DNA of 64,000 nt from Prevotella sp. (GTDB lineage Bacteria > Bacteroidota > Bacteroidia > Bacteroidales > Bacteroidaceae): positions 62,001-126,000 of the forward strand of contig JAGAON010000003.1 in assembly GCA_017623655.1 (NCBI GenBank), written 5' to 3'. A program made the position numbers and the translations under genes. The notes below the pieces were generated by a model. The model worked only from the letters and a program-made list of their open reading frames with translations. It was not told the origin of the DNA and searched no databases. Positions within the stretch are counted from its first letter, which is position 1; each line of letters opens with the position of its first letter. This document shows, piece after piece, positions 1-64,000 of this stretch.

Positions 1-262
1 CGGGAAAACGGTATCGGGAACCCCGAAGCCGGCAGGCGAGGAGCACAAAGTGCGACGAGGGGTGAAAAGAAACAGACGGGAATACCATTTTATGTATAAT
101 GAAATATGTTATAAACGCTATGCCGTTTGTAACCCTTCGGCGGCCTGTGGCCACCTCACCTGTCGGCTTCGGGGTTCCAATGCCATTCCCGTTATGTCCT
201 TCTGACACAGGGCTTACACCCTGTGCTGTAATATGTCACCCCTTCGGGGGTCCCTCGTTTAT
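1..262. repeat. R4 inverted-arm element, left arm cut by the window edge
   Basis: Left arm 1-65 carries the block ACCCCGAAGCCGGCAGGCGA followed by the GAGGAGCAC and CGACGAGGGGTG motifs. The right arm, about 130-260, holds the reverse complement of the same motifs plus an ACAGGG/CCCTGT hairpin and a CACCCCTTCGGGG palindrome. Spacer about 64 nt. The same architecture recurs at 16386-16757 and 26993-27334. No credible gene: open frames here are low-complexity translations of the repeat. The rest of the gap (263-622) holds a degenerate R1 copy and the rnr terminator. Confidence 0.7.
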
Positions 263-366
263 TTCCCGTTCAATTGTTAAAGTTTCCTTATCGCAGGGCA
301 AAATACACCGTATTTCTGTGTTTTGTGTACAAAAATAGCCGCAAAACGCCCTGCGTCCCGCGGCAA

Positions 367-458
367 TTAACACTTGCCTGCAATGCAATCAGGTGCTGAT
401 TACAACATGAAAGGGTGCTGGTCACAATGTAATCAGGTGCTGATTGCATTGTAGGCAC
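367..458. repeat. R1 repeat, degenerate copy
   Basis: Contains two AATCAGGTGCTGATT palindromic modules plus the AAAGGGTGCTG module, but they are rearranged compared with the regular 85-nt copies elsewhere. It lies 3' of rnr. Confidence 0.6.
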
Positions 459-464
459 AGGCAT

Positions 465-503
465 AAGAAAAGACGGCAAAAACACAATCGCGTTTTTGCC
501 GCC
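465..503 (-). terminator. Intrinsic terminator for the protease-rnr unit
   Basis: On the minus strand a G/C-rich stem (GGCGGCAAAAAC pairing with GTTTTTGCCGTC) is followed by TTTTCTT. It sits about 120 nt past the rnr stop codon. Confidence 0.6.
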
Positions 504-622
504 TTACGTTCGTTCTCGCACCGTCATGTCATCAGACGGGTATAACGCCATCCGCCCCGTTTTAACACGGCAGGATGAGTTTTCTGTTTTCCGCCGATCG
601 TACCGGTGTTTATATGTCGCCG

Positions 623-2854
623 CTACTCGCAGATGGTGAAGTCCAGCTGCTTCTTGTCGAGGTTGGCTCTGGCCACCTGTATCCGTATGGCGTCGCCGAG
701 CTGGTAACGGTTGTGGCGCCGGCGTCCGACGAGGCAGAAGTTGCGCTCGTCAAACTCGTAATAGTCATCCTTCAGGTCACGGATGGGTATCATTCCCTCG
801 CAGTGGTTCTCGTCTATCTCGGCGTAGATGCCGTAACTGGTGATGCCGGAGATGTGCGCGTCGAACTCCTCTCCGATGAACTGTCCCATGTATTCCACCA
901 TCTTGTACTTTATGGAGTCGCGCTCGGCGTTTGCCGCAATCTGCTCCATGTCGCTGCTATGCTCGCACAGTTCCTCGTAATGTTCCTTGTTGGCGGAGCG
1001 TCCTCCCTGCTCGTATCTGGTGAGAAGGCGGTGCACCATCGTGTCGGGATAGCGGCGTATGGGCGACGTGAAGTGTGTGTAATAGTCGAAAGCCAGTCCG
1101 AAGTGCCCGATGTTGTGCGTGCTGTACTTCGCCTTCATCATCGCACGCAGGGCGACAAGCTGTATCGCGTTGCCCTCGGTTCTGCCCTGACACTCGTCCA
1201 TGAGCGCGTTGATGGCGCGGGCGGTGGCTCCCCTTGTGCCGGTAGATTTCATCTTGTAGCCGAATTTCACGACGAAAGAGCGGAGCGTTTCCAGCTTCTG
1301 CGGATCCGGATCGTCATGCACCCGGTAGGGGAGTGTCTTGGCTTTCTTGCCCTTGGGCACCTTGCCCACGCTCTCGGCGACGGTTCTGTTGGCGAGGAGC
1401 ATGAACTCCTCGATGAGTTTGTTGGCGTCTTTTGACCGCTTGAAGTAACATCTTACGGGCTTGCCCGTGCTGTCAATGTCGAACCGCATCTCCTCTCTGT
1501 CGAACTTTACGGAGCCGTTGGCGAAGCGTTTGGCGCGCAACAGCTTGGCGAGACGGTCGAGCGTGAGCAGCTGGTAGGCGTTTTCGCCCTGCAATGTGCC
1601 CGCCTTCATGCGCTTTTCGAGTTCTTCCGCCGTCATGGCCACGCCTTCCACGAACGGTTTTGAGGGGTCGGGGCGGTTGTTCTCTATAAGTTCCTGCACC
1701 TCCTCATACGCATACCGGCGGTTGCTTTTGATTACGGTGTGCACGATGCGGAACTTCTTTACCTCGGCGTTGTCGTCCATGTCGAACACCACACTGTACG
1801 CCAGCTTCTCCTCATCGGGGCGCAGTGAGCAGATGTAGTTGCACAGCCGCTCCGGCAACATGGGTATAGTGCGATCGACAAGGTATATGCTTGTCGCGCG
1901 TTTCACCGCCTCCTTGTCTATGATGGAGCCTTCCTGGACGTAGTGTGACACGTCGGCAATGTGGACACCGACCTGCCACAGTCCGCTGTCAAGCCGCTGT
2001 ATGGACAGCGCGTCGTCAAAGTCCTTGGCGTCGTGAGGGTCTATCGTGCAGGTGAACACGTCCCGGAAGTCCTCGCGCTCGGCGTAATCCTGCTCCGATA
2101 TCTTGTCGCTTATCTTCTCGGCGGCCTCTTCCACCGCCTTGGGATACTTGTACGGCAGTCCATATTGCACGAGGATGGTGTTCATCTCGGCGTCGTTGTC
2201 GCCCTTTTCTCCAAGTATGTCCTCCACTTTCGCGATGATGTTGCGCCGCTCTCCGTCAGGCCATTCCGTCACTTTCACCACCGCGCGCTGGTTGTTCTTG
2301 CCCCCCTTGAGCTGCGACTTGGGTATCATTATGTTGGCGGACAGCGGTTCTTGCGGGATGAGGAACGCAAATTCGTCCTCCACTTTCAGCCTGCCCACGA
2401 ACTGGTCTTTCTTCCTTTCTATTATTTCTATCACCTGCGCCTCGCGGATATGGTTGCGGCGGCGTGCCATAAGGCTCACTTTCACGCGGTCACCTTCCAG
2501 CGCCGACATGGAGTTTCGCTCCGCAACGAAGATCGGTTTGTCGCTGCCGTCGGGGGTAAACGAGTTCTTTCCGTTTGCCTTGGCGTGGAAAACGCCCTCC
2601 ATTACCTGCGTGTTGTCGGCCAGACGGTATGAAGAATCCGTTATGCGGACAAGGAAATCGTCCCATGCCATCTCTTCAAGAATGTCTATTGCGAGCATCT
2701 TCAGCGGGTGAGTGTTAAGCTTTAACGCCTTGAACAGCTGTTTCAGGGAGAATGTTTCGCCCGGTTGTGAGGAGAAAAAGCCTTCTATCTTCTCTGACAG
2801 CTGCGCCTTGTTCATGCGCTTGCCGCCCTTTTTCCTGTCTTTTTTGTTGCCCAT
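623..2854 (-). CDS. rnr: Ribonuclease R (RNB-family 3'-5' exoribonuclease)
   Basis: 743 residues. Degrades structured RNA processively in the cytoplasm (family knowledge). Visible in order: basic N-terminus, winged-helix/cold-shock region (about 30-200), RNB catalytic domain with the Mg-binding aspartates in IDPHDAKDFDDA near residue 271-283, and a C-terminal S1 domain. A longer open frame runs upstream into the preceding gene, but the ATG at 2854, giving MGNKKDRKKGGKR, begins 23 nt after the S41 protease stop and fits the family. The basic start resembles RNA-binding tails of RNase R. It is probably cotranscribed with the upstream protease. Confidence 0.93.
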   Translation of the reverse strand: MGNKKDRKKGGKRMNKAQLSEKIEGFFSSQPGETFSLKQLFKALKLNTHPLKMLAIDILEEMAWDDFLVRITDSSYRLADNTQVMEGVFHAKANGKNSFTPDGSDKPIFVAERNSMSALEGDRVKVSLMARRRNHIREAQVIEIIERKKDQFVGRLKVEDEFAFLIPQEPLSANIMIPKSQLKGGKNNQRAVVKVTEWPDGERRNIIAKVEDILGEKGDNDAEMNTILVQYGLPYKYPKAVEEAAEKISDKISEQDYAEREDFRDVFTCTIDPHDAKDFDDALSIQRLDSGLWQVGVHIADVSHYVQEGSIIDKEAVKRATSIYLVDRTIPMLPERLCNYICSLRPDEEKLAYSVVFDMDDNAEVKKFRIVHTVIKSNRRYAYEEVQELIENNRPDPSKPFVEGVAMTAEELEKRMKAGTLQGENAYQLLTLDRLAKLLRAKRFANGSVKFDREEMRFDIDSTGKPVRCYFKRSKDANKLIEEFMLLANRTVAESVGKVPKGKKAKTLPYRVHDDPDPQKLETLRSFVVKFGYKMKSTGTRGATARAINALMDECQGRTEGNAIQLVALRAMMKAKYSTHNIGHFGLAFDYYTHFTSPIRRYPDTMVHRLLTRYEQGGRSANKEHYEELCEHSSDMEQIAANAERDSIKYKMVEYMGQFIGEEFDAHISGITSYGIYAEIDENHCEGMIPIRDLKDDYYEFDERNFCLVGRRRHNRYQLGDAIRIQVARANLDKKQLDFTICE

Positions 2855-2877
2855 AGTGACTGTGATTTTAAGTGGGT

Positions 2878-4641
2878 TTATTGTTTGCCGGCATCGGGAT
2901 GCAGGATGCTCTGGTACCGTTCTCCGTCCAACAGCAGCTTCTTCGCCTCCTGCACTTGTGTGTCTGACCACAGGGAGTTGGCTATCGCGCCGCGCTGGAA
3001 GTAGTATGCCGCGGTTATTTCCGCCTCCAGCAACTGCCGGATGAACTTGCTGTTGTTGTCGAGTTCGCGCTCAAGATTATGCCGTAACTTGGCTTTCAGC
3101 GCGTCAAACTCCGGCTTGGCGTCGTCGTAATAGCCCTCGAACTTAGCCATTTTCACCAGTTCTTCGAATTGTTTGCTGGTCTCTCTGTCGTACTTGAAGC
3201 CGCTTTCCACGACGCGTTTCTTGAACTCCGCATAGTCATTGTCGGTGATACGGAAGTCCTTTGCGGGCGCTATTGTAGGGTGGTTGCGTATGTATTCCAC
3301 CACATAATGGAACATAACCTCGGTGGAGTCAAGCCCTCCCTGCTGCAAGTAGAACGCGATGTTGGGCAGAGAGTCCGCCTTTACCTCCACGTCCGGCTTT
3401 ATTCCGCCGCCGTCACGCACCGTCCTTCCGCCGCGAGTCTTGAACTCCCGCGTCAGCGAGTCGGGTATATGCTCGCGGTATCCGCCGCCGGTGTGCTTGT
3501 AGTTTACGGCCTGTATGCAGCGGCCGGAGGGTATGTAGTACTTCGATGTGGTCAGTTTCAGGCTGCCGTCATGCGGCAAATCCACCGGCAGCTGCACCAG
3601 TCCCTTGCCGTAAGTGCGTGTACCCATCACCACGGCGCGGTCAAGGTCTTGCAGCGAACCGGCCGTTATCTCGCTGGCCGAGGCCGAGTTTCCGTTGGTC
3701 AGGACGACCGTCGGCATCACGGTGTCGAGCGGTTCCTGTTCCGTCCTGTACTCGTTGTTCGAGCGTTTTATCTTTCCTTTCGTGGTTACGAGGGTTATAC
3801 CCTTGGGCACAAACATATTGACTATCCTGATAGCCTCGGCCAATGCCCCTCCGCCATTGTTGCGAAGGTCGAACACAAGGCTCTTCATTCCCTGCTGGCG
3901 CATATCCACCAGCGCCCTGCGTATGTCCCGCGAGCAGTCGTCGGTGAACTGGGTCAGTTGCAGATAGCCCACTCCGTCACCTATAAGACCGTAGTAAGGC
4001 ACCGGCGGAAGCTGTATGGCCTTGCGGGTAATCTTAAAGTTTAGCGTCTTGCCCCCATGCGCCTTGTCGCCGCCCCTTTGCACTTTCAGGACGAAGGTGG
4101 TACCGGGTTCTCCCCTCAGCCGGCTTGAAACGTATGACACCTCCTTGCCGATCATGGTGGAATCATCGATGGAAAGGATTACGTCTCCTTTCTTCAGCCC
4201 CACTTCCGCGGCCGGCATATTCTCGTAAGGCTCGTCTATCACGATGCGGTCATTGCGCATATCGTGCTTTATCAGCGCGCCGATGCCGGCGTATTTGCCC
4301 GTGAGCATTGTGCGCAGGTCCTTCACTTCGCTTGCCGGATAGTACTCCGTGTAAGGGTCGAGGGAGCGCAGCATGGCGCGTATGCCGTTGCCTACCGTCA
4401 CTTCCGGGTCGAGAGTATCGACATACATCATGTCGAGCTGCTTGTAAATGGCCGAGAATGTCTCCAGCTGCCGCGCCACCTCAAAGTTGTGGTTCTGCTC
4501 CTTCTTCGGCAGTTCTTCGGCCACCTCCTTGACTTCCGCCTGTTCCGTCTTCTGCTTTGTCTTGCCCTTGCCTTTGGCTTTCTGCCCCATTGCGGGCATA
4601 GCCATACACATTATTAATAATATATAGTAAAACCTTTTCAT
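2878..4641 (-). CDS. S41-family C-terminal processing peptidase
   Basis: 587 residues. Periplasmic serine protease that cleaves proteins near their C-terminus (family knowledge). Signal peptide at 1-19 (ending AMGQ), Lys/Glu-rich linker 21-50, PDZ domain about 115-190, S41 core 215-380. The catalytic dyad is Ser321 in NSASASE and Lys346 in YGKG, 25 residues apart as in Prc/CtpA. A C-terminal helical region follows. The open frame extends upstream to 4845, but the signal peptide and the TACTTTTG promoter at 4712-4719 fix the start at 4641. First gene of a unit with rnr. Confidence 0.9.
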   Translation of the reverse strand: MKRFYYILLIMCMAMPAMGQKAKGKGKTKQKTEQAEVKEVAEELPKKEQNHNFEVARQLETFSAIYKQLDMMYVDTLDPEVTVGNGIRAMLRSLDPYTEYYPASEVKDLRTMLTGKYAGIGALIKHDMRNDRIVIDEPYENMPAAEVGLKKGDVILSIDDSTMIGKEVSYVSSRLRGEPGTTFVLKVQRGGDKAHGGKTLNFKITRKAIQLPPVPYYGLIGDGVGYLQLTQFTDDCSRDIRRALVDMRQQGMKSLVFDLRNNGGGALAEAIRIVNMFVPKGITLVTTKGKIKRSNNEYRTEQEPLDTVMPTVVLTNGNSASASEITAGSLQDLDRAVVMGTRTYGKGLVQLPVDLPHDGSLKLTTSKYYIPSGRCIQAVNYKHTGGGYREHIPDSLTREFKTRGGRTVRDGGGIKPDVEVKADSLPNIAFYLQQGGLDSTEVMFHYVVEYIRNHPTIAPAKDFRITDNDYAEFKKRVVESGFKYDRETSKQFEELVKMAKFEGYYDDAKPEFDALKAKLRHNLERELDNNSKFIRQLLEAEITAAYYFQRGAIANSLWSDTQVQEAKKLLLDGERYQSILHPDAGKQ

Positions 4642-4711
4642 AGTTCTTGTGGATGCTAACCCGTTTGCCGGGTGTTTTTCATTAAACGGTTTTTCGTGTT
4701 TTACGATGTTA

Positions 4712-4719
4712 CAAAAGTA
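4712..4719 (-). promoter_or_regulatory. Promoter -7 box of the protease-rnr unit
   Basis: Minus-strand TACTTTTG matches the Bacteroidetes -7 consensus TAnnTTTG, about 70 nt upstream of the protease ATG. No clear TTTG -33 box. Confidence 0.55.
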
Positions 4720-4810
4720 CATATTTCCCACAGAATAACCGCAGTTGTAGCGATAAAAAAGCATAATTTCACGTTTTTTTAATGGGAAAACGAAAAAAAC
4801 AGATGAAAAA

Positions 4811-4842
4811 TTTGGTGGAATCACAAAAAGTCCGTACCTTTG
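4811..4842 (+). promoter_or_regulatory. Promoter of tRNA-Asn
   Basis: TTTG at 4811-4814 and TACCTTTG at 4835-4842, 20 nt apart: a full Bacteroidetes -33/-7 promoter ending 55 nt before the tRNA. Confidence 0.75.
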
Positions 4843-4897
4843 CAACGCAATTCAGAAACAACGAGTAAGCTTCCATTGCTCTTTCTGAATTAGCAAT

Positions 4898-4971
4898 GCT
4901 TCAATAGCTCAGTTGGTTAGAGCACCTGACTGTTAATCAGGGGGTCGTTGGTTCAAGCCCATCTTGAAGCG
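4898..4971 (+). tRNA. tRNA-Asn (GTT)
   Basis: Cloverleaf: acceptor GCTTCAA (4898-4904) pairs with TTGAAGC (4964-4970), discriminator G at 4971; anticodon loop CTGTTAA gives anticodon GTT; T-arm has GTTCAAG. CCA is not encoded. No second copy of its 3' end, as an integrated element would leave, was seen in the window. Confidence 0.93.
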
Positions 4972-4978
4972 CCGAAAG

Positions 4979-5008
4979 GGGACGTTCCGAAAGGGATGTC
5001 CCTTTTTT
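4979..5008 (+). terminator. Intrinsic terminator after tRNA-Asn
   Basis: A 10-bp stem GGGACGTTCC / GGGATGTCCC closed by a GAAA tetraloop, followed directly by TTTTTT. Confidence 0.85.
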
Positions 5009-5049
5009 CGTGCCCGGAAGTGTCGCAAATCCCGTTGCAGGAGAGTGTG

Positions 5050-5217
5050 TCAAAATGTGGAAGTTAGCTGGAGTTACCGGAAGTTATGCGGCTTGTGCCG
5101 CATGAAGTTAACGGACAACAGTAGAGACGATGTATTACATCGTCTCACCAATATCAGCCGGACATTTGTCCGCTAACTCCCTGTAACTCCTGAGCGGAGC
5201 GCTAACTCCTGTTTACT
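5050..5217. repeat. Inverted repeat built on GGAGTTAGC motifs
   Basis: The left part carries several GGAGTTA/GAAGTTA motifs and AACGGACAA; the right part carries TTGTCCGCTAACTCC and repeated CTAACTCC/GTAACTCC. The two parts are imperfect inverted repeats around an R3 hairpin. No gene is visible. Confidence 0.5.
5124..5146. repeat. R3 hairpin repeat
   Basis: Perfect palindrome: GAGACGATGTA, one central T, TACATCGTCTC. The same sequence recurs exactly at 45714-45736. Confidence 0.75.
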
Positions 5218-5259
5218 TCATTTCGATACACCTTCGCCAAAGCGTGGAATATACGGCGA

Positions 5260-5405
5260 TTCGGACGCTCCAAGGTGCGTCCCTATAAGACATTGCGATT
5301 CAGTGCGTTACGGAAGGCGTTGCAAAAGGGTGCTGATTACCCGGTAATCAGGTGCAGATTACACAGTGATTAGCACCTGATTGCAAGGTAATCGGCACCC
5401 TTTTG
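5260..5405. repeat. Composite repeat: R2 - linker - R1
   Basis: R2 palindrome GGACGCTCCAAGGTGCGTCC, then a linker of about 37 nt that reads CATTGCGATTCAGTGCGTTA in its middle, then an R1 copy of about 85 nt from 5321. R1 has outer arms CAAAAGGGTGC / GGCACCCTTTTG and alternating TGATTAC modules. Order and linker match 45844-46150 and 60144-60291. Confidence 0.75.
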
Positions 5406-5501
5406 TTTTTGGGTTAGCTGTCATGAGTTATGAGAAGCGTTGTAGAACCGGTGTACCGCATCGTCTGAATGGCCTGCCACTGTCATCTTCTTGGCAGTTT
5501 G

Positions 5502-6623
5502 TCAGCTGATGTCTGTGTGCAGAATGTCGGCACAGTTGGCTCTTACCTGTTCGAAAATCTCTTTGCACCGGCGTTCGCCCATTTTGTTTCTTACGCCCAC
5601 TGCCATCATGTCCGCCAATGTAGGGCGGCCTGTCCCGTTGACGGATGTGGCGTGTTCTCCGTTATATCCCTCCTCGCATAATGTGAGGTCGTATGCCGGT
5701 GCAAGCCTCCACCGCCATGCGCCGTTATGCTTTTTGATGAGGAAGGTGAAGTTTTTGCAGTGGTCATCCTTGTTGCCGGTGAGGTAGTTGAACACCATCC
5801 TGCGGAACATCTCCTCCACTTCCTCCGGTTGTTGTGTCAGGTATCCGGTCAAGGCGAGCAGGTTATTGTAGTCAAGCACGGGGTTGGCGAGCGATACTGC
5901 AAGCAGTCCGCCGGCCGTTACGGTATGTATGCGGCTGCCATCCCTGTCGATGTCGAAACGCCGTGAGGCGAAATACCTGCCTTTCATCAGCCTTATGTCG
6001 GGTATGCTGATGCCGCAGGCCTTCGCCACTTGGTTGTAATGGTATTCCGTTTTCCCCATGTCTGACGGGTCGTATGTGTGCCGGAACTTCACCAGCCAGT
6101 GCCCTTTGTCGTCGGTAAACACCGCTTTCGGGCGGCAACCTCCGCTGTTTCCGCTGTTATACAACAGCAGTCCGGCATCGGAATCCTCCTGCTCACGCAG
6201 CACGGCGAGTGCTTTCTCCTGCATGAAGTCAAGGTCGGCGGTGTCGTTCTCATTGTCTATATAAGTCTCTGGATGATAGCATAACGCCCCCATGCCGTTG
6301 CTTCCGACGGTGCTCAGGCGGTCGAGTGATGACAGGGTGGTGTCGTCTATGCCTTCTTTCAACAGTGTCTTGTGGAGCAGATAGCGTCCGTAGCCGTCGG
6401 GAAGGCTGTCCTCGAATACCCCGAAGTTGCCGTAAAAGGGCGTTGGCCCGGCCACGAACAGTCCAGGTTTCAGCGGAAGTTCCAGCGGGGAAATGCTAAA
6501 ACCGTCACCGGACAGCCATGTCTTGGCGTACTCAAAGGCGCAAAGCCTGTTGTCATGGCGCAGCGATAGCGTGCCGACCGCTTGCCCGTGGTATGTCACC
6601 TCTAATCGTTCCGTTCTTTCCAT
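5502..6623 (-). CDS. hipA: HipA-family serine/threonine kinase (putative toxin)
   Basis: 373 residues. HipA kinases phosphorylate a translation target (glutamyl-tRNA synthetase in E. coli) and cause growth arrest; the target here is unknown. Visible: N-terminal HipA domain about 1-120, P-loop region NSGGCRPK (159-166) with Ser160 at the place of the autophosphorylated serine, Lys179 in WLVKF (ATP lysine), catalytic loop GNKDDHCKN (283-291) and the metal-binding PAYDL (309-313). All kinase motifs look intact. It is shorter than E. coli HipA (440). Its start overlaps the end of hipB by 22 nt, so the two are coupled. Confidence 0.88.
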   Translation of the reverse strand: MERTERLEVTYHGQAVGTLSLRHDNRLCAFEYAKTWLSGDGFSISPLELPLKPGLFVAGPTPFYGNFGVFEDSLPDGYGRYLLHKTLLKEGIDDTTLSSLDRLSTVGSNGMGALCYHPETYIDNENDTADLDFMQEKALAVLREQEDSDAGLLLYNSGNSGGCRPKAVFTDDKGHWLVKFRHTYDPSDMGKTEYHYNQVAKACGISIPDIRLMKGRYFASRRFDIDRDGSRIHTVTAGGLLAVSLANPVLDYNNLLALTGYLTQQPEEVEEMFRRMVFNYLTGNKDDHCKNFTFLIKKHNGAWRWRLAPAYDLTLCEEGYNGEHATSVNGTGRPTLADMMAVGVRNKMGERRCKEIFEQVRANCADILHTDIS

Positions 6624-6958
6624 TTCCTGTATGCTTTTTTCCTCTTGGCGTTTTTCCTTATCATCAGCAACTCTTCCATGGTCTGATACTTAGGTTCTGA
6701 AAACACGTTCTTTATCTCTGCGGTGTATCCCAAGGCCATGGCAAGGCAGATAAGGTTGTTCAACGAGATGAGGCCTTTCAGCTCAAAGCGCGTGATGTTG
6801 CCCACCGCCACGCCCGATTTCTTTGCTATCTGCTCGCGGGTGATGTTCTTTTCTATCCTGCGCCGCCTGAAATCGTGGGCTATCTGCATGGCTATCTCCT
6901 GCGGATTGTCATGCAGATAGTTTTCCAATATTGCTAAGATTTGATTTGTTTCTGCCAT
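6602..6958 (-). CDS. hipB: HipB-like XRE-family antitoxin/regulator
   Basis: 118 residues. Helix-turn-helix of the XRE type at about residues 37-75 (ITREQIAKKSGVAVGNITRF), preceded by a 30-residue N-terminal extension and followed by a Lys/Arg-rich tail (100-118). HipB proteins bind both the promoter and HipA to silence the toxin (family knowledge). It is the first gene of the hipBA unit; the promoter is at 6993-7000. An AT-rich imperfect palindrome between the promoter and the ATG (about 6973-6987) is a possible operator; no E. coli-type HipB operator is seen. Confidence 0.85.
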   Translation of the reverse strand: MAETNQILAILENYLHDNPQEIAMQIAHDFRRRRIEKNITREQIAKKSGVAVGNITRFELKGLISLNNLICLAMALGYTAEIKNVFSEPKYQTMEELLMIRKNAKRKKAYRKWKERND

Positions 6959-6992
6959 TTTTGTTGTGATAGTTATAATATATTACCTGTTG

Positions 6993-7072
6993 CAAAGGTA
7001 CATAAAATATTCGGGAAACAAGCATATCGGGACGTTTTTTCTTGCGGATTCGGAAATTTCAACGTATCTTTG
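6993..7072. promoter_or_regulatory. Divergent promoters of hipBA and the WYL regulator
   Basis: The minus-strand -7 box TACCTTTG at 6993-7000 faces hipB. The plus-strand -7 box TATCTTTG at 7065-7072, with a TCTTG -33-like box at 7040-7044, faces the WYL gene. The two -7 boxes are 64 nt apart, so the -33 regions are adjacent and could be controlled together. Confidence 0.65.
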
Positions 7073-7095
7073 CAGGTGTAAAAAAACGCCGGAAC

Positions 7096-8004
7096 ATGAG
7101 ACATGAACATCTGAAATGCGGACTGGAACTGATGCTGTTGCTCACTCAGAACAAGCAGTACAGGGTCGATGATATATGCGAAAAGCTCGGAATATCGCGC
7201 AGGAATTTTTATTATTACATTGATTTTTTCGTGCGTTCGGGCTTCAATGTCGAGAAAAACGGGCGATGTTACTCCCTGAGCAAGTCCAGCAAGTTCTTCC
7301 AAAAGCTGTATGATCTGGTGCAGCTGAGGGACGATGAGGTAGCGCAGATGCGCCGCCTGATAGAGGATGCTGGCTTGGAAAGCGGCAGCCTGAAAGGCCT
7401 TTACCACCGTCTTGACCGCTTTTATGACTTCAAGACGCTTGGCAACGAGCAGCTGCAACAGCGGGTTGTGGAGATGCGCGACGTCATTTCCGATGCCATA
7501 AGACGGCGCACCATGGTGAGGATAGCCGGATATTCGTCGCCGAACAGCCACACCGTGACGGACCGTGTGGTAGAGCCTTTCATGTTCCTGAATAATAATA
7601 AGGATGTCAGGTGCTACGAAATATCCTCCGGAACCAACAAGACCTTCCGCCTGTCGCGCATGACTGACGTGGAAAGGCTGGACACGCCGTGGGAGAATGC
7701 GCCCCTGCATAGGCAGGCATACACCGACCTTTTCGCCTTTTCAGGTGAGAAAACCATGAGAGTCACGCTCATAATGGGACAGCTGTCGCACAATGTGATG
7801 CTGGAGGAGTACCCCGAATCCGCCGCGTGCTTTGTGCGTAACGACGACGGGCGGTGGTTCTTCCGCACCGACGTTTGCAGCTATCTCGGCATAGGACGCT
7901 TCGTCTTGGGAATGTATGACGACGTGGAGATGCTGGGAGACGAAGGCTTGAAGGAGTATGTTGCAACGAAGTTACGCTCTTGGTGCGATAACCTTAAAAA
8001 ATGA
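7096..8004 (+). CDS. HTH/WYL-domain transcriptional regulator
   Basis: 302 residues. N-terminal helix-turn-helix about 22-55 (YRVDDICEKLGISRRNFYYY), a helical linker, a WYL-type ligand-binding region about 135-220 (with VRCYEI where the WYL strand lies), and a C-terminal WCX-like part. WYL regulators sense nucleic acid or nucleotide ligands in several systems (family knowledge). An open frame begins at 7042, but that ATG is upstream of the -7 box at 7065-7072, so the start is 7096. Divergent from hipBA; an unrelated promoter follows before the lipid genes. Confidence 0.82.
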   Translation: MRHEHLKCGLELMLLLTQNKQYRVDDICEKLGISRRNFYYYIDFFVRSGFNVEKNGRCYSLSKSSKFFQKLYDLVQLRDDEVAQMRRLIEDAGLESGSLKGLYHRLDRFYDFKTLGNEQLQQRVVEMRDVISDAIRRRTMVRIAGYSSPNSHTVTDRVVEPFMFLNNNKDVRCYEISSGTNKTFRLSRMTDVERLDTPWENAPLHRQAYTDLFAFSGEKTMRVTLIMGQLSHNVMLEEYPESAACFVRNDDGRWFFRTDVCSYLGIGRFVLGMYDDVEMLGDEGLKEYVATKLRSWCDNLKK

Positions 8005-8066
8005 TAAAACAAGGATTGGGGGCTGATTTTGTCTCCTAAAAATGCAAATAAATAAAAAAATAATAG

Positions 8067-8074
8067 TAATTTTG
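8067..8074 (+). promoter_or_regulatory. Promoter -7 box of the lipid acyltransferase pair
   Basis: TAATTTTG, 57 nt before the ATG at 8131, in an A/T-rich stretch. The -33 box is not distinct. Confidence 0.6.
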
Positions 8075-8130
8075 CCACACTTAACGGGTGTATGACGACC
8101 TGACAATCGAAAAAAGTTGATGACAGACAG

Positions 8131-8970
8131 ATGCAACTGACGGAAAAGACAATAGACGTTAACTCCATATTACGCTCGAAGATGGGCGGCAAGGCTGCGT
8201 ATGTACCGCGCTTTCTGGTGCGTTGGCTGCAAAAAATACTGCATCAGGACGAGCTGAACGGCTTTCTGTGGCAGTCTCGCGGCGAAACAGGCTCGGTGTG
8301 GTTGCGCCACTGTGTGGACTTCCTGCGTAACGAAGTGCGTGTCGTCGGCGCGGAAAACCTGCCTGATTCCGATGACCCGCGCCGCTACACGTTTGTCAGC
8401 AACCACCCCCTCGGTGGCATAGACGGTGTCGCGATAGGTGCGGTCATAGGCGAACGGTACAGCGACAACTTCCGTTATCTCGTCAATGACCTGCTCATGA
8501 CGCTTCCGGGACTGGCCCCTTTGTGCATCCCTATCAACAAGACCGGCAGGCAAAGCCGTGACTTCCCGCGCATGGTGGAGGCGGGATTCGCCTCCGGACA
8601 CCACATGGTCGTATTCCCGGCAGGGCTGTGTTCAAGGAAAATAGACGGCCGGATACAGGACCTTCCGTGGACAAAGACATTCATAACAAAGAGTGTTCAG
8701 ACCAAGCGCGACGTGGTTCCGATGTATTTCAGCGGACGCAACTCGGAACGCTTCTACCGCATTGCCAACATCTGCAAGGCGCTTCGGTTGCGGTTTAACC
8801 TTGCGATGCTGTTCCTGCCGGATGAGATGTTCCGCAACAGGGGCAATACATTCGAGCTCCATGTGGGCAAGCCCATACCGTGGCAGACATTCGACAGCAG
8901 CCGCACACCGGCGCAATGGGCGCAGTGGGTGAGGCGGGAAGTATATCGGCTTGGCGCCGGAAACCAATAG
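8131..8970 (+). CDS. glsA: PlsC-like O-acyltransferase, probable glycine/ornithine lipid synthesis (GlsA-like)
   Basis: 279 residues. LPLAT-family acyltransferase; the motif SNHPLGGIDG (90-99) provides the catalytic His92 and Asp98, spaced H-x5-D rather than the H-x4-D usual in PlsC. It would acylate the hydroxyl of an N-acylated amino acid to give a membrane aminolipid. The name follows Bacteroides thetaiotaomicron, where a GNAT N-acyltransferase (GlsB) and this type of O-acyltransferase (GlsA) are adjacent and make glycine lipids. Here the partner starts 35 nt downstream. Substrate is inferred; automatic annotation would say hemolysin or 1-acyl-glycerol-3-phosphate acyltransferase. Confidence 0.78.
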   Translation: MQLTEKTIDVNSILRSKMGGKAAYVPRFLVRWLQKILHQDELNGFLWQSRGETGSVWLRHCVDFLRNEVRVVGAENLPDSDDPRRYTFVSNHPLGGIDGVAIGAVIGERYSDNFRYLVNDLLMTLPGLAPLCIPINKTGRQSRDFPRMVEAGFASGHHMVVFPAGLCSRKIDGRIQDLPWTKTFITKSVQTKRDVVPMYFSGRNSERFYRIANICKALRLRFNLAMLFLPDEMFRNRGNTFELHVGKPIPWQTFDSSRTPAQWAQWVRREVYRLGAGNQ

Positions 8971-9005
8971 AACAACCATATTTTTATAAATCATAGATTC
9001 CGTAA

Positions 9006-10010
9006 ATGGAGGCAGAAATAATACAGCCGGTACCTTTGGAACTGCTCCTTGAAGAGCTGACGCCGGAGAAACAGTTGCGCATGACAAACAGAAGCCACAA
9101 CGAGATATACGTTGTTACGGCGCACGACTCACCGAATGTCATGCGGGAGATAGGCCGTCTGCGCGAGATAACGTTCCGTCTTGCCGGCGGAGGCACGGGC
9201 AAGGCGATGGACATTGACGAGTTTGACACCTCGGACAACTGTTACAAGCAGCTCATAGTGTGGAATCCTGAGGCGCAGGAGATTATCGGCGGTTACAGAT
9301 ACCTTATGGGAGACGAGTGGGAATACGGCGCTGACGGGCAGCCGGTACTTGCCACCAGCCACATGTTCCGCTTCTCGGACAAGTTCATCAGGGACTATGC
9401 GCCATATACGATAGAACTCGGACGCTCTTTCGTGACGCCGGAATACCAAAGCTCCAAGATGGGAGCCAAGAGCCTCTTTGCCCTCGACAACCTTTGGGAC
9501 GGCCTCGGTGCGCTGACCGTTATCAACCCCGACATGAGGTATTTCTTCGGAAAGATGACCATGTATCCGAGCTACATACGTTTCGGAAGGGACATGATTC
9601 TGTACTTTCTGAAAAAACATTTCGACGACAAAGAGGGCCTTATCTACCCGATGAACCCCTTACAGCTCGACACTCCGGAGGAAGAACTGGCGCAAGTGTT
9701 CTGCGGCCGTGACTTCAAGGAGGACTACCGCATACTTAACGGGGGCATACGCGCTCTGGGATTCAACATCCCTCCGCTGGTAAACGCCTACATGAACCTC
9801 TCCCCGACGATGAAACTCTTTGGCACGGCGATTAACGATGGCTTCGGAGATGTGGAGGAAACGGGCATACTTATCGCCGTGAACGAGATACTGGAAAATA
9901 AATATGTGCGCCACATTGAGTCCTTTGTGAAGGAGCATCCGGAAGCGTTGAAGCTGACAAGCGGTGCTAACAAGATTGTGACGAGAATCAAGAACCAGAT
10001 GAAAGGCTGA
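9006..10010 (+). CDS. glsB: GNAT-fold N-acyltransferase, probable glycine/ornithine lipid synthesis (GlsB-like)
   Basis: 334 residues. Belongs to the hemolysin/OlsB-type acyl-ACP N-acyltransferases, which add a 3-hydroxy fatty acid to the amine of glycine or ornithine. The characteristic N-terminal half reads through REITFRLAGGGTGKAMDIDE (50s-70s) and ELGRSFVTPEYQ (about 138-149). Longer than proteobacterial OlsB, as in Bacteroidetes homologues. Same transcription unit as the O-acyltransferase; a strong hairpin terminator follows at 10035. Confidence 0.8.
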   Translation: MEAEIIQPVPLELLLEELTPEKQLRMTNRSHNEIYVVTAHDSPNVMREIGRLREITFRLAGGGTGKAMDIDEFDTSDNCYKQLIVWNPEAQEIIGGYRYLMGDEWEYGADGQPVLATSHMFRFSDKFIRDYAPYTIELGRSFVTPEYQSSKMGAKSLFALDNLWDGLGALTVINPDMRYFFGKMTMYPSYIRFGRDMILYFLKKHFDDKEGLIYPMNPLQLDTPEEELAQVFCGRDFKEDYRILNGGIRALGFNIPPLVNAYMNLSPTMKLFGTAINDGFGDVEETGILIAVNEILENKYVRHIESFVKEHPEALKLTSGANKIVTRIKNQMKG

Positions 10011-10034
10011 CAAATCCCTTTCCTATAATATCCA

Positions 10035-10075
10035 AAAGGCGGTGTGACTACTATGTCATGCCGCCTTTCTTTGTT
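10035..10075. terminator. Bidirectional terminator between glsB and recO
   Basis: Stem AAAGGCGG...CCGCCTTT with an inner TGAC/GTCA stem, then TCTTTGTTT on the plus strand. The 5' A-run gives a T-run on the minus strand, so it may also end recO transcripts. Confidence 0.75.
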
Positions 10076-10084
10076 TCCATTCGT

Positions 10085-10840
10085 TCAAAGACATCGCAGC
10101 ACTTCCAGCGTCTTCATCTCCCCGAAGGCCGGTATGTGCAGGCGGTAGAACCTCAGGCTGATGTCCGTTACCCTGTTGCGTTCGTCCCTTGTCATGCGGA
10201 ACAGGTGGCTGTTTCCGGGCGTCATGCGCATCAACGCCAGTATGCGCTCGGCGTCATTGGGGCGCAGAAAGTCGCTGTGGCATGGGGCGGAGACGGTGAA
10301 ACACCCCTCGCGGAGGTCGAAAAAAGCCCCCGGAGTGAAGCTCTCCATGTCGGGATAGAATCCGAGAAACCGCGTCATGCGCATCATAAACATAAGGTGG
10401 AAGTTGGCGATGCCGTGCCCGGCGGTATCCAGCCATATCAGACTCTGCTCCACAAAGTCATATAATATATGGTCGCAGTGCAGGTCACGGGTGCTGTATG
10501 ACAGAAATTCCGCCACGAAGAAAGCCAGTGACAGCTTCACGCCGTCAAAGGGGAGCGACGTGTATGCCACCGCTATGCGTGCATCGTCAAGCCTTGCCAG
10601 CGACTGCCTCGGCGTGCCGGTAATATCCACTTCCAGTATGGAAAGCGGCTGGAAGAACCTGCGGCACACCTCGTTGCCTGCGCGGCTGCGGCCCGATCGC
10701 CTTGCGTTACCTCGCCGGCGGTCGTTGAAAGGCAGTATTACCGACAGCCTGCCGCACTCGCGGCATAGCAAGTCGGCTATGAGTTTGTTGTCTCCGAACT
10801 TCACGGTGCGCAGCACTATGCAACGGCTTTTTTCTTCCAT
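10085..10840 (-). CDS. recO: DNA repair protein RecO
   Basis: 251 residues. Helps RecR load RecA at single-strand gaps (family knowledge). The N-terminal OB fold begins EEKSRCIVLRTVKFGDNKLI and continues with LSVILPF; the rest is the helical RecO C-terminal domain. The four-cysteine zinc site found in some RecO proteins is not present. It converges on glsB and is divergent from tRNA-Glu. Confidence 0.88.
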   Translation of the reverse strand: MEEKSRCIVLRTVKFGDNKLIADLLCRECGRLSVILPFNDRRRGNARRSGRSRAGNEVCRRFFQPLSILEVDITGTPRQSLARLDDARIAVAYTSLPFDGVKLSLAFFVAEFLSYSTRDLHCDHILYDFVEQSLIWLDTAGHGIANFHLMFMMRMTRFLGFYPDMESFTPGAFFDLREGCFTVSAPCHSDFLRPNDAERILALMRMTPGNSHLFRMTRDERNRVTDISLRFYRLHIPAFGEMKTLEVLRCL

Positions 10841-10869
10841 TTTGTCACTTTTACTATCGTTTCAGGCTG

Positions 10870-10877
10870 CAAAAATA
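10870..10877 (-). promoter_or_regulatory. Promoter -7 box of recO
   Basis: Minus-strand TATTTTTG fits TAnnTTTG, 30 nt upstream of the recO ATG. Confidence 0.45.
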
Positions 10878-10916
10878 CAAAAAATACGCATGAAAATGAA
10901 AAATATCGCGATAAAA

Positions 10917-10948
10917 TTTGCCAGATTGCGGGAAAAGTTATACCTTTG
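10917..10948 (+). promoter_or_regulatory. Promoter of tRNA-Glu (and probably rpsT)
   Basis: TTTG 10917-10920 and TACCTTTG 10941-10948 with a 20-nt spacer. No other promoter is visible before rpsT. Confidence 0.72.
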
Positions 10949-11007
10949 CACTCGCAAATTCAGCGTTGCATCATTTTATCTTTGCACCGCAAGTTTGACA
11001 ATGGCTT

Positions 11008-11079
11008 GGCGTGTTCGTATATCGGTTAGTACTCAAGATTTTCATTCTTGCAAGAGGGGTTCGACTCCCCTACACGCTA
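11008..11079 (+). tRNA. tRNA-Glu (TTC)
   Basis: Acceptor GGCGTGT pairs with ACACGCT (first pair G-U), discriminator A. Anticodon stem CAAGA/TCTTG around TTTTCAT gives anticodon TTC. T-stem AGGGG/CCCCT with TTCGACT loop. CCA is not encoded. Confidence 0.9.
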
Positions 11080-11234
11080 CAAAACGACAAGAGTATCCAT
11101 CATCGCGCAGAGATGCGCTAACTAACAGTGACAAGGTGGTGGAGGGTTGAGGCGAAGTTCGTTCGTTAATTCCGCCGGAAATCCGCTCAGGGCAGCCTTC
11201 GGGGCGCAAGACCCATAAGCTATTTATTAACCGG

Positions 11235-11253
11235 CCTATGCCGATTGCATAGG
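11235..11253 (+). promoter_or_regulatory. Leader hairpin before rpsT
   Basis: Perfect 7-bp stem CCTATGC / GCATAGG with a CGATT loop, ending 23 nt before the rpsT start codon in an about 200-nt leader that also holds other short inverted repeats. Placement suits an autoregulatory ribosomal-protein leader, but no binding data are visible. Confidence 0.35.
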
Positions 11254-11276
11254 CGAAAACAAACAAAACAAACAAA

Positions 11277-11531
11277 ATGGCAAATCACAAGTCATCAGAA
11301 AAGAGAATCCGTCAGGACAAGAAGAAGAACCTTCACAACAGGTATTACGCAAAGACAATGCGTAACGCAGTTCGCAAACTCCGCGCAATGACAGACAAGG
11401 AAGAGGCTGTTAAGCTCTATCCTACCGTGCAGAAGATGCTCGACAAACTCGCTAAGCGCAACATCATCCACGCTAACAAGGCTGCCAACATCAAGTCAAG
11501 CCTTTCTGCGCACATCCGCAAGATGGCGTAA
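11277..11531 (+). CDS. rpsT: 30S ribosomal protein S20
   Basis: 84 residues, the usual length. Lys/Arg-rich helical protein beginning [17 protein letters not shown] and ending [15 protein letters not shown], both typical of S20, which binds 16S rRNA in the body of the small subunit. Expressed probably from the tRNA-Glu promoter; terminator at 11617. Confidence 0.95.
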
Positions 11532-11616
11532 TGACGCGGCGTTCCGTTGCCGTTAACGCACGGGACAGGATGATACAGAATAGAACACAAGATTGTTTCC
11601 ATAATAATTTTTATTA

Positions 11617-11653
11617 AAAGGCTGCAGCCCGTGAGGGGTAGCAGCCTTTTTTT
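11617..11653 (+). terminator. Intrinsic terminator after rpsT
   Basis: Stem AAGGCTGC ... GCAGCCTT closed over a G/C-rich loop and followed by a run of T. Confidence 0.82.
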
Positions 11654-11762
11654 ATGTCCTGACCGCAGGCTTCCGGCTTGTATGTCTCATCGCCATATTT
11701 GCGGTATGCTCCCGGATTCGGCGGTAACTCCCCACGTCTTGCCCCGTGTTTTTCAACGTTAT

Positions 11763-11995
11763 ATGTAGGAGCATACCTTGGTGCGTCCGCATTTCCTCTG
11801 CACTGTTGGCGGTAAAACGCTCCTTCGGACGCACCAATGTGCGTCCCTACACCATGGCGTTGTAGCCCCTCTGTATATTGTTGACTTTCAGCCTTGATTC
11901 GCCCCTCTCCGCAATCAGCACCATATCACCGCGTAATCAGCACCTGTTTACACTGCAATCAGCACCTGATTGCGGGGTAATCGGCACCCTTTTGC
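11763..11995. repeat. R2 pair followed by an R1 copy
   Basis: A degenerate R2 palindrome near 11770-11791 and a good one (GGACGCACCAATGTGCGTCC) near 11826-11845 face each other; after about 65 nt comes an R1 copy (11911-11995) made of GCAATCAGCACC modules and ending GGCACCCTTTTGC. This fills most of the rpsT-gyrB gap; nothing else is seen there except the gyrB promoter. Confidence 0.65.
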
Positions 11996-12080
11996 GGGAC
12001 ACCGGGTTGTACCCCGTCGGCAAACGGCCGTAAAACGTCGGAAAACCACGTGTCCTTTGCACAAAAATCATACGCAAATA

Positions 12081-12112
12081 CTTGCAGGTCTCAGATATTT
12101 TTACTACCTTTG
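12081..12112 (+). promoter_or_regulatory. Promoter of gyrB
   Basis: CTTG at 12081-12084 (near TTTG) and TACCTTTG at 12105-12112, 20 nt apart, 25 nt before the ATG. Confidence 0.68.
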
Positions 12113-12137
12113 CAAGGTAAATAAAACGAATAATCCA

Positions 12138-14108
12138 ATGGACGAAATCCAGAACAAAGAAACAAATTATACCGGCAGCAGCATACAGGTGCTTGAAGGC
12201 TTGGAGGCAGTGCGCAAGCGTCCGGCCATGTATATCGGAGACATATCGGAGAAGGGACTGCACCATCTGGTCAACGAGACGGTCGATAATTCCATCGACG
12301 AGGCGATGGCGGGGTACTGCACGCATATCGAGGTGACCATCAATGAGGACAATTCCATCACCGTTCAGGACAACGGACGCGGCATCCCGGTTGACGAACA
12401 CCCCAAACTGCACAAGTCTGCGCTTGAAGTCGTGATGACAGTGCTTCACGCCGGCGGCAAGTTTGACAAGGGCTCGTACAAGGTTTCGGGCGGTCTGCAC
12501 GGCGTGGGCGTCAGCTGTGTCAACGCACTCTCTACGCGTATGATGTCGCAAGTCTTCCGCGATGGCAAGATATACCAGCAGGAGTATGCGCAAGGCAAAC
12601 CGCTTTACGACGTGAAGATTGTCGGAGAGACCGACAAACGCGGCACACGCCAGCAGTTCTGGCCTGACGCTTCCATCTTCACCACTACCGAATACAAATA
12701 TGACATCATAGCGCGCCGTATGCGCGAGCTGGCATTCCTTAACGCCGGCATTACCATAACACTCACGGACTTGCGTCCGGGCGAGGAGGGGAAACTACGT
12801 ACCCCGGAGGTGTTCCACGCCAAGGAGGGACTCAAGGAGTTCGTGAGATACGTTGACAGGCATCGCACGTCCATCATCGGAGACCCCATATATCTCAAGA
12901 CAGAGAAGAACAATGTGCCCATAGAGATAGCGCTGCTCTACAACAACGACTACTCGGAGAACATACACTCATACGTCAACAACATCAATACCATAGAGGG
13001 CGGAACGCACTTGACCGGTTTCCGCATCGCGCTATCACGCTCGTTGAAGAAGTATGCGGACAATGACGACCAGTTGCGCAAGCAGATTGAGAAGGCAAGG
13101 CTGGAGATTGCGCAGGACGACTTCCGCGAGGGACTGACGGCCATCATATCCGTTAAGGTGGCAGAGCCTCAGTTTGAGGGACAGACAAAGACCAAACTGG
13201 GCAACAGCGAGGTCAGCGGAGCGGTGCAGCAGGCCGTGGGTGAAGCCATGGGGCACTATCTGGAGGAGCATCCGAAGGAGGCGCATCAGATATGCGAGAA
13301 GGTAGTTCTTGCCGCAACCGCGCGCATAGCGGCGAGAAAGGCGAGGGAAAGCGTGCAGCGCAAGAACGTGATGGCGGGAGGAGGATTGCCCGGCAAGCTC
13401 GCGGACTGCGCCAACAAAGACCCCCATACGTCGGAGATATTCCTCGTCGAGGGTGACTCCGCCGGCGGATCCGCAAAGCAGGGACGCGACCGTTATTCGC
13501 AGGCCATACTGCCGTTGCGCGGTAAAATCCTCAACGTGGAGAAGGTTCAGTGGCACAGGGTGTTCGAGGCGGAGTCCGTTATGAACATCATCCAGAGCAT
13601 AGGAGTACGCTTCGGCGTGGATGGTGAGGACTCAAAGGAGGCTAATATCGACAAACTGAGATACGATAAGATTATAATCATGACCGATGCCGATGTAGAT
13701 GGCTCGCACATCGACACGCTCATAATGACGCTTTTCTACCGTTTCATGCCGAAAGTGATACAGGAGGGACACCTGTATATAGCCACTCCGCCGCTGTATC
13801 AGTGCTCCTATAAGAATAAGGTGAAGGAATATTGCTACACGGAACAGCAAAGGCAGAACTTCATCGACCGCTATGGAGACGGCAATCCGGAAGCGATACA
13901 CACGCAACGCTATAAAGGTCTGGGTGAGATGAACCCCGAACAGCTGTGGGACACCACCATGAATCCGGAGACAAGACTGCTGAAACAGGTGACGATACAG
14001 AACGCCGCAGACGCGGATGAGATATTCTCCATGCTGATGGGAGATGACGTTGAGCCGCGAAGGGTGTTCATAGAAGACAACGCTACATACGCTAACATCG
14101 ACGCATAA
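12138..14108 (+). CDS. gyrB: DNA gyrase subunit B
   Basis: 656 residues. ATPase subunit of gyrase, which introduces negative supercoils. GHKL ATPase with Glu47 in NETVDNSIDE, DNGRGIP at 78-84 and HAGGKFD near 104-110; TOPRIM domain with EGDSAGGSAKQGRDR near 437 and DADVDGSHI near 515; C-terminal YKGLGEMNPEQLW. The text QAILPLRGKILNVEK favours GyrB over ParE. The open frame starts at 11970 inside an R1 repeat, but the promoter at 12105-12112 and the family N-terminus place the start at 12138. Confidence 0.94.
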   Translation: MDEIQNKETNYTGSSIQVLEGLEAVRKRPAMYIGDISEKGLHHLVNETVDNSIDEAMAGYCTHIEVTINEDNSITVQDNGRGIPVDEHPKLHKSALEVVMTVLHAGGKFDKGSYKVSGGLHGVGVSCVNALSTRMMSQVFRDGKIYQQEYAQGKPLYDVKIVGETDKRGTRQQFWPDASIFTTTEYKYDIIARRMRELAFLNAGITITLTDLRPGEEGKLRTPEVFHAKEGLKEFVRYVDRHRTSIIGDPIYLKTEKNNVPIEIALLYNNDYSENIHSYVNNINTIEGGTHLTGFRIALSRSLKKYADNDDQLRKQIEKARLEIAQDDFREGLTAIISVKVAEPQFEGQTKTKLGNSEVSGAVQQAVGEAMGHYLEEHPKEAHQICEKVVLAATARIAARKARESVQRKNVMAGGGLPGKLADCANKDPHTSEIFLVEGDSAGGSAKQGRDRYSQAILPLRGKILNVEKVQWHRVFEAESVMNIIQSIGVRFGVDGEDSKEANIDKLRYDKIIIMTDADVDGSHIDTLIMTLFYRFMPKVIQEGHLYIATPPLYQCSYKNKVKEYCYTEQQRQNFIDRYGDGNPEAIHTQRYKGLGEMNPEQLWDTTMNPETRLLKQVTIQNAADADEIFSMLMGDDVEPRRVFIEDNATYANIDA

Positions 14109-14124
14109 CACGGCGATAACAAAA

Positions 14125-14159
14125 AGAGGAGGGATGTTTTTCAGAATATACCCTCCTCT
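14125..14159. terminator. Hairpin downstream of gyrB
   Basis: Perfect 9-bp stem AGAGGAGGG / CCCTCCTCT. The T-run lies on the minus-strand side, although both flanking genes are on the plus strand, so its termination strength for gyrB is uncertain. Confidence 0.45.
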
Positions 14160-14273
14160 ATAACTATCCGGACGTGTCCTCGCTGGCCGGCTGTTAGCTG
14201 TGTGGCGCGTCCCGGAATGTTAATTCTTTGGTTGCTGTCTTGCCTCGCTCTGATGGCGATTGGCATCCGAAAC

Positions 14274-14396
14274 GCCCTGAAAGGGCAACAGAACTTAGCC
14301 CGGGGTGTTAACCCCGGGTGTTAAATGCGTCACGAGTAAAAAGTATTGGGACCCCGAAGCCGGCAGGCGAGGTGGCCAACGGCCACCGAGGGGTAT
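14274..14396. repeat. R4 element, single arm
   Basis: Contains GCCCTGAAAGGGC, CCCGGGGTGTTAACCCCGGG and ACCCCGAAGCCGGCAGGCGA followed by GAGGGGTA. One arm of the R4 architecture without its inverted partner. The gyrB-AraC gap otherwise shows no gene. Confidence 0.6.
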
Positions 14397-14490
14397 TACT
14401 ACTGCCGTACACAGTTGTAATGAAAATCACAGTAAAATAATAAAAAAGACGCCAAAGGGCATAACAAACAAAAGGACAATCAGGGCTGCG

Positions 14491-15387
14491 ATGAAGACAA
14501 AGGACATTACATCCGTCACGATGGAACGGCTTGTGGGGCAATACAAAATGCCCCACATATCACACGATGTCGTTCTGGTTGATACGCTGAAGACGCTCCC
14601 CGAACTCACGGGAGCGAGGAGATTGTCCCTGTGTATGTTCATGGGAGTATGCACGGACGGTGTGGCGTCCATCACGGTCAACGGCAGGAAGCGGATTGCA
14701 AGCAGGAACAATGTGATGCTGATAACAGACGAATCCGTTGTGGATAACATCAATTTCAGTCCTGACTTCGATGGAATCGGCTTTTTTTTGTCGTACAAGA
14801 TGCTTCAGGAGATACTGAAAGACATACAGAACATGAGCGGGCTCTTCCTGCTTACGCACAATTATTCCATATTTGAGATAACCCCTGACGAGCTGGAAAC
14901 GCTGCATCTCTATCTGGGACAGATGCGGAAACGCATCGCGACACCGCACCGGCGGTACAGTCTTGAGGTGGTGCGGCTGCTCATTCTCACGATGATTGCC
15001 GAGATGCGGGAGGCTCTCGAGCGCATAGTGCAGGGCAGAGAGCCGGAGGACAGGCAGTCAAGGGCGGAGAGAATATTCGTGCAGTACATACAGCTTGTGG
15101 AAAAACACTACAAGGAACAGCGGCAGGTGCAGTGGTATGCCGCACAGATGGAACTGTCGCCGAAATACCTTTGCGAGGCGATATCAGCCGTCAGCCGGCG
15201 CTCGCCGAACGAGTGGATTGACAAATTTGTCACGACAGAGATAAGAAACCGCTTGCGATATACCAACAAGCGCATCAGTGAGATAGCGACGGAGATGCAC
15301 TTCCCCACGCAGTCTTTCTTCGGAAAATACTTCAAGGACAACGTTGGCGTCAGCCCGTCTGACTACCGCAACGGGCTGGAAAAGTAA
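14491..15387 (+). CDS. AraC-family transcriptional regulator
   Basis: 298 residues. N-terminal cupin-like sensor region followed by a C-terminal double helix-turn-helix (about 195-298) with YAAQMELSPKYLCEAI as the first recognition region and ISEIATEMHFPTQSFFGKYF as the second, the usual AraC signature. The open frame begins at 14305 inside an R4 repeat; the ATG at 14491 gives a family-like N-terminus. No recognisable promoter precedes it. Target and ligand unknown. Confidence 0.85.
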   Translation: MKTKDITSVTMERLVGQYKMPHISHDVVLVDTLKTLPELTGARRLSLCMFMGVCTDGVASITVNGRKRIASRNNVMLITDESVVDNINFSPDFDGIGFFLSYKMLQEILKDIQNMSGLFLLTHNYSIFEITPDELETLHLYLGQMRKRIATPHRRYSLEVVRLLILTMIAEMREALERIVQGREPEDRQSRAERIFVQYIQLVEKHYKEQRQVQWYAAQMELSPKYLCEAISAVSRRSPNEWIDKFVTTEIRNRLRYTNKRISEIATEMHFPTQSFFGKYFKDNVGVSPSDYRNGLEK

Positions 15388-15498
15388 GTCTCATGTTGCA
15401 GAAAAGCCCCATTTCATCGGGAATGTTTAATGGTTTATCTTGTATTTTCCTACATATCCTACGTGATACCATATAAAATCCAACCAATCTGTACGAAA

Positions 15499-16107
15499 AT
15501 GATAATAGAAATAGAAAACACCCTTGTCTCCATGGACATAATAACGGAATGCTTTTGTTGCGACCTCGGCAAATGCAAGGGACGCTGCTGCATAGAAGGT
15601 GATGCCGGTGCACCCGTTACGCTCGATGAAATGGCGCAAATTGAAGACGATCTCGATGCTGTATGGAGTGACCTCTCCGCCTCCGCACAAAGCGTCATTG
15701 ATGCGCAAGGGGTGGCATACACCGATGTGGAAGGGGAACTCGTGACGTCCATTGTCAACGGAAAAGACTGCGTGTTCACCTGCTACCAAGACCTCGAAAC
15801 TCCCGATGGAACCGTGGAAAACTGCTGTCTATGCGCATACGAGCGTGCATATCGGGCAGGAAAGACCAGGTGGTGCAAGCCAATATCGTGCGCCCTGTAC
15901 CCCATAAGGGTAAAGACGCTGAAGAACGGCATCACCGCCCTTACCTACAACCGTTGGGAAGTGTGCCGTGACGCGGTGGAGAAAGGCCGCAGGATGAATC
16001 TCCCGATATACAAGTTCCTGCGCGAACCGCTCATCACCCGCTTCGGAGAACAATGGTACAAAACCCTATGCGAGGTGGCGAGAGAGTTGCCCGGGCATCT
16101 CTCCTAA
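15499..16107 (+). CDS. DUF3109 cysteine-rich protein
   Basis: 202 residues. Recognised as DUF3109, a conserved Bacteroidetes family of unknown function related in motif style to YkgJ-like zinc/iron-binding proteins. Cysteine clusters CFCCDLGKCKGRCC near the N-terminus and CCLCAYE ... WCKPISCALYP near the middle suggest a bound metal. The frame extends to 15430, but MIIEIENTLVSMD at 15499 is the natural start. Stands alone: the AraC gene ends 111 nt upstream and repeats follow. Confidence 0.82.
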   Translation: MIIEIENTLVSMDIITECFCCDLGKCKGRCCIEGDAGAPVTLDEMAQIEDDLDAVWSDLSASAQSVIDAQGVAYTDVEGELVTSIVNGKDCVFTCYQDLETPDGTVENCCLCAYERAYRAGKTRWCKPISCALYPIRVKTLKNGITALTYNRWEVCRDAVEKGRRMNLPIYKFLREPLITRFGEQWYKTLCEVARELPGHLS

Positions 16108-16140
16108 TCCTGATAGTTCTCCTTATATAATTAAGGCATT

Positions 16141-16334
16141 CTGCAATTAGCACCTGATTACCTTGTAATCAGGTGCTAATTGTATTGTAATCAGGTGCTA
16201 ATCACACGGTAATCAGCACCCTTTTACAAAGCCTTTTGTAACATTTTGAATAGCAATGCCTTGTAGGGACGCACCTTCTTGCCGCCGGCATAAAGCCTAT
16301 GGCAAGCGGCAAAGCCGAGCGGGTGCGTCCGCCT
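16141..16334. repeat. Composite repeat: R1 - linker - long-form R2
   Basis: R1 copy 16141-16227 ending CAGCACCCTTTTAC, linker about 16228-16262 (GCCTTTTGTAACATTTTGAA), then the long form of R2: GTAGGGACGCACC, an insert with an internal TTGCCGC/GCGGCAA stem, and GGGTGCGTCCG. Reverse orientation of the composite at 45961-46150. Confidence 0.75.
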
Positions 16335-16385
16335 GTATGTGGAAACATGATAATTCGATAATGTATCGAAATATAAATCTAATTG

Positions 16386-16757
16386 TCGGCGAACCCCGAA
16401 GGGGTGACAGAATGCAGCCCGGGGTGTCAAGGTTCAGCTCGGCGTTAGCCAACCCCGGGAGTATGGATGGACATACAAAGATAGTGTTGGCACCCCGAAG
16501 CCGGTAGGCGAGGAGCACGAAGTGCGACGAGGGGTGTTTAAGCCAGATTTGTAATAGCCTTGGTTTGGACGTGTGGCTCCTCCTATACTTCGCTTACTTC
16601 TTCACCCCTCGCTGCCCTGCGGGCATCTCGCCTGCCGGCTTCGGGGTGCCGATACCATTTTGTACATTCACCATCTTCGTTCCCGGGGTTGGCTAACGCC
16701 GAGCTGAACCTTGACACCCCGGGCTGTATTCTGTCACCCCTTCGGGGTTCGTCACTG
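16386..16757. repeat. R4 inverted-arm element, complete
   Basis: Left arm 16386-16538 and right arm about 16602-16757 are inverted copies: each contains GAACCCCGAAGGGGTGACA, CCCGGGGTGTCAAGGTTCAG, CTCGGCGTTAGCCAACCCCG and the ACCCCGAAGCCGG block. The spacer is 63 nt with no similarity to the spacers of the other two elements. A very long hairpin is possible. No gene in 16108-16910. Confidence 0.75.
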
Positions 16758-16910
16758 TTTTGACGAACAGTCCTACTACTGCGTTTTGTAATTCCCCATT
16801 GTATGACGCGCGATATTACACATTATATATAATATGTCCTCCTCATGCAATGCCCATTCCCAAATAATGCCGAAAATCTGAAATGATTAACAAAAAATAT
16901 CGAAAAAAGT

Positions 16911-16941
16911 TTTGATGTTATGGATTTTTTTCTTACCTTTG
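16911..16941 (+). promoter_or_regulatory. Promoter of the 17104 gene
   Basis: TTTG 16911-16914 and TACCTTTG 16934-16941, spacer 19 nt. The implied 5' leader is about 155 nt and holds a TTATCGT/ACGATAA hairpin (16957-16977) and two copies of ATATAACTAACAA (17061, 17079). Confidence 0.72.
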
Positions 16942-17103
16942 CAGCGGAATGTAATGTTATCGTAAGCAGAACGATAAAGATAAACATACTGGCTGACTGA
17001 TAACCGAAACCATGGATTTGGCGGGAACTGACTGATTTATACGGACTTCTATCATTGTTTATATAACTAACAATATTAATATAACTAACAAATTTTATTT
17101 TTT

Positions 17104-19755
17104 ATGAAAAAACTATTTACTCTATTCACGGCAGTGATGCTGTCTGTATTGGCTGTAAATGCTGCGGACGGGTATCGCCGTACGTGGGATTTCCGTAATG
17201 GGTACAGTGCATCAACACTGGAAATTATGGCGCAAGACGCAAAGCATTGGACTGTACAGGGTACTGGTTTCCAAAACACCAAAGATTTTTCTGAATTAAA
17301 AGCAGTGATGACCTATAATGGCGAGGACATTCCTGTACCAGAATTAGAAGGGCTTACATTAGGTGGTATGAAGAGTGCCGCTCACGTTCAGATTTATGAT
17401 GGAAAGTCGAAAAATACTTCTTTCCCAGATCTTGCATGCCTATGGATTAATGGTAAGAATAGCGCTGACTATATTTCATTTACAGTTCCTGCCGGTGAGA
17501 ACGTAAAAATTGGTTACTGTTCACATTCTGCGACAGACGCGCGTGGTTTCAGTGTTAGTAGTGGTTTTGCTGATGCTGCTGGTAATACGAAATTTACCAG
17601 TAAGGCAGAAGGGGAAGTCGTGGAAGTGGAACTTATCAACTCTAATACAGAGGAGTCCACATTGAAATTAAAATCTACAAGTGGCCATCATATTTATTAC
17701 ATAATAATTGGTGAAGGTGATGTTCCTGCCGAGTATAATATTGGTTATCTCTATTATGATGCAGCGGGCGATGGTTTTGAGAATTTACCATTGTATAATG
17801 CCGTGAAAGATATGGAACATTACACTTTTAAGCCTGTAAACCTTGCCAGTGCTGCTGTTCCTACACAAGAGGAACTTGGTGCGTATGATGCTGTTGTTAT
17901 TGATGGTAGCCTTCAGAATAATGCTTCTATTCTGGAACCTGTCAAATCTTATATATTCTTCCAACCTGTAGTTAATTTCTGTTCTTCTATTGCTGAGGCA
18001 TTCGGATTTGGCGAGACTCTCGTAACGGAAAGTGAGGCAGCTTGGGCTGCGGATATGAAAAATGCTGTGTTTGAGAACTTTGCGAACTGGGCTACAGATG
18101 GTGGCATGTTCGCTATATCTCAAGGTGAAGTTATGCCGAAGCCTTTAAAAGTTAGGCAAGGCAACATAACGAAGTTCATTACTTATGGTGATGAAGAATT
18201 GGCATTTGGAGACTCTGTAATTTCTTATGCGTACAATGATGGTCACAACTCCTACATTTATTATGGTTTGGAAGGTGATTATGCAGAAGGTACAGAAATT
18301 ATTCTTCAAAATATAATGAAAGCTGCTGCTATGTCAAAGGCAGAAGTTACAGCTTGTCCTAAGCCTGCATTTACTGCTGCATACAGTGAAATGCAAACCG
18401 TGGTGACACTCAGTTGCCTAAACAAAAATGCTGTTATCTACTATACAATTGACGGTACAGAGCCTACAATGGAGAGCGCAGTATATAAAGAGCCTATCAC
18501 CTTTACAACAGAGACAACAATTAAGGCAATAGCTGTTGCTGATGGATATACTGTAAGTGAGTCTAACACATTTGACGTGCAGATGTTCCATCAGGCGAAG
18601 GCTCCACAGGTTTATGCTACTTACGCTGATACAGAGAAGAACAGTGATGCAATTGTTAGCCTTACAAGTACAGAAGGCGAACTTGTTGATATTTGGTATA
18701 ACTTCACAGGTTCAAACGACACTCTTAAATCAAGTAAGTATATTGAGCCTATCACAATCAAGACAGTTGCTACCATCACCGCTTTTGCTATTGGTAAGGA
18801 AGAATCACTTGTTAAGTCTGAACTTACTGAAGCAGATATAAAGGCTAATATGCTCAATGTTCGCCGTGACGAGTTGGCACACTTCACTGCTGATACATGG
18901 AATACTCTCGACAACCTTGTGCTTGACGGACAGCCTCAAACTAAGTGGACGACATCCAATTATTACTTTACATGGGGTAAGACAGCACAGAAGAGCTTTG
19001 AGGAAATAGGTGATCCTATTACTGATGATAACGGTGATCCTATTACTGATGATAACGGAAATTACATCTACAACACTCAGGATAAGCCTGTGTCTGTAAC
19101 AGAGAATACCGCAGATACTGATTGGAAGATTACTTCTCGTGGTCAGGTTATGGTATTCCAGAGCAATACAGTTAGTGCTAATATTGGTGACTTCGGCGGT
19201 TACAATCCAGAGCGTGCTGAGGATTTAATTGAAGCACTTGCAACCAAAAACGATATTCAGTTTGCCGGTAAGGCTTCAGGCGATAAGAATACTGCTACGA
19301 TTGAGTCTACAAAGACTTACGAAGGTAAACTTAGCATTGTTGCTATAGTTGCAAATATCAGTGGTGATAAGAATACTGGTGTGGCTAGCACTGCTAAGGT
19401 TGCTATTCAAGTTTCAGCAGATGGCAATACTTGGGAGACAGTAGGTGATACACTTACAACAGGTAAGACGTACCGTAACTACAAGAAACTTGAAGTATGC
19501 TATGATGCAGAAGTACCAGTTTATGTACGTCTCGCTTCTATTAGCGGTTCTTCACAAGGTGTTCATGATATTTACGTGTTCAACCATGGTGAGAAGTCAG
19601 CAGCTGCTGAGGAAGACTACAAAACTGGCGTAGAAGAGGTAGAAGAGGCTACTTCGGCAACCGCCGGTCAGGCTGTCCGTGTTCTTAAGAACGGTCAGGT
19701 TCTTATCATTAAGGATGGTTCTGTATTCACAGTAGCAGGTGCAAAGATCAAGTAA
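17104..19755 (+). CDS. Large secreted protein with chitobiase C-terminal-like repeats, function unknown
   Basis: 883 residues. Signal peptide 1-20 (MKKLFTLFTAVMLSVLAVNA). The N-terminal region to about 230 looks like a beta-sandwich; two tandem domains resembling the chitobiase/beta-hexosaminidase C-terminal (FN3-like) domain follow, about 417-495 (VIYYTIDGTEPTMESAVY) and 498-580. A GDPITDDN octapeptide is duplicated near 637-652. The end, VLIIKDGSVFTVAGAKIK, resembles the short tail of Prevotella secreted proteins. Third-codon positions are visibly richer in A/T than in neighbouring housekeeping genes. No catalytic motif recognised. A terminator separates it from the lyase gene. Confidence 0.75.
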   Translation: MKKLFTLFTAVMLSVLAVNAADGYRRTWDFRNGYSASTLEIMAQDAKHWTVQGTGFQNTKDFSELKAVMTYNGEDIPVPELEGLTLGGMKSAAHVQIYDGKSKNTSFPDLACLWINGKNSADYISFTVPAGENVKIGYCSHSATDARGFSVSSGFADAAGNTKFTSKAEGEVVEVELINSNTEESTLKLKSTSGHHIYYIIIGEGDVPAEYNIGYLYYDAAGDGFENLPLYNAVKDMEHYTFKPVNLASAAVPTQEELGAYDAVVIDGSLQNNASILEPVKSYIFFQPVVNFCSSIAEAFGFGETLVTESEAAWAADMKNAVFENFANWATDGGMFAISQGEVMPKPLKVRQGNITKFITYGDEELAFGDSVISYAYNDGHNSYIYYGLEGDYAEGTEIILQNIMKAAAMSKAEVTACPKPAFTAAYSEMQTVVTLSCLNKNAVIYYTIDGTEPTMESAVYKEPITFTTETTIKAIAVADGYTVSESNTFDVQMFHQAKAPQVYATYADTEKNSDAIVSLTSTEGELVDIWYNFTGSNDTLKSSKYIEPITIKTVATITAFAIGKEESLVKSELTEADIKANMLNVRRDELAHFTADTWNTLDNLVLDGQPQTKWTTSNYYFTWGKTAQKSFEEIGDPITDDNGDPITDDNGNYIYNTQDKPVSVTENTADTDWKITSRGQVMVFQSNTVSANIGDFGGYNPERAEDLIEALATKNDIQFAGKASGDKNTATIESTKTYEGKLSIVAIVANISGDKNTGVASTAKVAIQVSADGNTWETVGDTLTTGKTYRNYKKLEVCYDAEVPVYVRLASISGSSQGVHDIYVFNHGEKSAAAEEDYKTGVEEVEEATSATAGQAVRVLKNGQVLIIKDGSVFTVAGAKIK
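19009..19056 (+). repeat. 24-nt exact tandem duplication inside the 17104 gene
   Basis: Two identical 24-nt units, 19009-19032 and 19033-19056, keep the frame and encode GDPITDDN twice. Likely a recent slippage event; the Asp-rich loop could bind calcium, which is speculation. Confidence 0.85.
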
Positions 19756-19784
19756 TTGACTTAGTAATATTGTTAATCCATACG

Positions 19785-19823
19785 GCTCCCCACAGGCCAT
19801 GCGCTTGCGGGGAGCATTTTTTT
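19785..19823 (+). terminator. Intrinsic terminator after the 17104 gene
   Basis: Stem GCTCCCC / GGGGAGC followed by ATTTTTTT. The next gene starts 40 nt later with no evident promoter, so some read-through is likely. Confidence 0.75.
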
Positions 19824-19862
19824 ACATCATAAACGGGAAATAAACTTAAAGAATAAATATCC

Positions 19863-21743
19863 ATGGCACGTCTATTATATATCATCACACTATGCAGCCT
19901 GTGTCTTTCGATTCATGCCACAGACTTTACAGACGTGAAGATGACTGTAAACGGCATGGCTGTTACCATGAACAACGGTAAAATCGTTGTTTCCATTGGC
20001 TCCAACGGCAGAGTAAGTAGCTATAAGTACAATCTTTCAAAAGAGTTACTCGGCTCCAACGGGGTATATTTTGACTATACTACTTCGCAAGGAAACAAAG
20101 CCCTTTCGCCTACAAAACTGACGGTGGTAAAAGACACTCCGGATATGTGTGAGGTGCTTTACAGCGCAACTTCGGGGAATACTATCTTCGAACAGGGTTA
20201 CATTATGCGCAAGAATGTGGCAGGAATATATACATACGTCATTGCTACCGGTACGTCAACATCTGCAAACGAGCCTATCAAGGAAGCTCGCGTTTGCACA
20301 CGCCTTGCTTCGACAATGTTGCAAGGGTACGTTGACTGGCGCATGAACGGTAAAATACCCTCAAACGCAGAAATGGCTGTTGCTGAGCAGGCGGAGAATA
20401 CCGTACAGGATGCCACGTACAAACTTGCGGACGGTTCTATCTATACAAAATATAATTGGGCGAACTATGTGGAACGTGACACGATACACGGATTGTCTGA
20501 CAACTATTATGGTTTGTGGAATATACCTGTATCTTACGAGTGGATTAATGGCGGAGTGGAGCGTCAGGAACTGACGGTTCACGCCACCAGCAAGTCACCC
20601 ATTACCATACAGATGTTGCAGGGCGAGCATCTTGGCGGCTCGGCGATGGTGCTGAATGATGGCGAAAAGAAACTCTACGGTCCTTTCCTTATTTATTCAA
20701 ATATGAAGACCCCAAAAGTGACAGGCCCTATCAGTGATGCGCAGATTATGGCAGCGGAACAGAAGGCGCAATGGCCGTTCCAGTGGTTTGACCACGAGCT
20801 GTATCCGAAAGCGCGCGGAACGGTGAAGGGACACCTTAATGTCACCACCGGACAGCGTAATGATAATGTGCGCGTGATACTGGCACAGGAGAAAGGCAAG
20901 GACCCATTGACGCACACGCACGGCTATCAGTTCTGGGCAAAGACCGATGAAAACGGCGATTTCACCATCGAGAACGTCCGTCCGGGCAACTATAACCTCT
21001 ATGCGTATGCCACCGCCGGCGATGTCACCGATATGCTGGAACAGGACGACATCACCGTTGTCGAGGGCGAACAGAGCCTCGGTACGATAAACTGGACGCC
21101 CACATGCTACACCGACCAACTGTGGATTATAGGCGAGAACGACCGCCGCAGCAGCGAGTTCAACCTCTGCGACGAGATGCGGCAGTACGGGTTGTGGGAG
21201 CAATCACCCGCAGATCTTACATACACCGTGGGCCAAAGCGATCCCAAGAAGGACTGGTATTATGCGCAGACCAAGGCCGGTACATGGACCGTAAAGTTCA
21301 ATCTTAAAAAGGTTTTGGCTCCCGGAACGGCCTGCCTCACGGCCTCTCTTGCCGGCGCTACAAACGCCGGAGCCACTGTAAATGTGAAGGTTAACGGCAT
21401 ATCATGCGCCACATGGAAACCCGGTGTCAACGATGCCGCCATCTACCGCAGTGCCATACAGAGCGGCCGCCATTGGCTTATGTCCGCCACATTCTCCAAT
21501 GCAAGGTTGAGGTTGGGCAGCAATACCGTGACGTTCACCATGTCCGGCAACGGCAAGAACGGCGGTTTCATGTACGACTGCATCAAGCTGGAGACCGGCA
21601 GCCTTGTTACTTCGGTGCGTGGTGTGAGCGATGCCATGGAGCAACCGGCGTATCTTTCCGCCGTGAAGTATGTCAAGGACGGTCGTGTTGTCATTGAGAG
21701 TGCCAAGGGCGCATACACCGTTTCCGGTGCGCGGATGCGATGA
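19863..21743 (+). CDS. Secreted PL4-type rhamnogalacturonan endolyase
   Basis: 626 residues. Cleaves the rhamnogalacturonan-I backbone of pectin by beta-elimination (family knowledge). Signal peptide 1-19. The layout matches PL4: N-terminal beta-sandwich catalytic domain to about 310, an FN3-like middle domain (RGTVKGHLNV...TDENGDFTIENVRPGNYNLY), and a C-terminal carbohydrate-binding-like domain beginning QLWIIGENDRRSSEF. Candidate catalytic residues are the Lys in YTKYNWA and a His in the QGEHLGG region, by analogy with fungal enzymes. A short tail ends in VSGARMR. No SusC/SusD genes adjoin it. Confidence 0.8.
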   Translation: MARLLYIITLCSLCLSIHATDFTDVKMTVNGMAVTMNNGKIVVSIGSNGRVSSYKYNLSKELLGSNGVYFDYTTSQGNKALSPTKLTVVKDTPDMCEVLYSATSGNTIFEQGYIMRKNVAGIYTYVIATGTSTSANEPIKEARVCTRLASTMLQGYVDWRMNGKIPSNAEMAVAEQAENTVQDATYKLADGSIYTKYNWANYVERDTIHGLSDNYYGLWNIPVSYEWINGGVERQELTVHATSKSPITIQMLQGEHLGGSAMVLNDGEKKLYGPFLIYSNMKTPKVTGPISDAQIMAAEQKAQWPFQWFDHELYPKARGTVKGHLNVTTGQRNDNVRVILAQEKGKDPLTHTHGYQFWAKTDENGDFTIENVRPGNYNLYAYATAGDVTDMLEQDDITVVEGEQSLGTINWTPTCYTDQLWIIGENDRRSSEFNLCDEMRQYGLWEQSPADLTYTVGQSDPKKDWYYAQTKAGTWTVKFNLKKVLAPGTACLTASLAGATNAGATVNVKVNGISCATWKPGVNDAAIYRSAIQSGRHWLMSATFSNARLRLGSNTVTFTMSGNGKNGGFMYDCIKLETGSLVTSVRGVSDAMEQPAYLSAVKYVKDGRVVIESAKGAYTVSGARMR

Positions 21744-21819
21744 AACCGGGTGTTTTTGTCGTAACATCCGGATGCGGTGATGCCGTAGTCCGGGACGATT
21801 TATGGTAATATTGTTTTCA

Positions 21820-21851
21820 GAGCCGCACATTTGTGCGGCTCTTTTTATTTT
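21820..21851 (+). terminator. Intrinsic terminator after the lyase gene
   Basis: Stem GAGCCGCA / TGCGGCTC with a short loop, followed by TTTTTATTTTG. Confidence 0.85.
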
Positions 21852-21919
21852 GTTTTTGTTGGGATTGTTATCGGGGTGGTGTGTGATTTGGTGTGGATGG
21901 CGTGTGTTGTTTGTATGAT

Positions 21920-22028
21920 GATAACACAGGGCTTACCCCCTGTGCTTGGATATTTCACCCTTTCAGGGTTCGGCGTGTTGTATTGCGGCGATGTTTGCGG
22001 TTACGGAGACGATGTGGTACATCGTCTC
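21920..22028. repeat. R4 arm fragment and R3 hairpin
   Basis: 21920-21974 carries ACACAGGGCTTACCCCCTGT and CACCCTTTCAGGGTTCG, the outer part of an R4 arm only. 22006-22028 is an R3 palindrome (GAGACGATGT, central GG variant, ACATCGTCTC). Confidence 0.6.
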
Positions 22029-22089
22029 TATATACGGGTAACAATTCAATGGCGGTGGTGTTTGCAATGTTTTTGGATGGTGATTTTTG

Positions 22090-22474
22090 TAGGGACGCAC
22101 CTTCTTGCCGCCGGCATAAAGCCTATGGCAAGCGGCAAAGCCGAGCGGGTGCGTCCGCATTGTCGTGTTTATCCGATGTAGGCGGACGTGTTTCCGTGTG
22201 TTGGCAGGTGTGTTTTTCCATATATTCGGACGCACCAAGGTGCGTCCCTACATCGCGGTTTATAACCATTGTTCCGGGGAATTGGTAACGATTGTGGTGA
22301 TGTTTGCAGCGTTTTTGGATGCGATGTTTTGTAGGGACGCACCTTCTTGCCGCCGGCATAAAGCCTATGGCAAGCGGCAAAGCCGAGCGGGTGCGTCCGC
22401 ATTGCCGTGTTTATCCGATGTTGGCGTCCGCATTTCCCCGTATAAACGGACGCACCAAGGTGCGTCCCTACATC
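22090..22474. repeat. Cluster of four R2 repeats (two long, two short)
   Basis: Long-form R2 copies at about 22090-22160 and 22331-22402 are near identical; short-form copies (GGACGCACCAAGGTGCGTCC) follow each in the opposite orientation at about 22228-22252 and 22448-22472. The unit long R2 - spacer - short R2 is therefore tandemly duplicated. Peptides such as RDAPSCRRHKAYGKRQSRAG arise from these repeats and are not genes. Confidence 0.75.
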
Positions 22475-22605
22475 ACGATTTATAACCGTTATTCCGGGGA
22501 TTGGCAACGTTTGCGGTGATGTTTGTTATCTTTGTATTGGGATGGTGAATGGTGTTTACGGGCTGAAATGCTGTGCCTTCGGTGGGTATGGTATTTGCCC
22601 GATTT

Positions 22606-22690
22606 GCAAAAGGGTGCTGATTACCCGGTAAACAGGTGCTGATTACATTGTAAAAGAGGCCTGATTACGATGCAATCAGCACCCTTTTAC
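22606..22690. repeat. R1 repeat
   Basis: 85 nt with outer arms CAAAAGGGTGCTGATTAC and AATCAGCACCCTTTTAC, and the internal variant AAACAGGTGCTGATTACATT shared with the copy at 26757. It lies 3' of ung, facing its end. Confidence 0.75.
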
Positions 22691-22796
22691 AAAATGGCCG
22701 GATGGTGATGCCTTTACAGACACTGTATGATAGTGTGTTTCCCCCGATGAAATGGGGATTTTTTGCGTTGTCCTGTGACGGCAAACGCCCTTCCGT

Positions 22797-23489
22797 TTAC
22801 CACTCTATCCCGTCCATCCCCATCTCTTTCAGCCATGCGTTGCACCGTGAGAAATGATGGTTGCCGAACCATCCGCCACGGTTTGCCGACAGTGGAGACG
22901 GGTGTACGGACTCCAGCACGAGGTGCTTCGACGTGTCTATCAGCCGTTTCTTGGAGCGTGCCGGCGAGCCCCACAGCAGGAATGCGACGTGTTCCCTGCT
23001 GTCGGAAACCGTCTTTATCACCGCATCCGTGAACGTTTCCCACCCTTGCCGCTGATGCGACGCGGCCTGATGCTCACGCACTGTCAGCGTGGCGTTGAGC
23101 AGAAACACCCCCTGCCGTGCCCATCGTCTGAGGCTTCCGTTATACATCCTTCTGCCGTCGGCACCTGTCAGTATCTCCGGCACAGCCCCCACGTCCTCCT
23201 TTATCTCCTTGAATATGTTGACAAGTGACGGCGGCAGCGCCACGCCCGCTTTCACAGAGAAGCACAGTCCCTCCGCCTGTCCCGCGCCGTGATAAGGGTC
23301 TTGCCCCAGTATCACCACCTTCACCTTGGGCAGCGGGCACAGGTTGAAAGCGTTGAATATCTCCTTGCCCGGAGGGTAACACACGCCGTTGCGGTACTCA
23401 TTGCGCACGAATGCCGTCAGGTTGCGGAAATAATCCTTCTCAAACTCCTGTGCCATGGCCTCTTGCCAGCTTTCCTCTATCTGTACCAT
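22797..23489 (-). CDS. ung: Uracil-DNA glycosylase, family 1
   Basis: 230 residues. Removes uracil from DNA to start base excision repair. Family-1 motifs are intact: GQDPYH at 62-67 with catalytic Asp64, LLNATLTV at 130-137, and HPSPLS at 196-201. Length is normal for the family. The gene stands alone between long repeat-filled gaps, with a probable promoter at 23587. Confidence 0.95.
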   Translation of the reverse strand: MVQIEESWQEAMAQEFEKDYFRNLTAFVRNEYRNGVCYPPGKEIFNAFNLCPLPKVKVVILGQDPYHGAGQAEGLCFSVKAGVALPPSLVNIFKEIKEDVGAVPEILTGADGRRMYNGSLRRWARQGVFLLNATLTVREHQAASHQRQGWETFTDAVIKTVSDSREHVAFLLWGSPARSKKRLIDTSKHLVLESVHPSPLSANRGGWFGNHHFSRCNAWLKEMGMDGIEW

Positions 23490-23586
23490 AATTCGTTTTT
23501 TTGTTTGGTTCGTTATGTGGTTGTCTTGTTCTTTCTCCGCTGCCTTGCGGCTATGACAGTGGCAAGGCCGAGCGGTCCGGTAGTTG

Positions 23587-23594
23587 CAAAGTTA
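23587..23594 (-). promoter_or_regulatory. Promoter -7 box of ung
   Basis: Minus-strand TAACTTTG, about 100 nt upstream of the ung start codon. The -33 box is weak. Confidence 0.5.
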
Positions 23595-23733
23595 CGAAAA
23601 ACTCCGGTAAAAACGCGCGGAAAACATGATATACTTTCCTTTTTTGAGGGCAAAACGGCGGAAAAAAGGTGTAATAACACTATCATACACCCTATTTGGA
23701 ACAATTTTCTCCCCATTATCCGATAAGAAAGAC

Positions 23734-23741
23734 TAACTTTG
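23734..23741 (+). promoter_or_regulatory. Orphan promoter -7 box
   Basis: TAACTTTG on the plus strand with T-rich sequence upstream but no open reading frame for more than 600 nt. Just downstream is an imperfect hairpin, GGAAATGGC...GCCATTCC (about 23749-23771). Possible small RNA start or remnant of a lost gene. No gene is seen in 23742-24340. Confidence 0.35.
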
Positions 23742-23940
23742 CAGCACAGGAAATGGCAGACACGCCATTCCGCTGGGATGGATAATAGTTTACATAATTA
23801 AAGAATATAGTTAGTTAATACAGATTGTAAAGTAGGTAAAGTTACACTTTCGTTTCCGAAAAATATCATGTCTGTCCGTGAGGGTCGCATCCTATTTCCC
23901 GGAAATTTTATTGTCCTTAACCTAAAAATCCACCTTTTTG

Positions 23941-24078
23941 CAGCGGCTTTTGTAATGCGTTGAGTTGTAAAGTGTTGTAGGGACGCACCTTGGTGCGTCC
24001 GCCTCGTTATGTTTTCCCACGTTAACAGGTGCGTTTTGCCATGTGTTTTCGGACGCACCAAGGTGCGTCCCTACATCG
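23941..24078. repeat. R2 inverted pair with R1-side linker
   Basis: Linker GCTTTTGTAATGCGTTGA, R2 palindrome (GGACGCACCTTGGTGCGTCC), a spacer of about 50 nt, and the opposite R2 palindrome. About 100 nt of it is almost identical to 26878-26980. The R1 part expected left of the linker is missing. Confidence 0.75.
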
Positions 24079-24126
24079 TCGTTTGTTATTCTCGTATAAA
24101 GATCACCGGTTTAGTACCGCCTTGTA

Positions 24127-24201
24127 GAGACGAGGTATTACCTCGTCTCAAGAAAAAATGTAACGTAATATTATTACGGAGACGATGTGATACATAGTCT
24201 C
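24127..24201. repeat. R3 hairpin pair
   Basis: R3 palindromes at 24127-24149 and 24179-24201, 29 nt apart, with outward TGTAGAGACG and CGTCTCTACA-like ends arranged as an inverted pair. Each has one or two changes from the 5124 copy, and the changes in the first copy are compensated on both arms (GAGGT/ACCTC), which suggests the hairpin is kept. Confidence 0.7.
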
Positions 24202-24358
24202 TACATACGGGCAACACCCCCATTGCGACATCGTTGGTTATTATCCTGCATCCTGACCTGCGGGCGTTACGGGTGGAAAATGCACCAGATATGGGGTAAA
24301 AATAAATCTTTGTGCCGCTTGGTATGATTCCGGTTGTGCGTCCTTTTACTTTTTTTCT

Positions 24359-24366
24359 TACCTTTG
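24359..24366 (+). promoter_or_regulatory. Promoter -7 box of the 24416 gene
   Basis: TACCTTTG preceded by a T-rich stretch like that before the 16934 promoter; 49 nt upstream of the ATG. Confidence 0.62.
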
Positions 24367-24415
24367 CACCGCTAATAACAACAAAAATATATCTACAACA
24401 AAAAGTCATTTTTCA

Positions 24416-26476
24416 ATGAAACAAAAATTACAAGCGTTATGTTTTACGCTCCTCTTGCTGTTTTATGGGGGGGCAACTATCTTGCGGGCTAATGCCGCCG
24501 GCATCAGTATTCCGCAGGAAGCAGGTAGTTACATCAATATGGATGCGGCTAAAACGAGTGGTGATTTAACTCTAAGCAATTGTAAAGTAGATGGCACAAG
24601 CAGTGGCAAAGAGTATGCTATCGGAAGTACAAAGAAAGGGAGTTCTTTTACTTTGAGTATGAATAACTCCACAGCAGGTAATTATGTCCTTTCGTTTAAC
24701 TCTGGAACGAAGAACTATACTGCGGAAATTTCTGTTGAAATAAAGAGTGGAGATTACCAAAGAGTACAGAATTTCAGTGTTGCCTCTACAAGTAATTATT
24801 ATCCTCTTGCAAATTGCCATTATATGCTATTGAATAATCTTCCCGCAGGAGATATAGCGATGAAGGTTACCATATCAAGTACAACAGATGCGGAAAAAGG
24901 CTACGCTGGGAACTATGGTAACTTCTGCATAGCCTCTTTGGCTAATTATAATATTGCTAACATTAATCTTTCAGGCGGGATCTATTCCGGACCGAGTGTG
25001 GGAGATGACGGTAGTGTTGGCTTTTGTTCAAATGCAGGTACAGCAACATACATTGCTTACAATCCTACTAATGGAGTTGCCACTCTCAATATGGGTTTGG
25101 TTAAGCATGGCGAGGGTACTATTACGGCCACGGTTACAGACATTGCCACCAGTAAAGTGGAACTGACAAAGGTGATAAACATAACAAATGATGTTTGTAA
25201 TGGTTATGACAGTCCAACACCGTTTGAACTCGGATCTATTACAAAAGGGCTGAAAGAGATAAAGTTTGTTATTGCAACAGCGGACGCATATCTTTGTAAT
25301 TATAAAAATGTAGGCATTACAGTGGAGAAAGAGGAAGGCTCATACGAAAACGCGTCTGTTACCGCAACGTGGCCAATGGGTGATGCTACGCCTCCAGCTA
25401 AGGCTGTAGTCACGGGTGAAGGTGCGGATGTCGCTTTCTGCCTTACAAATTATTCTTCGACAGAAAACTTTACTGTTGGAACAAAATCTTATGGAGATAA
25501 TGCCTATACAACTTATAGTCCAGATGCAAAACAGAATTCCATAAACAGTGGCTACTATGTGGAATATAAGGTAAAGACTTTGAATGGCATGACTTTCAAC
25601 CCGTCAACCTTTTCTCTTTCAGCTATGAGATTCGGTACAAATGGTGGTTGTATAACTCTGGGATATTCTGTAGATGGTGGTTCGGAAATCATATCGACCG
25701 TAGTAAATGATATTAATCCTAATCGCAATCAAGAAGGTAATCTTCCTACCGTGTTGTCTCATGAATTCTCTGACGTATCTGTAAAAGATGAACTTGTTGT
25801 GCGACTGTACATATATAATCTTGATGCGGGTAGAAATGTGGGAATCTTTGGCGTGACACTTGCGGGTTCTGTGGATGGCAAACCACAGACGGAGAATATC
25901 ACAGTCGGTTCAACCGGCTTCGCCACCGTTGGTCTTCCATACGCTACCACGTTGCCGGATGGTGTTAGGGGATATGCTGTTACAAACGTGACGGAGACAG
26001 CTGTCACTCTGACGGAGGTACTTGCCGGAACCAATATCGCTGCAAACACAGGACTTATAATAACTGCCAAGCCGGGCACTTACACCTTCCCCGTATGCGC
26101 TGAGGGCGTGGAGATTGCAGACAATGTTCTCGTTGCCAACACTGAGGCAGATAAGATTGCCGAGACCGAGGGTGAGTTCTACGTGCTTGCCGTGACCGAT
26201 GAGGCTTCAAAGACCGTCGGCTTGGCCCAGATAGCGCAAGGCGGCGTAATAGCCAAGAACCGTGCTTATATGCCGGCAAGCGTTGTTCCGGAGGGTGTTT
26301 CCGGCCAGACTTCCAGCTTACGGCTTGTCTTTGGCAATCCTACCGCTGTGGAAGAAGTGGCTGAAAATGGCGTGGAGACAGTGGAGACGGTGGTGTATAA
26401 CCTTGCCGGACAGCGTGTCCGCACCGATGCCAAGGGGATGGTTATAGTCAAAGGACGTAAGTATTTGAAGAAATAA
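24416..26476 (+). CDS. Secreted beta-sandwich protein with Prevotella-type C-terminal tail, function unknown
   Basis: 686 residues. Signal peptide about 1-28 (MKQKLQALCFTLLLLFYGG...ANA). Two N-terminal regions (about 30-175 and 180-310) look like tandem carbohydrate-binding-type beta-sandwiches; a third follows at 315-485. Residues about 490-640 (FATVGLPYATTLPDGVRGYA) match a C-terminal domain often seen in large Prevotella surface proteins, and the end reads VVYNLAGQRVRTDAKGMVIV, a short sorting-like tail. The first two thirds are A/T-richer than the last third, as if the modules had different origins. No catalytic motif seen. A small protein gene follows after 31 nt. Confidence 0.72.
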   Translation: MKQKLQALCFTLLLLFYGGATILRANAAGISIPQEAGSYINMDAAKTSGDLTLSNCKVDGTSSGKEYAIGSTKKGSSFTLSMNNSTAGNYVLSFNSGTKNYTAEISVEIKSGDYQRVQNFSVASTSNYYPLANCHYMLLNNLPAGDIAMKVTISSTTDAEKGYAGNYGNFCIASLANYNIANINLSGGIYSGPSVGDDGSVGFCSNAGTATYIAYNPTNGVATLNMGLVKHGEGTITATVTDIATSKVELTKVINITNDVCNGYDSPTPFELGSITKGLKEIKFVIATADAYLCNYKNVGITVEKEEGSYENASVTATWPMGDATPPAKAVVTGEGADVAFCLTNYSSTENFTVGTKSYGDNAYTTYSPDAKQNSINSGYYVEYKVKTLNGMTFNPSTFSLSAMRFGTNGGCITLGYSVDGGSEIISTVVNDINPNRNQEGNLPTVLSHEFSDVSVKDELVVRLYIYNLDAGRNVGIFGVTLAGSVDGKPQTENITVGSTGFATVGLPYATTLPDGVRGYAVTNVTETAVTLTEVLAGTNIAANTGLIITAKPGTYTFPVCAEGVEIADNVLVANTEADKIAETEGEFYVLAVTDEASKTVGLAQIAQGGVIAKNRAYMPASVVPEGVSGQTSSLRLVFGNPTAVEEVAENGVETVETVVYNLAGQRVRTDAKGMVIVKGRKYLKK

Positions 26477-26507
26477 AAGTGTAACGAAATAAACGAGTTT
26501 ATATAAT

Positions 26508-26702
26508 ATGAAAAAGAAATATGTAGCACCCGCAGTGGAGGTGGTTGTCATTGGCAACCAGAGTATCATGGCTGCGTCAAATCCTTCAAGCGATTCCGGT
26601 TATCATTTTGACGGTGGCTTAGGTACGGGCGGTTTCAACAAACCTGCCGAGGGACTGTCTTATGAGATAGATTTCGGCTCTGACGAAGACTGCGGTTGGT
26701 AG
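26508..26702 (+). CDS. Small acidic protein, MKKKYVAPxxEVV type, function unknown
   Basis: 64 residues, 31 nt downstream of the secreted protein gene and probably cotranscribed. Sequence plan: conserved-looking start MKKKYVAPAVEVVVIGNQS, then IMAAS, a Gly/Asp/Ser-rich middle, and an acidic end FGSDEDCGW. Small proteins with this kind of start occur beside secreted-protein genes in Prevotella and Bacteroides, from general knowledge. No signal peptide or membrane segment. A leader-like N-terminus followed by a short Gly-rich, Cys-containing end would also fit a modified-peptide precursor, but no maturation enzyme is in the window. Confidence 0.65.
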   Translation: MKKKYVAPAVEVVVIGNQSIMAASNPSSDSGYHFDGGLGTGGFNKPAEGLSYEIDFGSDEDCGW

Positions 26703-26756
26703 TGGCTGTATTCTGCCGGTGTGCACGTTGATTTTCGGTCAGATGTGCGCATCGTT

Positions 26757-26980
26757 GCAAAAGGGTGCCGATTACACGGTAAACAGGTGCTGATTACATT
26801 GTAAAAGAGGCCTGATTGCGGTGTAATCAGCACCCTTTTGCGATGGCTTTTGTAACGCATTGAAATGCAACGGCTTGTAGGGACGCACCTTGGTGCGTCC
26901 GCCTCGTTATGTTTTCCCACGTTGACAGGTGCGTTTTGCCATGTGTTTTCGGACGCACCAAGGTGCGTCCCTACATCGTT
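26757..26980. repeat. Composite repeat: R1 - linker - R2 pair
   Basis: R1 copy 26757-26841, linker GGCTTTTGTAACGCATTGAA, then R2 palindromes at about 26881-26900 and 26951-26970 as an inverted pair. The R2 part nearly duplicates 23976-24078. Confidence 0.78.
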
Positions 26981-26992
26981 GTTTGGTAATTA

Positions 26993-27334
26993 TCGCCGAA
27001 CCCCGAAGGGGTGACATATCCAAGCACAGGGTGTAAAGGTTTAGCTCGGCGTTAGCCAACCCTGTGTTAAGGCGTGATGTCCGCAAAACGTATCGGGAAC
27101 CCCGTAGCCGGCAGGCGAGGAGCACAACGTGCGACGAGGGGTGATATATCCATTGTGCATCATGCGTCATGACATGAATATATTGTGATGGTTCCTTGGG
27201 ACTTTATGTCACCCCTCGTCGCACGTTGTGCTCCTCGCCTACCGGCTTCGGGGTTCCCGACACCATTTTCCGCACACGAATGTTTACACAGGGCTTACGC
27301 CCTGTGCTGTAATATGTCACCCCTTCAGGGTTCG
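26993..27334. repeat. R4 inverted-arm element, complete
   Basis: Left arm 26993-27145 and right arm about 27209-27334 are inverted copies (GAACCCCGAAGGGGTGACA, CACAGGGTGTAAAG, CTCGGCGTTAGCCAACCCTG, GAGGAGCACAACGTGCGACG). Spacer about 63 nt. The loop side of the right arm keeps CGTCGCACGTTGTGCTCCTC, which exactly pairs with the left arm. No gene is seen between 26703 and 27443. Confidence 0.75.
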
Positions 27335-27384
27335 ACGGGGCATGAAACAGCGACGCTTGTAATTATTCTGTCGTGTCTTGGCAC

Positions 27385-27416
27385 AAAAAGAGCGCGGCCG
27401 ATGTGTGGCCGCGCTC
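27385..27416 (-). terminator. Intrinsic terminator of gpmI
   Basis: 10-bp stem GAGCGCGGCC / GGCCGCGCTC followed on the minus strand by TTTTTG, 28 nt past the gpmI stop. Confidence 0.85.
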
Positions 27417-27443
27417 CCGGAATGATTGCTTGAGGTTGTAGAA

Positions 27444-28964
27444 TTAGTCGTTGATGAGGTTCTCGCCCGTCATGTCCGCCGGCTGTTCCAGCCCCATGAT
27501 GTGGAGGATGGTGGGCGCAACGTCGGCCAGTCGGCCGTCTTTGATGGTGGCGGAGTTGTTGTCTGTCACGTAGATGCACGGCACGGGGTTCAGCGAGTGC
27601 GCCGTGTTTGGCGTGCCGTCGGCGTTGATGGCGTTGTCGGCATTGCCGTGGTCGGCTATTATGATGGCCTCGTAACCGGTGGCCTTGGCAGCCTCTATCA
27701 CGTCACGCACGCAGTTGTCAACCGCTACCACGGCCTTGGCTATGGCGTTATATACGCCGGTGTGGCCTACCATGTCACCGTTGGCGAAGTTCACTACGAT
27801 GAAGTCGTATTTGTCTTCCTTTATCGCTTCCACCAGCTTGTCTTTCACTTCGTATGCCGACATCTCCGGCTTCAGGTCGTATGTGGCCACTTTCGGCGAT
27901 GCCACGAGTATGCGGTCCTCGCCCTCGTATGGTGCTTCGCGTCCGCCGTTGAAGAAGAATGTGACGTGCGCATACTTCTCTGTCTCGGCTGTGTGCAGCT
28001 GTTTCTTGCCCTGCTGTGAGAGGTATTCGCCGAGGGTGTTGGTGACATTCTCTTTCGGGAAGAGTATTCCCACGCCCTTGAAGGATGCGTCGTAAGGGGT
28101 CATGCAGTAGTATTTCAGTCCCGGTATGGTGTTCATTCCCTCTTCCGGCATATCCTGCTGCGTGAGTACCTGCGTGAGTTCCTTGGCGCGGTCGTTGCGG
28201 AAGTTGATGAAGATGACGGCGTCGCCCTCTTCTATCTGTCCGTTCACGGAGGCGTTGGTGATGGCCTTTATGAACTCGTCCGTCACTCCCTCGTCATAGC
28301 TTTCCTGCATGGCCTGTATCATGTCGGTGGCTTTCTTTCCCTCACCTTTCACGATAAGGTCGTAAGCCTCCTTGACACGGTTCCAGCGTTTGTCGCGGTC
28401 CATGGCGTAGAAGCGTCCTATGATGCTTGCGATGTTGGCGTCGTTGGCCTTGCACTTTGCGTCAATCTGCTCGATGAATCCCTTTCCTGACTTCGGGTCC
28501 GTGTCGCGTCCGTCCATGAAGCAGTGTACGAAGAGCTGCTGAGAGAGGCCGTATTCCTTTCCTACCTCGATGAGTTTGAAGAGGTGGTCGAGTGAAGAAT
28601 GCACGCCGCCGTTGGACGCCAGTCCCATGAGGTGCAGTTTCTTGCCGTTGTTCTTGGCGTATTCGTATGCCTCTTTCACCTGCGGGTTGCTCACGATGGA
28701 GCCGTCGGCGCAGGCGCGGTTGATCTTGACGAGGTCCTGATATACCACCCTTCCGGCGCCGATGTTGAGGTGACCCACCTCTGAGTTGCCCATCTGCCCG
28801 TCGGGAAGACCTACGTTTTCACCGGAAGCCTGCAACTGTGACACGCTGCTTACGGCCGTGAGATAGTCCAAATAAGGTGTCGGCGTGTTGTAGATAACGT
28901 CGCCCTTGCCTTGCTTTCCGATTCCCCATCCGTCGAGAATCATCAAAAGTGCTTTTTTTGCCAT
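27444..28964 (-). CDS. gpmI: 2,3-bisphosphoglycerate-independent phosphoglycerate mutase
   Basis: 506 residues, usual for the family. Interconverts 3- and 2-phosphoglycerate in glycolysis with two metal ions. Alkaline-phosphatase-like fold: MILDGWGIG with metal-binding Asp11, phosphorylated Ser61 in [27 protein letters not shown], and the C-terminal metal site [10 protein letters not shown]. Single-gene unit with promoter at 29008 and strong terminator; divergent from the dcw cluster. Confidence 0.95.
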
Positions 28965-29007
28965 GTCGTTTTTATGTTGTGTTTAATTGTCGTTCCTGTT
29001 CCGCTTG

Positions 29008-29015
29008 CAAAGTTA
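29008..29015 (-). promoter_or_regulatory. Promoter -7 box of gpmI
   Basis: Minus-strand TAACTTTG, about 43 nt before the gpmI start codon. Confidence 0.6.
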
Positions 29016-29085
29016 ATGCAATGCGTTGAAATAGGATTAGCGAAATTGTTAAATATTGATAAATGTGCGTTTTGCGTGAAAAAAG

Positions 29086-29110
29086 TGGAGGAAAGTGGGG
29101 AAAAGTGGGG
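29086..29110 (+). promoter_or_regulatory. MraZ operator: three TGGRG repeats
   Basis: TGGAG (29086), TGGGG (29096) and TGGGG (29106), exactly 10 nt apart with GAAAG/AAAAG spacers. This matches the known MraZ target of TGGGN repeats separated by 5 nt. The array ends 9 nt before the -7 box and covers the place of the -33 box, so bound MraZ would block its own promoter. Confidence 0.82.
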
Positions 29111-29119
29111 AAATTTTTG

Positions 29120-29127
29120 TAACTTTG
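29120..29127 (+). promoter_or_regulatory. Promoter -7 box of the dcw operon
   Basis: TAACTTTG, 33 nt before the mraZ start. No TTTG -33 box: that region is taken by the operator repeats. Confidence 0.75.
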
Positions 29128-29160
29128 CCTGCAAAAAGAATTATTAAAATAAGAACGCAC

Positions 29161-29610
29161 GTGAGATTCTTGGGAAACATAGAGGCTAAGACGGACGCGA
29201 AAGGCCGTGTCTTTCTGCCTGCGGCATTCAGGAAAGTGTTGCAGACAGAGGGCGTGGAGCAGCTCGTGATGCGTAAGGATGTGCATGAGAAATGCCTCGT
29301 GCTGTACCCGGAAAGCGTGTGGAACGAGCAGATGGACATGATGCGCAGCCGGCTGAACAGGTGGGACCGCCGGCACCAGCAGATATTCCGTCAGTTCGTG
29401 AGCGACGTGGAGCTTGTGACGCTTGACGGCAACGGGCGTTTCCTTATATCGCGCCGCTGTCAGGAAATGGCGGAGATAGAGCAGGCGGTGCGCTTCATAG
29501 GCGTGGGTGACACGATAGAGATATGGGCGGTGAAGGACGGCAACGGGCCGTTCATGGATGCCGAAAGCTTCGGCAATGCGCTTGAAGAACTAATGGATAA
29601 TGCGGGCTGA
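29161..29610 (+). CDS. mraZ: Transcriptional regulator MraZ
   Basis: 149 residues. Ring-forming AbrB/MraZ-fold DNA-binding protein that represses the division and cell-wall operon it heads. N-terminal half RFLGNIEAKTDAKGRVFLPAAFRK and second repeat VELVTLDGNGRFLISRRC are the two MraZ SpoVT-like motifs. Start is GTG at 29161: the upstream in-frame ATG at 29095 lies inside the operator and before the -7 box. Three nucleotides separate it from rsmH. Confidence 0.92.
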   Translation: MRFLGNIEAKTDAKGRVFLPAAFRKVLQTEGVEQLVMRKDVHEKCLVLYPESVWNEQMDMMRSRLNRWDRRHQQIFRQFVSDVELVTLDGNGRFLISRRCQEMAEIEQAVRFIGVGDTIEIWAVKDGNGPFMDAESFGNALEELMDNAG

Positions 29611-29613
29611 ACG

Positions 29614-30561
29614 ATGGGAGAAGAGCAGATATACCATATCCCGGTGCTGCTGGGGGAAAGCGTGGACGGCATGAATGTCAGGCCGGGCGGCGTGTATGTG
29701 GATGTCACCTTCGGCGGAGGCGGACACAGCAAGGAGATTGTGCGCCGCATGAACGGCAGGGGACGGCTGTTCTCTTTTGACCAGGATGCCGACGCGGAAC
29801 GTAACGTAAGCGCGTCGGAGACGCTGTCGGAAGCGCAGGAGAAGGGTGTATTCACTTTCGTGAGAAGCAATTTCCGCTATCTGAAAAACTGGATGCGGTA
29901 CTACAATGTGGATCATGTTGACGGCCTGTTGGCCGATCTCGGCGTGTCAAGCCATCACTTTGACGACGAGGCGAGGGGCTTTTCGTTCCGCTTTGACGCC
30001 CCGCTGGATATGCGGATGAATACCCGCGCCGGCATAACGGCGGCGGAAGTGCTCAACACTTACGACGAGACGAGATTGGCGGATATATTCTATCTTTACG
30101 GGGAACTGAAGACCTCACGCCGCATAGCGGCCGCCGTTGTCAAGGCGAGGCAGGCCGGCGAGGTGAGGACAACGCATGATTTCCTGCGCATTGTGGAGCC
30201 GTTCTTCAAGCGGGAACGTGAGAAGAAGGACATGGCGAGGCTGTTTCAGGCGTTGAGAATAGAGGTGAACCACGAGATGGATGCCCTTAAAGAGATGCTG
30301 GACGCTGCCACGGAGGTGTTGGGAGAGGGCGGAAGGCTGAGCGTGATAACGTATCACAGCCTTGAAGACCGTATCGTGAAGAACATCATGAAGACCGGAA
30401 ATGCGGAGGGAAAGCGTAACGAGGACTTCTTCGGAAGGGTGCTTGCGCCGTATAAGGTGGTGAATAACAAGGTCGTGGTGCCGACGGATGACGAGCAGCA
30501 GCGTAACCCGCGTTCGCGGAGTGCGAAGCTGCGAATAGCCGAGAAAGTGGCTGCGGAATAA
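29614..30561 (+). CDS. rsmH: 16S rRNA (cytosine-1402-N4) methyltransferase RsmH
   Basis: 315 residues. SAM-dependent methylation of C1402 in the ribosomal P site. It begins YHIPVLLGESVDGM, has the SAM motif DVTFGGGGHSKEI at 30-42, LLADLGVSSHHFDD, and ends with RNPRSRSAKLRIAEK, all family signatures. Second gene of the dcw operon (formerly mraW). Confidence 0.95.
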   Translation: MGEEQIYHIPVLLGESVDGMNVRPGGVYVDVTFGGGGHSKEIVRRMNGRGRLFSFDQDADAERNVSASETLSEAQEKGVFTFVRSNFRYLKNWMRYYNVDHVDGLLADLGVSSHHFDDEARGFSFRFDAPLDMRMNTRAGITAAEVLNTYDETRLADIFYLYGELKTSRRIAAAVVKARQAGEVRTTHDFLRIVEPFFKREREKKDMARLFQALRIEVNHEMDALKEMLDAATEVLGEGGRLSVITYHSLEDRIVKNIMKTGNAEGKRNEDFFGRVLAPYKVVNNKVVVPTDDEQQRNPRSRSAKLRIAEKVAAE

Positions 30562-30595
30562 GGGAAACGGTGCCTGACAGGCATACAGGAAGACA

Positions 30596-31138
30596 ATGGA
30601 CGAAGAGGAAAAGGACATAAAGACAACGGGCATGGGGACGGACACCGATGGCGGCCGGGGCGAGACACCGGCTGAGGATGCCGTGATGCCTGAGCGGAAG
30701 GATGCCGGACGGAAAAAGAAAACAACGGAAGGAAATGGAAAAAGCGCTAACGGCGTGCTGGGAAACAAGACCATCGAGGATGTCATAAGGCGTGAGGCGA
30801 AAGAGGAGCAGGACACGTCTTCGCCGTTCTCCATATCCAAGACCCTCGGCGGAGTGCTGATAGCGCGTGCCGTCCAGAAACAGATTGGGCTGGTTCTCCT
30901 CGTGTGCGCATTCCTTATTATATATATAAACAACCGCTATGTGTGCCAAAAACGCATGGTGGAGATAGGGAAACTGGAGACGCAGTTGGTGGAGGCACGC
31001 TATAAGGCGACCGTGTGCACAAGCATATTGACGGAAAAAAGCCGCGAGAGCAACATCATAAAGCTGCTTAACGCGTATGGGGATTCCACGCTGACGATAC
31101 CCAACGAGCCGCCGTACCTGATAAGAATAGACGAGTAA
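30596..31138 (+). CDS. ftsL: FtsL-like cell division protein
   Basis: 180 residues. Bitopic membrane protein: a charged, low-complexity cytoplasmic part (1-100), one membrane span at about 99-115 (IGLVLLVCAFLIIYI), then a short periplasmic coiled coil (MVEIGKLETQLVEARYKA) and an end PPYLIRIDE. Position between rsmH and ftsI is where FtsL lies in Bacteroidetes. FtsL joins FtsQ and FtsB to activate FtsWI. Sequence identity of FtsL is low between phyla, so the call leans on position and topology. Confidence 0.82.
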   Translation: MDEEEKDIKTTGMGTDTDGGRGETPAEDAVMPERKDAGRKKKTTEGNGKSANGVLGNKTIEDVIRREAKEEQDTSSPFSISKTLGGVLIARAVQKQIGLVLLVCAFLIIYINNRYVCQKRMVEIGKLETQLVEARYKATVCTSILTEKSRESNIIKLLNAYGDSTLTIPNEPPYLIRIDE

Positions 31139-31172
31139 CAGAGTGCAAAAGAGACAAAAGTGACATTTACAG

Positions 31173-33347
31173 ATGAGCAGATTCGAGTATCATAAGTCAA
31201 TGCTTCGCTACACGGTGTTCGCCGTGTTGCTGACTTTCCTTGCCTTTGGAGTGCTTGCCAAGGGCTTCTATATCATGACAGTGGAGCATGATTACTGGGA
31301 GGAAGTCAACTCGATGATGAAGTTTGACAGCATAACTGTTGACCCTGTGCGCGGCAATATACTGAGCGACAACGGCCAACAGCTGGCCTGTAACCTGCCG
31401 GAGTACCGTATGTATATGGACTTTGTGGCGTTGCAGGAAAGCAAGGCGGACACCCTTTGGCATGACTCCTTGGGCAATGACACGCCTGTTCTGCTGGCTC
31501 TTTGCGACAGCCTGCACACCATCTTCCCGCAGAAAAGCGCGAAAGAGTATCTTGAACACATGAAGAAGGGCTACGAAAAGAAAAGCCGTTACTGGCCGGT
31601 TGTGAAGCAACGCGTGTCATATACGGTGTATCAGAAGGTCAAATCGCTGCCCATTTTCTGCCTGAAACCGGGCGTGGGAGGCTTCACCGCAAAGAAGTTC
31701 ATGGTGCGGAACAGGCCCTACGGCTCGCTGGCTTCAAGCATAGTGGGAGGCACTTACAACGAGAAAGGCGTGGCATATTCAGGCCTTGAACTGGCTTATG
31801 ACTCCATATTGAAGGGCAGTCCGGGCTACAAGCACCGCCGGAAGGTGCTCAACGGGTGGGTAGATATGCTCGATTCTGCCGCCATTGACGGCAATGACAT
31901 AAAGACAACCATTGACGTCAGCATACAGGATCTGGCCGAACGGTCTCTTATAAAGGAACTGAAAGCGGTGGGAGGATATACCGGCGTGGCGATAGTCATG
32001 GAGGTTGCGACGGGTGATATAAAGGCGATGGTCAACGTAGATCGTGACGATGAGACCGGAGAATACTACGAAGGCCGCAACCATGCCATAGCCGACTGGC
32101 TGGAACCGGGTTCCGTTTTCAAGACCGCCAGCTTCATGGTGGCGCTTGATGACGGCAAGATCGACACCACGGACAGGGTCGATACCGGCTGCGGCATAAT
32201 GCCTATGTACGGCTCGAAGATGCGGGACCACAACTGGCATAGGGGCGGTTACGGCGTATTGTCGGTGCCCCGGGTGCTTCAAGTCAGCTCAAACATCGGC
32301 GTAAGCTACCTCATCGACAAGCATTATCATGCTAATCCCGAGAAATTCGTGGAGGGATTGCGCCGTGTTGGCATTGCGGAAAACCTGAATCTGCCCTTCC
32401 CCGAGTACATGGCTCCCAAGGTTCGTATGCCGAAGAAGAACAAACACGGGCAGTGGGTGAACTGGAGCAACACGGCGTTGCCATGGATGAGCATCGGATA
32501 TGAGACCAATGTGCCGCCCATTTCGGTTGTGACGTTCTACAATGCGATAGCCAACGGCGGCGTGATGGTGCGTCCGCGCTTCGTCAAGAGCATAGAGAAG
32601 AACGGGGAAGTGATACAGGAATTTCCCGTGGAAGTGCTTAAAAAGCAAATCTGCGGCAAGGAAACTCTCGGCAAGATACAGACGATTCTCCGTCAGGTCG
32701 TCAGCATAGGACTGGGCAAGACGGCCGGTTCTCCGTCGTTCTCGGTGTCCGGCAAGACCGGAACAGCGCAGAAAGCGATGGGCGGAGGGTACAAGAACGG
32801 TACCGTGAACTACCTGCTCTCGTTCTGCGGCTACTTCCCTTCCGAGGCTCCAAGATACACCTGTATCGTCTGCATTCACAAGGCCGGACTGCCCGCTTCG
32901 GGCGGTTTGATGAGTGGACAGGTGTTCCATGACATAGCGGAAGGCATCATGGCCAAGAATATAAAGTATGATGTCAAGGGCGCAAAAGATTCCCTTTCCG
33001 TTCTTATACCTGACGTAAAAGCCGGCAATGTGCTTGCCGCCGACTATGTAATGTCACGTCTTGGCTTCGCTTGCAACGGCGGATGGAAGGGCGGACACGC
33101 CGAGGGCAAGCCCGTATGGGGCAGTGTCGAGCGCCGTACAGGCACATCCGTGATACACCGTAGCGGCACAGCTGCGGACGGGCTGATGCCAAATGTCATA
33201 GGAATGGGTGCCCGCGACGCCGTGTTCCTCATCGAAAGCCGTGGCGCAAGGGTAGTGCTGAAAGGCCGTGGCAAGGTAAAACAGCAAAGCAAACCGTCCG
33301 GAGCAAAGATGCACAAGGGCGAGAAAATAACGCTGGAACTGGCATAA
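31173..33347 (+). CDS. ftsI: Penicillin-binding protein, division transpeptidase (FtsI/PBP3) with PASTA domain
   Basis: 724 residues. Septal class B PBP. Membrane anchor about 12-32, dimerisation domain, transpeptidase domain with Ser314-x-x-Lys317 (GSVFKTAS), SSN at 372-374 and KTG at 528-530 (SGKTGTAQ). A C-terminal PASTA-type domain (about 665-724, [20 protein letters not shown]) is a feature of Bacteroidetes and Gram-positive homologues, not of E. coli FtsI. All catalytic motifs are present. Confidence 0.93.
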
Positions 33348-33381
33348 TGCCGTTCCGTCAACAAGCAAAACGATAAAGAAA

Positions 33382-34830
33382 ATGAAACTGTCAGAACTTC
33401 TTACCGGCATAAAGCCGACGGAAACAGCCGGCTCTGCGGATGTCAACATAACCGGCATCAATATCGACTCGCGCCGGGTCGTGCCGGGAAATATGTTCAT
33501 AGCCATGCGCGGAACGCAGGTTGACGGCCATCAGTTCATACCGAAAGCGGTGGAACTTGGTGCCGTAGCGGTGCTGTGCGAGGACATCCCGTCCGACGCG
33601 CCGGCATCCGTCACGTTCGTAAAGGTAGCGGACTGCGAGGACTGCGTAGGCCAAATAGCCACCACCTTCTATGGAAATCCCACGGCAAAGCTACGCCTTG
33701 TGGGCGTGACCGGCACCAACGGAAAGACCACTGTCGCCACATTATTATATAATATGTTCCGCAAGATGGGACACAAGTGCGGCCTGCTATCTACCGTCTG
33801 CAACTACATCGAGGACGAGGCGGTGCCCGCCACCCATACAACCCCCGACCCGATAGAGCTTAACCAGCTGCTTGCAAGGATGGTTGAGGCCGGCTGCGAA
33901 TACGCCTTCATGGAGTGTTCAAGCCACGCCATAGCCCAGAAGCGCATCGGAGGGCTCACCTTTGCCGGCGGCATCTTCACCAATCTCACCCGCGACCACC
34001 TTGACTACCACAAGACATTCGAGAACTACCGCGACGCCAAGAAGGCCTTTTTCGACAACCTACCCAAGTCAGCTTTCGCCATAACCAACGCCGACGACAG
34101 GAACGGCATGGTCATGACGCAGAACACCAAGGCCTCCGTCAAGACCTATTCCACACGCTCCATGGCCGATTTCACGGCCCATATCATCGAGTGTCACTTT
34201 GAAGGAATGTACCTTGAAATGGACGGTCACGAGGTGGGAGTGCAGTTCATAGGCAAGTTTAACGTCAGCAATCTGCTGGCAGTATATGGCGCCGCCCGTA
34301 TGCTCGGCAAGGAAACGGAGGACATACTCCTCGTCATGAGCACGCTGAAAAGCGTCTCCGGCCGTCTGGAGCCGCTGCGTTCGCCGGAGGGCTACACCGC
34401 CATCGTCGATTACGCCCATACCCCCGACGCATTGGAGAACGTGCTCTGCGCCATCCATGAAGTGCTGAACGGCAAGGGACAGGTGATAACCGTCTGCGGT
34501 GCCGGCGGCAACCGTGACAAGGGCAAGCGTCCGCTAATGGCTCAGGAAGCCGTGAAGCAGAGCGACAAGGTCATCATAACCAGCGACAACCCGCGCTTCG
34601 AGGAGCCGCAGGACATCATCAACGACATGCTGGCCGGCCTCACTCCGCAGCAGAAAAGGAAGGTGCTCACCATAACAGACAGGCGCGAGGCCATCAGGAC
34701 GGCGTGTATGCTGGCGCAGAAGGGCGACGTGATACTCGTGGCGGGAAAAGGACATGAGGACTATCAGGACGTGAAAGGCGTGAAGCATCACTTCGATGAC
34801 AAGGAGGAACTGATGAAAGCCTTTGGCTGA
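33382..34830 (+). CDS. murE: UDP-MurNAc-L-Ala-D-Glu:meso-diaminopimelate ligase
   Basis: 482 residues. Adds the third stem-peptide residue in the cytoplasm. ATP loop GTNGKTT at 111-117; substrate-selecting motif DNPR at 402-405, the signature of meso-diaminopimelate rather than lysine, which predicts a DAP-type wall. Mur central and C-terminal domains are complete. In E. coli murF follows; here a repeat-containing gap follows instead. Confidence 0.94.
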
Positions 34831-34837
34831 AGCACGG

Positions 34838-35091
34838 TTTCAAATTAATAATTAATAGTTAAAAATTAAAAGTTATGATTACGTTTCGCCGCCTGCAAGG
34901 GCTCTCTTACAATGGCAGACCTGGCACTCCGTCATGTAACCACGACTTTTCAAATTAATAATTAATAGTTAAAAATTAAAAGTTATGATTACGTTATGCC
35001 TGTCTGTAAGGCCAAGCCATAAATGAAAGGTTGAACATTCCATCAGGTAATCATAATTATTAACTTTTAATTCTCTAATTTTTAATTCAAA
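34838..35091. repeat. A/T-rich direct and inverted repeats between murE and mraY
   Basis: Two 48-nt direct copies with the same start TTTCAAATTAATAATTAATA (34838-34885 and 34948-34995), 110 nt apart, and a related inverted segment at about 35049-35091 (ATTAACTTTTAATTC...TTTTTAATTC). No gene, no promoter-like box. Resembles the non-coding A/T repeats common in Bacteroidales. Confidence 0.8.
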
Positions 35092-35101
35092 CAGACTCAC
35101 C

Positions 35102-36367
35102 ATGCTGTACTATCTTTTCAGATTCCTTGAACAGTGGGACATACCCGGCTCGGGCATGTGGAGCTACATATCCTTCCGCTCGCTGCTGGCACTCATCCTG
35201 TCACTTGTCATCTCCGTCTGGTTCGGCGAGATATTCATAAAGTGGATGCGGCGGCATGGCGGCCTTGAAGCGCAGCGTGACCGCACGGTAGATCCTTACG
35301 GCGTGGAGAAGCGTGGAGTGCCGACCATGGGCGGCGTCATCATCATCGTCGCCACCATCGTGCCCTGCCTGCTCTTCGGAAGGCTGCGCAACATCTATAT
35401 GCTGCTTATGATTGTCACCACGCTGTGGCTCGGGCTGATAGGCTTTGCGGACGACTATATCAAGATGAAGGTCACCAAGGACGGCCTGCGCCCCATCTAC
35501 AAACTCATCGGACAGGCCGGCCTCGGACTGATAGTGGGCCTCACGCTGTGGCTGAGCCCCGACGCCGTGATGCGCGAGAACGTCTCGGTACAGCGTCAGG
35601 GACAGGAGCTGGTGATACACAAGAGTGCCCCCGTCAAATCGACCACCACCACCATACCGTTCGTCAAGAACAACAACCTGAACTATACCGACGCCTTCTT
35701 CTCGTGGATGGGCGAGCATCGCAGTGCGGCGGGATGGATATTCTTTGTTGTTCTGACCACCTTCGTCGTCATGGCCGTAAGCAACGGTTCCAACCTTAAC
35801 GACGGAATGGACGGCATGTGCGCCGGCAACTCCGCCATAATCTGCGTGGCACTCGGGGTGCTGGCATACGTTTCCAGCCACATCGGCTATGCGGCGTACT
35901 TCAATATCATGTATATCCCGCAGTCGGAAGAACTTGTCATCTTCCTGTGCGCCTTTGCCGGCGCGCTGATAGGCTTCCTGTGGTACAACGCTTACCCCGC
36001 GCAGATATTCATGGGCGACACCGGTTCCCTCGCCATCGGCGGCATAATAGCCGTCACGGCCATCATCATCCACAAGGAACTGCTCATCCCCCTGCTCTGC
36101 TTCATCTTCTTCCTGGAGAGCATCTCGGTCATGATGCAGGTTCAGGTGGCGAAATACGGCAACCGCAAGGGCATGAAACTGCGCTTCTTCAAGCGCGCGC
36201 CGATACATGACGCCTTCCGCATCAAGCCCGGGCAGATAGCCGATGACGTGAAAATCATCCTCAACCGTCCGCGCGGATGCTGGCTGGAGTCAAAGATAAC
36301 GACACGTTTCTGGATTATAACAGTCCTGCTTGCGGCACTCGCCATCGTCACGCTGAAGATAAGATAG
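35102..36367 (+). CDS. mraY: Phospho-N-acetylmuramoyl-pentapeptide transferase
   Basis: 421 residues, polytopic. Transfers phospho-MurNAc-pentapeptide to undecaprenyl phosphate (lipid I). Motifs: VPTMGGVIIIVA, GFADDYIK, SNLNDGMDGMCAG with the catalytic Asp region, and GDTGSLAIGG. Longer than E. coli MraY (360) because of an insertion around residues 160-205, usual in Bacteroidetes. Preceded by the A/T repeat gap and followed by an R1 repeat. Confidence 0.94.
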   Translation: MLYYLFRFLEQWDIPGSGMWSYISFRSLLALILSLVISVWFGEIFIKWMRRHGGLEAQRDRTVDPYGVEKRGVPTMGGVIIIVATIVPCLLFGRLRNIYMLLMIVTTLWLGLIGFADDYIKMKVTKDGLRPIYKLIGQAGLGLIVGLTLWLSPDAVMRENVSVQRQGQELVIHKSAPVKSTTTTIPFVKNNNLNYTDAFFSWMGEHRSAAGWIFFVVLTTFVVMAVSNGSNLNDGMDGMCAGNSAIICVALGVLAYVSSHIGYAAYFNIMYIPQSEELVIFLCAFAGALIGFLWYNAYPAQIFMGDTGSLAIGGIIAVTAIIIHKELLIPLLCFIFFLESISVMMQVQVAKYGNRKGMKLRFFKRAPIHDAFRIKPGQIADDVKIILNRPRGCWLESKITTRFWIITVLLAALAIVTLKIR

Positions 36368-36448
36368 GGCGTGGATGTAAAAGGTTTATAATGTGGAGAT
36401 TATGGCAAAGAAAACGATTATGGGCTTTACATCGTAAATTATACCCTC

Positions 36449-36535
36449 GCAAAAGGGTGCCGATTACACTGCAAACAGGTGCTGTTTATCATGCAATCAG
36501 GTGCTGATTACACTCTAATCAGGTGCCTTTTACAA
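36449..36535. repeat. R1 repeat inside the dcw operon
   Basis: 87-nt R1 copy (GCAAAAGGGTGCCGATTAC ... AATCAGGTGCCTTTTAC) between mraY and murD, ending 60 nt before the murD ATG. No promoter box is seen after it. Confidence 0.78.
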
Positions 36536-36594
36536 AACCATCGGCGGATAACCGCGTAAAGAACCTCCGCAACACGAAAAAACAACTACTGGTT

Positions 36595-37950
36595 ATGGAT
36601 AAGTTAGTAATACTTGGAGCCGGCGAAAGCGGCGTAGGAACAGCCATCCTTGCAAAGCGGCAAGGGTACGAGGTGTTTGTCTCTGACATGGGAACCATCA
36701 AGCCAAAGTACAGGAAGAAACTGGACGAATGCGGCGTAAGATGGGAGGAAGGCCGCCATACGGAGGCCGAGATACTCGGCGCTACAGAGGTGGTGAAGAG
36801 TCCCGGAATACCCGATACCGCCCCAATGGTGCAGGCATTGGTAAAACAGGGCACGCCGATACTCTCGGAACTGGAGTTCGCGAGAAGGTACAGCAAGGGC
36901 AAGACCGTCTGCATAACAGGCTCCAACGGAAAGACAACCACCACCTCGCTCATATATTACATAATGAAGAAGTGGGGCGTGGATGTAGGTCTTGCGGGCA
37001 ACATAGGCCGCTCATACGCCATGCAGGTGGCCACGGAAGACCACGACTGGTACGTGCTGGAGATAAGCTCGTTCCAGCTTGACAATATGTTCGAGTTCCG
37101 GGCCGACGTCGCCGTGCTGATGAACATCACGCCGGATCACCTCGACCGCTACGACTTCTGTATGCAGAACTACGTCGATTCGAAGATGCGCATCATGCAG
37201 AACCAGACGCCGAAGGACACGTTCATCTACTGGAGCGACGATGAGTACATCGACGGCGAGCTGCGCAAGCGTTTCGACGGATATGCCCCGAAACCCACAC
37301 CGTCGTCACGTCCGGCCGCGGCGGGCAACCCGACGCTGGAACCTTTCTCCGACAAGGAGATAGACCCGGAGAGCGACTTCCCGCTGCCCGGCAAGCATAA
37401 CCAGCGCAACATGATGGCTGCGCGCAGTGCCGTGCGTGCCGCCATGGCCAAGATGGAACTGACGGCAGGGCAGCAGTGCCGCTATGAAGAGATACTCGCG
37501 AAGTGCCTCAGGGACTTCCCCGGTGTGGAACACCGCCTTGAAAAGGTCACGGAGAAGGACGGCGTGCTGTGGATAAACGACTCGAAAGCCACCAACGTGG
37601 ATGCCTGCCATGTCGCGCTGGAAGCCATGAGCCGCCCCGTGGTGCTTATTGTCGGCGGCAAGGACAAGGGCAATGACTATGAGGACATAAAGCCTCTGGT
37701 GAGTGAGAAATGCCGCGCGCTGGTGTTCCTCGGCGCTGACAACGCCAAGCTGCACGCCGCCTTTGACGGCATGGGCATCGACATAGCCGACACACACAGC
37801 ATGAAAGACTGCGTGGCGGAATGCCGGAGATTCGCCAAGAAGGGCGACGTGGTGCTGCTGTCACCATGCTGTGCCTCCTTCGACCTGTTCAAGAACATGG
37901 AAGACAGGGGCGAACAGTTCAAGGAGAATATAGCTTGTTCCCATGGATAA
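36595..37950 (+). CDS. murD: UDP-MurNAc-L-alanine:D-glutamate ligase
   Basis: 451 residues. Adds D-Glu to UDP-MurNAc-L-Ala. N-terminal nucleotide-binding start LVILGAGESGVGTAILA, ATP loop GSNGKTTTT at 109-117, NITPDHLDRY and HRLEKV...INDSKATN. The frame opens at 36523 in the R1 repeat, but the ATG at 36595 gives the normal N-terminus. Confidence 0.94.
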   Translation: MDKLVILGAGESGVGTAILAKRQGYEVFVSDMGTIKPKYRKKLDECGVRWEEGRHTEAEILGATEVVKSPGIPDTAPMVQALVKQGTPILSELEFARRYSKGKTVCITGSNGKTTTTSLIYYIMKKWGVDVGLAGNIGRSYAMQVATEDHDWYVLEISSFQLDNMFEFRADVAVLMNITPDHLDRYDFCMQNYVDSKMRIMQNQTPKDTFIYWSDDEYIDGELRKRFDGYAPKPTPSSRPAAAGNPTLEPFSDKEIDPESDFPLPGKHNQRNMMAARSAVRAAMAKMELTAGQQCRYEEILAKCLRDFPGVEHRLEKVTEKDGVLWINDSKATNVDACHVALEAMSRPVVLIVGGKDKGNDYEDIKPLVSEKCRALVFLGADNAKLHAAFDGMGIDIADTHSMKDCVAECRRFAKKGDVVLLSPCCASFDLFKNMEDRGEQFKENIACSHG

Positions 37951-38032
37951 AGCCATCCATACGGAAGATAATATAAATATAGGATAAAAGGTATATGTAC
38001 TCCCCTGAGGGGGAGTCAGAAGAGGACTGCGA

Positions 38033-39328
38033 ATGGAAAAGTTCAAGCGACTGCGCAATGTCTTTAAGGGAGACAGTATCATCTGGATGATATTCTTCCT
38101 GCTTTGTATCATAAGCGTGCTGGAAGTGTATTCCTCTTCCTCCATCTTGGGATACAAGACCGGCAACTATTGGTACGCGGCATTCTATCATACCATACTG
38201 CTCGGTGTGGGACTGGTGGCCATGGTGTGCGTGCTCAATGTGCCGTGCCGGTACTTCAAGGTCATGACACCGTTGCTTGTGCCCTTCTCCGTGGTGCTGC
38301 TGGCGCTGGTGTATTTCATAGGAACGAAGGAGAACGACGCGGCGCGGTGGATAAAGCTGTTCGGCGTGATACCCCTTCAGCCGTCAGAGATAGCCAAAGG
38401 TACGATGGTACTTGCCACGGCACACATACTGAGCCAGTTGCAGACACCCAACGGGGCGCACCCAAAAGCGTTCAAGTATGTGTGCATCACGGCCGGAATA
38501 CTGATAGGACTGGTGTTGCCGGAGAACTTCTCCACGGCGGCGCTGATGGGCGTAGTGGTGTTCATCATGATGATAATAGGCCGCGTGCCGATGCGGCAGA
38601 TAGGGTATCTGTGTACAGGGGTAGCCGTGGTGGTGGCGCTTGCGGTGATGTTTGTCTTCGTGTTCGGAAAGTCAAAGGAACAGCTTGCGCAGGACAGCAG
38701 GATGCAAAGCCGGCAATACACGGAAGTTGTGGCGAAGGATTCGCAAAAGGAAGAGGAGGCGATACCCAAGCGCGGAGGTGTTCTCCACCGTCTGGACTTG
38801 TGGAAAGCCCGTGTGGAGAATTTTCTCGACAGCAAGTATGTGGCCCCGAAAGACTATGACCTTGACAAGAACGGACAGGTGGGACACGCCAACATAGCCA
38901 TCTCTTCAAGCAACTTTCTGGGCAAGGGACCGGGCAATTCCGTGCAGAGGGACTTCCTGCCCCTGGCCTTCTCGGACTTCATCTACGCCATCATCTTTGA
39001 GGAATTGGGGTGGCTTGGAGCAGCGTTCGTGGCGATGTTGTATATCTTCCTGCTCTTCCGCACGGGGTACATAGCGCGCCAATGCGAGAACACCTTTCCC
39101 GCTTACCTCGCCATGGGGCTTGCGCTGATGATAGTGGTGCAGGCACTGTTCAATATGTGCGTGGCCGTGGGACTGGCTCCTGTGACCGGACAGCCGCTGC
39201 CGCTGATAAGCAAGGGCGGTACGTCCAGCATCATAAACTGTGTATATATAGGCGTTATTCTCAGCATAAGCAGGACGGCCAAGAAGAGAGAAGAGGCGGG
39301 ACTGCCGTTGAGGAGCGGCGCGAACTGA
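38033..39328 (+). CDS. ftsW: Septal peptidoglycan glycosyltransferase FtsW (SEDS)
   Basis: 431 residues with about ten membrane segments. Polymerises lipid II at the septum with FtsI. SEDS motifs: AARWIKLFGVIPLQPSEIAK, the central LGKGPGNSVQRDFLPLAFSD and IFEELGWLGA, and GLAPVTGQPLPLISKGGTS. A charged loop about 215-275 is longer than in E. coli. A small hairpin (CTCCCC/GGGGAG) sits in the 82-nt gap before the gene. Confidence 0.93.
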   Translation: MEKFKRLRNVFKGDSIIWMIFFLLCIISVLEVYSSSSILGYKTGNYWYAAFYHTILLGVGLVAMVCVLNVPCRYFKVMTPLLVPFSVVLLALVYFIGTKENDAARWIKLFGVIPLQPSEIAKGTMVLATAHILSQLQTPNGAHPKAFKYVCITAGILIGLVLPENFSTAALMGVVVFIMMIIGRVPMRQIGYLCTGVAVVVALAVMFVFVFGKSKEQLAQDSRMQSRQYTEVVAKDSQKEEEAIPKRGGVLHRLDLWKARVENFLDSKYVAPKDYDLDKNGQVGHANIAISSSNFLGKGPGNSVQRDFLPLAFSDFIYAIIFEELGWLGAAFVAMLYIFLLFRTGYIARQCENTFPAYLAMGLALMIVVQALFNMCVAVGLAPVTGQPLPLISKGGTSSIINCVYIGVILSISRTAKKREEAGLPLRSGAN

Positions 39329-39362
39329 TAACGGAAAACCTGAAAATCGTGATACAAAAGAA

Positions 39363-40475
39363 ATGGAGGAACCAAGAATAATCATCAGTGGCGGAGGCAC
39401 GGGAGGGCATATCTTTCCGGCGGTGAGCATTGCCAACGCCATAAAGGCAAGGCGCCCGGACGCGAAGATACTCTTTGTGGGCGCGGAAGGCAGAATGGAA
39501 ATGACGCGGGTGCCTGAGGCCGGCTACGAGATTAAGGGCTTGCCGGTGCGCGGGCTCATACGGCCGCTGTGGAGTCCGCGTAACGTTAGCGTGATGCTCG
39601 ACTTCTTCAAGAGCAAGCGGATGGTCAGAAGCATCATCAGGGAGTTCCGCCCGCAGGCGGCGGTCGGTGTGGGAGGATACGCTTCCGCGCCTACTCTTAA
39701 CGAGGCGGCGGCACTCGGGATACCGTGCCTTATACAGGAACAGAACTCCTATGCGGGCGTGACAAACCGCTCGCTGGCGAAGAAGGCGGCGAAGATATGC
39801 GTGGCATACGACGGCATGGAGCGTTTCTTTCCGGCGGAAAACATAATAAAGACGGGCAATCCCGTTAGGCAGTCGCTGGCAGGAAACACCGCCACCAAGG
39901 CGGATGCGTGTGAGGCTTTGGGGCTGAACAAGGACTTGCCGACCATACTTGTCATAGGAGGCTCGCTCGGAGCGCGCACCATTAACGACGCGATAGCGAA
40001 CGGCATAGGGCGTTTTGAGGAGAAAAAGATACAGGTTATATGGCAGACGGGAAAGTATTATGCCGATGAATGCGCGAGGAAAGCCAAGGAGGCAGGAGCC
40101 GTTATGGTGCGTCCGCAGGAGTTTATATCCGATATGGCGACGGCATACAAGGCTGCCGACATCGTAATCAGTCGCGCCGGAGCGTCGAGTATCAGCGAGC
40201 TGTGCCTGTTGGGGAAGGCTTCCATCCTCGTCCCCTCACCCAATGTGGCGGAGGATCACCAGACGAAGAACGCCATGGCACTGTCGGAAAAGAATGCGGC
40301 GGTGCTCGTTCCTGACGCCTCTGCGGGCAAGACACTGGTGGAAGAGGCCATCGCACTCGTCTCGGACCCGTCGGCAATAACCTCTCTCGAGCTGGAAGTG
40401 AGCAAGCTGGCGCTGCGCAATTCCGCTGACATAATAGCCGGCGAGGTGTTGAAACTCGCCGGGTTCAAGGCGTGA
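39363..40475 (+). CDS. murG: Lipid II synthase MurG (N-acetylglucosaminyltransferase)
   Basis: 370 residues. Adds GlcNAc to lipid I at the inner membrane face. GT28 fold: N-terminal GGGTGGHIFPAVSIA, GVGGYASAPTLNEA, EQNSYAGVTNR, and the UDP-binding C-domain with GGSLGART and ISRAGASSISEL. Normal length. Confidence 0.95.
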   Translation: MEEPRIIISGGGTGGHIFPAVSIANAIKARRPDAKILFVGAEGRMEMTRVPEAGYEIKGLPVRGLIRPLWSPRNVSVMLDFFKSKRMVRSIIREFRPQAAVGVGGYASAPTLNEAAALGIPCLIQEQNSYAGVTNRSLAKKAAKICVAYDGMERFFPAENIIKTGNPVRQSLAGNTATKADACEALGLNKDLPTILVIGGSLGARTINDAIANGIGRFEEKKIQVIWQTGKYYADECARKAKEAGAVMVRPQEFISDMATAYKAADIVISRAGASSISELCLLGKASILVPSPNVAEDHQTKNAMALSEKNAAVLVPDASAGKTLVEEAIALVSDPSAITSLELEVSKLALRNSADIIAGEVLKLAGFKA

Positions 40476-40506
40476 GCCATTAGTATTTAACGTAAAAACA
40501 AGAACG

Positions 40507-41871
40507 ATGAAAGCTGTATATTTCGTTGGAGCGGGTGGTATCGGCATGAGTGCCATAGCACGTTATTTCATACATCGTGGCATGGTAGTGGCCGGATATG
40601 ACAAGACCCCGTCCAAACTTACGACGCAACTGGAAAAGGAAGGGATGCTGATACACTACGAGGAGAATGTCGGTCTCATCCCCGTAGCGTGCCGGAACCC
40701 TAAGGAATGTCTCGTAATATATACCCCCGCCATACCGGAAGAGCACAAGGAGATGCAGTTCTTCCGTGCCGGAGGCTTCGAGATAAAGAAGCGTGCGCAG
40801 GTGCTTGGGATGCTTACACAGGCGCATAAGGGTCTTTGCGTGGCGGGAACGCATGGAAAAACCACCACATCCACAATGTGTGCGCACATCATGCACCAGT
40901 CTTCCGCCGACTGCAACGCCTTCCTTGGCGGCATATCCAAGAACTACGGCACCAACTATATACTGTCTGACAGTTCGGACTATGTGGTGATAGAGGCTGA
41001 CGAGTTTGACCGTTCGTTCCACTGGCTGCGCCCTTGGATGACGGTAATAACGTCTTCTGACCCGGATCATCTTGACATTTACGGCACGAAAGAGGCTTAC
41101 TTGGAGTCCTTCCGGCACTATACCACGCTGATACAGCAGGGCGGTGCCCTCATAATGCACACCGGACTGGAGATGAAAGCCGACGTTCCGGAAGGGGTGA
41201 GGACATACACTTACGGTCTGGAAGACGGCGATTTCCATGCGGCGAACATCAGAATAGAGCGCGGGGAGATAACGTTTGACTTCATATCGCCCATAGAATG
41301 CGTCACGAACGTAACGCTCGGACAGCCTGTCCCCATCAATATAGACAACGGTGTGGGCGCGATGGCGATGGCACAGCTTAACGGTTGCACTGCGGAAGAG
41401 TTGCGTTACGGCATGATGACGTACAAAGGAGTCGATCGCCGCTTTGACTTCGCGCTCAGGACAGACCGTCATGTGGTGCTGTCTGATTACGCTCACCATC
41501 CGAAAGAGATTTACCAGAGTGCCAAAAGCATGCGGGAAGTATATCATGACCGTCACATCACCGCGATATTCCAGCCCCATCTCTATACAAGGACACGCGA
41601 CTTCTACGCCGATTTCGCCGAGGCTCTGTCGCAACTTGACGAGGTTATACTCTGCGATATATACCCTGCACGGGAGAAACCCATACCGGGTGTCACGTCA
41701 CAGCTTATATATGACCGTCTGAAAGAGGGCGTAGAGAAGAGCATGATACGCAAGGAAGACGTGCTGAAGCTGGTTGAAAGCCGTGACTTTGACGTGCTTA
41801 TAATCCTCGGTGCGGGCGATTTGGATAATTATGTACCGGAAATAGTAAAGATAATTGAAGCTAAACATTAA
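40507..41871 (+). CDS. murC: UDP-N-acetylmuramate:L-alanine ligase
   Basis: 454 residues. First amino-acid ligase of the stem peptide. GAGGIGMSAIARY start, ATP loop GTHGKTT at 114-120, EADEFDRSF, and the DYAHHPKEI/FQPHLYTRT C-terminal motifs. Its 3' end overlaps ftsQ by 17 nt; in E. coli ddl lies between murC and ftsQ, and it is absent here. Confidence 0.95.
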   Translation: MKAVYFVGAGGIGMSAIARYFIHRGMVVAGYDKTPSKLTTQLEKEGMLIHYEENVGLIPVACRNPKECLVIYTPAIPEEHKEMQFFRAGGFEIKKRAQVLGMLTQAHKGLCVAGTHGKTTTSTMCAHIMHQSSADCNAFLGGISKNYGTNYILSDSSDYVVIEADEFDRSFHWLRPWMTVITSSDPDHLDIYGTKEAYLESFRHYTTLIQQGGALIMHTGLEMKADVPEGVRTYTYGLEDGDFHAANIRIERGEITFDFISPIECVTNVTLGQPVPINIDNGVGAMAMAQLNGCTAEELRYGMMTYKGVDRRFDFALRTDRHVVLSDYAHHPKEIYQSAKSMREVYHDRHITAIFQPHLYTRTRDFYADFAEALSQLDEVILCDIYPAREKPIPGVTSQLIYDRLKEGVEKSMIRKEDVLKLVESRDFDVLIILGAGDLDNYVPEIVKIIEAKH

Positions 41872-42658
41872 CTGGAAGAAGACTCTCCTCGTCACTCTTG
41901 ACGTGGTAATAGCCGCTTACCTCGTCATGGCTGTCACTTCGTGGAACGCTCCCTCGAAGGAGGATGACGTGTGTACGAAGGTCATTATAGACATTGCCGA
42001 CGAGAATGTCAACGGCTTTCTCAACTCCGCGGAGATAAAGACGCTTCTTGACCGGAACCGTCTATATCCGTTGTCAAAGCGCATGAAGGACATAAACCCT
42101 CGCCGGATAGAGCAGGCTCTCAAGGGGATGCCGTTTGTGAAGACGGCGCAATGCTATGCGACGGAGGACAACCACGTCTGCATAACCATCACCCAAAGGA
42201 CGCCGATAGTGCGTGTCAAGAGCTTCACCGGCGAGGACTACTACATCGATGACAATGGCGGCGTGATGCCAAACTCGCAATATACCAGCGACATGATAAT
42301 CGTAACGGGCAGCGTCACGCGGCCGTACGCCTGCCGTTATGTATATCTTCTCGCCCAGGAACTGATGTCTGACGACCTTTGGCGCAACCAGATAGAGCAG
42401 ATAAACATCCTGCCCGACAAGACGGTGGAGCTCGTTCCGCGCGTCGGAAACCACGTTGTCAACATCGGAGCACTGCCTTCCGCCCCTTCTGACGGCACTC
42501 TCCGTGATGCCGTCAGCGCGTTCGTCAAGAAGCAGATGCACCGTCTTGAACTCTTTTACAGGGAAGGATTGAAGTATGCCGGATGGGAAAGGTATGACTA
42601 CATAAGCCTTGAATACAGCAACCAGATAGTGTGCAGAAAGCGGGAACAGCATAATTAA
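41855..42658 (+). CDS. ftsQ: Cell division protein FtsQ
   Basis: 267 residues. Bitopic: short cytoplasmic start, membrane span about 9-27 (TLLVTLDVVIAAYLVMAV), POTRA-like domain with PRRIEQALKGMPFVKTAQCY and ITQRTPIVRVKS, and the FtsQ beta domain. It starts inside murC, pointing to translational coupling. Scaffold for FtsL/FtsB. Confidence 0.88.
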   Translation: MKLNINWKKTLLVTLDVVIAAYLVMAVTSWNAPSKEDDVCTKVIIDIADENVNGFLNSAEIKTLLDRNRLYPLSKRMKDINPRRIEQALKGMPFVKTAQCYATEDNHVCITITQRTPIVRVKSFTGEDYYIDDNGGVMPNSQYTSDMIIVTGSVTRPYACRYVYLLAQELMSDDLWRNQIEQINILPDKTVELVPRVGNHVVNIGALPSAPSDGTLRDAVSAFVKKQMHRLELFYREGLKYAGWERYDYISLEYSNQIVCRKREQHN

Positions 42659-42686
42659 CGCAAACAAAAACAAAGAGAATACAAAT

Positions 42687-44144
42687 ATGCCAGCAAAGAA
42701 TTTCGTCGTAGCCATAGAACTTGGCTCAACAAAAATCAAAGGTATTGCCGGACAGAAGAAGTCTGATGGCAGTATTGCCGTGCTCGCTACGGTCAGCGAG
42801 GACGCCAAGGATTGCATTAGAAACGGTGTCGTCTATAACATAGACAAGACCGTGCAGTGTATCACCAACATCGTGCAGAGGCTCAAGGGACAGCTCAAAT
42901 CAGGCATAAAACACGTCTATGTCGGTGTGGGCGGACAGTCCATACACTCCGAACGCAACGTGATTGTCAGGGAGATACACAACGCCATACCGGTAACCCA
43001 GCAGCTTGTGGTGGAGATGATGGACCAGAACCGCAGCATGGAATACCCTGACATGGAGATACTTGACGTGGAAGTGCAGGAGTACAGGGCCGACGCGCTG
43101 ATGCAGACGGAGCCGGTTGGCATACAATGTTCACGTCTTGACGGCAATTTCCTCAACATATTGCAGAGCCGCCGCCATTACCAGAAGCTCAACACGTGCT
43201 TCGAGATAGCGGGAGTAAAGCTCGCCGAGATATATCTCGCGCCCTTCGCCCTTGCCGATGCCGTCCTTACGCCGGTGGAGAAACGCAGCGGCTGCGTGCT
43301 GGTCGATATGGGAGCGGACACCACTACGGTGATGGTCTATTACAAAAACATCGTCCGCCACATCGCCGTCATACCGCTTGGCGGAAACAACATCACCAAG
43401 GACATCTGCTCGTTGCAGGTGGAGGAGAGCGACGCCGAGAAGCTCAAGCTGCGCTATGCGTCAGCATATACGGCGCCGGAAGACATCGATACCTCGCTGA
43501 AATACGACATCGACCGTGACCGCAAGGTTGAAAGTCCACGCTTCATAGAACTGATCGAGGCACGGGTACAGGAGATTATCGCCAATGTCTGGAACCAGAT
43601 ACCGTCCGACTTCACTGACAAGATACTCGGAGGCATAGTCCTTACCGGCGGGGCAGCCAACATGAAGAACATGGACGTGGCCTTCCGCAAGCACACAAGC
43701 ATAGAGAAAGTGCGCATGGCAAAGTTCGTCACCTATACAATCAGTACCACAAACGCCGAGATAAACGCCCATGACGGCACCATGAACACACTTCTCGGCC
43801 TCCTTGCCAAAGGCGACCAGAACTGCTACACACCCGCCGAAGAGACACGTCCGCAGGACATCTTCGCCATGGGCGAGGCCGCCGCGTCCGCCGATGCGCA
43901 GCCTGAGGGAGCGCAGGTGCGTGACCCTAACAGCCTTCCGCCGGGCGTAGTGCAGACCGCAGCGGAGAAAGCTGCGGCCGAAGCACAGCGCAAGGCTGAC
44001 GAGGAGGCGCAGCGTAAGGCAGAGGAAGAACAGCGTCTGGCCGAGGAAGAGCGGCGCAGACAGGAGGAAGAGAAGAACAAGAAGCCGGGCTTAGGCTCCA
44101 AGTTCGTTAAGTGGCTGTCGTCCATTACGGCGCCGGATGAGTAA
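42687..44144 (+). CDS. ftsA: Cell division protein FtsA
   Basis: 485 residues. Actin-like membrane tether of FtsZ. VAIELGSTKIKGIAG near the N-terminus, domain 1C, VLVDMGADTTTVMVY (phosphate 2 motif) and GGIVLTGGAANMKNM. After about residue 400 comes a Pro/Ala/Glu linker and a Lys/Glu/Arg-rich helix, ending with the amphipathic LGSKFVKWLSSI membrane-targeting helix. The long charged linker is longer than in E. coli FtsA. Confidence 0.93.
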   Translation: MPAKNFVVAIELGSTKIKGIAGQKKSDGSIAVLATVSEDAKDCIRNGVVYNIDKTVQCITNIVQRLKGQLKSGIKHVYVGVGGQSIHSERNVIVREIHNAIPVTQQLVVEMMDQNRSMEYPDMEILDVEVQEYRADALMQTEPVGIQCSRLDGNFLNILQSRRHYQKLNTCFEIAGVKLAEIYLAPFALADAVLTPVEKRSGCVLVDMGADTTTVMVYYKNIVRHIAVIPLGGNNITKDICSLQVEESDAEKLKLRYASAYTAPEDIDTSLKYDIDRDRKVESPRFIELIEARVQEIIANVWNQIPSDFTDKILGGIVLTGGAANMKNMDVAFRKHTSIEKVRMAKFVTYTISTTNAEINAHDGTMNTLLGLLAKGDQNCYTPAEETRPQDIFAMGEAAASADAQPEGAQVRDPNSLPPGVVQTAAEKAAAEAQRKADEEAQRKAEEEQRLAEEERRRQEEEKNKKPGLGSKFVKWLSSITAPDE

Positions 44145-44171
44145 AAACAGAAGTTATAACAGCAACATACA

Positions 44172-45512
44172 ATGGAAGAATTCAAGAACAACATTCTCGA
44201 CTTTGGACCGGCAGAGAAGGCTAAAAGCATAATAAAAGTGATAGGAGTCGGCGGTGGCGGCGGCAACGCCGTGAACCACATGTACCGTGAAGGCATACAT
44301 GACGTGTCGTTTGTGCTTTGCAACACCGATGCGCAGGCACTCAACGACTCTCCCGTACCGGTGCATCTGCAGCTTGGCAAGGAAGGCCTTGGAGCCGGCA
44401 ACCGCCCCGAACGCGCGAGAGCCGCGGCGGAAGAAAGCATAGAAGACGTGCGCCGTATGCTCGACGACGGCACCAAGATGGCGTTCGTGACAGCCGGAAT
44501 GGGCGGCGGAACAGGCACCGGAGCGGCACCGGTCATAGCCCGTGAGTCAAAGAAAATGGGCATACTGACGGTTGGCATCGTAACCATTCCTTTCCGTTTT
44601 GAAGGCAAGATGAAGATAAGCCAGGCGCTGGACGGCGTGGAGGAGATGGCGAAAAACGTGGATGCGCTGCTTGTCATCAACAACGAACGCCTGCGTCAGA
44701 TCTACGGTGACCTGTCTGTGATGGAAGCATTCGCAAAGGCTGACGACACGCTCAGCGTGGCCGCGAAGAGCATTTCGGAAATAATCACCGTCCACGGAAT
44801 AATAAACCTCGACTTCCGTGACGTGGAGACGGTGCTCAAGGACGGCGGCGTAGCCATCATGTCAACAGGTTACGGCGAGGGAGAAGAGCGCGTGAAGCAA
44901 GCCATAGACGACGCACTCAACTCACCGTTGCTTAACGATAACGACGTCTATAACTCCAAGAAAGTGCTGCTTTCCATCTCTTTCCATAGCGACGATATGC
45001 AGCATAAGGGTCTGATGATGGACGAGATGAACTATGTCAACGACTTCATGGACAAGTTCGGCACCAACTTCGAGCTTAAATGGGGTACGGCAAACGACCC
45101 CGATCTGGGTGACAAGGTGAAGGTAACGATACTCGCCACAGGCTTCGGACTCTCCAATGTCAACGACGAACTGGCCGACCGCGCGAAGAAACACACCGCG
45201 GAAGAGTTGCAGAGAATAGCGGCCGAGGAAGAGGAAAAGGCCAAGAAGGAGGAGAGAATAGATAAATATTACGGTACAGACGGCAAGAACACACCGCAGA
45301 AACGCCGTCCGAACATATTTCTCTTTTCATCCAACGACCTTGACAACGAGGACCTTATCATTGCCGTTGAGAACAGTCCGACGTACTTGCGCACACGGCA
45401 GAAGCTGGAAGACCTGTCACACCTCGTGGTAGGTTACAATACCTTGGATGAAGACAACCCCGCTCAGGAAAAGCCGTCAGACGATACCGGCGGAGTAATC
45501 AGCTTCATGTGA
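44172..45512 (+). CDS. ftsZ: Cell division GTPase FtsZ
   Basis: 446 residues. Tubulin-like Z-ring protein. GTP-binding loop GGGTGTG at 111-117, NTDAQAL, and the synergy loop NLDFRDVETV. After the conserved core a linker leads to SPTYLRTRQKLEDL, the region of the C-terminal partner-binding peptide, then an extra tail of about 35 residues. Last gene of the dcw operon, followed by a strong terminator. Confidence 0.95.
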   Translation: MEEFKNNILDFGPAEKAKSIIKVIGVGGGGGNAVNHMYREGIHDVSFVLCNTDAQALNDSPVPVHLQLGKEGLGAGNRPERARAAAEESIEDVRRMLDDGTKMAFVTAGMGGGTGTGAAPVIARESKKMGILTVGIVTIPFRFEGKMKISQALDGVEEMAKNVDALLVINNERLRQIYGDLSVMEAFAKADDTLSVAAKSISEIITVHGIINLDFRDVETVLKDGGVAIMSTGYGEGEERVKQAIDDALNSPLLNDNDVYNSKKVLLSISFHSDDMQHKGLMMDEMNYVNDFMDKFGTNFELKWGTANDPDLGDKVKVTILATGFGLSNVNDELADRAKKHTAEELQRIAAEEEEKAKKEERIDKYYGTDGKNTPQKRRPNIFLFSSNDLDNEDLIIAVENSPTYLRTRQKLEDLSHLVVGYNTLDEDNPAQEKPSDDTGGVISFM

Positions 45513-45562
45513 TGCCGCGTGACAGAGCGGATGAAAATGTAAAAAGGTACAGATTATACTAT

Positions 45563-45607
45563 AATGGGGTGTCGGTTGCAGCGCAACCGGCACCCCATTG
45601 TTGTTTG
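45563..45607 (+). terminator. Terminator of the dcw operon
   Basis: 17-bp nearly perfect stem AATGGGGTGTCGGTTGC / GCAACCGGCACCCCATT with loop AGC, then GTTGTTTG. Fifty nucleotides past ftsZ. Confidence 0.75.
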
Positions 45608-45713
45608 CGTCAGTGTAGTTGAGGAATAATGTGCCGCCTTGTGTTGGTTGTGCGGCCGCGAAATCAGGCACGGCATTTTGCCGTGCATTGGGCGGAATAC
45701 CGTCCGCCTTGTA

Positions 45714-45786
45714 GAGACGATGTATTACATCGTCTCAGTAAACAAACACCCGGTGTCGGCAGGGAGACGATGTGGTACATCGTCTC
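45714..45786. repeat. R3 hairpin pair
   Basis: R3 palindromes at 45714-45736 and 45764-45786, 27 nt apart, facing each other with TGTAGAGACG and CGTCTCTACA outer ends. Same plan as at 24127-24201. Confidence 0.75.
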
Positions 45787-45843
45787 TACACCGCGGATAT
45801 GATAACGCATAAGCATACACGGCACGAATGCCCGCAAACGCGA

Positions 45844-46150
45844 TGTAGGGACGCACCTTCTTGCCGCCGGCATAAAGCCTATGGCAAGCGGCAAAGCCGA
45901 GCGGGTGCGTCCGCCAACATAGGTGAAACGCCTCCGCCGGCACAGTTATACACGATAATTCGGACGCACCCGCTCGGCTTTGCCGCTTGCCATAGGCTTT
46001 ATGCCGGCGGCAAGAAGGTGCGTCCCTACAAGTCGTTGCCATTCAATGCGTTACAAAAGCCGTTGTAAAAGGGTGCTGATTACACGGTAAACAGGTGCTG
46101 ATTACAATGCAATCAGGTGCTAATCACACGGTAATCAGGTGCTGATTGCG
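45844..46150. repeat. Composite repeat: long R2 inverted pair - linker - R1
   Basis: Two long-form R2 copies, 45844-45913 and 45961-46030, form an essentially perfect 70-bp inverted repeat around 47 nt. A linker (GTTGCCATTCAATGCGTTAC) and an R1 copy (46065-46150) follow. The ftsZ-dut gap contains no gene apart from these repeats and the dut promoter. Confidence 0.8.
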
Positions 46151-46234
46151 GCGCACTGTGCCACGCACTCAATGACCAACAAACCTTAAAGATGCTTTAT
46201 TTAGCGTTATTTGGCTGTCTGTCTGACTTTTTTA

Positions 46235-46266
46235 TTTGTTCATATCACAATAAATTATTAACTTTG
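46235..46266 (+). promoter_or_regulatory. Promoter of the dut unit
   Basis: TTTG 46235-46238 and TAACTTTG 46259-46266 with a 20-nt spacer, 31 nt before the dut ATG. Confidence 0.75.
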
Positions 46267-46297
46267 CAGTTGGAAAACCATACGCGTAACACTGCTA

Positions 46298-46744
46298 ATG
46301 ACAAACAGAATGGTAACAGTAAAAATAATCAACAAGGGGCGTCAGCCTCTTCCCGCATACGCCACCCCGCAGAGTGCGGGGATGGATCTGCACGCCGATA
46401 ACGACGAGCCGGTAACGCTCAGGCCGCTTCAGCGCCGTCTTATACCCACCGGGCTGTTCATAGCCCTGCCCGAAGGCTATGAGGCGCAGGTGCGTCCGCG
46501 CAGCGGGTTGGCCCTGAAACACGGCATAACGGTGCTCAACACCCCCGGCACCATCGATGCCGACTACCGCGGCGAGATAGGGGTGGTGCTGGTAAACCTG
46601 TCCGATACCGACTTCACCGTTAATCCGGGAGAGCGCATTGCGCAGATGGTCATAGCAAGATGCGAGCAGGCAGACTTGCAGGTAGTGGCCGAACTGGACG
46701 AGACGGAGCGCGGAGCCGGCGGATACGGACATACGGGAGTGTAG
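46298..46744 (+). CDS. dut: dUTP diphosphatase
   Basis: 148 residues. Hydrolyses dUTP to dUMP, keeping uracil out of DNA and feeding dTMP synthesis. All five trimeric dUTPase motifs: [35 protein letters not shown] and [10 protein letters not shown]. An internal ATG at 46310 is an alternative start. First gene of a probable unit with the TPR, DUF4292 and EnvC-like genes. Confidence 0.95.
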
Positions 46745-46762
46745 GAGGCAATGGCAAGGTGA

Positions 46763-46827
46763 GAGGTTATGGGTTGTGGGTTTAAGGTAACATCGTTTAA
46801 TACCGGACACCCGCAACCCATAACCTC
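46763..46827. repeat. Long inverted repeat between dut and the TPR gene
   Basis: 19-bp arms with one mismatch, GAGGTTATGGGTTGTGGGT (46763-46781) and its complement (46809-46827), followed to 46890 by pyrimidine-rich CAACCT/CCAACC motifs repeated several times. The strand asymmetry (purine-rich then pyrimidine-rich) is striking. No T-run, so not an obvious terminator. Confidence 0.75.
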
Positions 46828-46892
46828 CAATCCTCATCCCATGCCCCTGTCTCCAACCTCACAACCTATAACCTTCAACCTCCAACCCGGAT

Positions 46893-48650
46893 ATGCGAAC
46901 ATTATTCCTTTTCTTCTTTACAGCGGCGGCGTTGTTGCAGTCCTTTGCGGCCGGCAATGATGCCAAATACCGTTATTACTACATCGAGGCGGTGCGCCAG
47001 CAGGACATGGGTAACAACGGCTTGGCGTTCGCGTTGTTCAACCGTTGCAAGGCCATGTCGCCCGATGCGCCGGAAGTAAGCTTCGCTTTGGGCAGGATGT
47101 ATATGGTGGCGCGGCAGGACTCTTTGGGCGTGGTCTTCCTCAAACGTGCCGTGGAGTTGGAGCCGTACAATACGGAATACGCCGAAAGGCTGGCCAATGT
47201 ATATCTCTATAAGGATAGCATCGACGCGGCGACGGCGGTGTACGAACGCCTTGCAGGCCTGCAACCGGACCGCACGGAATACCTCGGGATATTGCTGCGG
47301 ATATACAATCAGCAGAGGAACTACCCGAAGATGCTGTCGGTACTCAACCGCCTTGAGGTGCAGGAGGGGCAGTCGGAGGACATTACCCTGTCAAAGATGC
47401 AGGTCTATTCCAACATGGACGACAGCCAGGGAGCCTACAACGAGATAAAAAGTCTTGTCGATGCACATCCCAATGACATGAACCTTCAGGTGATGATGGG
47501 CAACTGGCTCGTGAGCAACGGGCGCAAGGAGGAGGCCCTGTCCATATTCCTCAATGTGCTGAAAGAAGAGCCTGACAACGCGCAGGGGCAGATGTCGCTG
47601 ATGGACTTCTACCGTGCCGAGGGAAAGACGCATGAGGCTGACAGCCTGCTGTATAATATGTTGGTCAATCCCCGCACCGAACCATCGACCCGTGTGGCCA
47701 TGATGCGCGAGTGGGTGAAGGACAGTGAGGAGCGGGGAGGCGACTCATTGCGCGTCAGCAGTATGTTTGACAAGGTGCTGCAACTGCCCCAGAAGACCTC
47801 GGAAGTGGCCGAAATGAAGGTCGCCTACATGATGTTGAAACGGGCACCGAAGGACTCTATACGCGCAGGGTGGGAGAGAGTGCTGCGCATTACGCCCGAA
47901 TATGTGGGGGCAAGGGTGCAGCTTATCTCGCTGATGTGGCAGGACAGCATAGACGAAAACGTGATACGCGAGTGCAAGAAGGCGATAGAATACGTGCCGG
48001 ACGAGCCGCAGTTGTACTATCATCTCGGCGTGGCGCAGTACATAAACCAGCATCTTGACGACGCGGTGGCCACCCTGAAGCGTGGTGCGGGCAACATAAC
48101 GAAGGACACAAAGGCCGAGGTGGCGGCGGACATATACGCCATGCTCGGCGACGTATTGCAGAAGCAAGGCCGCATTCAGGAAGCGTATGCGGCGTATGAC
48201 AGTTGCCTTATCCATAACCCGGACAACTTCATGTGCCTCAATAACTACGCATACTTCCTGTCACTTGAGGCGAAAGACCTGAAAAAGGCGGAGAAAATGA
48301 GCTATCGTGCCATCACCGCCGAGGCGAACAACGGCACGTATCTCGACACATACGCATGGATATTGTACCAACAGGAACGCTATGAGGAGGCGCGGATATA
48401 CATCGAACAGGCTCTGAACAGTGCCGGATGGAACGCCGCCGGGGACACTCTCGCGGCGGATTCAGTGGCCGGGACAGCCGTGGCGGACACCGTTTCGGCC
48501 GTGCCGGGGGATATTCTGGAACACGCCGGGGACATATATTTCAGGCTGAACGACAGGGAAAAAGCACTGGAAATGTGGCAGAAGGCCTTGGAAAGCGGAG
48601 TGGATGACGAAGCCACGCTGCGCAAAAAGATAAAGAGAAAGAAAATATAA
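46893..48650 (+). CDS. Secreted TPR-repeat protein
   Basis: 585 residues. Signal peptide about 1-20 (MRTLFLFFFTAAALLQSFAA). Tetratricopeptide repeats through most of the length, for example about 22-130 (GLAFALFNRCKAMSPDAPEV), 150-260, and 365-470 (AYAAYDSCLIHNPDNFMCLN), ending with a KALEMWQKAL repeat and a basic tail. Probably a periplasmic scaffold. It sits between dut and DUF4292/EnvC-like genes, an arrangement found in other Bacteroidetes; the partner is unknown. Confidence 0.85.
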   Translation: MRTLFLFFFTAAALLQSFAAGNDAKYRYYYIEAVRQQDMGNNGLAFALFNRCKAMSPDAPEVSFALGRMYMVARQDSLGVVFLKRAVELEPYNTEYAERLANVYLYKDSIDAATAVYERLAGLQPDRTEYLGILLRIYNQQRNYPKMLSVLNRLEVQEGQSEDITLSKMQVYSNMDDSQGAYNEIKSLVDAHPNDMNLQVMMGNWLVSNGRKEEALSIFLNVLKEEPDNAQGQMSLMDFYRAEGKTHEADSLLYNMLVNPRTEPSTRVAMMREWVKDSEERGGDSLRVSSMFDKVLQLPQKTSEVAEMKVAYMMLKRAPKDSIRAGWERVLRITPEYVGARVQLISLMWQDSIDENVIRECKKAIEYVPDEPQLYYHLGVAQYINQHLDDAVATLKRGAGNITKDTKAEVAADIYAMLGDVLQKQGRIQEAYAAYDSCLIHNPDNFMCLNNYAYFLSLEAKDLKKAEKMSYRAITAEANNGTYLDTYAWILYQQERYEEARIYIEQALNSAGWNAAGDTLAADSVAGTAVADTVSAVPGDILEHAGDIYFRLNDREKALEMWQKALESGVDDEATLRKKIKRKKI

Positions 48651-48654
48651 CGAT

Positions 48655-49533
48655 ATGAAAAAGACTGTAATACAGACACTGGCGGCACTCTTCCTTGCCG
48701 TGACATTGGCCGCCTGCGGCTCAAGCAAGGCAGTGCAGGGAGGGGAAAAAGCCGCAGATACACGGGAGAACGGCGGGAAGACGGAGGTGAAAGACATCGA
48801 CTTCCTGCGGCAGATAAGCGACAATGCCGTGTATAGCAAGAACATAGTGTCGCCCATAAACTTCTCGCTCTCCGCGCAAGGAAGGAACATCCGCGTCAGC
48901 GGAAAGTTGCAGATGCGCCGCAATGAGGTGATACGCATCACGCTGACACCATTGGGACTGATGGAGGCCGGGCGCATAGAGTTCGCTCCTGACTATGTGC
49001 TTGTGGTGGATAGAATAAACAGACAGTACGTGAAAGCCACTTACAGCGACGTCGATTTCCTTAAAAACAGCGGGTTAGACTTTTACACTCTCCAGTCACT
49101 CTTTTGGAACGAGCTGTTCATTCCGAGCAAGAAAGCGGTGCAGGATTCAGACCTTTCCGCCTTTACCGTGGATATGCAGGCGCGGCAGAACCGCCCGATA
49201 ACGCTGAAAAACGGAAGCCTTGACTTCCTGTGGACAACCGATGTGGAGCGGAAACAGATAACGCATACGGCGATAACATACCGTAAGGGCACGGCGCAGG
49301 AGTCCAAGGCGTCATTCGCTTACAGCGCTTTCATGCCCATGGGAATAAAGAAATTCCCCACGAAAGAGGTGCTGACGTTCGACTCCGACGCCGCGGGAAC
49401 GGGAAAGATAGTGCTTGACATGGAGCTGAACCGCATCTCCGACGATGCCGGTTGGGACGCCAAGACCACGGTATCGGCCAGATATACACAGGTGTCGGCG
49501 CATGATGTGTTGTCCAAACTGATGGGGCACTAA
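48655..49533 (+). CDS. DUF4292 lipoprotein
   Basis: 292 residues. Lipoprotein signal with lipobox LAAC (Cys20), then a polar linker and a beta-rich domain from about 40 on, recognised as DUF4292, a Bacteroidetes family of LolA/LolB-like fold and unknown role. Starts 4 nt after the TPR gene, so tightly linked to it. Confidence 0.85.
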   Translation: MKKTVIQTLAALFLAVTLAACGSSKAVQGGEKAADTRENGGKTEVKDIDFLRQISDNAVYSKNIVSPINFSLSAQGRNIRVSGKLQMRRNEVIRITLTPLGLMEAGRIEFAPDYVLVVDRINRQYVKATYSDVDFLKNSGLDFYTLQSLFWNELFIPSKKAVQDSDLSAFTVDMQARQNRPITLKNGSLDFLWTTDVERKQITHTAITYRKGTAQESKASFAYSAFMPMGIKKFPTKEVLTFDSDAAGTGKIVLDMELNRISDDAGWDAKTTVSARYTQVSAHDVLSKLMGH

Positions 49534-49575
49534 GCCGGAAACGTTGCCGGTTCCATGATAATACCGCTACCAACA

Positions 49576-51198
49576 ATGAACAGAATACTCCTCATTACAG
49601 TCCTGCTGGCGCTGTGTCTCGCTCCGTGTGAGGCGCAGCAGAAGCGTAATGCCGCACGAAAACCGGCCGCAACGAAAACGGTCGGCACGGCAAAGAGACC
49701 TGCAAAGAAGGCGGTTGCCGCTAAGAAAGGCACTGCAACGAAAAAGAATACAACGGCACGGAGCGCCGCTTCCTCCAAGAACTCCATCTCGGGACTGCGC
49801 AACGAGCAGGCACGCATCAAGCAAACCATACGCAAGCAGGAGCAGGCCTTGCGTGCAAACAAGGCTCAGGTGCGCCTGAAACTGAAAGACTTGGAACGCA
49901 TAAGCAGTGACATGGCACGCCGCCGGCAGTCCATTGACTCCATAAACAGCGACCTGCACCGCCTTGACAACAACATAGGCCTGCTGTCGGCGCAGCTCGA
50001 CAACCTGCGTTCCCAACTGGAAGAGCGCAAGGCCTGCTACGTGAAGTCCATGCGTTACATGGCGAAACAGCGTAACATCCAAAGCCAGCTGATGTTCATC
50101 TTCTCTGCAAAGAGCGTGACCGAGACATACCGCAGGCTGCGCTTCATGAGACAGTATGCCGCCTATCAGCGCACGCAGGGCAAGGCTGTGCAGGAGAAAC
50201 AGAGGCAGATGGAGGAGAAACGGAAACAGCTGCACGACACAAGGGGCCAAAAGTCCACCATGCTCACAAAGGGACACCGGGAGCATGAGGCGCTGGTGAG
50301 GCAGCAGAACGAGCAGCAGCAGCTGGTGACATCACTGCAAAAGCAGCAGAAAACGATAGCAGCGGTGCTGGAAGAACAGAAGAAAAAGGACGAGGAAATC
50401 AACGCCCGGATAGACAAACTGGTGGCGGAAGAGATAGAACGCGCCCGTCAGCGTGCCATCGCCGAGGCCAAACGTAAGGCCGAATTGGCCGCCGCCGCAA
50501 AGAAAAGAGCCGAGGAACTGGCCCGGAAGAAGGCTGAGGCAGAGGCAAGGGAGCGTGAGAACGCACGCCGTGTGGCCGAGGCCAAGGCGGCGGAAGAGCG
50601 TGCCAAGGCCGCCGCAAAGGCCGAAGCCCGCAACAAGGCGGCCAAGGAAAGGGCGGAACAGATGGCCCGCGAGGCCGAGGCCGCACGCATAGCGGCGGAG
50701 AGAAAGGCCGAGGCGGACAGGGAAAGGGCTGACAGAACCATCGCGGAAGCGAAGAGAGCGTCGGACAACGCCGTCAATTTCTCAAGCGTCGATCGTGCCC
50801 TCAGCGGCAAGTTCGAGAACAACAAAGGGCGGCTTCCGTCGCCGGTTGCGGGGGGACGCATAGTGAGTCACTTCGGACAGCACGGCGTGGAGGGGCTTCC
50901 GGGCGTAGTGCTTGACAACAAAGGCATCAACATCCTCGGCCGAAAGGGCTCGGCGGCCTGCGCCATATACGACGGAGAAGTGTCGGCAGTGTTCAATGCC
51001 GGCGGTAACTGGGGCGTCCTTGTGCGCCACGGACGCTACATCTCCGTCTATTGCAACCTGTCCTCCGTCAGCGTTTCCAAAGGCCAGAAGGTCTCCACAA
51101 GACAGGCGTTGGGCACGGTGGGGCGTGACAATATCCTGCAATTCCAGCTCCGACGGGAGCGTGCCAAGCTCAACCCCGAGGTATGGCTGGCGAGGTAA
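49576..51198 (+). CDS. EnvC-like murein hydrolase activator with degenerate LytM domain
   Basis: 540 residues. Signal peptide (MNRILLITVLLALCLAPCEAQ), Lys/Ala-rich linker, long coiled coil about 75-400 (Ala/Glu/Lys/Arg-rich heptads), then a LytM/M23 domain about 415-540. Zinc ligands expected in active M23 enzymes are missing: the HxH position reads VYCNL and the last motif reads LQFQL. This is the pattern of EnvC, which activates amidases instead of cutting itself. Start at 49576 chosen for the signal peptide over an in-frame ATG at 49555. Confidence 0.85.
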   Translation: MNRILLITVLLALCLAPCEAQQKRNAARKPAATKTVGTAKRPAKKAVAAKKGTATKKNTTARSAASSKNSISGLRNEQARIKQTIRKQEQALRANKAQVRLKLKDLERISSDMARRRQSIDSINSDLHRLDNNIGLLSAQLDNLRSQLEERKACYVKSMRYMAKQRNIQSQLMFIFSAKSVTETYRRLRFMRQYAAYQRTQGKAVQEKQRQMEEKRKQLHDTRGQKSTMLTKGHREHEALVRQQNEQQQLVTSLQKQQKTIAAVLEEQKKKDEEINARIDKLVAEEIERARQRAIAEAKRKAELAAAAKKRAEELARKKAEAEARERENARRVAEAKAAEERAKAAAKAEARNKAAKERAEQMAREAEAARIAAERKAEADRERADRTIAEAKRASDNAVNFSSVDRALSGKFENNKGRLPSPVAGGRIVSHFGQHGVEGLPGVVLDNKGINILGRKGSAACAIYDGEVSAVFNAGGNWGVLVRHGRYISVYCNLSSVSVSKGQKVSTRQALGTVGRDNILQFQLRRERAKLNPEVWLAR

Positions 51199-51331
51199 AA
51201 CGGTGGGATATAACAGTTTTGTGGCAACGGAAAATAAGAAACCGGAAAACTCATTCTGCCGTGTTAAAACGGTGTTGGCGGCGTGCTGTGCCGGAAAAGG
51301 CATGACGCGCCCAAACGGCCTGTAACGGGGC

Positions 51332-51351
51332 AAAAAACGGATGCCGTTTTT
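51332..51351 (+). terminator. Weak hairpin terminator
   Basis: AAAAACGG / CCGTTTTT stem with an ATG loop; symmetrical, so it could work on either strand. It lies 130 nt past the EnvC-like gene. Confidence 0.4.
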
Positions 51352-51390
51352 CCGCGGTTTCGTGTGATGGTGATAAAAATGTGAAAGCAA

Positions 51391-51790
51391 TGCTTTTACA
51401 TTGTAATCGGGTGCTTTTTACATTGCAATCGGCACCGTTTTACAATGTGAAGGCATTGCTTTCGTTTTGTTGTTGCAGGCGTATCACACTTCGCATAGGT
51501 TGTTTTTGTCAGATAATAGAGCCATGATTACCGTGAAAACGCCGTTTTTTGAAACGGTTAAGGAAACTTTAACGTTTGGCGGGAGGAAGTGTTAAATGGC
51601 GAGTGTAGTCCTGACAGGGTGGCATTCTATGATAACCAAGAACGATATGCAGCCCGGTATTGGTGGTATTCTATGGTTATGGATGGCGATGCGTAGTCCT
51701 GAATATATGTTATTTTACGGTTTGTGCTTCGTTCGTTATGGCGCATTTGTTATGACGCCCTTTCAGGGCTACGCTCCGTTTCCTGTGCTA
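51391..51790. repeat. Degenerate R1 copy and R4-like debris
   Basis: 51391-51445 has TTGTAATCGGGTGC and GCAATCGGCACCGTTTTAC, an eroded R1. From about 51560 to 51790 come GCAGCCCGGTATTGG and ACGCCCTTTCAGGGCT, pieces like R4 arms. The convergent gap 51199-51831 has no credible gene; an open frame at 51596 (66 residues) lies on this debris. Confidence 0.45.
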
Positions 51791-51831
51791 ATGTAATGCT
51801 TTTCGTACCGGGCTTTGCGTGGATTCCATCC

Positions 51832-52821
51832 TCAATCGAAGACGAGAAACGGGGACAGACGCGTGAGCTGTTCGGGTGTGAACGATGGCAGGAACATCAT
51901 GTCCTGCGTGGAACGTATGCTTCCCGAGGTGCGGCGCAGGGCGGTGATGTCCTTCGCCTGCGTGCGGGTCAGCAGCGGATGCGACTGCAGTTCCTGCTCT
52001 GTCATGCTGTTGACGCGTAGCGGCGGAAAGTCGTGTGAGGCGGTCATGTAGGCCAATGAGTGCTCCGGGAAGTTGCGTATGGCCAGCAGGTCCTCCGGAG
52101 TGACGAACGTCTTGCGCCGTTGGCGCAGCTCCACTATGCGGCGGGCGAAGTATGATCCTATGCCGGGGATGCGCTTCAGCAGTGTGGTGTCGGCGGTGTT
52201 GATGTCAACCTTCGCGTCGTCAAGGGTCAGCTTCTGCGGATAATGGCGGCGGGTGGAGGTGGATGCGGCGGTGCCGGAGGGACGGTAATCCTGTGCCGCC
52301 GGGGCACTTTTGCTTATCACGTCCGCCGCCATCACCTCGCGGCGGATGGTTATGTACGGTTCCAGACGGCGGTATTGCTCAAGCGTCAGGCCGTGGAGTC
52401 TGGCGAAATCCTCCCTCTTGCGGAAGCGTCCGCCGTGCGCCCTGTACCGGTATATGCCGCGGACCTGCCACGGCTTCAGCCCCAAGCGCAGCAGGGTGGT
52501 GCTGTCGGCGGTGTTCGGGTCGAATGGGAAAAGACGGTCAGCGAGGCCGTTGTCTGTCGCGGACACGGACCCGTCGCCGAAGCCTATGTCCTCTTGGGCG
52601 TAGTAAGCGCCGTCCTTTCCGCCTGTAACGACATAAGGAGAACCGTCACGGCGCATGGCACCGTGGCGGTTCTCCTTATTGCTTTGCGGTCTGTCCGCAT
52701 TGAACTCGGACAGCTTGTTGTATGTCAGTGTCGCCACAACGACTATCGTTACGATGAACGCCAATGCCCGGCATTCGTCTCCGTTGAAGTTGGTGAAGCT
52801 CCGTTTCCGTCTGTATTCCAT
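51832..52821 (-). CDS. Helix-hairpin-helix (ComEA-like) membrane-anchored protein
   Basis: 329 residues. One membrane span about 18-37 (ALAFIVTIVVVATLTYNKL), then three helix-hairpin-helix units: about 105-165 (FDPNTADSTTLLRLGLKPWQ), 215-270 (VDINTADTTLLKRIPGIGSY) and 285-329. HhH pairs bind DNA without sequence specificity; ComEA uses them in DNA uptake, but no other competence gene is near. It follows dgt by 20 nt, so the same unit. Confidence 0.85.
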   Translation of the reverse strand: MEYRRKRSFTNFNGDECRALAFIVTIVVVATLTYNKLSEFNADRPQSNKENRHGAMRRDGSPYVVTGGKDGAYYAQEDIGFGDGSVSATDNGLADRLFPFDPNTADSTTLLRLGLKPWQVRGIYRYRAHGGRFRKREDFARLHGLTLEQYRRLEPYITIRREVMAADVISKSAPAAQDYRPSGTAASTSTRRHYPQKLTLDDAKVDINTADTTLLKRIPGIGSYFARRIVELRQRRKTFVTPEDLLAIRNFPEHSLAYMTASHDFPPLRVNSMTEQELQSHPLLTRTQAKDITALRRTSGSIRSTQDMMFLPSFTPEQLTRLSPFLVFD

Positions 52822-52841
52822 CGTCGTTGGTGGCAGCCCGG

Positions 52842-54215
52842 TTATACTATGGGCAGCGATGTGCCGTTGATTTTCTGGTAGAAGTCAAGCGCGAAGACGT
52901 CTGTCATGCCGGAGATGAAATCTACTGCCGCCATGATGCGTGTCTCCACGTCGGGCGAATCGATTTCGTACTGGCTGCTGACGCGCCTTAGCAGCTGCTG
53001 GGAATAGAAGCGGTCGGGGTTTACTGCGGCGTCGATGAGCTGCTCCATGAGCGTTGTCATCACGCGATAACCCGCCAATTCCACGTCAAGGACGGGCTTT
53101 GAACGGTATATTCTGTCAAATGCCACGGCGGAACATTGCCTGTATGCCTCTCTTTGCCGCTTGCCTATGCTCTTTATCAGCGGGCCTTTGAAAGTGCCGT
53201 CCATAATGGCTTGCTCGTTGGCGAGGAACGCTTCGGCGCATTCGTTCTCCAACTTTCCGATGACACTGGCACGCATATAGACGATCTGTTCGTTCCTGTC
53301 GGTGATGTTCTCGGTCTCTATGCGCTCCATTATGCGCCTTTGCACGTCCTCATCAAAGAAGTTCAGCAGCAGGTTCCGTGTCTCTTCGTATGACAACAGC
53401 TTTAACTTGTGGGCGTCCTCGATGTCCATTATCTCGTAACAGATGTCGTCCGCGGCCTCCACAAGATACACCAACGGGTGGCGGGCGTAACGCAATGGCT
53501 CGCCGTCTTGCGACAGACGAGGCATTCCAAGCTCGTCAGCCACGGTGCGGAAGGTCTCCGCTTCTGACGCGAAGAAGCCGAATTTGCCGTGCTCTCCGGC
53601 GTAGGCTGAGGCGAAAGGGTACTTGACTATCGAGGCAAGCATGGAGTATGTCATCACGAAACCGCCCGTTCTGCGACCCGAATAGCGGTGCGTCAGCAGG
53701 CGGAAAGCGTTTGCGTTGCCCTCGAAATGCGTCAGGTCGTTCCATAATCCGTCTGAGATGGTGTTCCGGAGCTTTGCCCCCGCGCTCTCGGTGAAGAACG
53801 TTTGTATCGCTTTCTCGCCCGAATGGCCGAACGGAGGGTTGCCGAGGTCGTGGGCAAGACAGGCGGTTGATACTATCGTCCCGAGCTCTTCGATGCGCGT
53901 TCCGCCCAGTTCCGGATAGCGGCGGATAACATCCCGCGCTACATCATTGCCCAAGGACATCCCCACACTGGCCACTTCCAGCGAGTGGGTGAGGCGGTTG
54001 TGCACGAAGATGCTGCCCGGAAGCGGGAATACCTGGGTCTTGTTCTGCAACCGTCGGAACGGTGCCGAGAAGATAAGGCGGTCATAGTCGCGCTTGAACT
54101 CCGACCGTTCGTCGTGGCGTTCGGGGTGATGTGTGCCGCCATTGCAGCCGTTTCCGCCGTCGGAACGGTGTGCCTGTCCGAGGCGTTTGTTTGATATGAG
54201 GGTGTTCCAGAGCAT
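52842..54215 (-). CDS. dgt: Deoxyguanosinetriphosphate triphosphohydrolase
   Basis: 457 residues. HD-domain dNTPase releasing triphosphate from dGTP. Metal ligands visible: His77 in NRLTHSLEV, His122-Asp123 in LAHDLGNPPFGHSGE, and a later Asp in VEAADDICYEIMD. The N-terminal region has an unusual Gly/Asn/His-rich insert at about residues 18-33 before ERHDERSEF. Third-position usage is like its neighbours. It starts 12 nt after the AraC gene. Confidence 0.92.
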   Translation of the reverse strand: MLWNTLISNKRLGQAHRSDGGNGCNGGTHHPERHDERSEFKRDYDRLIFSAPFRRLQNKTQVFPLPGSIFVHNRLTHSLEVASVGMSLGNDVARDVIRRYPELGGTRIEELGTIVSTACLAHDLGNPPFGHSGEKAIQTFFTESAGAKLRNTISDGLWNDLTHFEGNANAFRLLTHRYSGRRTGGFVMTYSMLASIVKYPFASAYAGEHGKFGFFASEAETFRTVADELGMPRLSQDGEPLRYARHPLVYLVEAADDICYEIMDIEDAHKLKLLSYEETRNLLLNFFDEDVQRRIMERIETENITDRNEQIVYMRASVIGKLENECAEAFLANEQAIMDGTFKGPLIKSIGKRQREAYRQCSAVAFDRIYRSKPVLDVELAGYRVMTTLMEQLIDAAVNPDRFYSQQLLRRVSSQYEIDSPDVETRIMAAVDFISGMTDVFALDFYQKINGTSLPIV

Positions 54216-54227
54216 GGTTCGTTGCCT

Positions 54228-55028
54228 TTATTGCCCCCTAAGCTCCGACGGATAGGAGCCGAGGTTACGCTTGACGTAGCGGTTGAAGTATGAGGTTGAC
54301 GTGAAATGGAACAGCTGTGCGGCCTCTGCCGTGGAGAGTTTGTTTTCCCTCAGCACCTCGTTTATGTCCTGTGAGGCGTACCGGTTGATCCAATATGAGG
54401 CGGAGAAGCCGCTCACTTTGTTTGATACCTCTGACAGATACTTTGGCACTACGCACAGTTTCTCAGCGTAATATGCCACTTCCCGGTTCTTGCGGTACTC
54501 CTTGTTCTCCAGCATTCCGATGAATTTCGCCATTATGCTTGCCGCGCTCAGCGACGTGTTGTCGTCGTTGTTGACGCGTGCATGGAAGTCGTACAGGTCA
54601 AGCATGAGCATGTGTATGGATGTGCGCAGTATGTCATCGTAGAACTTGTGCTGCGTGTTTTCGATGCGTAACTTGAAGTTTTGGAACAAGGCGTTGCACA
54701 GTTTGGTCCCCTCTTTGTCCAGTTTTATGACGGGATATGAATACAGTGCCAGCATACCTTGTATGATATACGGGTTGCGCGGCTCGCTCTGTCGCAGGAA
54801 ACTCTCCTCGATGTAGATGACCTCACATTCCAAGTCCGGTGCCGGAGCTATGTCTTTAAGGAACTTTTTGTTAAGGATTATGGCGCAACTGTCGCCGTTC
54901 ATCTCGTGTCGGCCTTCGTTGTAGGTCAGGATACATGACCCCTTGCGGCAGTAGATGAACGCCTGATAACCGTCATACTCGTTGTTCAGCAGGTTATCCA
55001 GATTACTTTCTATTATTACGTTGTGCAT
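54228..55028 (-). CDS. AraC-family transcriptional regulator
   Basis: 266 residues. N-terminal beta-rich sensor domain and C-terminal AraC DNA-binding domain (about 160-266) with VAYYAEKLCVVPKYLSEVS and STAEAAQLFHFTSTSYFNRY as the two helix-turn-helix motifs. First gene of a compact unit with dgt and the HhH protein, which is unusual company for an AraC regulator. Promoter at 55066. Confidence 0.85.
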   Translation of the reverse strand: MHNVIIESNLDNLLNNEYDGYQAFIYCRKGSCILTYNEGRHEMNGDSCAIILNKKFLKDIAPAPDLECEVIYIEESFLRQSEPRNPYIIQGMLALYSYPVIKLDKEGTKLCNALFQNFKLRIENTQHKFYDDILRTSIHMLMLDLYDFHARVNNDDNTSLSAASIMAKFIGMLENKEYRKNREVAYYAEKLCVVPKYLSEVSNKVSGFSASYWINRYASQDINEVLRENKLSTAEAAQLFHFTSTSYFNRYVKRNLGSYPSELRGQ

Positions 55029-55065
55029 GTGTCTTGTCGTATTTTGTATGTTATGGATTCCGGTG

Positions 55066-55073
55066 CAAAGTTA
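55066..55073 (-). promoter_or_regulatory. Promoter -7 box of the AraC-dgt-HhH unit
   Basis: Minus-strand TAACTTTG; CTTG at the -33 place (55094-55097, 20-nt spacer). Confidence 0.65.
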
Positions 55074-55187
55074 ATCAAATTATTAGAGAATTGCAAGTCT
55101 TTTACGGAAGAAATGTTTTTTCAAACGGAAATATTGTTTGTCGTGCTGCAATTCCTTTCCCCTTGCCGTGCCTTGTAGGCGCACATA

Positions 55188-55232
55188 GAAAAAGCAGCCT
55201 GCCGTTTCCGGTTGGAAAAGGGTGGCTGCTTT
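55188..55232 (-). terminator. Intrinsic terminator of rpmH
   Basis: AAAGCAGCC / GGCTGCTTT stem followed on the minus strand by TTTTTC, about 50 nt past the L34 stop. Confidence 0.75.
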
Positions 55233-55279
55233 ATTGCGGTTGTAACGCAAACGCCTTTTGTCTTCAAAGGCGTAAGGCC

Positions 55280-55435
55280 TTACTTTCCGTGGTGTTCGTC
55301 GCTTACGGTGAGCTTCTTACGTCCGTGTGCGCGGCGTGACGCAAGCACGCGACGGCCGTTCTTTGTTGACATACGCTCACGGAAACCATGCTTGTTCACG
55401 CGACGGCGGTTGTGTGGTTGGAATGTTCTTTTCAT
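55280..55435 (-). CDS. rpmH: 50S ribosomal protein L34
   Basis: 51 residues, found by reading the minus strand directly. It begins [20 protein letters not shown] and continues [20 protein letters not shown], the L34 signature, with an Arg/Lys-rich composition and a short extra tail ([11 protein letters not shown]). Own promoter (55546) and terminator (55188). Divergent from efp. Confidence 0.96.
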
Positions 55436-55545
55436 TTTCGTTTAAGATATCTTATATTTTTTATTATTGATTACGGTGTCGTGTCGCGCCGGTTGCAAGG
55501 GCTTTGCGGCGGTTGCAGTCCGAACGCATTACGCAATTCAGGGTG

Positions 55546-55553
55546 CAAAGGTA
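55546..55553 (-). promoter_or_regulatory. Promoter -7 box of rpmH
   Basis: Minus-strand TACCTTTG with CTTG at the -33 place (55574-55577), 20-nt spacer; about 110 nt of leader before the L34 start. Confidence 0.7.
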
Positions 55554-55648
55554 CTGATTTCTTTTCAATTATGCAAGAAAAGTCGGGAAATTAGTGCCTG
55601 AAAACGCTAAAATATTGTCTTGATAACGCTTTTACGGAAGTTTTTTAT

Positions 55649-55656
55649 TAATTTTG
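55649..55656 (+). promoter_or_regulatory. Promoter -7 box of efp
   Basis: TAATTTTG, 39 nt before the efp ATG, with T-rich sequence upstream. Confidence 0.65.
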
Positions 55657-55694
55657 CAACGATATACGTGCGTATAATATAAACGAAAATAACA

Positions 55695-56261
55695 ATGATT
55701 AATTCACAAGACATCAAGAAAGGCGTAGCTGTCCGCATGGACGGCGGTATTTGGGTTTGCATCGATTTCCAGCACCGCAAGCCGGGAAAGGGTAACACCA
55801 TCATGAACATCAAGCTGAAAAACGCAAGCGACGGCCGCGTGCTTGAGCGCCGTTTCAACATCGGCGAGAAGCTGGAAGACGTGCGTCTGGAGCGCCGTCC
55901 GTACCAATACCTCTACAAGGAGGGTGATGATTATATCTTCATGAACCAAGAGACCTTCGACCAGGCACCTATCCCCGCCGACCTCGTTACGGGCGTGGAG
56001 TACATGAAGGAGTCTGACATCGTGGAGGTTGTAAGCGACGCCGACACCGAGACCGTGCTCTATGCCGAGATGCCGGTGAAGACGGTTCTGCGCGTAGTGC
56101 ACTCTGAGCCAGGCGTGAAGGGCGACACCGCAACTAACACTCTCAAGCCAGCGACGCTGGAGACGGGTGCGGAAATCCGCGTGCCCCTGTTCATCAGCGA
56201 GGGCGAACTCGTGCAGGTAGATACACGCGACGGCAGCTATCTGCAACGCATGAAGGAATAA
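55695..56261 (+). CDS. efp: Elongation factor P
   Basis: 188 residues. Relieves ribosome stalling at proline runs. Three beta-barrel domains; the domain I tip loop HRKPGKGNT has Lys32 at the position that is modified in E. coli (Lys34), so a lysine-type EF-P. No EpmA/EpmB gene is in the window. The C-terminus ends with the conserved GEYVRVDTR-like region (GELVQVDTRDGSYLQRMKE). Confidence 0.95.
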   Translation: MINSQDIKKGVAVRMDGGIWVCIDFQHRKPGKGNTIMNIKLKNASDGRVLERRFNIGEKLEDVRLERRPYQYLYKEGDDYIFMNQETFDQAPIPADLVTGVEYMKESDIVEVVSDADTETVLYAEMPVKTVLRVVHSEPGVKGDTATNTLKPATLETGAEIRVPLFISEGELVQVDTRDGSYLQRMKE

Positions 56262-56445
56262 CAAGGCTGTGCCTGACACGGAAAGTGAAGGAAGAAAAGC
56301 GGGAGAAGCGGGTCGGAGGCTGGTTGTACGGCGTGCGGCCACGACGCTTTCGCGCTTGTCTTTCTTCACTTTTTTGCATCCTTCCGGACGAGACGGTGAC
56401 TCACCCGGCATGAGGCCGCGGCACGCCTGACGTCCGGGCATAAAG

Positions 56446-56530
56446 TAAAAGGGTGCCGATTACACCGTAATCAGCACCTGATTGCACGGTAATCAGCACC
56501 CTTTTGCGATGTAATCGGCACCCTTTTGCG
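56446..56530. repeat. R1 repeat
   Basis: 85 nt (TAAAAGGGTGCCGATTACAC ... GTAATCGGCACCCTTTTGCG) between efp and the glycosyltransferase gene, with an additional inner CAGCACCCTTTTGCG so that two closing arms are present. Nothing else is seen in 56262-56573. Confidence 0.75.
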
Positions 56531-56573
56531 ACGGTGTCCGCAAGTGCTTGTGCCGCAATGACTTGACAACGAG

Positions 56574-57611
56574 ATGAAGTACAGCGTTATAGTGCCGGTG
56601 TTCAACAGACCGGACGAGGTGGAGGAACTGCTCGGCAGCCTCACGCGCCAGTCGTTCACGGACTTTGAGGTGATAGTCGTGGAGGACGGCTCGGAGGTCA
56701 CGTGCCGTGACGTGTGCGACCGTTACAAGGACCGTCTGCGCCTCTCCTACTATGAAAAGCCCAACTCCGGCCCCGGACAGACGCGCAACTATGGCGCGGA
56801 ACGGGCGCAGGGCGAATACCTTATTATATTGGACAGCGATGTCGTCCTGCCCGACGGCTATCTCGATGCCGTGGAGAAAGAACTGTCGGCCGCTCCGTGT
56901 GACGCTTTCGGCGGTGCCGATGCGGCGCACCCCTCGTTCACTCCCGTGCAGAAGGCCATAAGCTATTCCATGACAAGTTTCTTCACTACGGGCGGCATAC
57001 GGGGCGGCAAGAAAAAGCTGGACAGGTTCTATCCGCGGTCGTACAATATGGGCATACGCCGTGACGTCTATCTGAGACTCGGCGGATTCAGTCCCATGCG
57101 CTTCGGCGAGGACATCGACTTCTCATACCGCATCATAGAGGCCGGATGCACGTCGCGCCTCTTTCCCGACGCATGGGTGTGGCACAAGCGGCGCACCGAC
57201 CTGCGAAAATTCTTCCGGCAGGTGTATAACAGCGGCATTGCCCGCATCAACTTGGAGAAACGTCACCCCGGAACCATGAAGCCGGTGCACCTGCTCCCCA
57301 TGGTGTTCACCGTGGGAGTCTTGCTGCTCACGCTGCTGTCGGCGGCGGGAAGTATGCTGATGTACTATGGCGACCAGCACCGCTGGGCGTTGCTGAGCGT
57401 TGTGCCGAGAGTGCCGATATACCTCTATTCCCTGCTGATATTCATCGACTCGTCCGTCCGTAACCGCTCGCTGAAGATAGGACTGATAAGCGTTGCCGCG
57501 GCGTTCGTGCAGCTTATGGGCTACGGATGCGGCTTCATTGAGGCGTGGTGGAAACGCTGTGTGCTCGGGAAAGACGAGTTTCAGGCGTTTGAAAAGACGT
57601 TCTACAAGTGA
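56574..57611 (+). CDS. Family 2 glycosyltransferase, membrane-anchored
   Basis: 345 residues. GT-A fold starting YSVIVPVFNRPDEVEELL, acceptor side VVEDGSE, DxD-type motif ILDSDVVLP near 85-93, and FGEDIDFSYRI as the catalytic-base ED motif. Two or three membrane segments from about 240 on. Sugar and acceptor unknown. First gene of a unit with radC, the DUF59 gene and the lpxH-like gene; lipid A or surface glycan synthesis is a possible setting. Confidence 0.88.
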   Translation: MKYSVIVPVFNRPDEVEELLGSLTRQSFTDFEVIVVEDGSEVTCRDVCDRYKDRLRLSYYEKPNSGPGQTRNYGAERAQGEYLIILDSDVVLPDGYLDAVEKELSAAPCDAFGGADAAHPSFTPVQKAISYSMTSFFTTGGIRGGKKKLDRFYPRSYNMGIRRDVYLRLGGFSPMRFGEDIDFSYRIIEAGCTSRLFPDAWVWHKRRTDLRKFFRQVYNSGIARINLEKRHPGTMKPVHLLPMVFTVGVLLLTLLSAAGSMLMYYGDQHRWALLSVVPRVPIYLYSLLIFIDSSVRNRSLKIGLISVAAAFVQLMGYGCGFIEAWWKRCVLGKDEFQAFEKTFYK

Positions 57612-57633
57612 TTACCCGATACCCGTTACGCTC

Positions 57634-58395
57634 ATGGCTGAATGGAAAGTGACAGAATTTTATAAGCCTTCGCCCGGTGAAGACAATGCGGAGGCGCAGG
57701 AAACGGAGGGAAAAAGCCTCACCATAACGCAGTGGGCGGAGGACGACAGGCCGCGGGAGAAACTGGCGGCGCATGGTGCCGATGCCCTGTCGGCGGCCGA
57801 ACTGCTCGCCATACTCATCGGGTCGGGCAACCAAAGGGAGACTGCCGTCGATCTGATGAAACGCATACTCGGTGACTGCGATAACCGCATCGCCACGCTG
57901 AGCCGCATGAGTCTCGACGAACTTATGCGCTACAACGGCATAGGCGAGGCCAAGGCCGTCACGATACTTGCCGCCTGCGAACTGGGAAAACGGCGCGAAC
58001 GGGAGGACAAACCCGTGCGCACAGTGCTCGGAGACCCCGCCGCCCTGTATGAGCATCTGCACCTGAGAATAAGGGATCTGGACGTGGAAGAGGCGTATGT
58101 GGTGCTGATGAACCAGTCGTTCAAGCACATACGCACCGTCAGAATGTCGCACGGCGGACTGACGGAGACGGCCGTTGACGTGAGACTTATCATCAAGGAG
58201 GCGTTGCAGGCCAACGCTACCGTCATAGCACTTGCGCACAATCACCCCAGCGGAAGCGTCAGGCCAAGCCGCGAAGACGACGCCGTGACAAGGAAAGTGG
58301 CGGACGCCTGCGCCCTGATGCGCATACATTTCCTCGACCATCTCATACTGGCCGACGGCGATTACTACTCGTATCGTGAGGAAGGGAAAATCTGA
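57634..58395 (+). CDS. radC: RadC-family JAB/MPN protein
   Basis: 253 residues. N-terminal helix-hairpin-helix-like region and a C-terminal MPN+ (JAMM) domain with HNHPSGSVRPSREDD, which keeps the zinc-binding residues. The historical DNA-repair role is doubtful; molecular function unknown. The frame begins at 57493 within the preceding gene, but MAEWKVTEFYK at 57634 starts 22 nt after it ends. Confidence 0.92.
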   Translation: MAEWKVTEFYKPSPGEDNAEAQETEGKSLTITQWAEDDRPREKLAAHGADALSAAELLAILIGSGNQRETAVDLMKRILGDCDNRIATLSRMSLDELMRYNGIGEAKAVTILAACELGKRREREDKPVRTVLGDPAALYEHLHLRIRDLDVEEAYVVLMNQSFKHIRTVRMSHGGLTETAVDVRLIIKEALQANATVIALAHNHPSGSVRPSREDDAVTRKVADACALMRIHFLDHLILADGDYYSYREEGKI

Positions 58396-58446
58396 TAACG
58401 CATATATACATTATAAATTGTACATTATACATTATAATATCACACA

Positions 58447-58767
58447 ATGACACAGGAAGAACATTCACAGGCGGAGCAGCGCATCATAGAGGTGCTGAAA
58501 ACCGTTTACGACCCGGAGATACCCGTAAACATATACGATCTCGGCCTTATCTACAAGATAGACCTTGCCATGGACGGCGCGCTTGACATCGACATGACCT
58601 TCACCGCGCCTTCTTGTCCGGCGGCGGACTTTATCATTGAGGACGTGCGCACAAAGGTTTCGGCCGTCAACGGGGTCACGTCGGCAAACGTAAACATGGT
58701 CTTCGAGCCGGAGTGGGACAAGTCAATGATGACCGAAGAGGCGCGGGTGGAACTCGGTTTTGAATAA
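58447..58767 (+). CDS. DUF59 / MIP18-family iron-sulfur assembly protein
   Basis: 106 residues. Single MIP18-type domain with VYDPEIPVNIYDLGLIYKI and the conserved cysteine in TAPSCPAADFI. Homologues (SufT, PaaD-like) help Fe-S cluster maturation. No suf genes lie close. The 51-nt gap before it has repeated TACATTATA motifs. Confidence 0.9.
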   Translation: MTQEEHSQAEQRIIEVLKTVYDPEIPVNIYDLGLIYKIDLAMDGALDIDMTFTAPSCPAADFIIEDVRTKVSAVNGVTSANVNMVFEPEWDKSMMTEEARVELGFE

Positions 58768-58784
58768 GTTAACGACAGTTTATC

Positions 58785-59600
58785 ATGGCTATGGAAAGAA
58801 GGGAAAGGCCGTATGCCCGCGGGGAAGAGGACTATACAAGGGCTAAGAACATATATTTTCTTGCCGACGCGCACCTTGGTTCGCTGGCTTTGGAGCACCG
58901 GCGGACGCAGGAACGGCGACTTGTGAACTTCCTTGACGGGATAAAGCATAAGGCGGAAGCGATATTCCTGCTCGGCGATATGTTTGACTTCTGGAACGAA
59001 TACCGCTATGTCGTGCCCAAGGGCTACACCCGTTTTCTCGGCAAACTGTCCGAGTTGACGGACATGGGCGTCGAGGTTCACTACTTCGTGGGCAACCACG
59101 ACCTCTGGACTTACGGCTATCTTGAGCAGGAATGCGGCGTTATCCTTCACCGGAAACCGGCCGCCATGGAGCTGCATGGCAAGACTTTCTTCCTTGCACA
59201 CGGCGACGGTCTGGGCGATCCGGACCCTAAATTCAAGGTGCTGAAATGGTGTTTCCACAACAGGCTGTGCCAGAAAGCCCTGAACTTCATACATCCCCGC
59301 TGGGGAATGGCGTTGGGGCTGAACTGGGCGAAGCACTCGAGGCTGAAGCGCGAGGACGGCAAGGAACCGCCGTATATGGGCGAGTCGAGGGAGCATCTCG
59401 TGCTGTTCGCGAAGGATTACCTGCGCACACATCCCGACATCGACTACTTCCTTTTCGGCCACAGGCACATAGAACTCGACCTGATGCTCACCAAGCAGGC
59501 GAGAATGATGATACTTGGCGACTGGATTTGGCAGTTCACCTACGCCGTGTTTGACGGCGAGCACATCTTTATGGAGAATTATTCCGAGGGCGACAACTGA
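58785..59600 (+). CDS. lpxH: UDP-2,3-diacylglucosamine hydrolase, LpxH-type
   Basis: 271 residues. Calcineurin-like metallophosphoesterase that makes lipid X in lipid A synthesis (family knowledge). Metal motifs: LADAH (26-30), GDMFDFW (64-70), GNHD (103-106), AHGD (138-141) and GHRH (225-228). The DFWNEY and YGYLEQECGV stretches match LpxH rather than generic phosphoesterases. It starts 17 nt after the DUF59 gene. Confidence 0.88.
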   Translation: MAMERRERPYARGEEDYTRAKNIYFLADAHLGSLALEHRRTQERRLVNFLDGIKHKAEAIFLLGDMFDFWNEYRYVVPKGYTRFLGKLSELTDMGVEVHYFVGNHDLWTYGYLEQECGVILHRKPAAMELHGKTFFLAHGDGLGDPDPKFKVLKWCFHNRLCQKALNFIHPRWGMALGLNWAKHSRLKREDGKEPPYMGESREHLVLFAKDYLRTHPDIDYFLFGHRHIELDLMLTKQARMMILGDWIWQFTYAVFDGEHIFMENYSEGDN

Positions 59601-59642
59601 CTGTCGCCCTCTTTCGTTGTATGCCGGAATGTGACAGTCGTA

Positions 59643-59677
59643 TAAACAAAAACAAGCCGCAAGCGAACTTGCGGCTT
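59643..59677 (-). terminator. Intrinsic terminator of tRNA-Phe
   Basis: 10-bp perfect stem AAGCCGCAAG / CTTGCGGCTT with a 4-nt loop, followed on the minus strand by GTTTTTGTTT. The stem may also help end lpxH transcription from the other side. Confidence 0.82.
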
Positions 59678-59683
59678 ATCGTG

Positions 59684-59756
59684 TGGTGCCACCAGGAATC
59701 GAACCGGGGACACAAGGATTTTCAGTCCTTTGCTCTACCAACTGAGCTATGGCACC
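59684..59756 (-). tRNA. tRNA-Phe (GAA)
   Basis: Minus strand: acceptor GGTGCCA pairs with TGGCACC, discriminator A; anticodon loop CTGAAAA gives GAA; T-loop GTTCGAT. CCA is not encoded. Confidence 0.95.
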
Positions 59757-59826
59757 GTTTGCAACTTGGTTTGGAATTTTGCTCTTTCATGTCTGTATGG
59801 AAGCGCTGTATTTCCTAATTGCGATG

Positions 59827-59858
59827 CAAAGGTACTGCCTTTTTTTCAATCTACCAAA
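59827..59858 (-). promoter_or_regulatory. Promoter of tRNA-Phe
   Basis: Minus strand: TTTG at 59855-59858 and TACCTTTG at 59827-59834, spacer 20 nt. Confidence 0.75.
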
Positions 59859-59918
59859 TAATTTGCAAACTTTTTGCAAATTTCTTGTGATTTTCTTCGT
59901 TATTTCAAAAAAAAGTAG

Positions 59919-59926
59919 TAATTTTG
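59919..59926 (+). promoter_or_regulatory. Promoter -7 box of tRNA-Pro
   Basis: TAATTTTG, 31 nt before the tRNA. The tRNA-Phe and tRNA-Pro promoters are back to back. Confidence 0.68.
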
Positions 59927-59957
59927 CACCCGGATACGAAAACATACAGTTTTTTAT

Positions 59958-60033
59958 CGGGGTGTAGCGCAGTTGGTAGCGCACTACGTTCGGGACGTAG
60001 GGGTCGCCAGTTCGAGTCCGGTCACCCCGACCA
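59958..60033 (+). tRNA. tRNA-Pro (CGG)
   Basis: Acceptor CGGGGTG pairs with CACCCCG, discriminator A; anticodon stem CTACG/CGTAG around TTCGGGA gives CGG; T-loop GTTCGAG. The next three bases are CCA, which may be encoded or chance. Confidence 0.93.
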
Positions 60034-60048
60034 AAATTACTGGGAAAG

Positions 60049-60092
60049 GCCTCCGTTAGCTGGGTTTCAGCTTTCGGAGGCTTATTCTTTGT
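60049..60092 (+). terminator. Intrinsic terminator after tRNA-Pro
   Basis: GCCTCCG / CGGAGGC stem with an inner AGCTG/CAGCT stem, followed by TTATTCTTTG. Confidence 0.75.
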
Positions 60093-60143
60093 TATTGGTA
60101 TATGACGTGTTTGTGCGTCCGCCGGACGCGGGAAACGCGGCGA

Positions 60144-60291
60144 TTCGGACGCACCAAGGTGCGTCCCTACAACGTATTGCAATTCAATGTGTTGCAAACG
60201 CCGCCGTAAAAGGGTGCTGATTACCTCGCAATTAGGTGCTGATTACACTGCGATTAGCACCTGATTACAATGCAATCAGCACCCTTTTACA
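60144..60291. repeat. Composite repeat: R2 - linker - R1
   Basis: R2 palindrome GGACGCACCAAGGTGCGTCC, linker with TATTGCAATTCAATGTGTTG, and an R1 copy at 60207-60291 (TAAAAGGGTGCTGATTAC ... AATCAGCACCCTTTTAC). Same order as at 5260 and 45961. Confidence 0.8.
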
Positions 60292-60366
60292 ATGACAGTC
60301 GATAGTCCTCTATATTATATTAATGTACGCCCGCGATGCGGTGAAGCCCTTGTTTCGTGCCGTTTT

Positions 60367-60465
60367 TGAAAGAATATTCATGCGGAAGGCAAAAAATAAC
60401 GAGGAAAGTTTGGTTGTTTGCATATTTATTTATAATTTTGCGGTTGCTTTATGAATATTTATCCA
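60367..60465 (+). promoter_or_regulatory. Three ARG-box-like operators before argR
   Basis: Compared with the E. coli ARG box core TGAATwwwwATTCA: TGAAAGAATATTCA at 60367 (both arms close), TGCATATTTATTTA at 60419, and TGAATATTTATCCA at 60452, whose last base is the A of the argR ATG. The second lies between the -33 and -7 boxes. Suggests autoregulation by ArgR with arginine; Bacteroidetes ArgR sites may differ. Confidence 0.5.
60409..60440 (+). promoter_or_regulatory. Promoter of the arg operon
   Basis: TTTG 60409-60412 and TAATTTTG 60433-60440, spacer 20 nt, 24 nt before the argR ATG. Confidence 0.7.
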
Positions 60466-60950
60466 TGCAGAAGATAACGAAGAAAGACAGGCTTGCTGCG
60501 TTGCGCCTGATTGTCACGTCGAACGAACTCAGTTCGCAGGATGAGGTCATCAGGGCTTTGGCGCGTCAGGGTATAGTGGCGGCTCAGGCCACGCTCTCGC
60601 GTGACATGAAGCAGTTGAAGATTGTGAAGACGGCCAATGCCGAGGGCAGGTATGTGTATGCCATACCCGACGAGACGGCTTACCGCAGGGTTCACAGGCC
60701 GCACACGCAGATCGACATATTGCCGGCACCGGGGTTCAAGTCCATACAGTTCTCGGGCAATATGGCTGTTATCAGGACGCGTCCGGGCTTTGCCAGCAGC
60801 ATAGCCTCGAACATCGACTCCGCCAATATGAGGGACATTCTCGGGACGATAGCCGGGGATGACACCATATTCATGGTGATAAGGGAGGGCGCGATGAATG
60901 TGGATGTGGTGGACCAGCTGTCTGCCGTCATTCCCGACATGGTGTTATAG
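60465..60950 (+). CDS. argR: Arginine repressor ArgR
   Basis: 161 residues. Winged-helix DNA-binding domain about 1-75 ([20 protein letters not shown], then [13 protein letters not shown]) and the hexamer-forming, arginine-binding C-terminal domain with [15 protein letters not shown]. The frame opens at 60357, upstream of the promoter; ATG 60465 follows the -7 box. First gene of the arginine biosynthesis unit. Confidence 0.93.
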
Positions 60951-61013
60951 TCCGGCACCCGCCGGCGGGTGCGGACGGAAAACGAAGACGAATAAAAACA
61001 ACAGGACAATATA

Positions 61014-61625
61014 ATGAAGGAAATAAGGATTCTTGTAGCGGATGCTTCCCATGAGAAGTATGTTGACGAGATACTCGACACCATACGTGAGGCGGCTAAG
61101 AAACGCGGGACAGGCATTGCCGAACGAACCCATGAGTATGTGGCGACGAAGATGATCGAGGGCAAGGCCGTCATCGCTTTGGATGAGAATGACCGCTTTG
61201 CGGGGTTCAGTTACATTGAGACTTGGGGCAACAAACAGTATGTAACGACGTCGGGGCTTATCGTACATCCTGACTTTCAGGGGCTCGGGATAGCCAAAAG
61301 GATAAAGGACTACACGTTCACGCTGGCGAGGGTGCGATGGCCTCACGCCAAGATTTTCTCGCTGACATCGGGTGATGCGGTGATGAAGATGAACACGGAA
61401 CTGGGTTATGTGCCGGTGTCCTTTAACCAGCTGACGGACGACGAGGCGTTCTGGCGCGGATGCCGGGGCTGTGTCAACCACTCGATATTGGAGATGAAGA
61501 AGCGTAAGTTCTGCATCTGCACGGGCATGTTGTACGACCCTGAGCAGCACAAGGGCGAGCCTACGCCCGCCGAGGTGTTTCAGGACGTGATGAAGACACT
61601 TACCAAACGAAACATACCTTTTTGA
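61014..61625 (+). CDS. GNAT N-acyltransferase of the arginine operon (possible N-acylglutamate synthase)
   Basis: 203 residues. GNAT fold with the acyl-CoA loop VHPDFQGLGIAKRI near 86-99. Two cysteine pairs, CRGC and CICTG, mark its C-terminal third. Bacteroidetes lack a classical ArgA in many genomes and use N-succinylated intermediates, and a GNAT of this kind lies between argR and argG. A role as N-acetyl- or N-succinylglutamate synthase is inferred from position only; other arg genes beyond the window may change this view. Confidence 0.78.
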   Translation: MKEIRILVADASHEKYVDEILDTIREAAKKRGTGIAERTHEYVATKMIEGKAVIALDENDRFAGFSYIETWGNKQYVTTSGLIVHPDFQGLGIAKRIKDYTFTLARVRWPHAKIFSLTSGDAVMKMNTELGYVPVSFNQLTDDEAFWRGCRGCVNHSILEMKKRKFCICTGMLYDPEQHKGEPTPAEVFQDVMKTLTKRNIPF

Positions 61626-61678
61626 TAACAGCCGCACGGCTGATTACTGATACGGACAGAATAAAAAACAAAAATATC

Positions 61679-62878
61679 ATGGCAAAGAAAAAAGTAGTAG
61701 TAGCTTTTAGTGGAGGTCTTGACACCTCTTACACGGTAATGAAACTTGCGCAGGACGGTTATGAAGTGTATGCGGCCTGTGCCAACACCGGAGGTTTTTC
61801 CCCCGAGCAGCTTAAAACCAACGAGGAGAACGCCTATAAGCTCGGTGCGGTGAAGTATGTAACGCTTGACGTGACGCAGGAATATTATGAGAAGTCGCTC
61901 AAGTACATGGTCTATGGCAATGTGTTGCGTAACAACTGCTATCCGATTTCCGTGTCATCAGAGCGCATTTTCCAGGCGATAGCAATAGCAAGGTATGCTA
62001 ATGAGGTCGGGGCTGACGCCATAGCGCACGGTTCTACGGGCGCAGGCAACGACCAGATACGCTTCGACATGACCTTCCTCGTTATGGCTCCGGGCGTGGA
62101 GATAATCACTTTGACGCGTGACGGCAACCTCTCTCGTCAGGAAGAGATAGACTATCTCAACGAGCATGGCTTCTTCGCGGACTTCACAAAGCTGAAATAT
62201 TCATACAATGTAGGTATCTGGGGCACGTCAATCTGCGGCGGAGAGATACTTGACTCCACACAGGGACTGCCGGAAACGGCTTACCTCAAGCATCCGACAA
62301 AGGAGGGACCGGAGACCTTGAAACTCGGTTTCGAGAAGGGAGAACTATGCTCCGTCAACGGAAAACACTACGATGACAAGATTGCCGCCATACAGGCTGT
62401 GGAGGAAATAGGCGCCGCTTACGGCATAGGCCGTGACTGCCACGTGGGCGATACCATCATAGGCATCAAGGGACGCGTAGGCTTTGAGGCCGCGGCACCG
62501 ATGCTTATCATCGGCGCGCACCGCTTCCTTGAGAAATACACACTGTCCAAATGGCAGCAATACTGGAAGGATCAGGTGGCGAACTGGTACGGAATGTTCC
62601 TCCATGAGTCACAGTATCTGGAGCCGGTGATGGCAGACATCGAGGCGATGCTGGCCTCTTCACAGCGCAATGTGACCGGTGTCGTGGAGCTGGAACTGCG
62701 TCCTCTCTGCTTCCAGACGGTGGGTGTGGATTCTCCTAACGACCTTGTCAAGAACAAACTCGGCGAATACGGCGAGACGGCCAAGGCTTGGTCATCCGAA
62801 GATGCCAAGGGATTCATCAAGGTAACGTCAACCGCCCTGCGCGCTTATTACCTCGCACACCCCGACGAAAGGAAGTAA
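61679..62878 (+). CDS. argG: Argininosuccinate synthase
   Basis: 399 residues. Joins citrulline and aspartate with ATP. PP-loop AFSGGLDTS at 9-17, HGSTGAGNDQIRF and YSYNVGIWGTSICGG. The ATG at 61679 gives the standard MAKKKVVVAFSGG start; an upstream in-frame ATG at 61622 overlaps the GNAT gene and is unlikely. Confidence 0.94.
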   Translation: MAKKKVVVAFSGGLDTSYTVMKLAQDGYEVYAACANTGGFSPEQLKTNEENAYKLGAVKYVTLDVTQEYYEKSLKYMVYGNVLRNNCYPISVSSERIFQAIAIARYANEVGADAIAHGSTGAGNDQIRFDMTFLVMAPGVEIITLTRDGNLSRQEEIDYLNEHGFFADFTKLKYSYNVGIWGTSICGGEILDSTQGLPETAYLKHPTKEGPETLKLGFEKGELCSVNGKHYDDKIAAIQAVEEIGAAYGIGRDCHVGDTIIGIKGRVGFEAAAPMLIIGAHRFLEKYTLSKWQQYWKDQVANWYGMFLHESQYLEPVMADIEAMLASSQRNVTGVVELELRPLCFQTVGVDSPNDLVKNKLGEYGETAKAWSSEDAKGFIKVTSTALRAYYLAHPDERK

Positions 62879-62882
62879 GGCC

Positions 62883-63911
62883 ATGGAGAAAGTGAAAGTA
62901 GGAATACTGGGAGCGGCCGGATATACGGGCGGAGAACTCATCCGTTTGCTTGTCAACCATCCCGATGTCGAGATAGTGTTCGCCAACAGTGAGAGCAACG
63001 CCGGCAACAAAGTGTGCGACGTTCACGAGGGACTTGTGGGCGATACGGAGCTGGCCTTTACCTCAGAGATGCCTTTTGACAAGGTCGATGTGGTCTTCTT
63101 CTGTTTCGGACACGGCAAGAGTGAGGCGTTTTTGAAGGAACATTCCATTCCGGACAGCGTGAAAATCATAGACCTTGCGCAGGACTTCCGCATCGCGGGA
63201 GACCACGATTACGTCTATGGTCTGCCCGAAACGCACCGTGAGGCCATCGCTTCCTGCAAGCATCTTGCCAACCCCGGCTGTTTCGCAACGTGCATACAGC
63301 TCGGTCTTCTGCCGCTCGCCAAGGCGGGATTGCTGACGGATGACATCGCCGTCAACGCCATAACAGGTTCCACTGGAGCCGGACAGAAGCCGGGAGCGAC
63401 CACACATTTCTCTTGGAGGAACAACAACTTCTCCGTGTATAAGCTCTTCACGCACCAGCATCTGCACGAGATTACGCAGACACTGAACGAGCTTCGTCCC
63501 GCAAACGCGCCCAGAGTGGTCGATACACTCGATGAAGGCTACGGGGTAAAGGACGGTGAAATCACCGTTGACTTCATCCCTTACCGCGGCGATTTCGCGC
63601 GTGGCATCTTCTGTACGGAGGTCATACGCCTCGCCAAGGCAATGCCTGCGGAGGACGTGGTGGCGCTGTTTAAGGAATTCTACGCCACTGCCGCCTTCAC
63701 GCATTACAGCGAAAAGGCGCCTGACATGAAGCAGGTGGTGAACACAAACAAGGCTATCGTGCACGTGGAAGTGTTCGGCCGCAAGGTGGTAGTGACCTCA
63801 ATGATTGACAACCTGCTCAAAGGAGCGGTGGGACAGGCGGTGCAGAACATGAACATCATGTTCGGATTGGACGAGAAGGCCGGCTTGAACCTTAAGGCGT
63901 CGGCATTCTAA
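62883..63911 (+). CDS. argC: N-acetyl-gamma-glutamyl-phosphate reductase
   Basis: 342 residues. NADPH-dependent reduction of N-acylglutamyl phosphate. Nucleotide-binding GAAGYTGGEL at 10-19, catalytic Cys133 in NPGCFATC, and the GSTGAGQKPG loop. Starts 4 nt after argG. The window ends 89 nt later without the next gene start; the last bases contain only a short CTCCCC/GGGGAG hairpin. Confidence 0.94.
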   Translation: MEKVKVGILGAAGYTGGELIRLLVNHPDVEIVFANSESNAGNKVCDVHEGLVGDTELAFTSEMPFDKVDVVFFCFGHGKSEAFLKEHSIPDSVKIIDLAQDFRIAGDHDYVYGLPETHREAIASCKHLANPGCFATCIQLGLLPLAKAGLLTDDIAVNAITGSTGAGQKPGATTHFSWRNNNFSVYKLFTHQHLHEITQTLNELRPANAPRVVDTLDEGYGVKDGEITVDFIPYRGDFARGIFCTEVIRLAKAMPAEDVVALFKEFYATAAFTHYSEKAPDMKQVVNTNKAIVHVEVFGRKVVVTSMIDNLLKGAVGQAVQNMNIMFGLDEKAGLNLKASAF

Positions 63912-64000
63912 CGCCCCCTCCCTGCCTCCCCGAGGGGAGGAGAGACGGTGCGATTCTTCCGTGAATTTACGCTATGGCTTGGAGAACGGGGCGCTATTAT

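Follow-up and report, generated by a model that had tools for sequence, protein, structure and literature searches.

R1 arrays and GTAG-type REPs are joined at a fixed distance in the intergenic DNA of a Prevotella species

Results

Repeats of the window

The window, a stretch of 64,000 nt from Prevotella sp. (genome G000), contains nine R1 arrays with a frame score of at least 32, five of them joined to a copy of the palindromic repeat R2. The gap between the R2 tag (CTAC/GTAG, with CTAT in the copy at 5,263) and the first R1 unit is exactly 35 nt in each of these five. The features are as follows (window coordinates, strand, description).

5263..5286, minus: R2, single GTAG-type REP, CTAT-variant tag towards R1
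5287..5321, plus: leader (linker), 35 nt, PWM score 39.4
5322..5406, plus: R1 array, four 19-nt units, 3-nt spacers (C8:67322)
11911..11995, plus: R1 array, no leader, R2 end 60 nt away
16143..16227, minus: R1 array, four units (C8:78143)
16228..16262, minus: leader, 35 nt, PWM score 38.7
16263..16330, plus: R2, long-loop REP (GTAGGGACGCACC...GGTGCGTCC), family D4
22606..22690, plus: R1 array without leader and without R2 at 35 nt (C8:84606)
23930..23941, minus: R1 end remnant, about 12 nt
23942..23976, minus: leader, 35 nt, PWM score 34.5
23977..24074, unstranded: R2 inverted doublet, 98 nt, tags outward
26757..26841, minus: R1 array, four units (C8:88757)
26842..26876, minus: leader, 35 nt, PWM score 41.1
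26877..26974, unstranded: R2 inverted doublet, 98 nt, tags outward
36449..36533, plus: R1 array, unjoined (C8:98449)
45845..46029, unstranded: R2 inverted doublet, 185 nt, both REPs long-loop
46030..46064, plus: leader, 35 nt, PWM score 44.9
46065..46149, plus: R1 array, four units (C8:108065)
56445..56529, plus: R1 array, unjoined, weak leader (PWM score 14.1; C8:118445)
60147..60170, minus: R2, single REP
60171..60205, plus: leader, 35 nt, PWM score 37.5
60206..60290, plus: R1 array, four units (C8:122206)

The six places named in a preliminary description of this DNA were all recovered to within a few bases. Its linker of 35-40 nt is exactly 35 nt in the five joined copies, and its R1 length of about 85 nt proved right and nearly fixed. 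The copy at 23,942-24,074, described as linker and R2 without R1, does consist of leader and R2, but retains about 12 nt of R1. The statement that no transposase lies in the window holds for the Y1 (RAYT-type) family, which was the family checked; the only match of the assembly is on another contig.

Structure and variation of R1

R1 consists of 19-nt directional sites with a dyad frame, separated by 3-nt spacers and thus repeated at a pitch of 22 nt, with exactly four units in 57 of 62 arrays. The array finder returned 62 arrays in G000 against none in reversed controls, 65 against 1 in G016, 22 against 0 in G001, 19 against 0 in G220 and 4 against 0 in G197, while G147 (6 matches against 10 in the control) was rejected as a carrier; most of the counts given below refer to arrays with a frame score of at least 32. 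Mean information is about 1.3 bits at unit positions (0.4-2.0) and about 0.5 bits in spacers (0.1-0.9). A minisatellite of variable copy number was rejected on the constancy of the four units in G000 and in G220 (16/19 arrays); unit number is looser in G016, whose 65 arrays include 20 with four, 32 with five, 10 with six and 2 with seven units. The 3-nt spacers and the occurrence of units in both orientations led to the rejection of a CRISPR-like array.

According to a simple gene finder, none of 57 arrays lies inside a gene. The genes flanking 56 arrays (one array without two neighbours was skipped here and in the unit/leader comparison) are tandem in 42, convergent in 10 and divergent in 4 cases, against 71, 14 and 15% of intergenic bases, so that these raw counts give no evident gene-orientation bias, and a terminator or 3'-end element was rejected on this ground. 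Watson-Crick pairs within units of G000 are about as frequent as under independence or clearly rarer (positions 2-18, 102 vs 127 expected; 5-15, 76 vs 120), and complementarity between units shows no clear excess over shuffles in G000 or G001; hairpins within units or across the array were therefore rejected for G000. Complementarity between units 1 and 3 does exceed that of shuffles in G016 (z 3.0) and in G220 (z 5.8, from a set of 30 rows that includes mis-registered rows and elements read on the wrong strand), and strand pairing may occur in the arrays of these two genomes.

Whole-array similarity exceeds that of every unit shuffle, both overall (0.859 vs 0.837; 60 shuffles) and among joined copies (0.840 vs 0.817; 200 shuffles), and some whole-array copying must therefore have taken place. 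In joined arrays, mean identity is 0.69-0.75 for units 2-4 vs 0.87 for unit 1, and R1 and leader similarity are only weakly correlated (Mantel r 0.19, P 0.057).

R2 as a GTAG-type REP

In a 462-kb sample, 76 R2 ends match GTAGGGACGCACC or its complement within 2 mismatches; at 1 mismatch there are 67, against none in the reversed control. R2 is a short palindrome tagged with GTAG on one side, and forms 24 inverted doublets with outward tags, which fall into the length classes 72-75 and 94-98, with single doublets of 118, 141, 163 and 185 nt; for 28 of the 76 ends no partner was found. Judged by its sequence, R2 is a GTAG-type REP, often arranged in REPIN-like inverted doublets. It resembles the GTAG-tagged REPs and REPINs, as far as the available parts of the sources describe them, in its tag, short palindrome, inverted doublets of preferred length, high copy number and intergenic location (PMC3733652, PMC3116915); those parts give such repeats for Proteobacteria, Cyanobacteria, Chloroflexi and PVC, and not for Bacteroidetes. 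Unlike them, R2 is found at a fixed distance from members of a second repeat family.

The assembly, which is about 60% complete, yielded a single Y1_Tnp match (C3:292123), about 12 kb from the nearest R2 end, and no RAYT gene flanked by R2. The motifs NHVH, WQ and YIKNQ..HH of this match resemble those of subclass 1.2, which is given without REPs in the available part of its description (PMC6006769).

The junction

An R2 end lies exactly 35 nt from 19 of 57 R1 arrays in the 462-kb sample, and linker plus R1 is carried by 21 of the 76 R2 ends defined at up to 2 mismatches, with R1 at 35 nt in the form of 19 four-unit arrays, one two-unit array and one truncated array. When 62 arrays were examined for R2-like ends (up to 3 mismatches) within 75 nt, 25 R1 sides had one, 19 of them at exactly 35 nt and the remainder at 22, 23, 46, 57/13, 60 and 61 nt. 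The linker PWM, trained on 19 of the same joined copies that it scored, gives at least 19 for all 21 joined R2 ends and 11.0 for the next best (a score below 7 was counted as no leader). A composite model, whose alignment used 19 of 22 candidate junctions, recovered at least 52 full-length copies of the composite in the assembly, uniform in spacing, having scored 150 of 1926 first-look candidates. The join of R1 and R2 is thus real, far above chance and of fixed geometry, which bears out the preliminary view that the concordant junctions are no accident and establishes the existence of a composite.

The further proposal that R1 and R2 are modules of one element was sound in so far as a fixed-geometry composite exists, but overstated. 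R1 and R2 are different things, and most copies of each stand alone (38/57 arrays and 55/76 R2 ends are unjoined in the 462-kb sample); the linker is the leader of R1 and is found without R2; at two orthologous sites of a close relative, R1 lacks both leader and R2; and the congeners G001 and G016 have R1-type arrays, with composite-model matches that are at best weak among those listed.

The leader belongs to R1

At unjoined array sides of G000, the leader boxes recur in the register of the joined copies: TTG at -29 in 15/105 sides (P 4e-9), YCAR at -22 in 16/105 (P 2e-14) and TTAC/TTGC/TTAT at -14 in 15/105 (P 2e-9), two of the box-bearing sides abutting a decayed or other REP. The last box is also found at -14 in 10/43 sides of G001, and in G016 the boxes are shifted by 35 nt (28/129 and 29/129 sides), with TTRCAA aligning by eye where joined G000 copies have CTACAA. 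Since the boxes hold the same register in arrays without R2, the linker is, on this sequence evidence, R1's own leader. Consensus folding of the G016 leader (24 of 25 references aligned) and trailer (19 of 25, six having been excluded by eye as lacking a trailer) gave 0 pairs.

Relatives and orthologous sites

The R1 architecture was found in six further genomes, four of which (G001, G016, G220 and G197) have a core of their own. The close relative SUG853 has none of its 15 arrays joined; at the site of C8:138086 its array is present, with units 3-4 and two of the three spacers alike or nearly so, and has neither leader nor R2, one of two orthologous sites of this kind. A first count on 22 arrays suggested that close relatives lack the composite; for G021 the composite model, run on the whole genome, showed the contrary, with two exact copies among the matches listed, one at the orthologous place. 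By eye, five of seven informative array places are common to close relatives; at the place of the window array at 11,911, arrays occur in SUG853, G021 (degenerate) and G016.

Of gene ends that bear R1, 2/17 are matched by an array in the more distant G016 (controls 4/18) and 5/30 in G001 (controls 3/41; P 0.20). Positional conservation with these two genomes is therefore not above control, which favours turnover over a fixed regulatory role and led to the rejection of old functional sites at places conserved across the genus.

At C8:127281, R1 is absent in G021 and G000 shows a possible imperfect duplication; in G016, each element's own ends are alike (P 0.006 in 19 copies) but make up no clean duplication. 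Alignments of G000, G016 and G095, inspected without a systematic search, revealed no recognisable terminal inverted repeats, and a short TGTAAA...TTTACA inverted match was seen by eye at the ends of G220 elements. A repeat of about 330 nt in G095 shares the 22-nt pitch; it was left out of the counts, the array finder having caught another tandem repeat there.

Comparison with known elements

In G220, a repeat whose consensus of 184 positions contains four 19+3-nt units lies downstream of a tnaA-like gene, which scores 527 bits where the family cut-off is 825.8; the window assembly gave no match to tnaA. PINSR, in the available part of its description, is an intergenic non-coding repeat of 188 bp in 177-184 copies, has no terminal inverted repeats and is placed downstream of tnaA (PMC4755523). 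The place of the G220 repeat points to PINSR, compared here by its description, as the closest known relative. The available part of that paper makes no mention of a 22-nt array, a leader or relatives outside one clade (PMC4755523), and R1 copies of the window species are shorter and differ in core. The FopS sRNAs, 14 members of about 65-70 nt in the part of the source available (PMC11697453), are unlike R1 and were rejected. BrickBuilt of Porphyromonas gingivalis, again from a partial source, is similarly intergenic and composed of a leader, short tandem units (23 nt) and a tail; its 19 copies range from 84 to 991 nt, vary in repeat number and have TIRs resembling those of ISPg1/ISPg9 (PMC4596501). 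Unlike BrickBuilt, R1 seldom departs from four units, and no TIR was recognised in it. The ends of Tn7 bear several 22-bp transposase binding sites side by side; R1 is similar in its putative binding sites, which adjoin at a 22-bp pitch, and differs in that its units occur in either orientation and neither cargo nor transposase was seen. Our literature search recognised no published description of the R1 array.

Discussion

That R1 and R2 are chance neighbours is refuted: both abound between genes, but 19 of 25 nearby pairs share one exact distance and the joined copies a common leader. A single MITE-like composite transposing as a unit, with lone R1 and R2 as its broken remains, would account for the at least 52 full-length copies of constant spacing, the joined doublets that by eye mostly turn the same end towards R1, the exact copies in G021 (two among the matches listed, one orthologous) and the excess of whole-array similarity over unit shuffles. 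We consider it unlikely, given the other cores of the G001, G016, G220 and G197 arrays, the unjoined arrays of SUG853 with its two sites of bare R1, the far greater variability of units 2-4 than of unit 1 in joined arrays, the weak link between R1 and leader similarity, and the failure to recognise TIRs or clean target duplications by inspection short of a systematic search.

Immobile operators, selected for host regulation or chromosome organisation, fit the absence of arrays from predicted genes, the fixed unit number, the contrast of constrained units with free spacers and the places common to close relatives; such a role seems equally improbable, as gene-orientation bias is not evident and array positions in G016 and G001 do not exceed control. 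Even less probable is that R1 works through RNA or a single-stranded hairpin (as terminator, mRNA stabiliser or sRNA). The dyad appearance, the AAAAGGGTGC...GCACCCTTTT ends and the complementarity of units 1 and 3 in G016 and G220 suggest it, but pairing is not in excess within G000 units nor clearly so between units in G000 and G001, the G016 leader and trailer form no consensus structure, and Rfam at gathering score placed no family on R1 or the G016 elements; for one composite, a relaxed threshold gave 16 Rfam matches, mostly microRNA, the best (E 0.0008) far below gathering.

The reading that we prefer, at somewhat less than even confidence, is that R1 is a platform of several sites for a double-strand DNA-binding protein and R2 a separate REP docked at the TTRCAA box of the leader. 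R1 and its leader would be the local form of an intergenic element, polarised and non-coding, that occurs in several Prevotella species and consists of a leader, whose short boxes keep a fixed register, followed by four (elsewhere four to six) directional 19-bp sites at 22-bp pitch. The array would seat several copies of a sequence-specific protein, either a host factor or the apparatus responsible for the element's former spread; neither an array-binding protein nor a mobilising enzyme was found. The CTAC tag of R2 would dock at the conserved TTRCAA box by means of a Y1 (RAYT) enzyme, and because of this proposed docking R2 would be fixed to R1 with a gap of 35 nt; the joined block would then have passed between arrays, at least partly by recombination through R1 units. 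The 35-nt gap, the leader in arrays lacking R2, the lineage-specific cores and the orthologous arrays without leader and R2 are what this reading builds on. The direction at orthologous sites would be gain of R2 rather than loss, although at the two SUG853 sites leader and R2 may have been lost.

A wider proposal, which we regard as more doubtful, is a genus-wide Prevotella family of intergenic phased arrays, in which a leader precedes four to six 19-bp sites at 22-bp pitch, read by a putative DNA-binding protein; as the specificity of this protein drifted, each lineage would rewrite its cores, even at shared places, and REP hairpins would dock at the leader. The present comparison links, without proof, the isolated species-group repeat PINSR to a multi-lineage Prevotella family of one geometry and changing sequence, and the fixed place of R2 suggests a rule for the attachment of REP doublets. 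If a protein does read the arrays, the drift of its specificity could be tested directly by comparing species, and the role of high-copy intergenic repeats in Bacteroidota would open to experiment.

Organization of the R1 array

Statistics were mostly obtained from a sample comprising contig C3 (338,615 bp) and positions 22001-146000 of contig C8 (124,000 bp, including the window at C8:62001-126000), which represents 24% of the draft assembly of the window species (G000; 1.93 Mb, 9 contigs, ~60% complete). The intergenic R1 array is nearly always 85 nt long and consists of four 19-nt units with 3-nt gaps and a pitch of 22 nt. Automatic detection yielded 62 arrays in the sample, with four (57), three (3), two (1) and five (1) units, and 0 in the reversed-sequence control; a further 23 unit matches above 14 bits lie beyond the four-unit arrays, and 16 of these belong to clusters of two or three units. 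The unit, whose consensus in one direction is roughly GYAA-NNNG-GTG-CTGATTRC, combines a dyad frame formed by the outer bases with a directional core, and occurs in both orientations, the first and the last unit each pointing inward in 43 of 57 arrays. Mean information was ~1.3 bits at unit positions versus ~0.5 bits in the spacers.

R1-R2 junction and leader

R2 consists of a GTAG tag and a short palindrome, and fits the description of GTAG REPs and REPINs in passages of PMC3733652 and PMC3116915. The preliminary description had observed R1 and R2 joined through a linker, here called the leader, and this observation was right: among the 25 R1 sides of the sample that have an R2-like end no more than 75 nt away, 19 show a distance of exactly 35 nt, a stricter geometry than described, and a junction sequence model gave at least 52 matches of at least 71 bits in the assembly, each running from model position 1 or 2 to position 97 or further. 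The joining is not due to chance. Seen from R2, leader and R1 lie at 35 nt in 21 of 76 ends of the sample, and the leader scores of R2 ends leave a gap between 19.0 and 11.0 with no values inside. The copy at C3:175333 carries a different REP in place of R2, with the distance unchanged.

The leader is part of R1. In the window species, among 105 R1 sides that have no R2 at the 35-nt distance, TTG occurs at -29 in 15 (P 4e-9), YCAR at -22 in 16 (P 2e-14), and TTAC/TTGC/TTAT at -14 in 15 (P 2e-9). The last of these boxes is also found at -14 in 10/43 sides of another Prevotella genome, G001, while in a third, G016, the last two are displaced 35 nt outward (28/129 and 29/129 sides). By eye, the G016 alignment places a TTRCAA box at the position of the CTACAA of R2 in joined window-species copies, a position which suggests that R2 may dock at this leader box and which would account for the fixed 35-nt gap.

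R2 doublets and other repeats

Inverted R2 doublets with outward tags are common (24), measuring 72-75 or 94-98 nt, and also 118, 141, 163 and 185 nt when the REPs carry a long loop; this ladder (~73, 96, 118, 141, 163, 185 nt) rises by ~22-nt steps, near the R1 pitch. Further repeats of the window are as follows.

206-251, Acido-Lenti-1 match (Rfam search)
14273-14318, Acido-Lenti-1 match (Rfam search)
27287-27332, Acido-Lenti-1 match (Rfam search)
5114-5155, second GTAG-type REP family (GTAGAGACGATGTATTACATCGTCTC)
24117-24227, second GTAG-type REP family
45704-45812, second GTAG-type REP family
34838-35000, two direct repeats of 53 nt, 96% identical, 110 nt apart

Outside the window, several copies of the second REP in the sample have their tag, by eye, ~21 nt from one R1 side, with a similar short linker between them. 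A single Y1 transposase match was found in the assembly, ~12 kb from the closest R2 end. Its motifs (NHVH, WQ, YIKNQ..HH) resemble those of subclass 1.2, which is given without REPs in the part of PMC6006769 consulted. The gene is adjoined by a tandem array of ~44-bp units (TATCAACGGACGGGTGAAACCGTT...; positions 2000-2300 of the extracted stretch L001, G000:C3 ~292,600-292,900). At least two of the three Acido-Lenti-1 matches fall within the dispersed repeat family D9 of the window. The one Y1 gene found is flanked by a similar repeat of two hairpins (CCGGGGTGTTGCCCCGG...CGCCCTTTCAGGGCG), which prompts the question of whether Acido-Lenti-1 might be a mobile repeat of the REP kind.

Comparison with close relatives

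The close relative SUG853 (72-85% identity to the window species in aligned blocks) possesses R1 arrays, joined in 0 of 15 cases; its orthologs of C8:138086 and C3:20210 carry the array without leader and R2. At C8:138086 the two species agree, fully or nearly so, in units 3 and 4 and in two of the three spacers, and the flank adjoining the SUG853 array lies at a distance of ~1.6 kb in the window species; addition in the latter would be the simplest reading, loss in SUG853 a possible alternative. In a second relative, G021, 0 of 7 arrays at eight loci are joined; its genome as a whole nonetheless contains composites. Both of those examined have the exact 35-nt gap, and one, orthologous to C3:33413, has identical spacers (9/9). 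Within a degenerate array of G021 orthologous to window position 11,911 (contig C105, stretch L124), a ~20-nt tandem repeat (GTGGTTAAAGGTTGTAGGTT) was observed.

Across seven places informative against these two relatives, the array is common to five and not to two; at three shared places the units, by eye, are largely rewritten with the four-unit geometry kept. G001 has the array in common at 1 of 10 places examined, several of the remaining nine aligning poorly. Positional conservation across the genus did not exceed control, from which it follows that R1 arrays turn over.

Distribution across Prevotella

A scan of named genome records with an R1 half-unit gave at least 58 stretches; 29 of those listed belong to Prevotella/Prevotellaceae MAGs, and the non-Prevotella matches among those listed are single hits in other groups. 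The organism is accordingly termed Prevotella-type here. The array core of the window species is the same in SUG853 and G021. Four further genomes keep pitch and frame but have cores that differ from it. In 600 kb each, G016 has 65 arrays (core TGAYGCA; 1 in the control) and G001 has 22 (core GGCC; none in the control); G220 has 19 in 160 kb, 16 of them with four units, and G197 has 4 in 100 kb, both again with none in the control. In G220 two exchangeable core types, GCGGCT and CGTAGG, swap positions, frame and spacers staying alike. A much longer conserved context surrounds 26 of the 65 G016 arrays, with a ~150-nt leader and mostly also a trailer ending CTTTACAAAA; these arrays have no fixed orientation relative to neighbouring genes, and no consensus RNA structure was found in G016 leader or trailer. 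A related repeat of ~330 nt is present in G095.

PINSR, which Naito and colleagues reported from the P. intermedia group, is an intergenic repeat of 188 bp present in 177-184 copies; according to the portion of PMC4755523 consulted, it lacks terminal inverted repeats and is also found 3' of tnaA. The G220 repeat likewise occurs 3' of a tnaA-like gene. On these grounds we regard PINSR, judged by its description, as the closest known relative, and it probably belongs to the same family.

Nature and spread of the arrays

In the window species, Watson-Crick pairing within units is about as expected under independence and clearly lower at 4 of 9 position pairs (observed versus expected: 2-18, 102 vs 127; 5-15, 76 vs 120; 6-14, 100 vs 125; 9-11, 19 vs 114), and pairing between units is not above shuffles. 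This lack of excess argues for directional double-strand sites rather than hairpins in the window species, and the 22-bp pitch, near two helical turns, would place such sites on one helix face. In G016 and G220 the units may still form hairpins, units 1 and 3 showing excess complementarity (z 3.0 and 5.8, respectively, the G220 set including mis-registered rows).

Mean identity among joined arrays is 0.87 for unit 1 and 0.69, 0.70 and 0.75 for units 2, 3 and 4, respectively. Whole-array similarity exceeds every unit shuffle by a modest margin (all arrays 0.859 vs 0.837; joined 0.840 vs 0.817). We infer that arrays spread by whole-array copying mixed with exchange between arrays.

The proposal that R1 and R2 are modules of one element thus holds for the fixed junction and fails for common identity: R1 and its leader make up one element family and R2 a different one, and the simplest reading of the fixed junction between them is that it is secondary.
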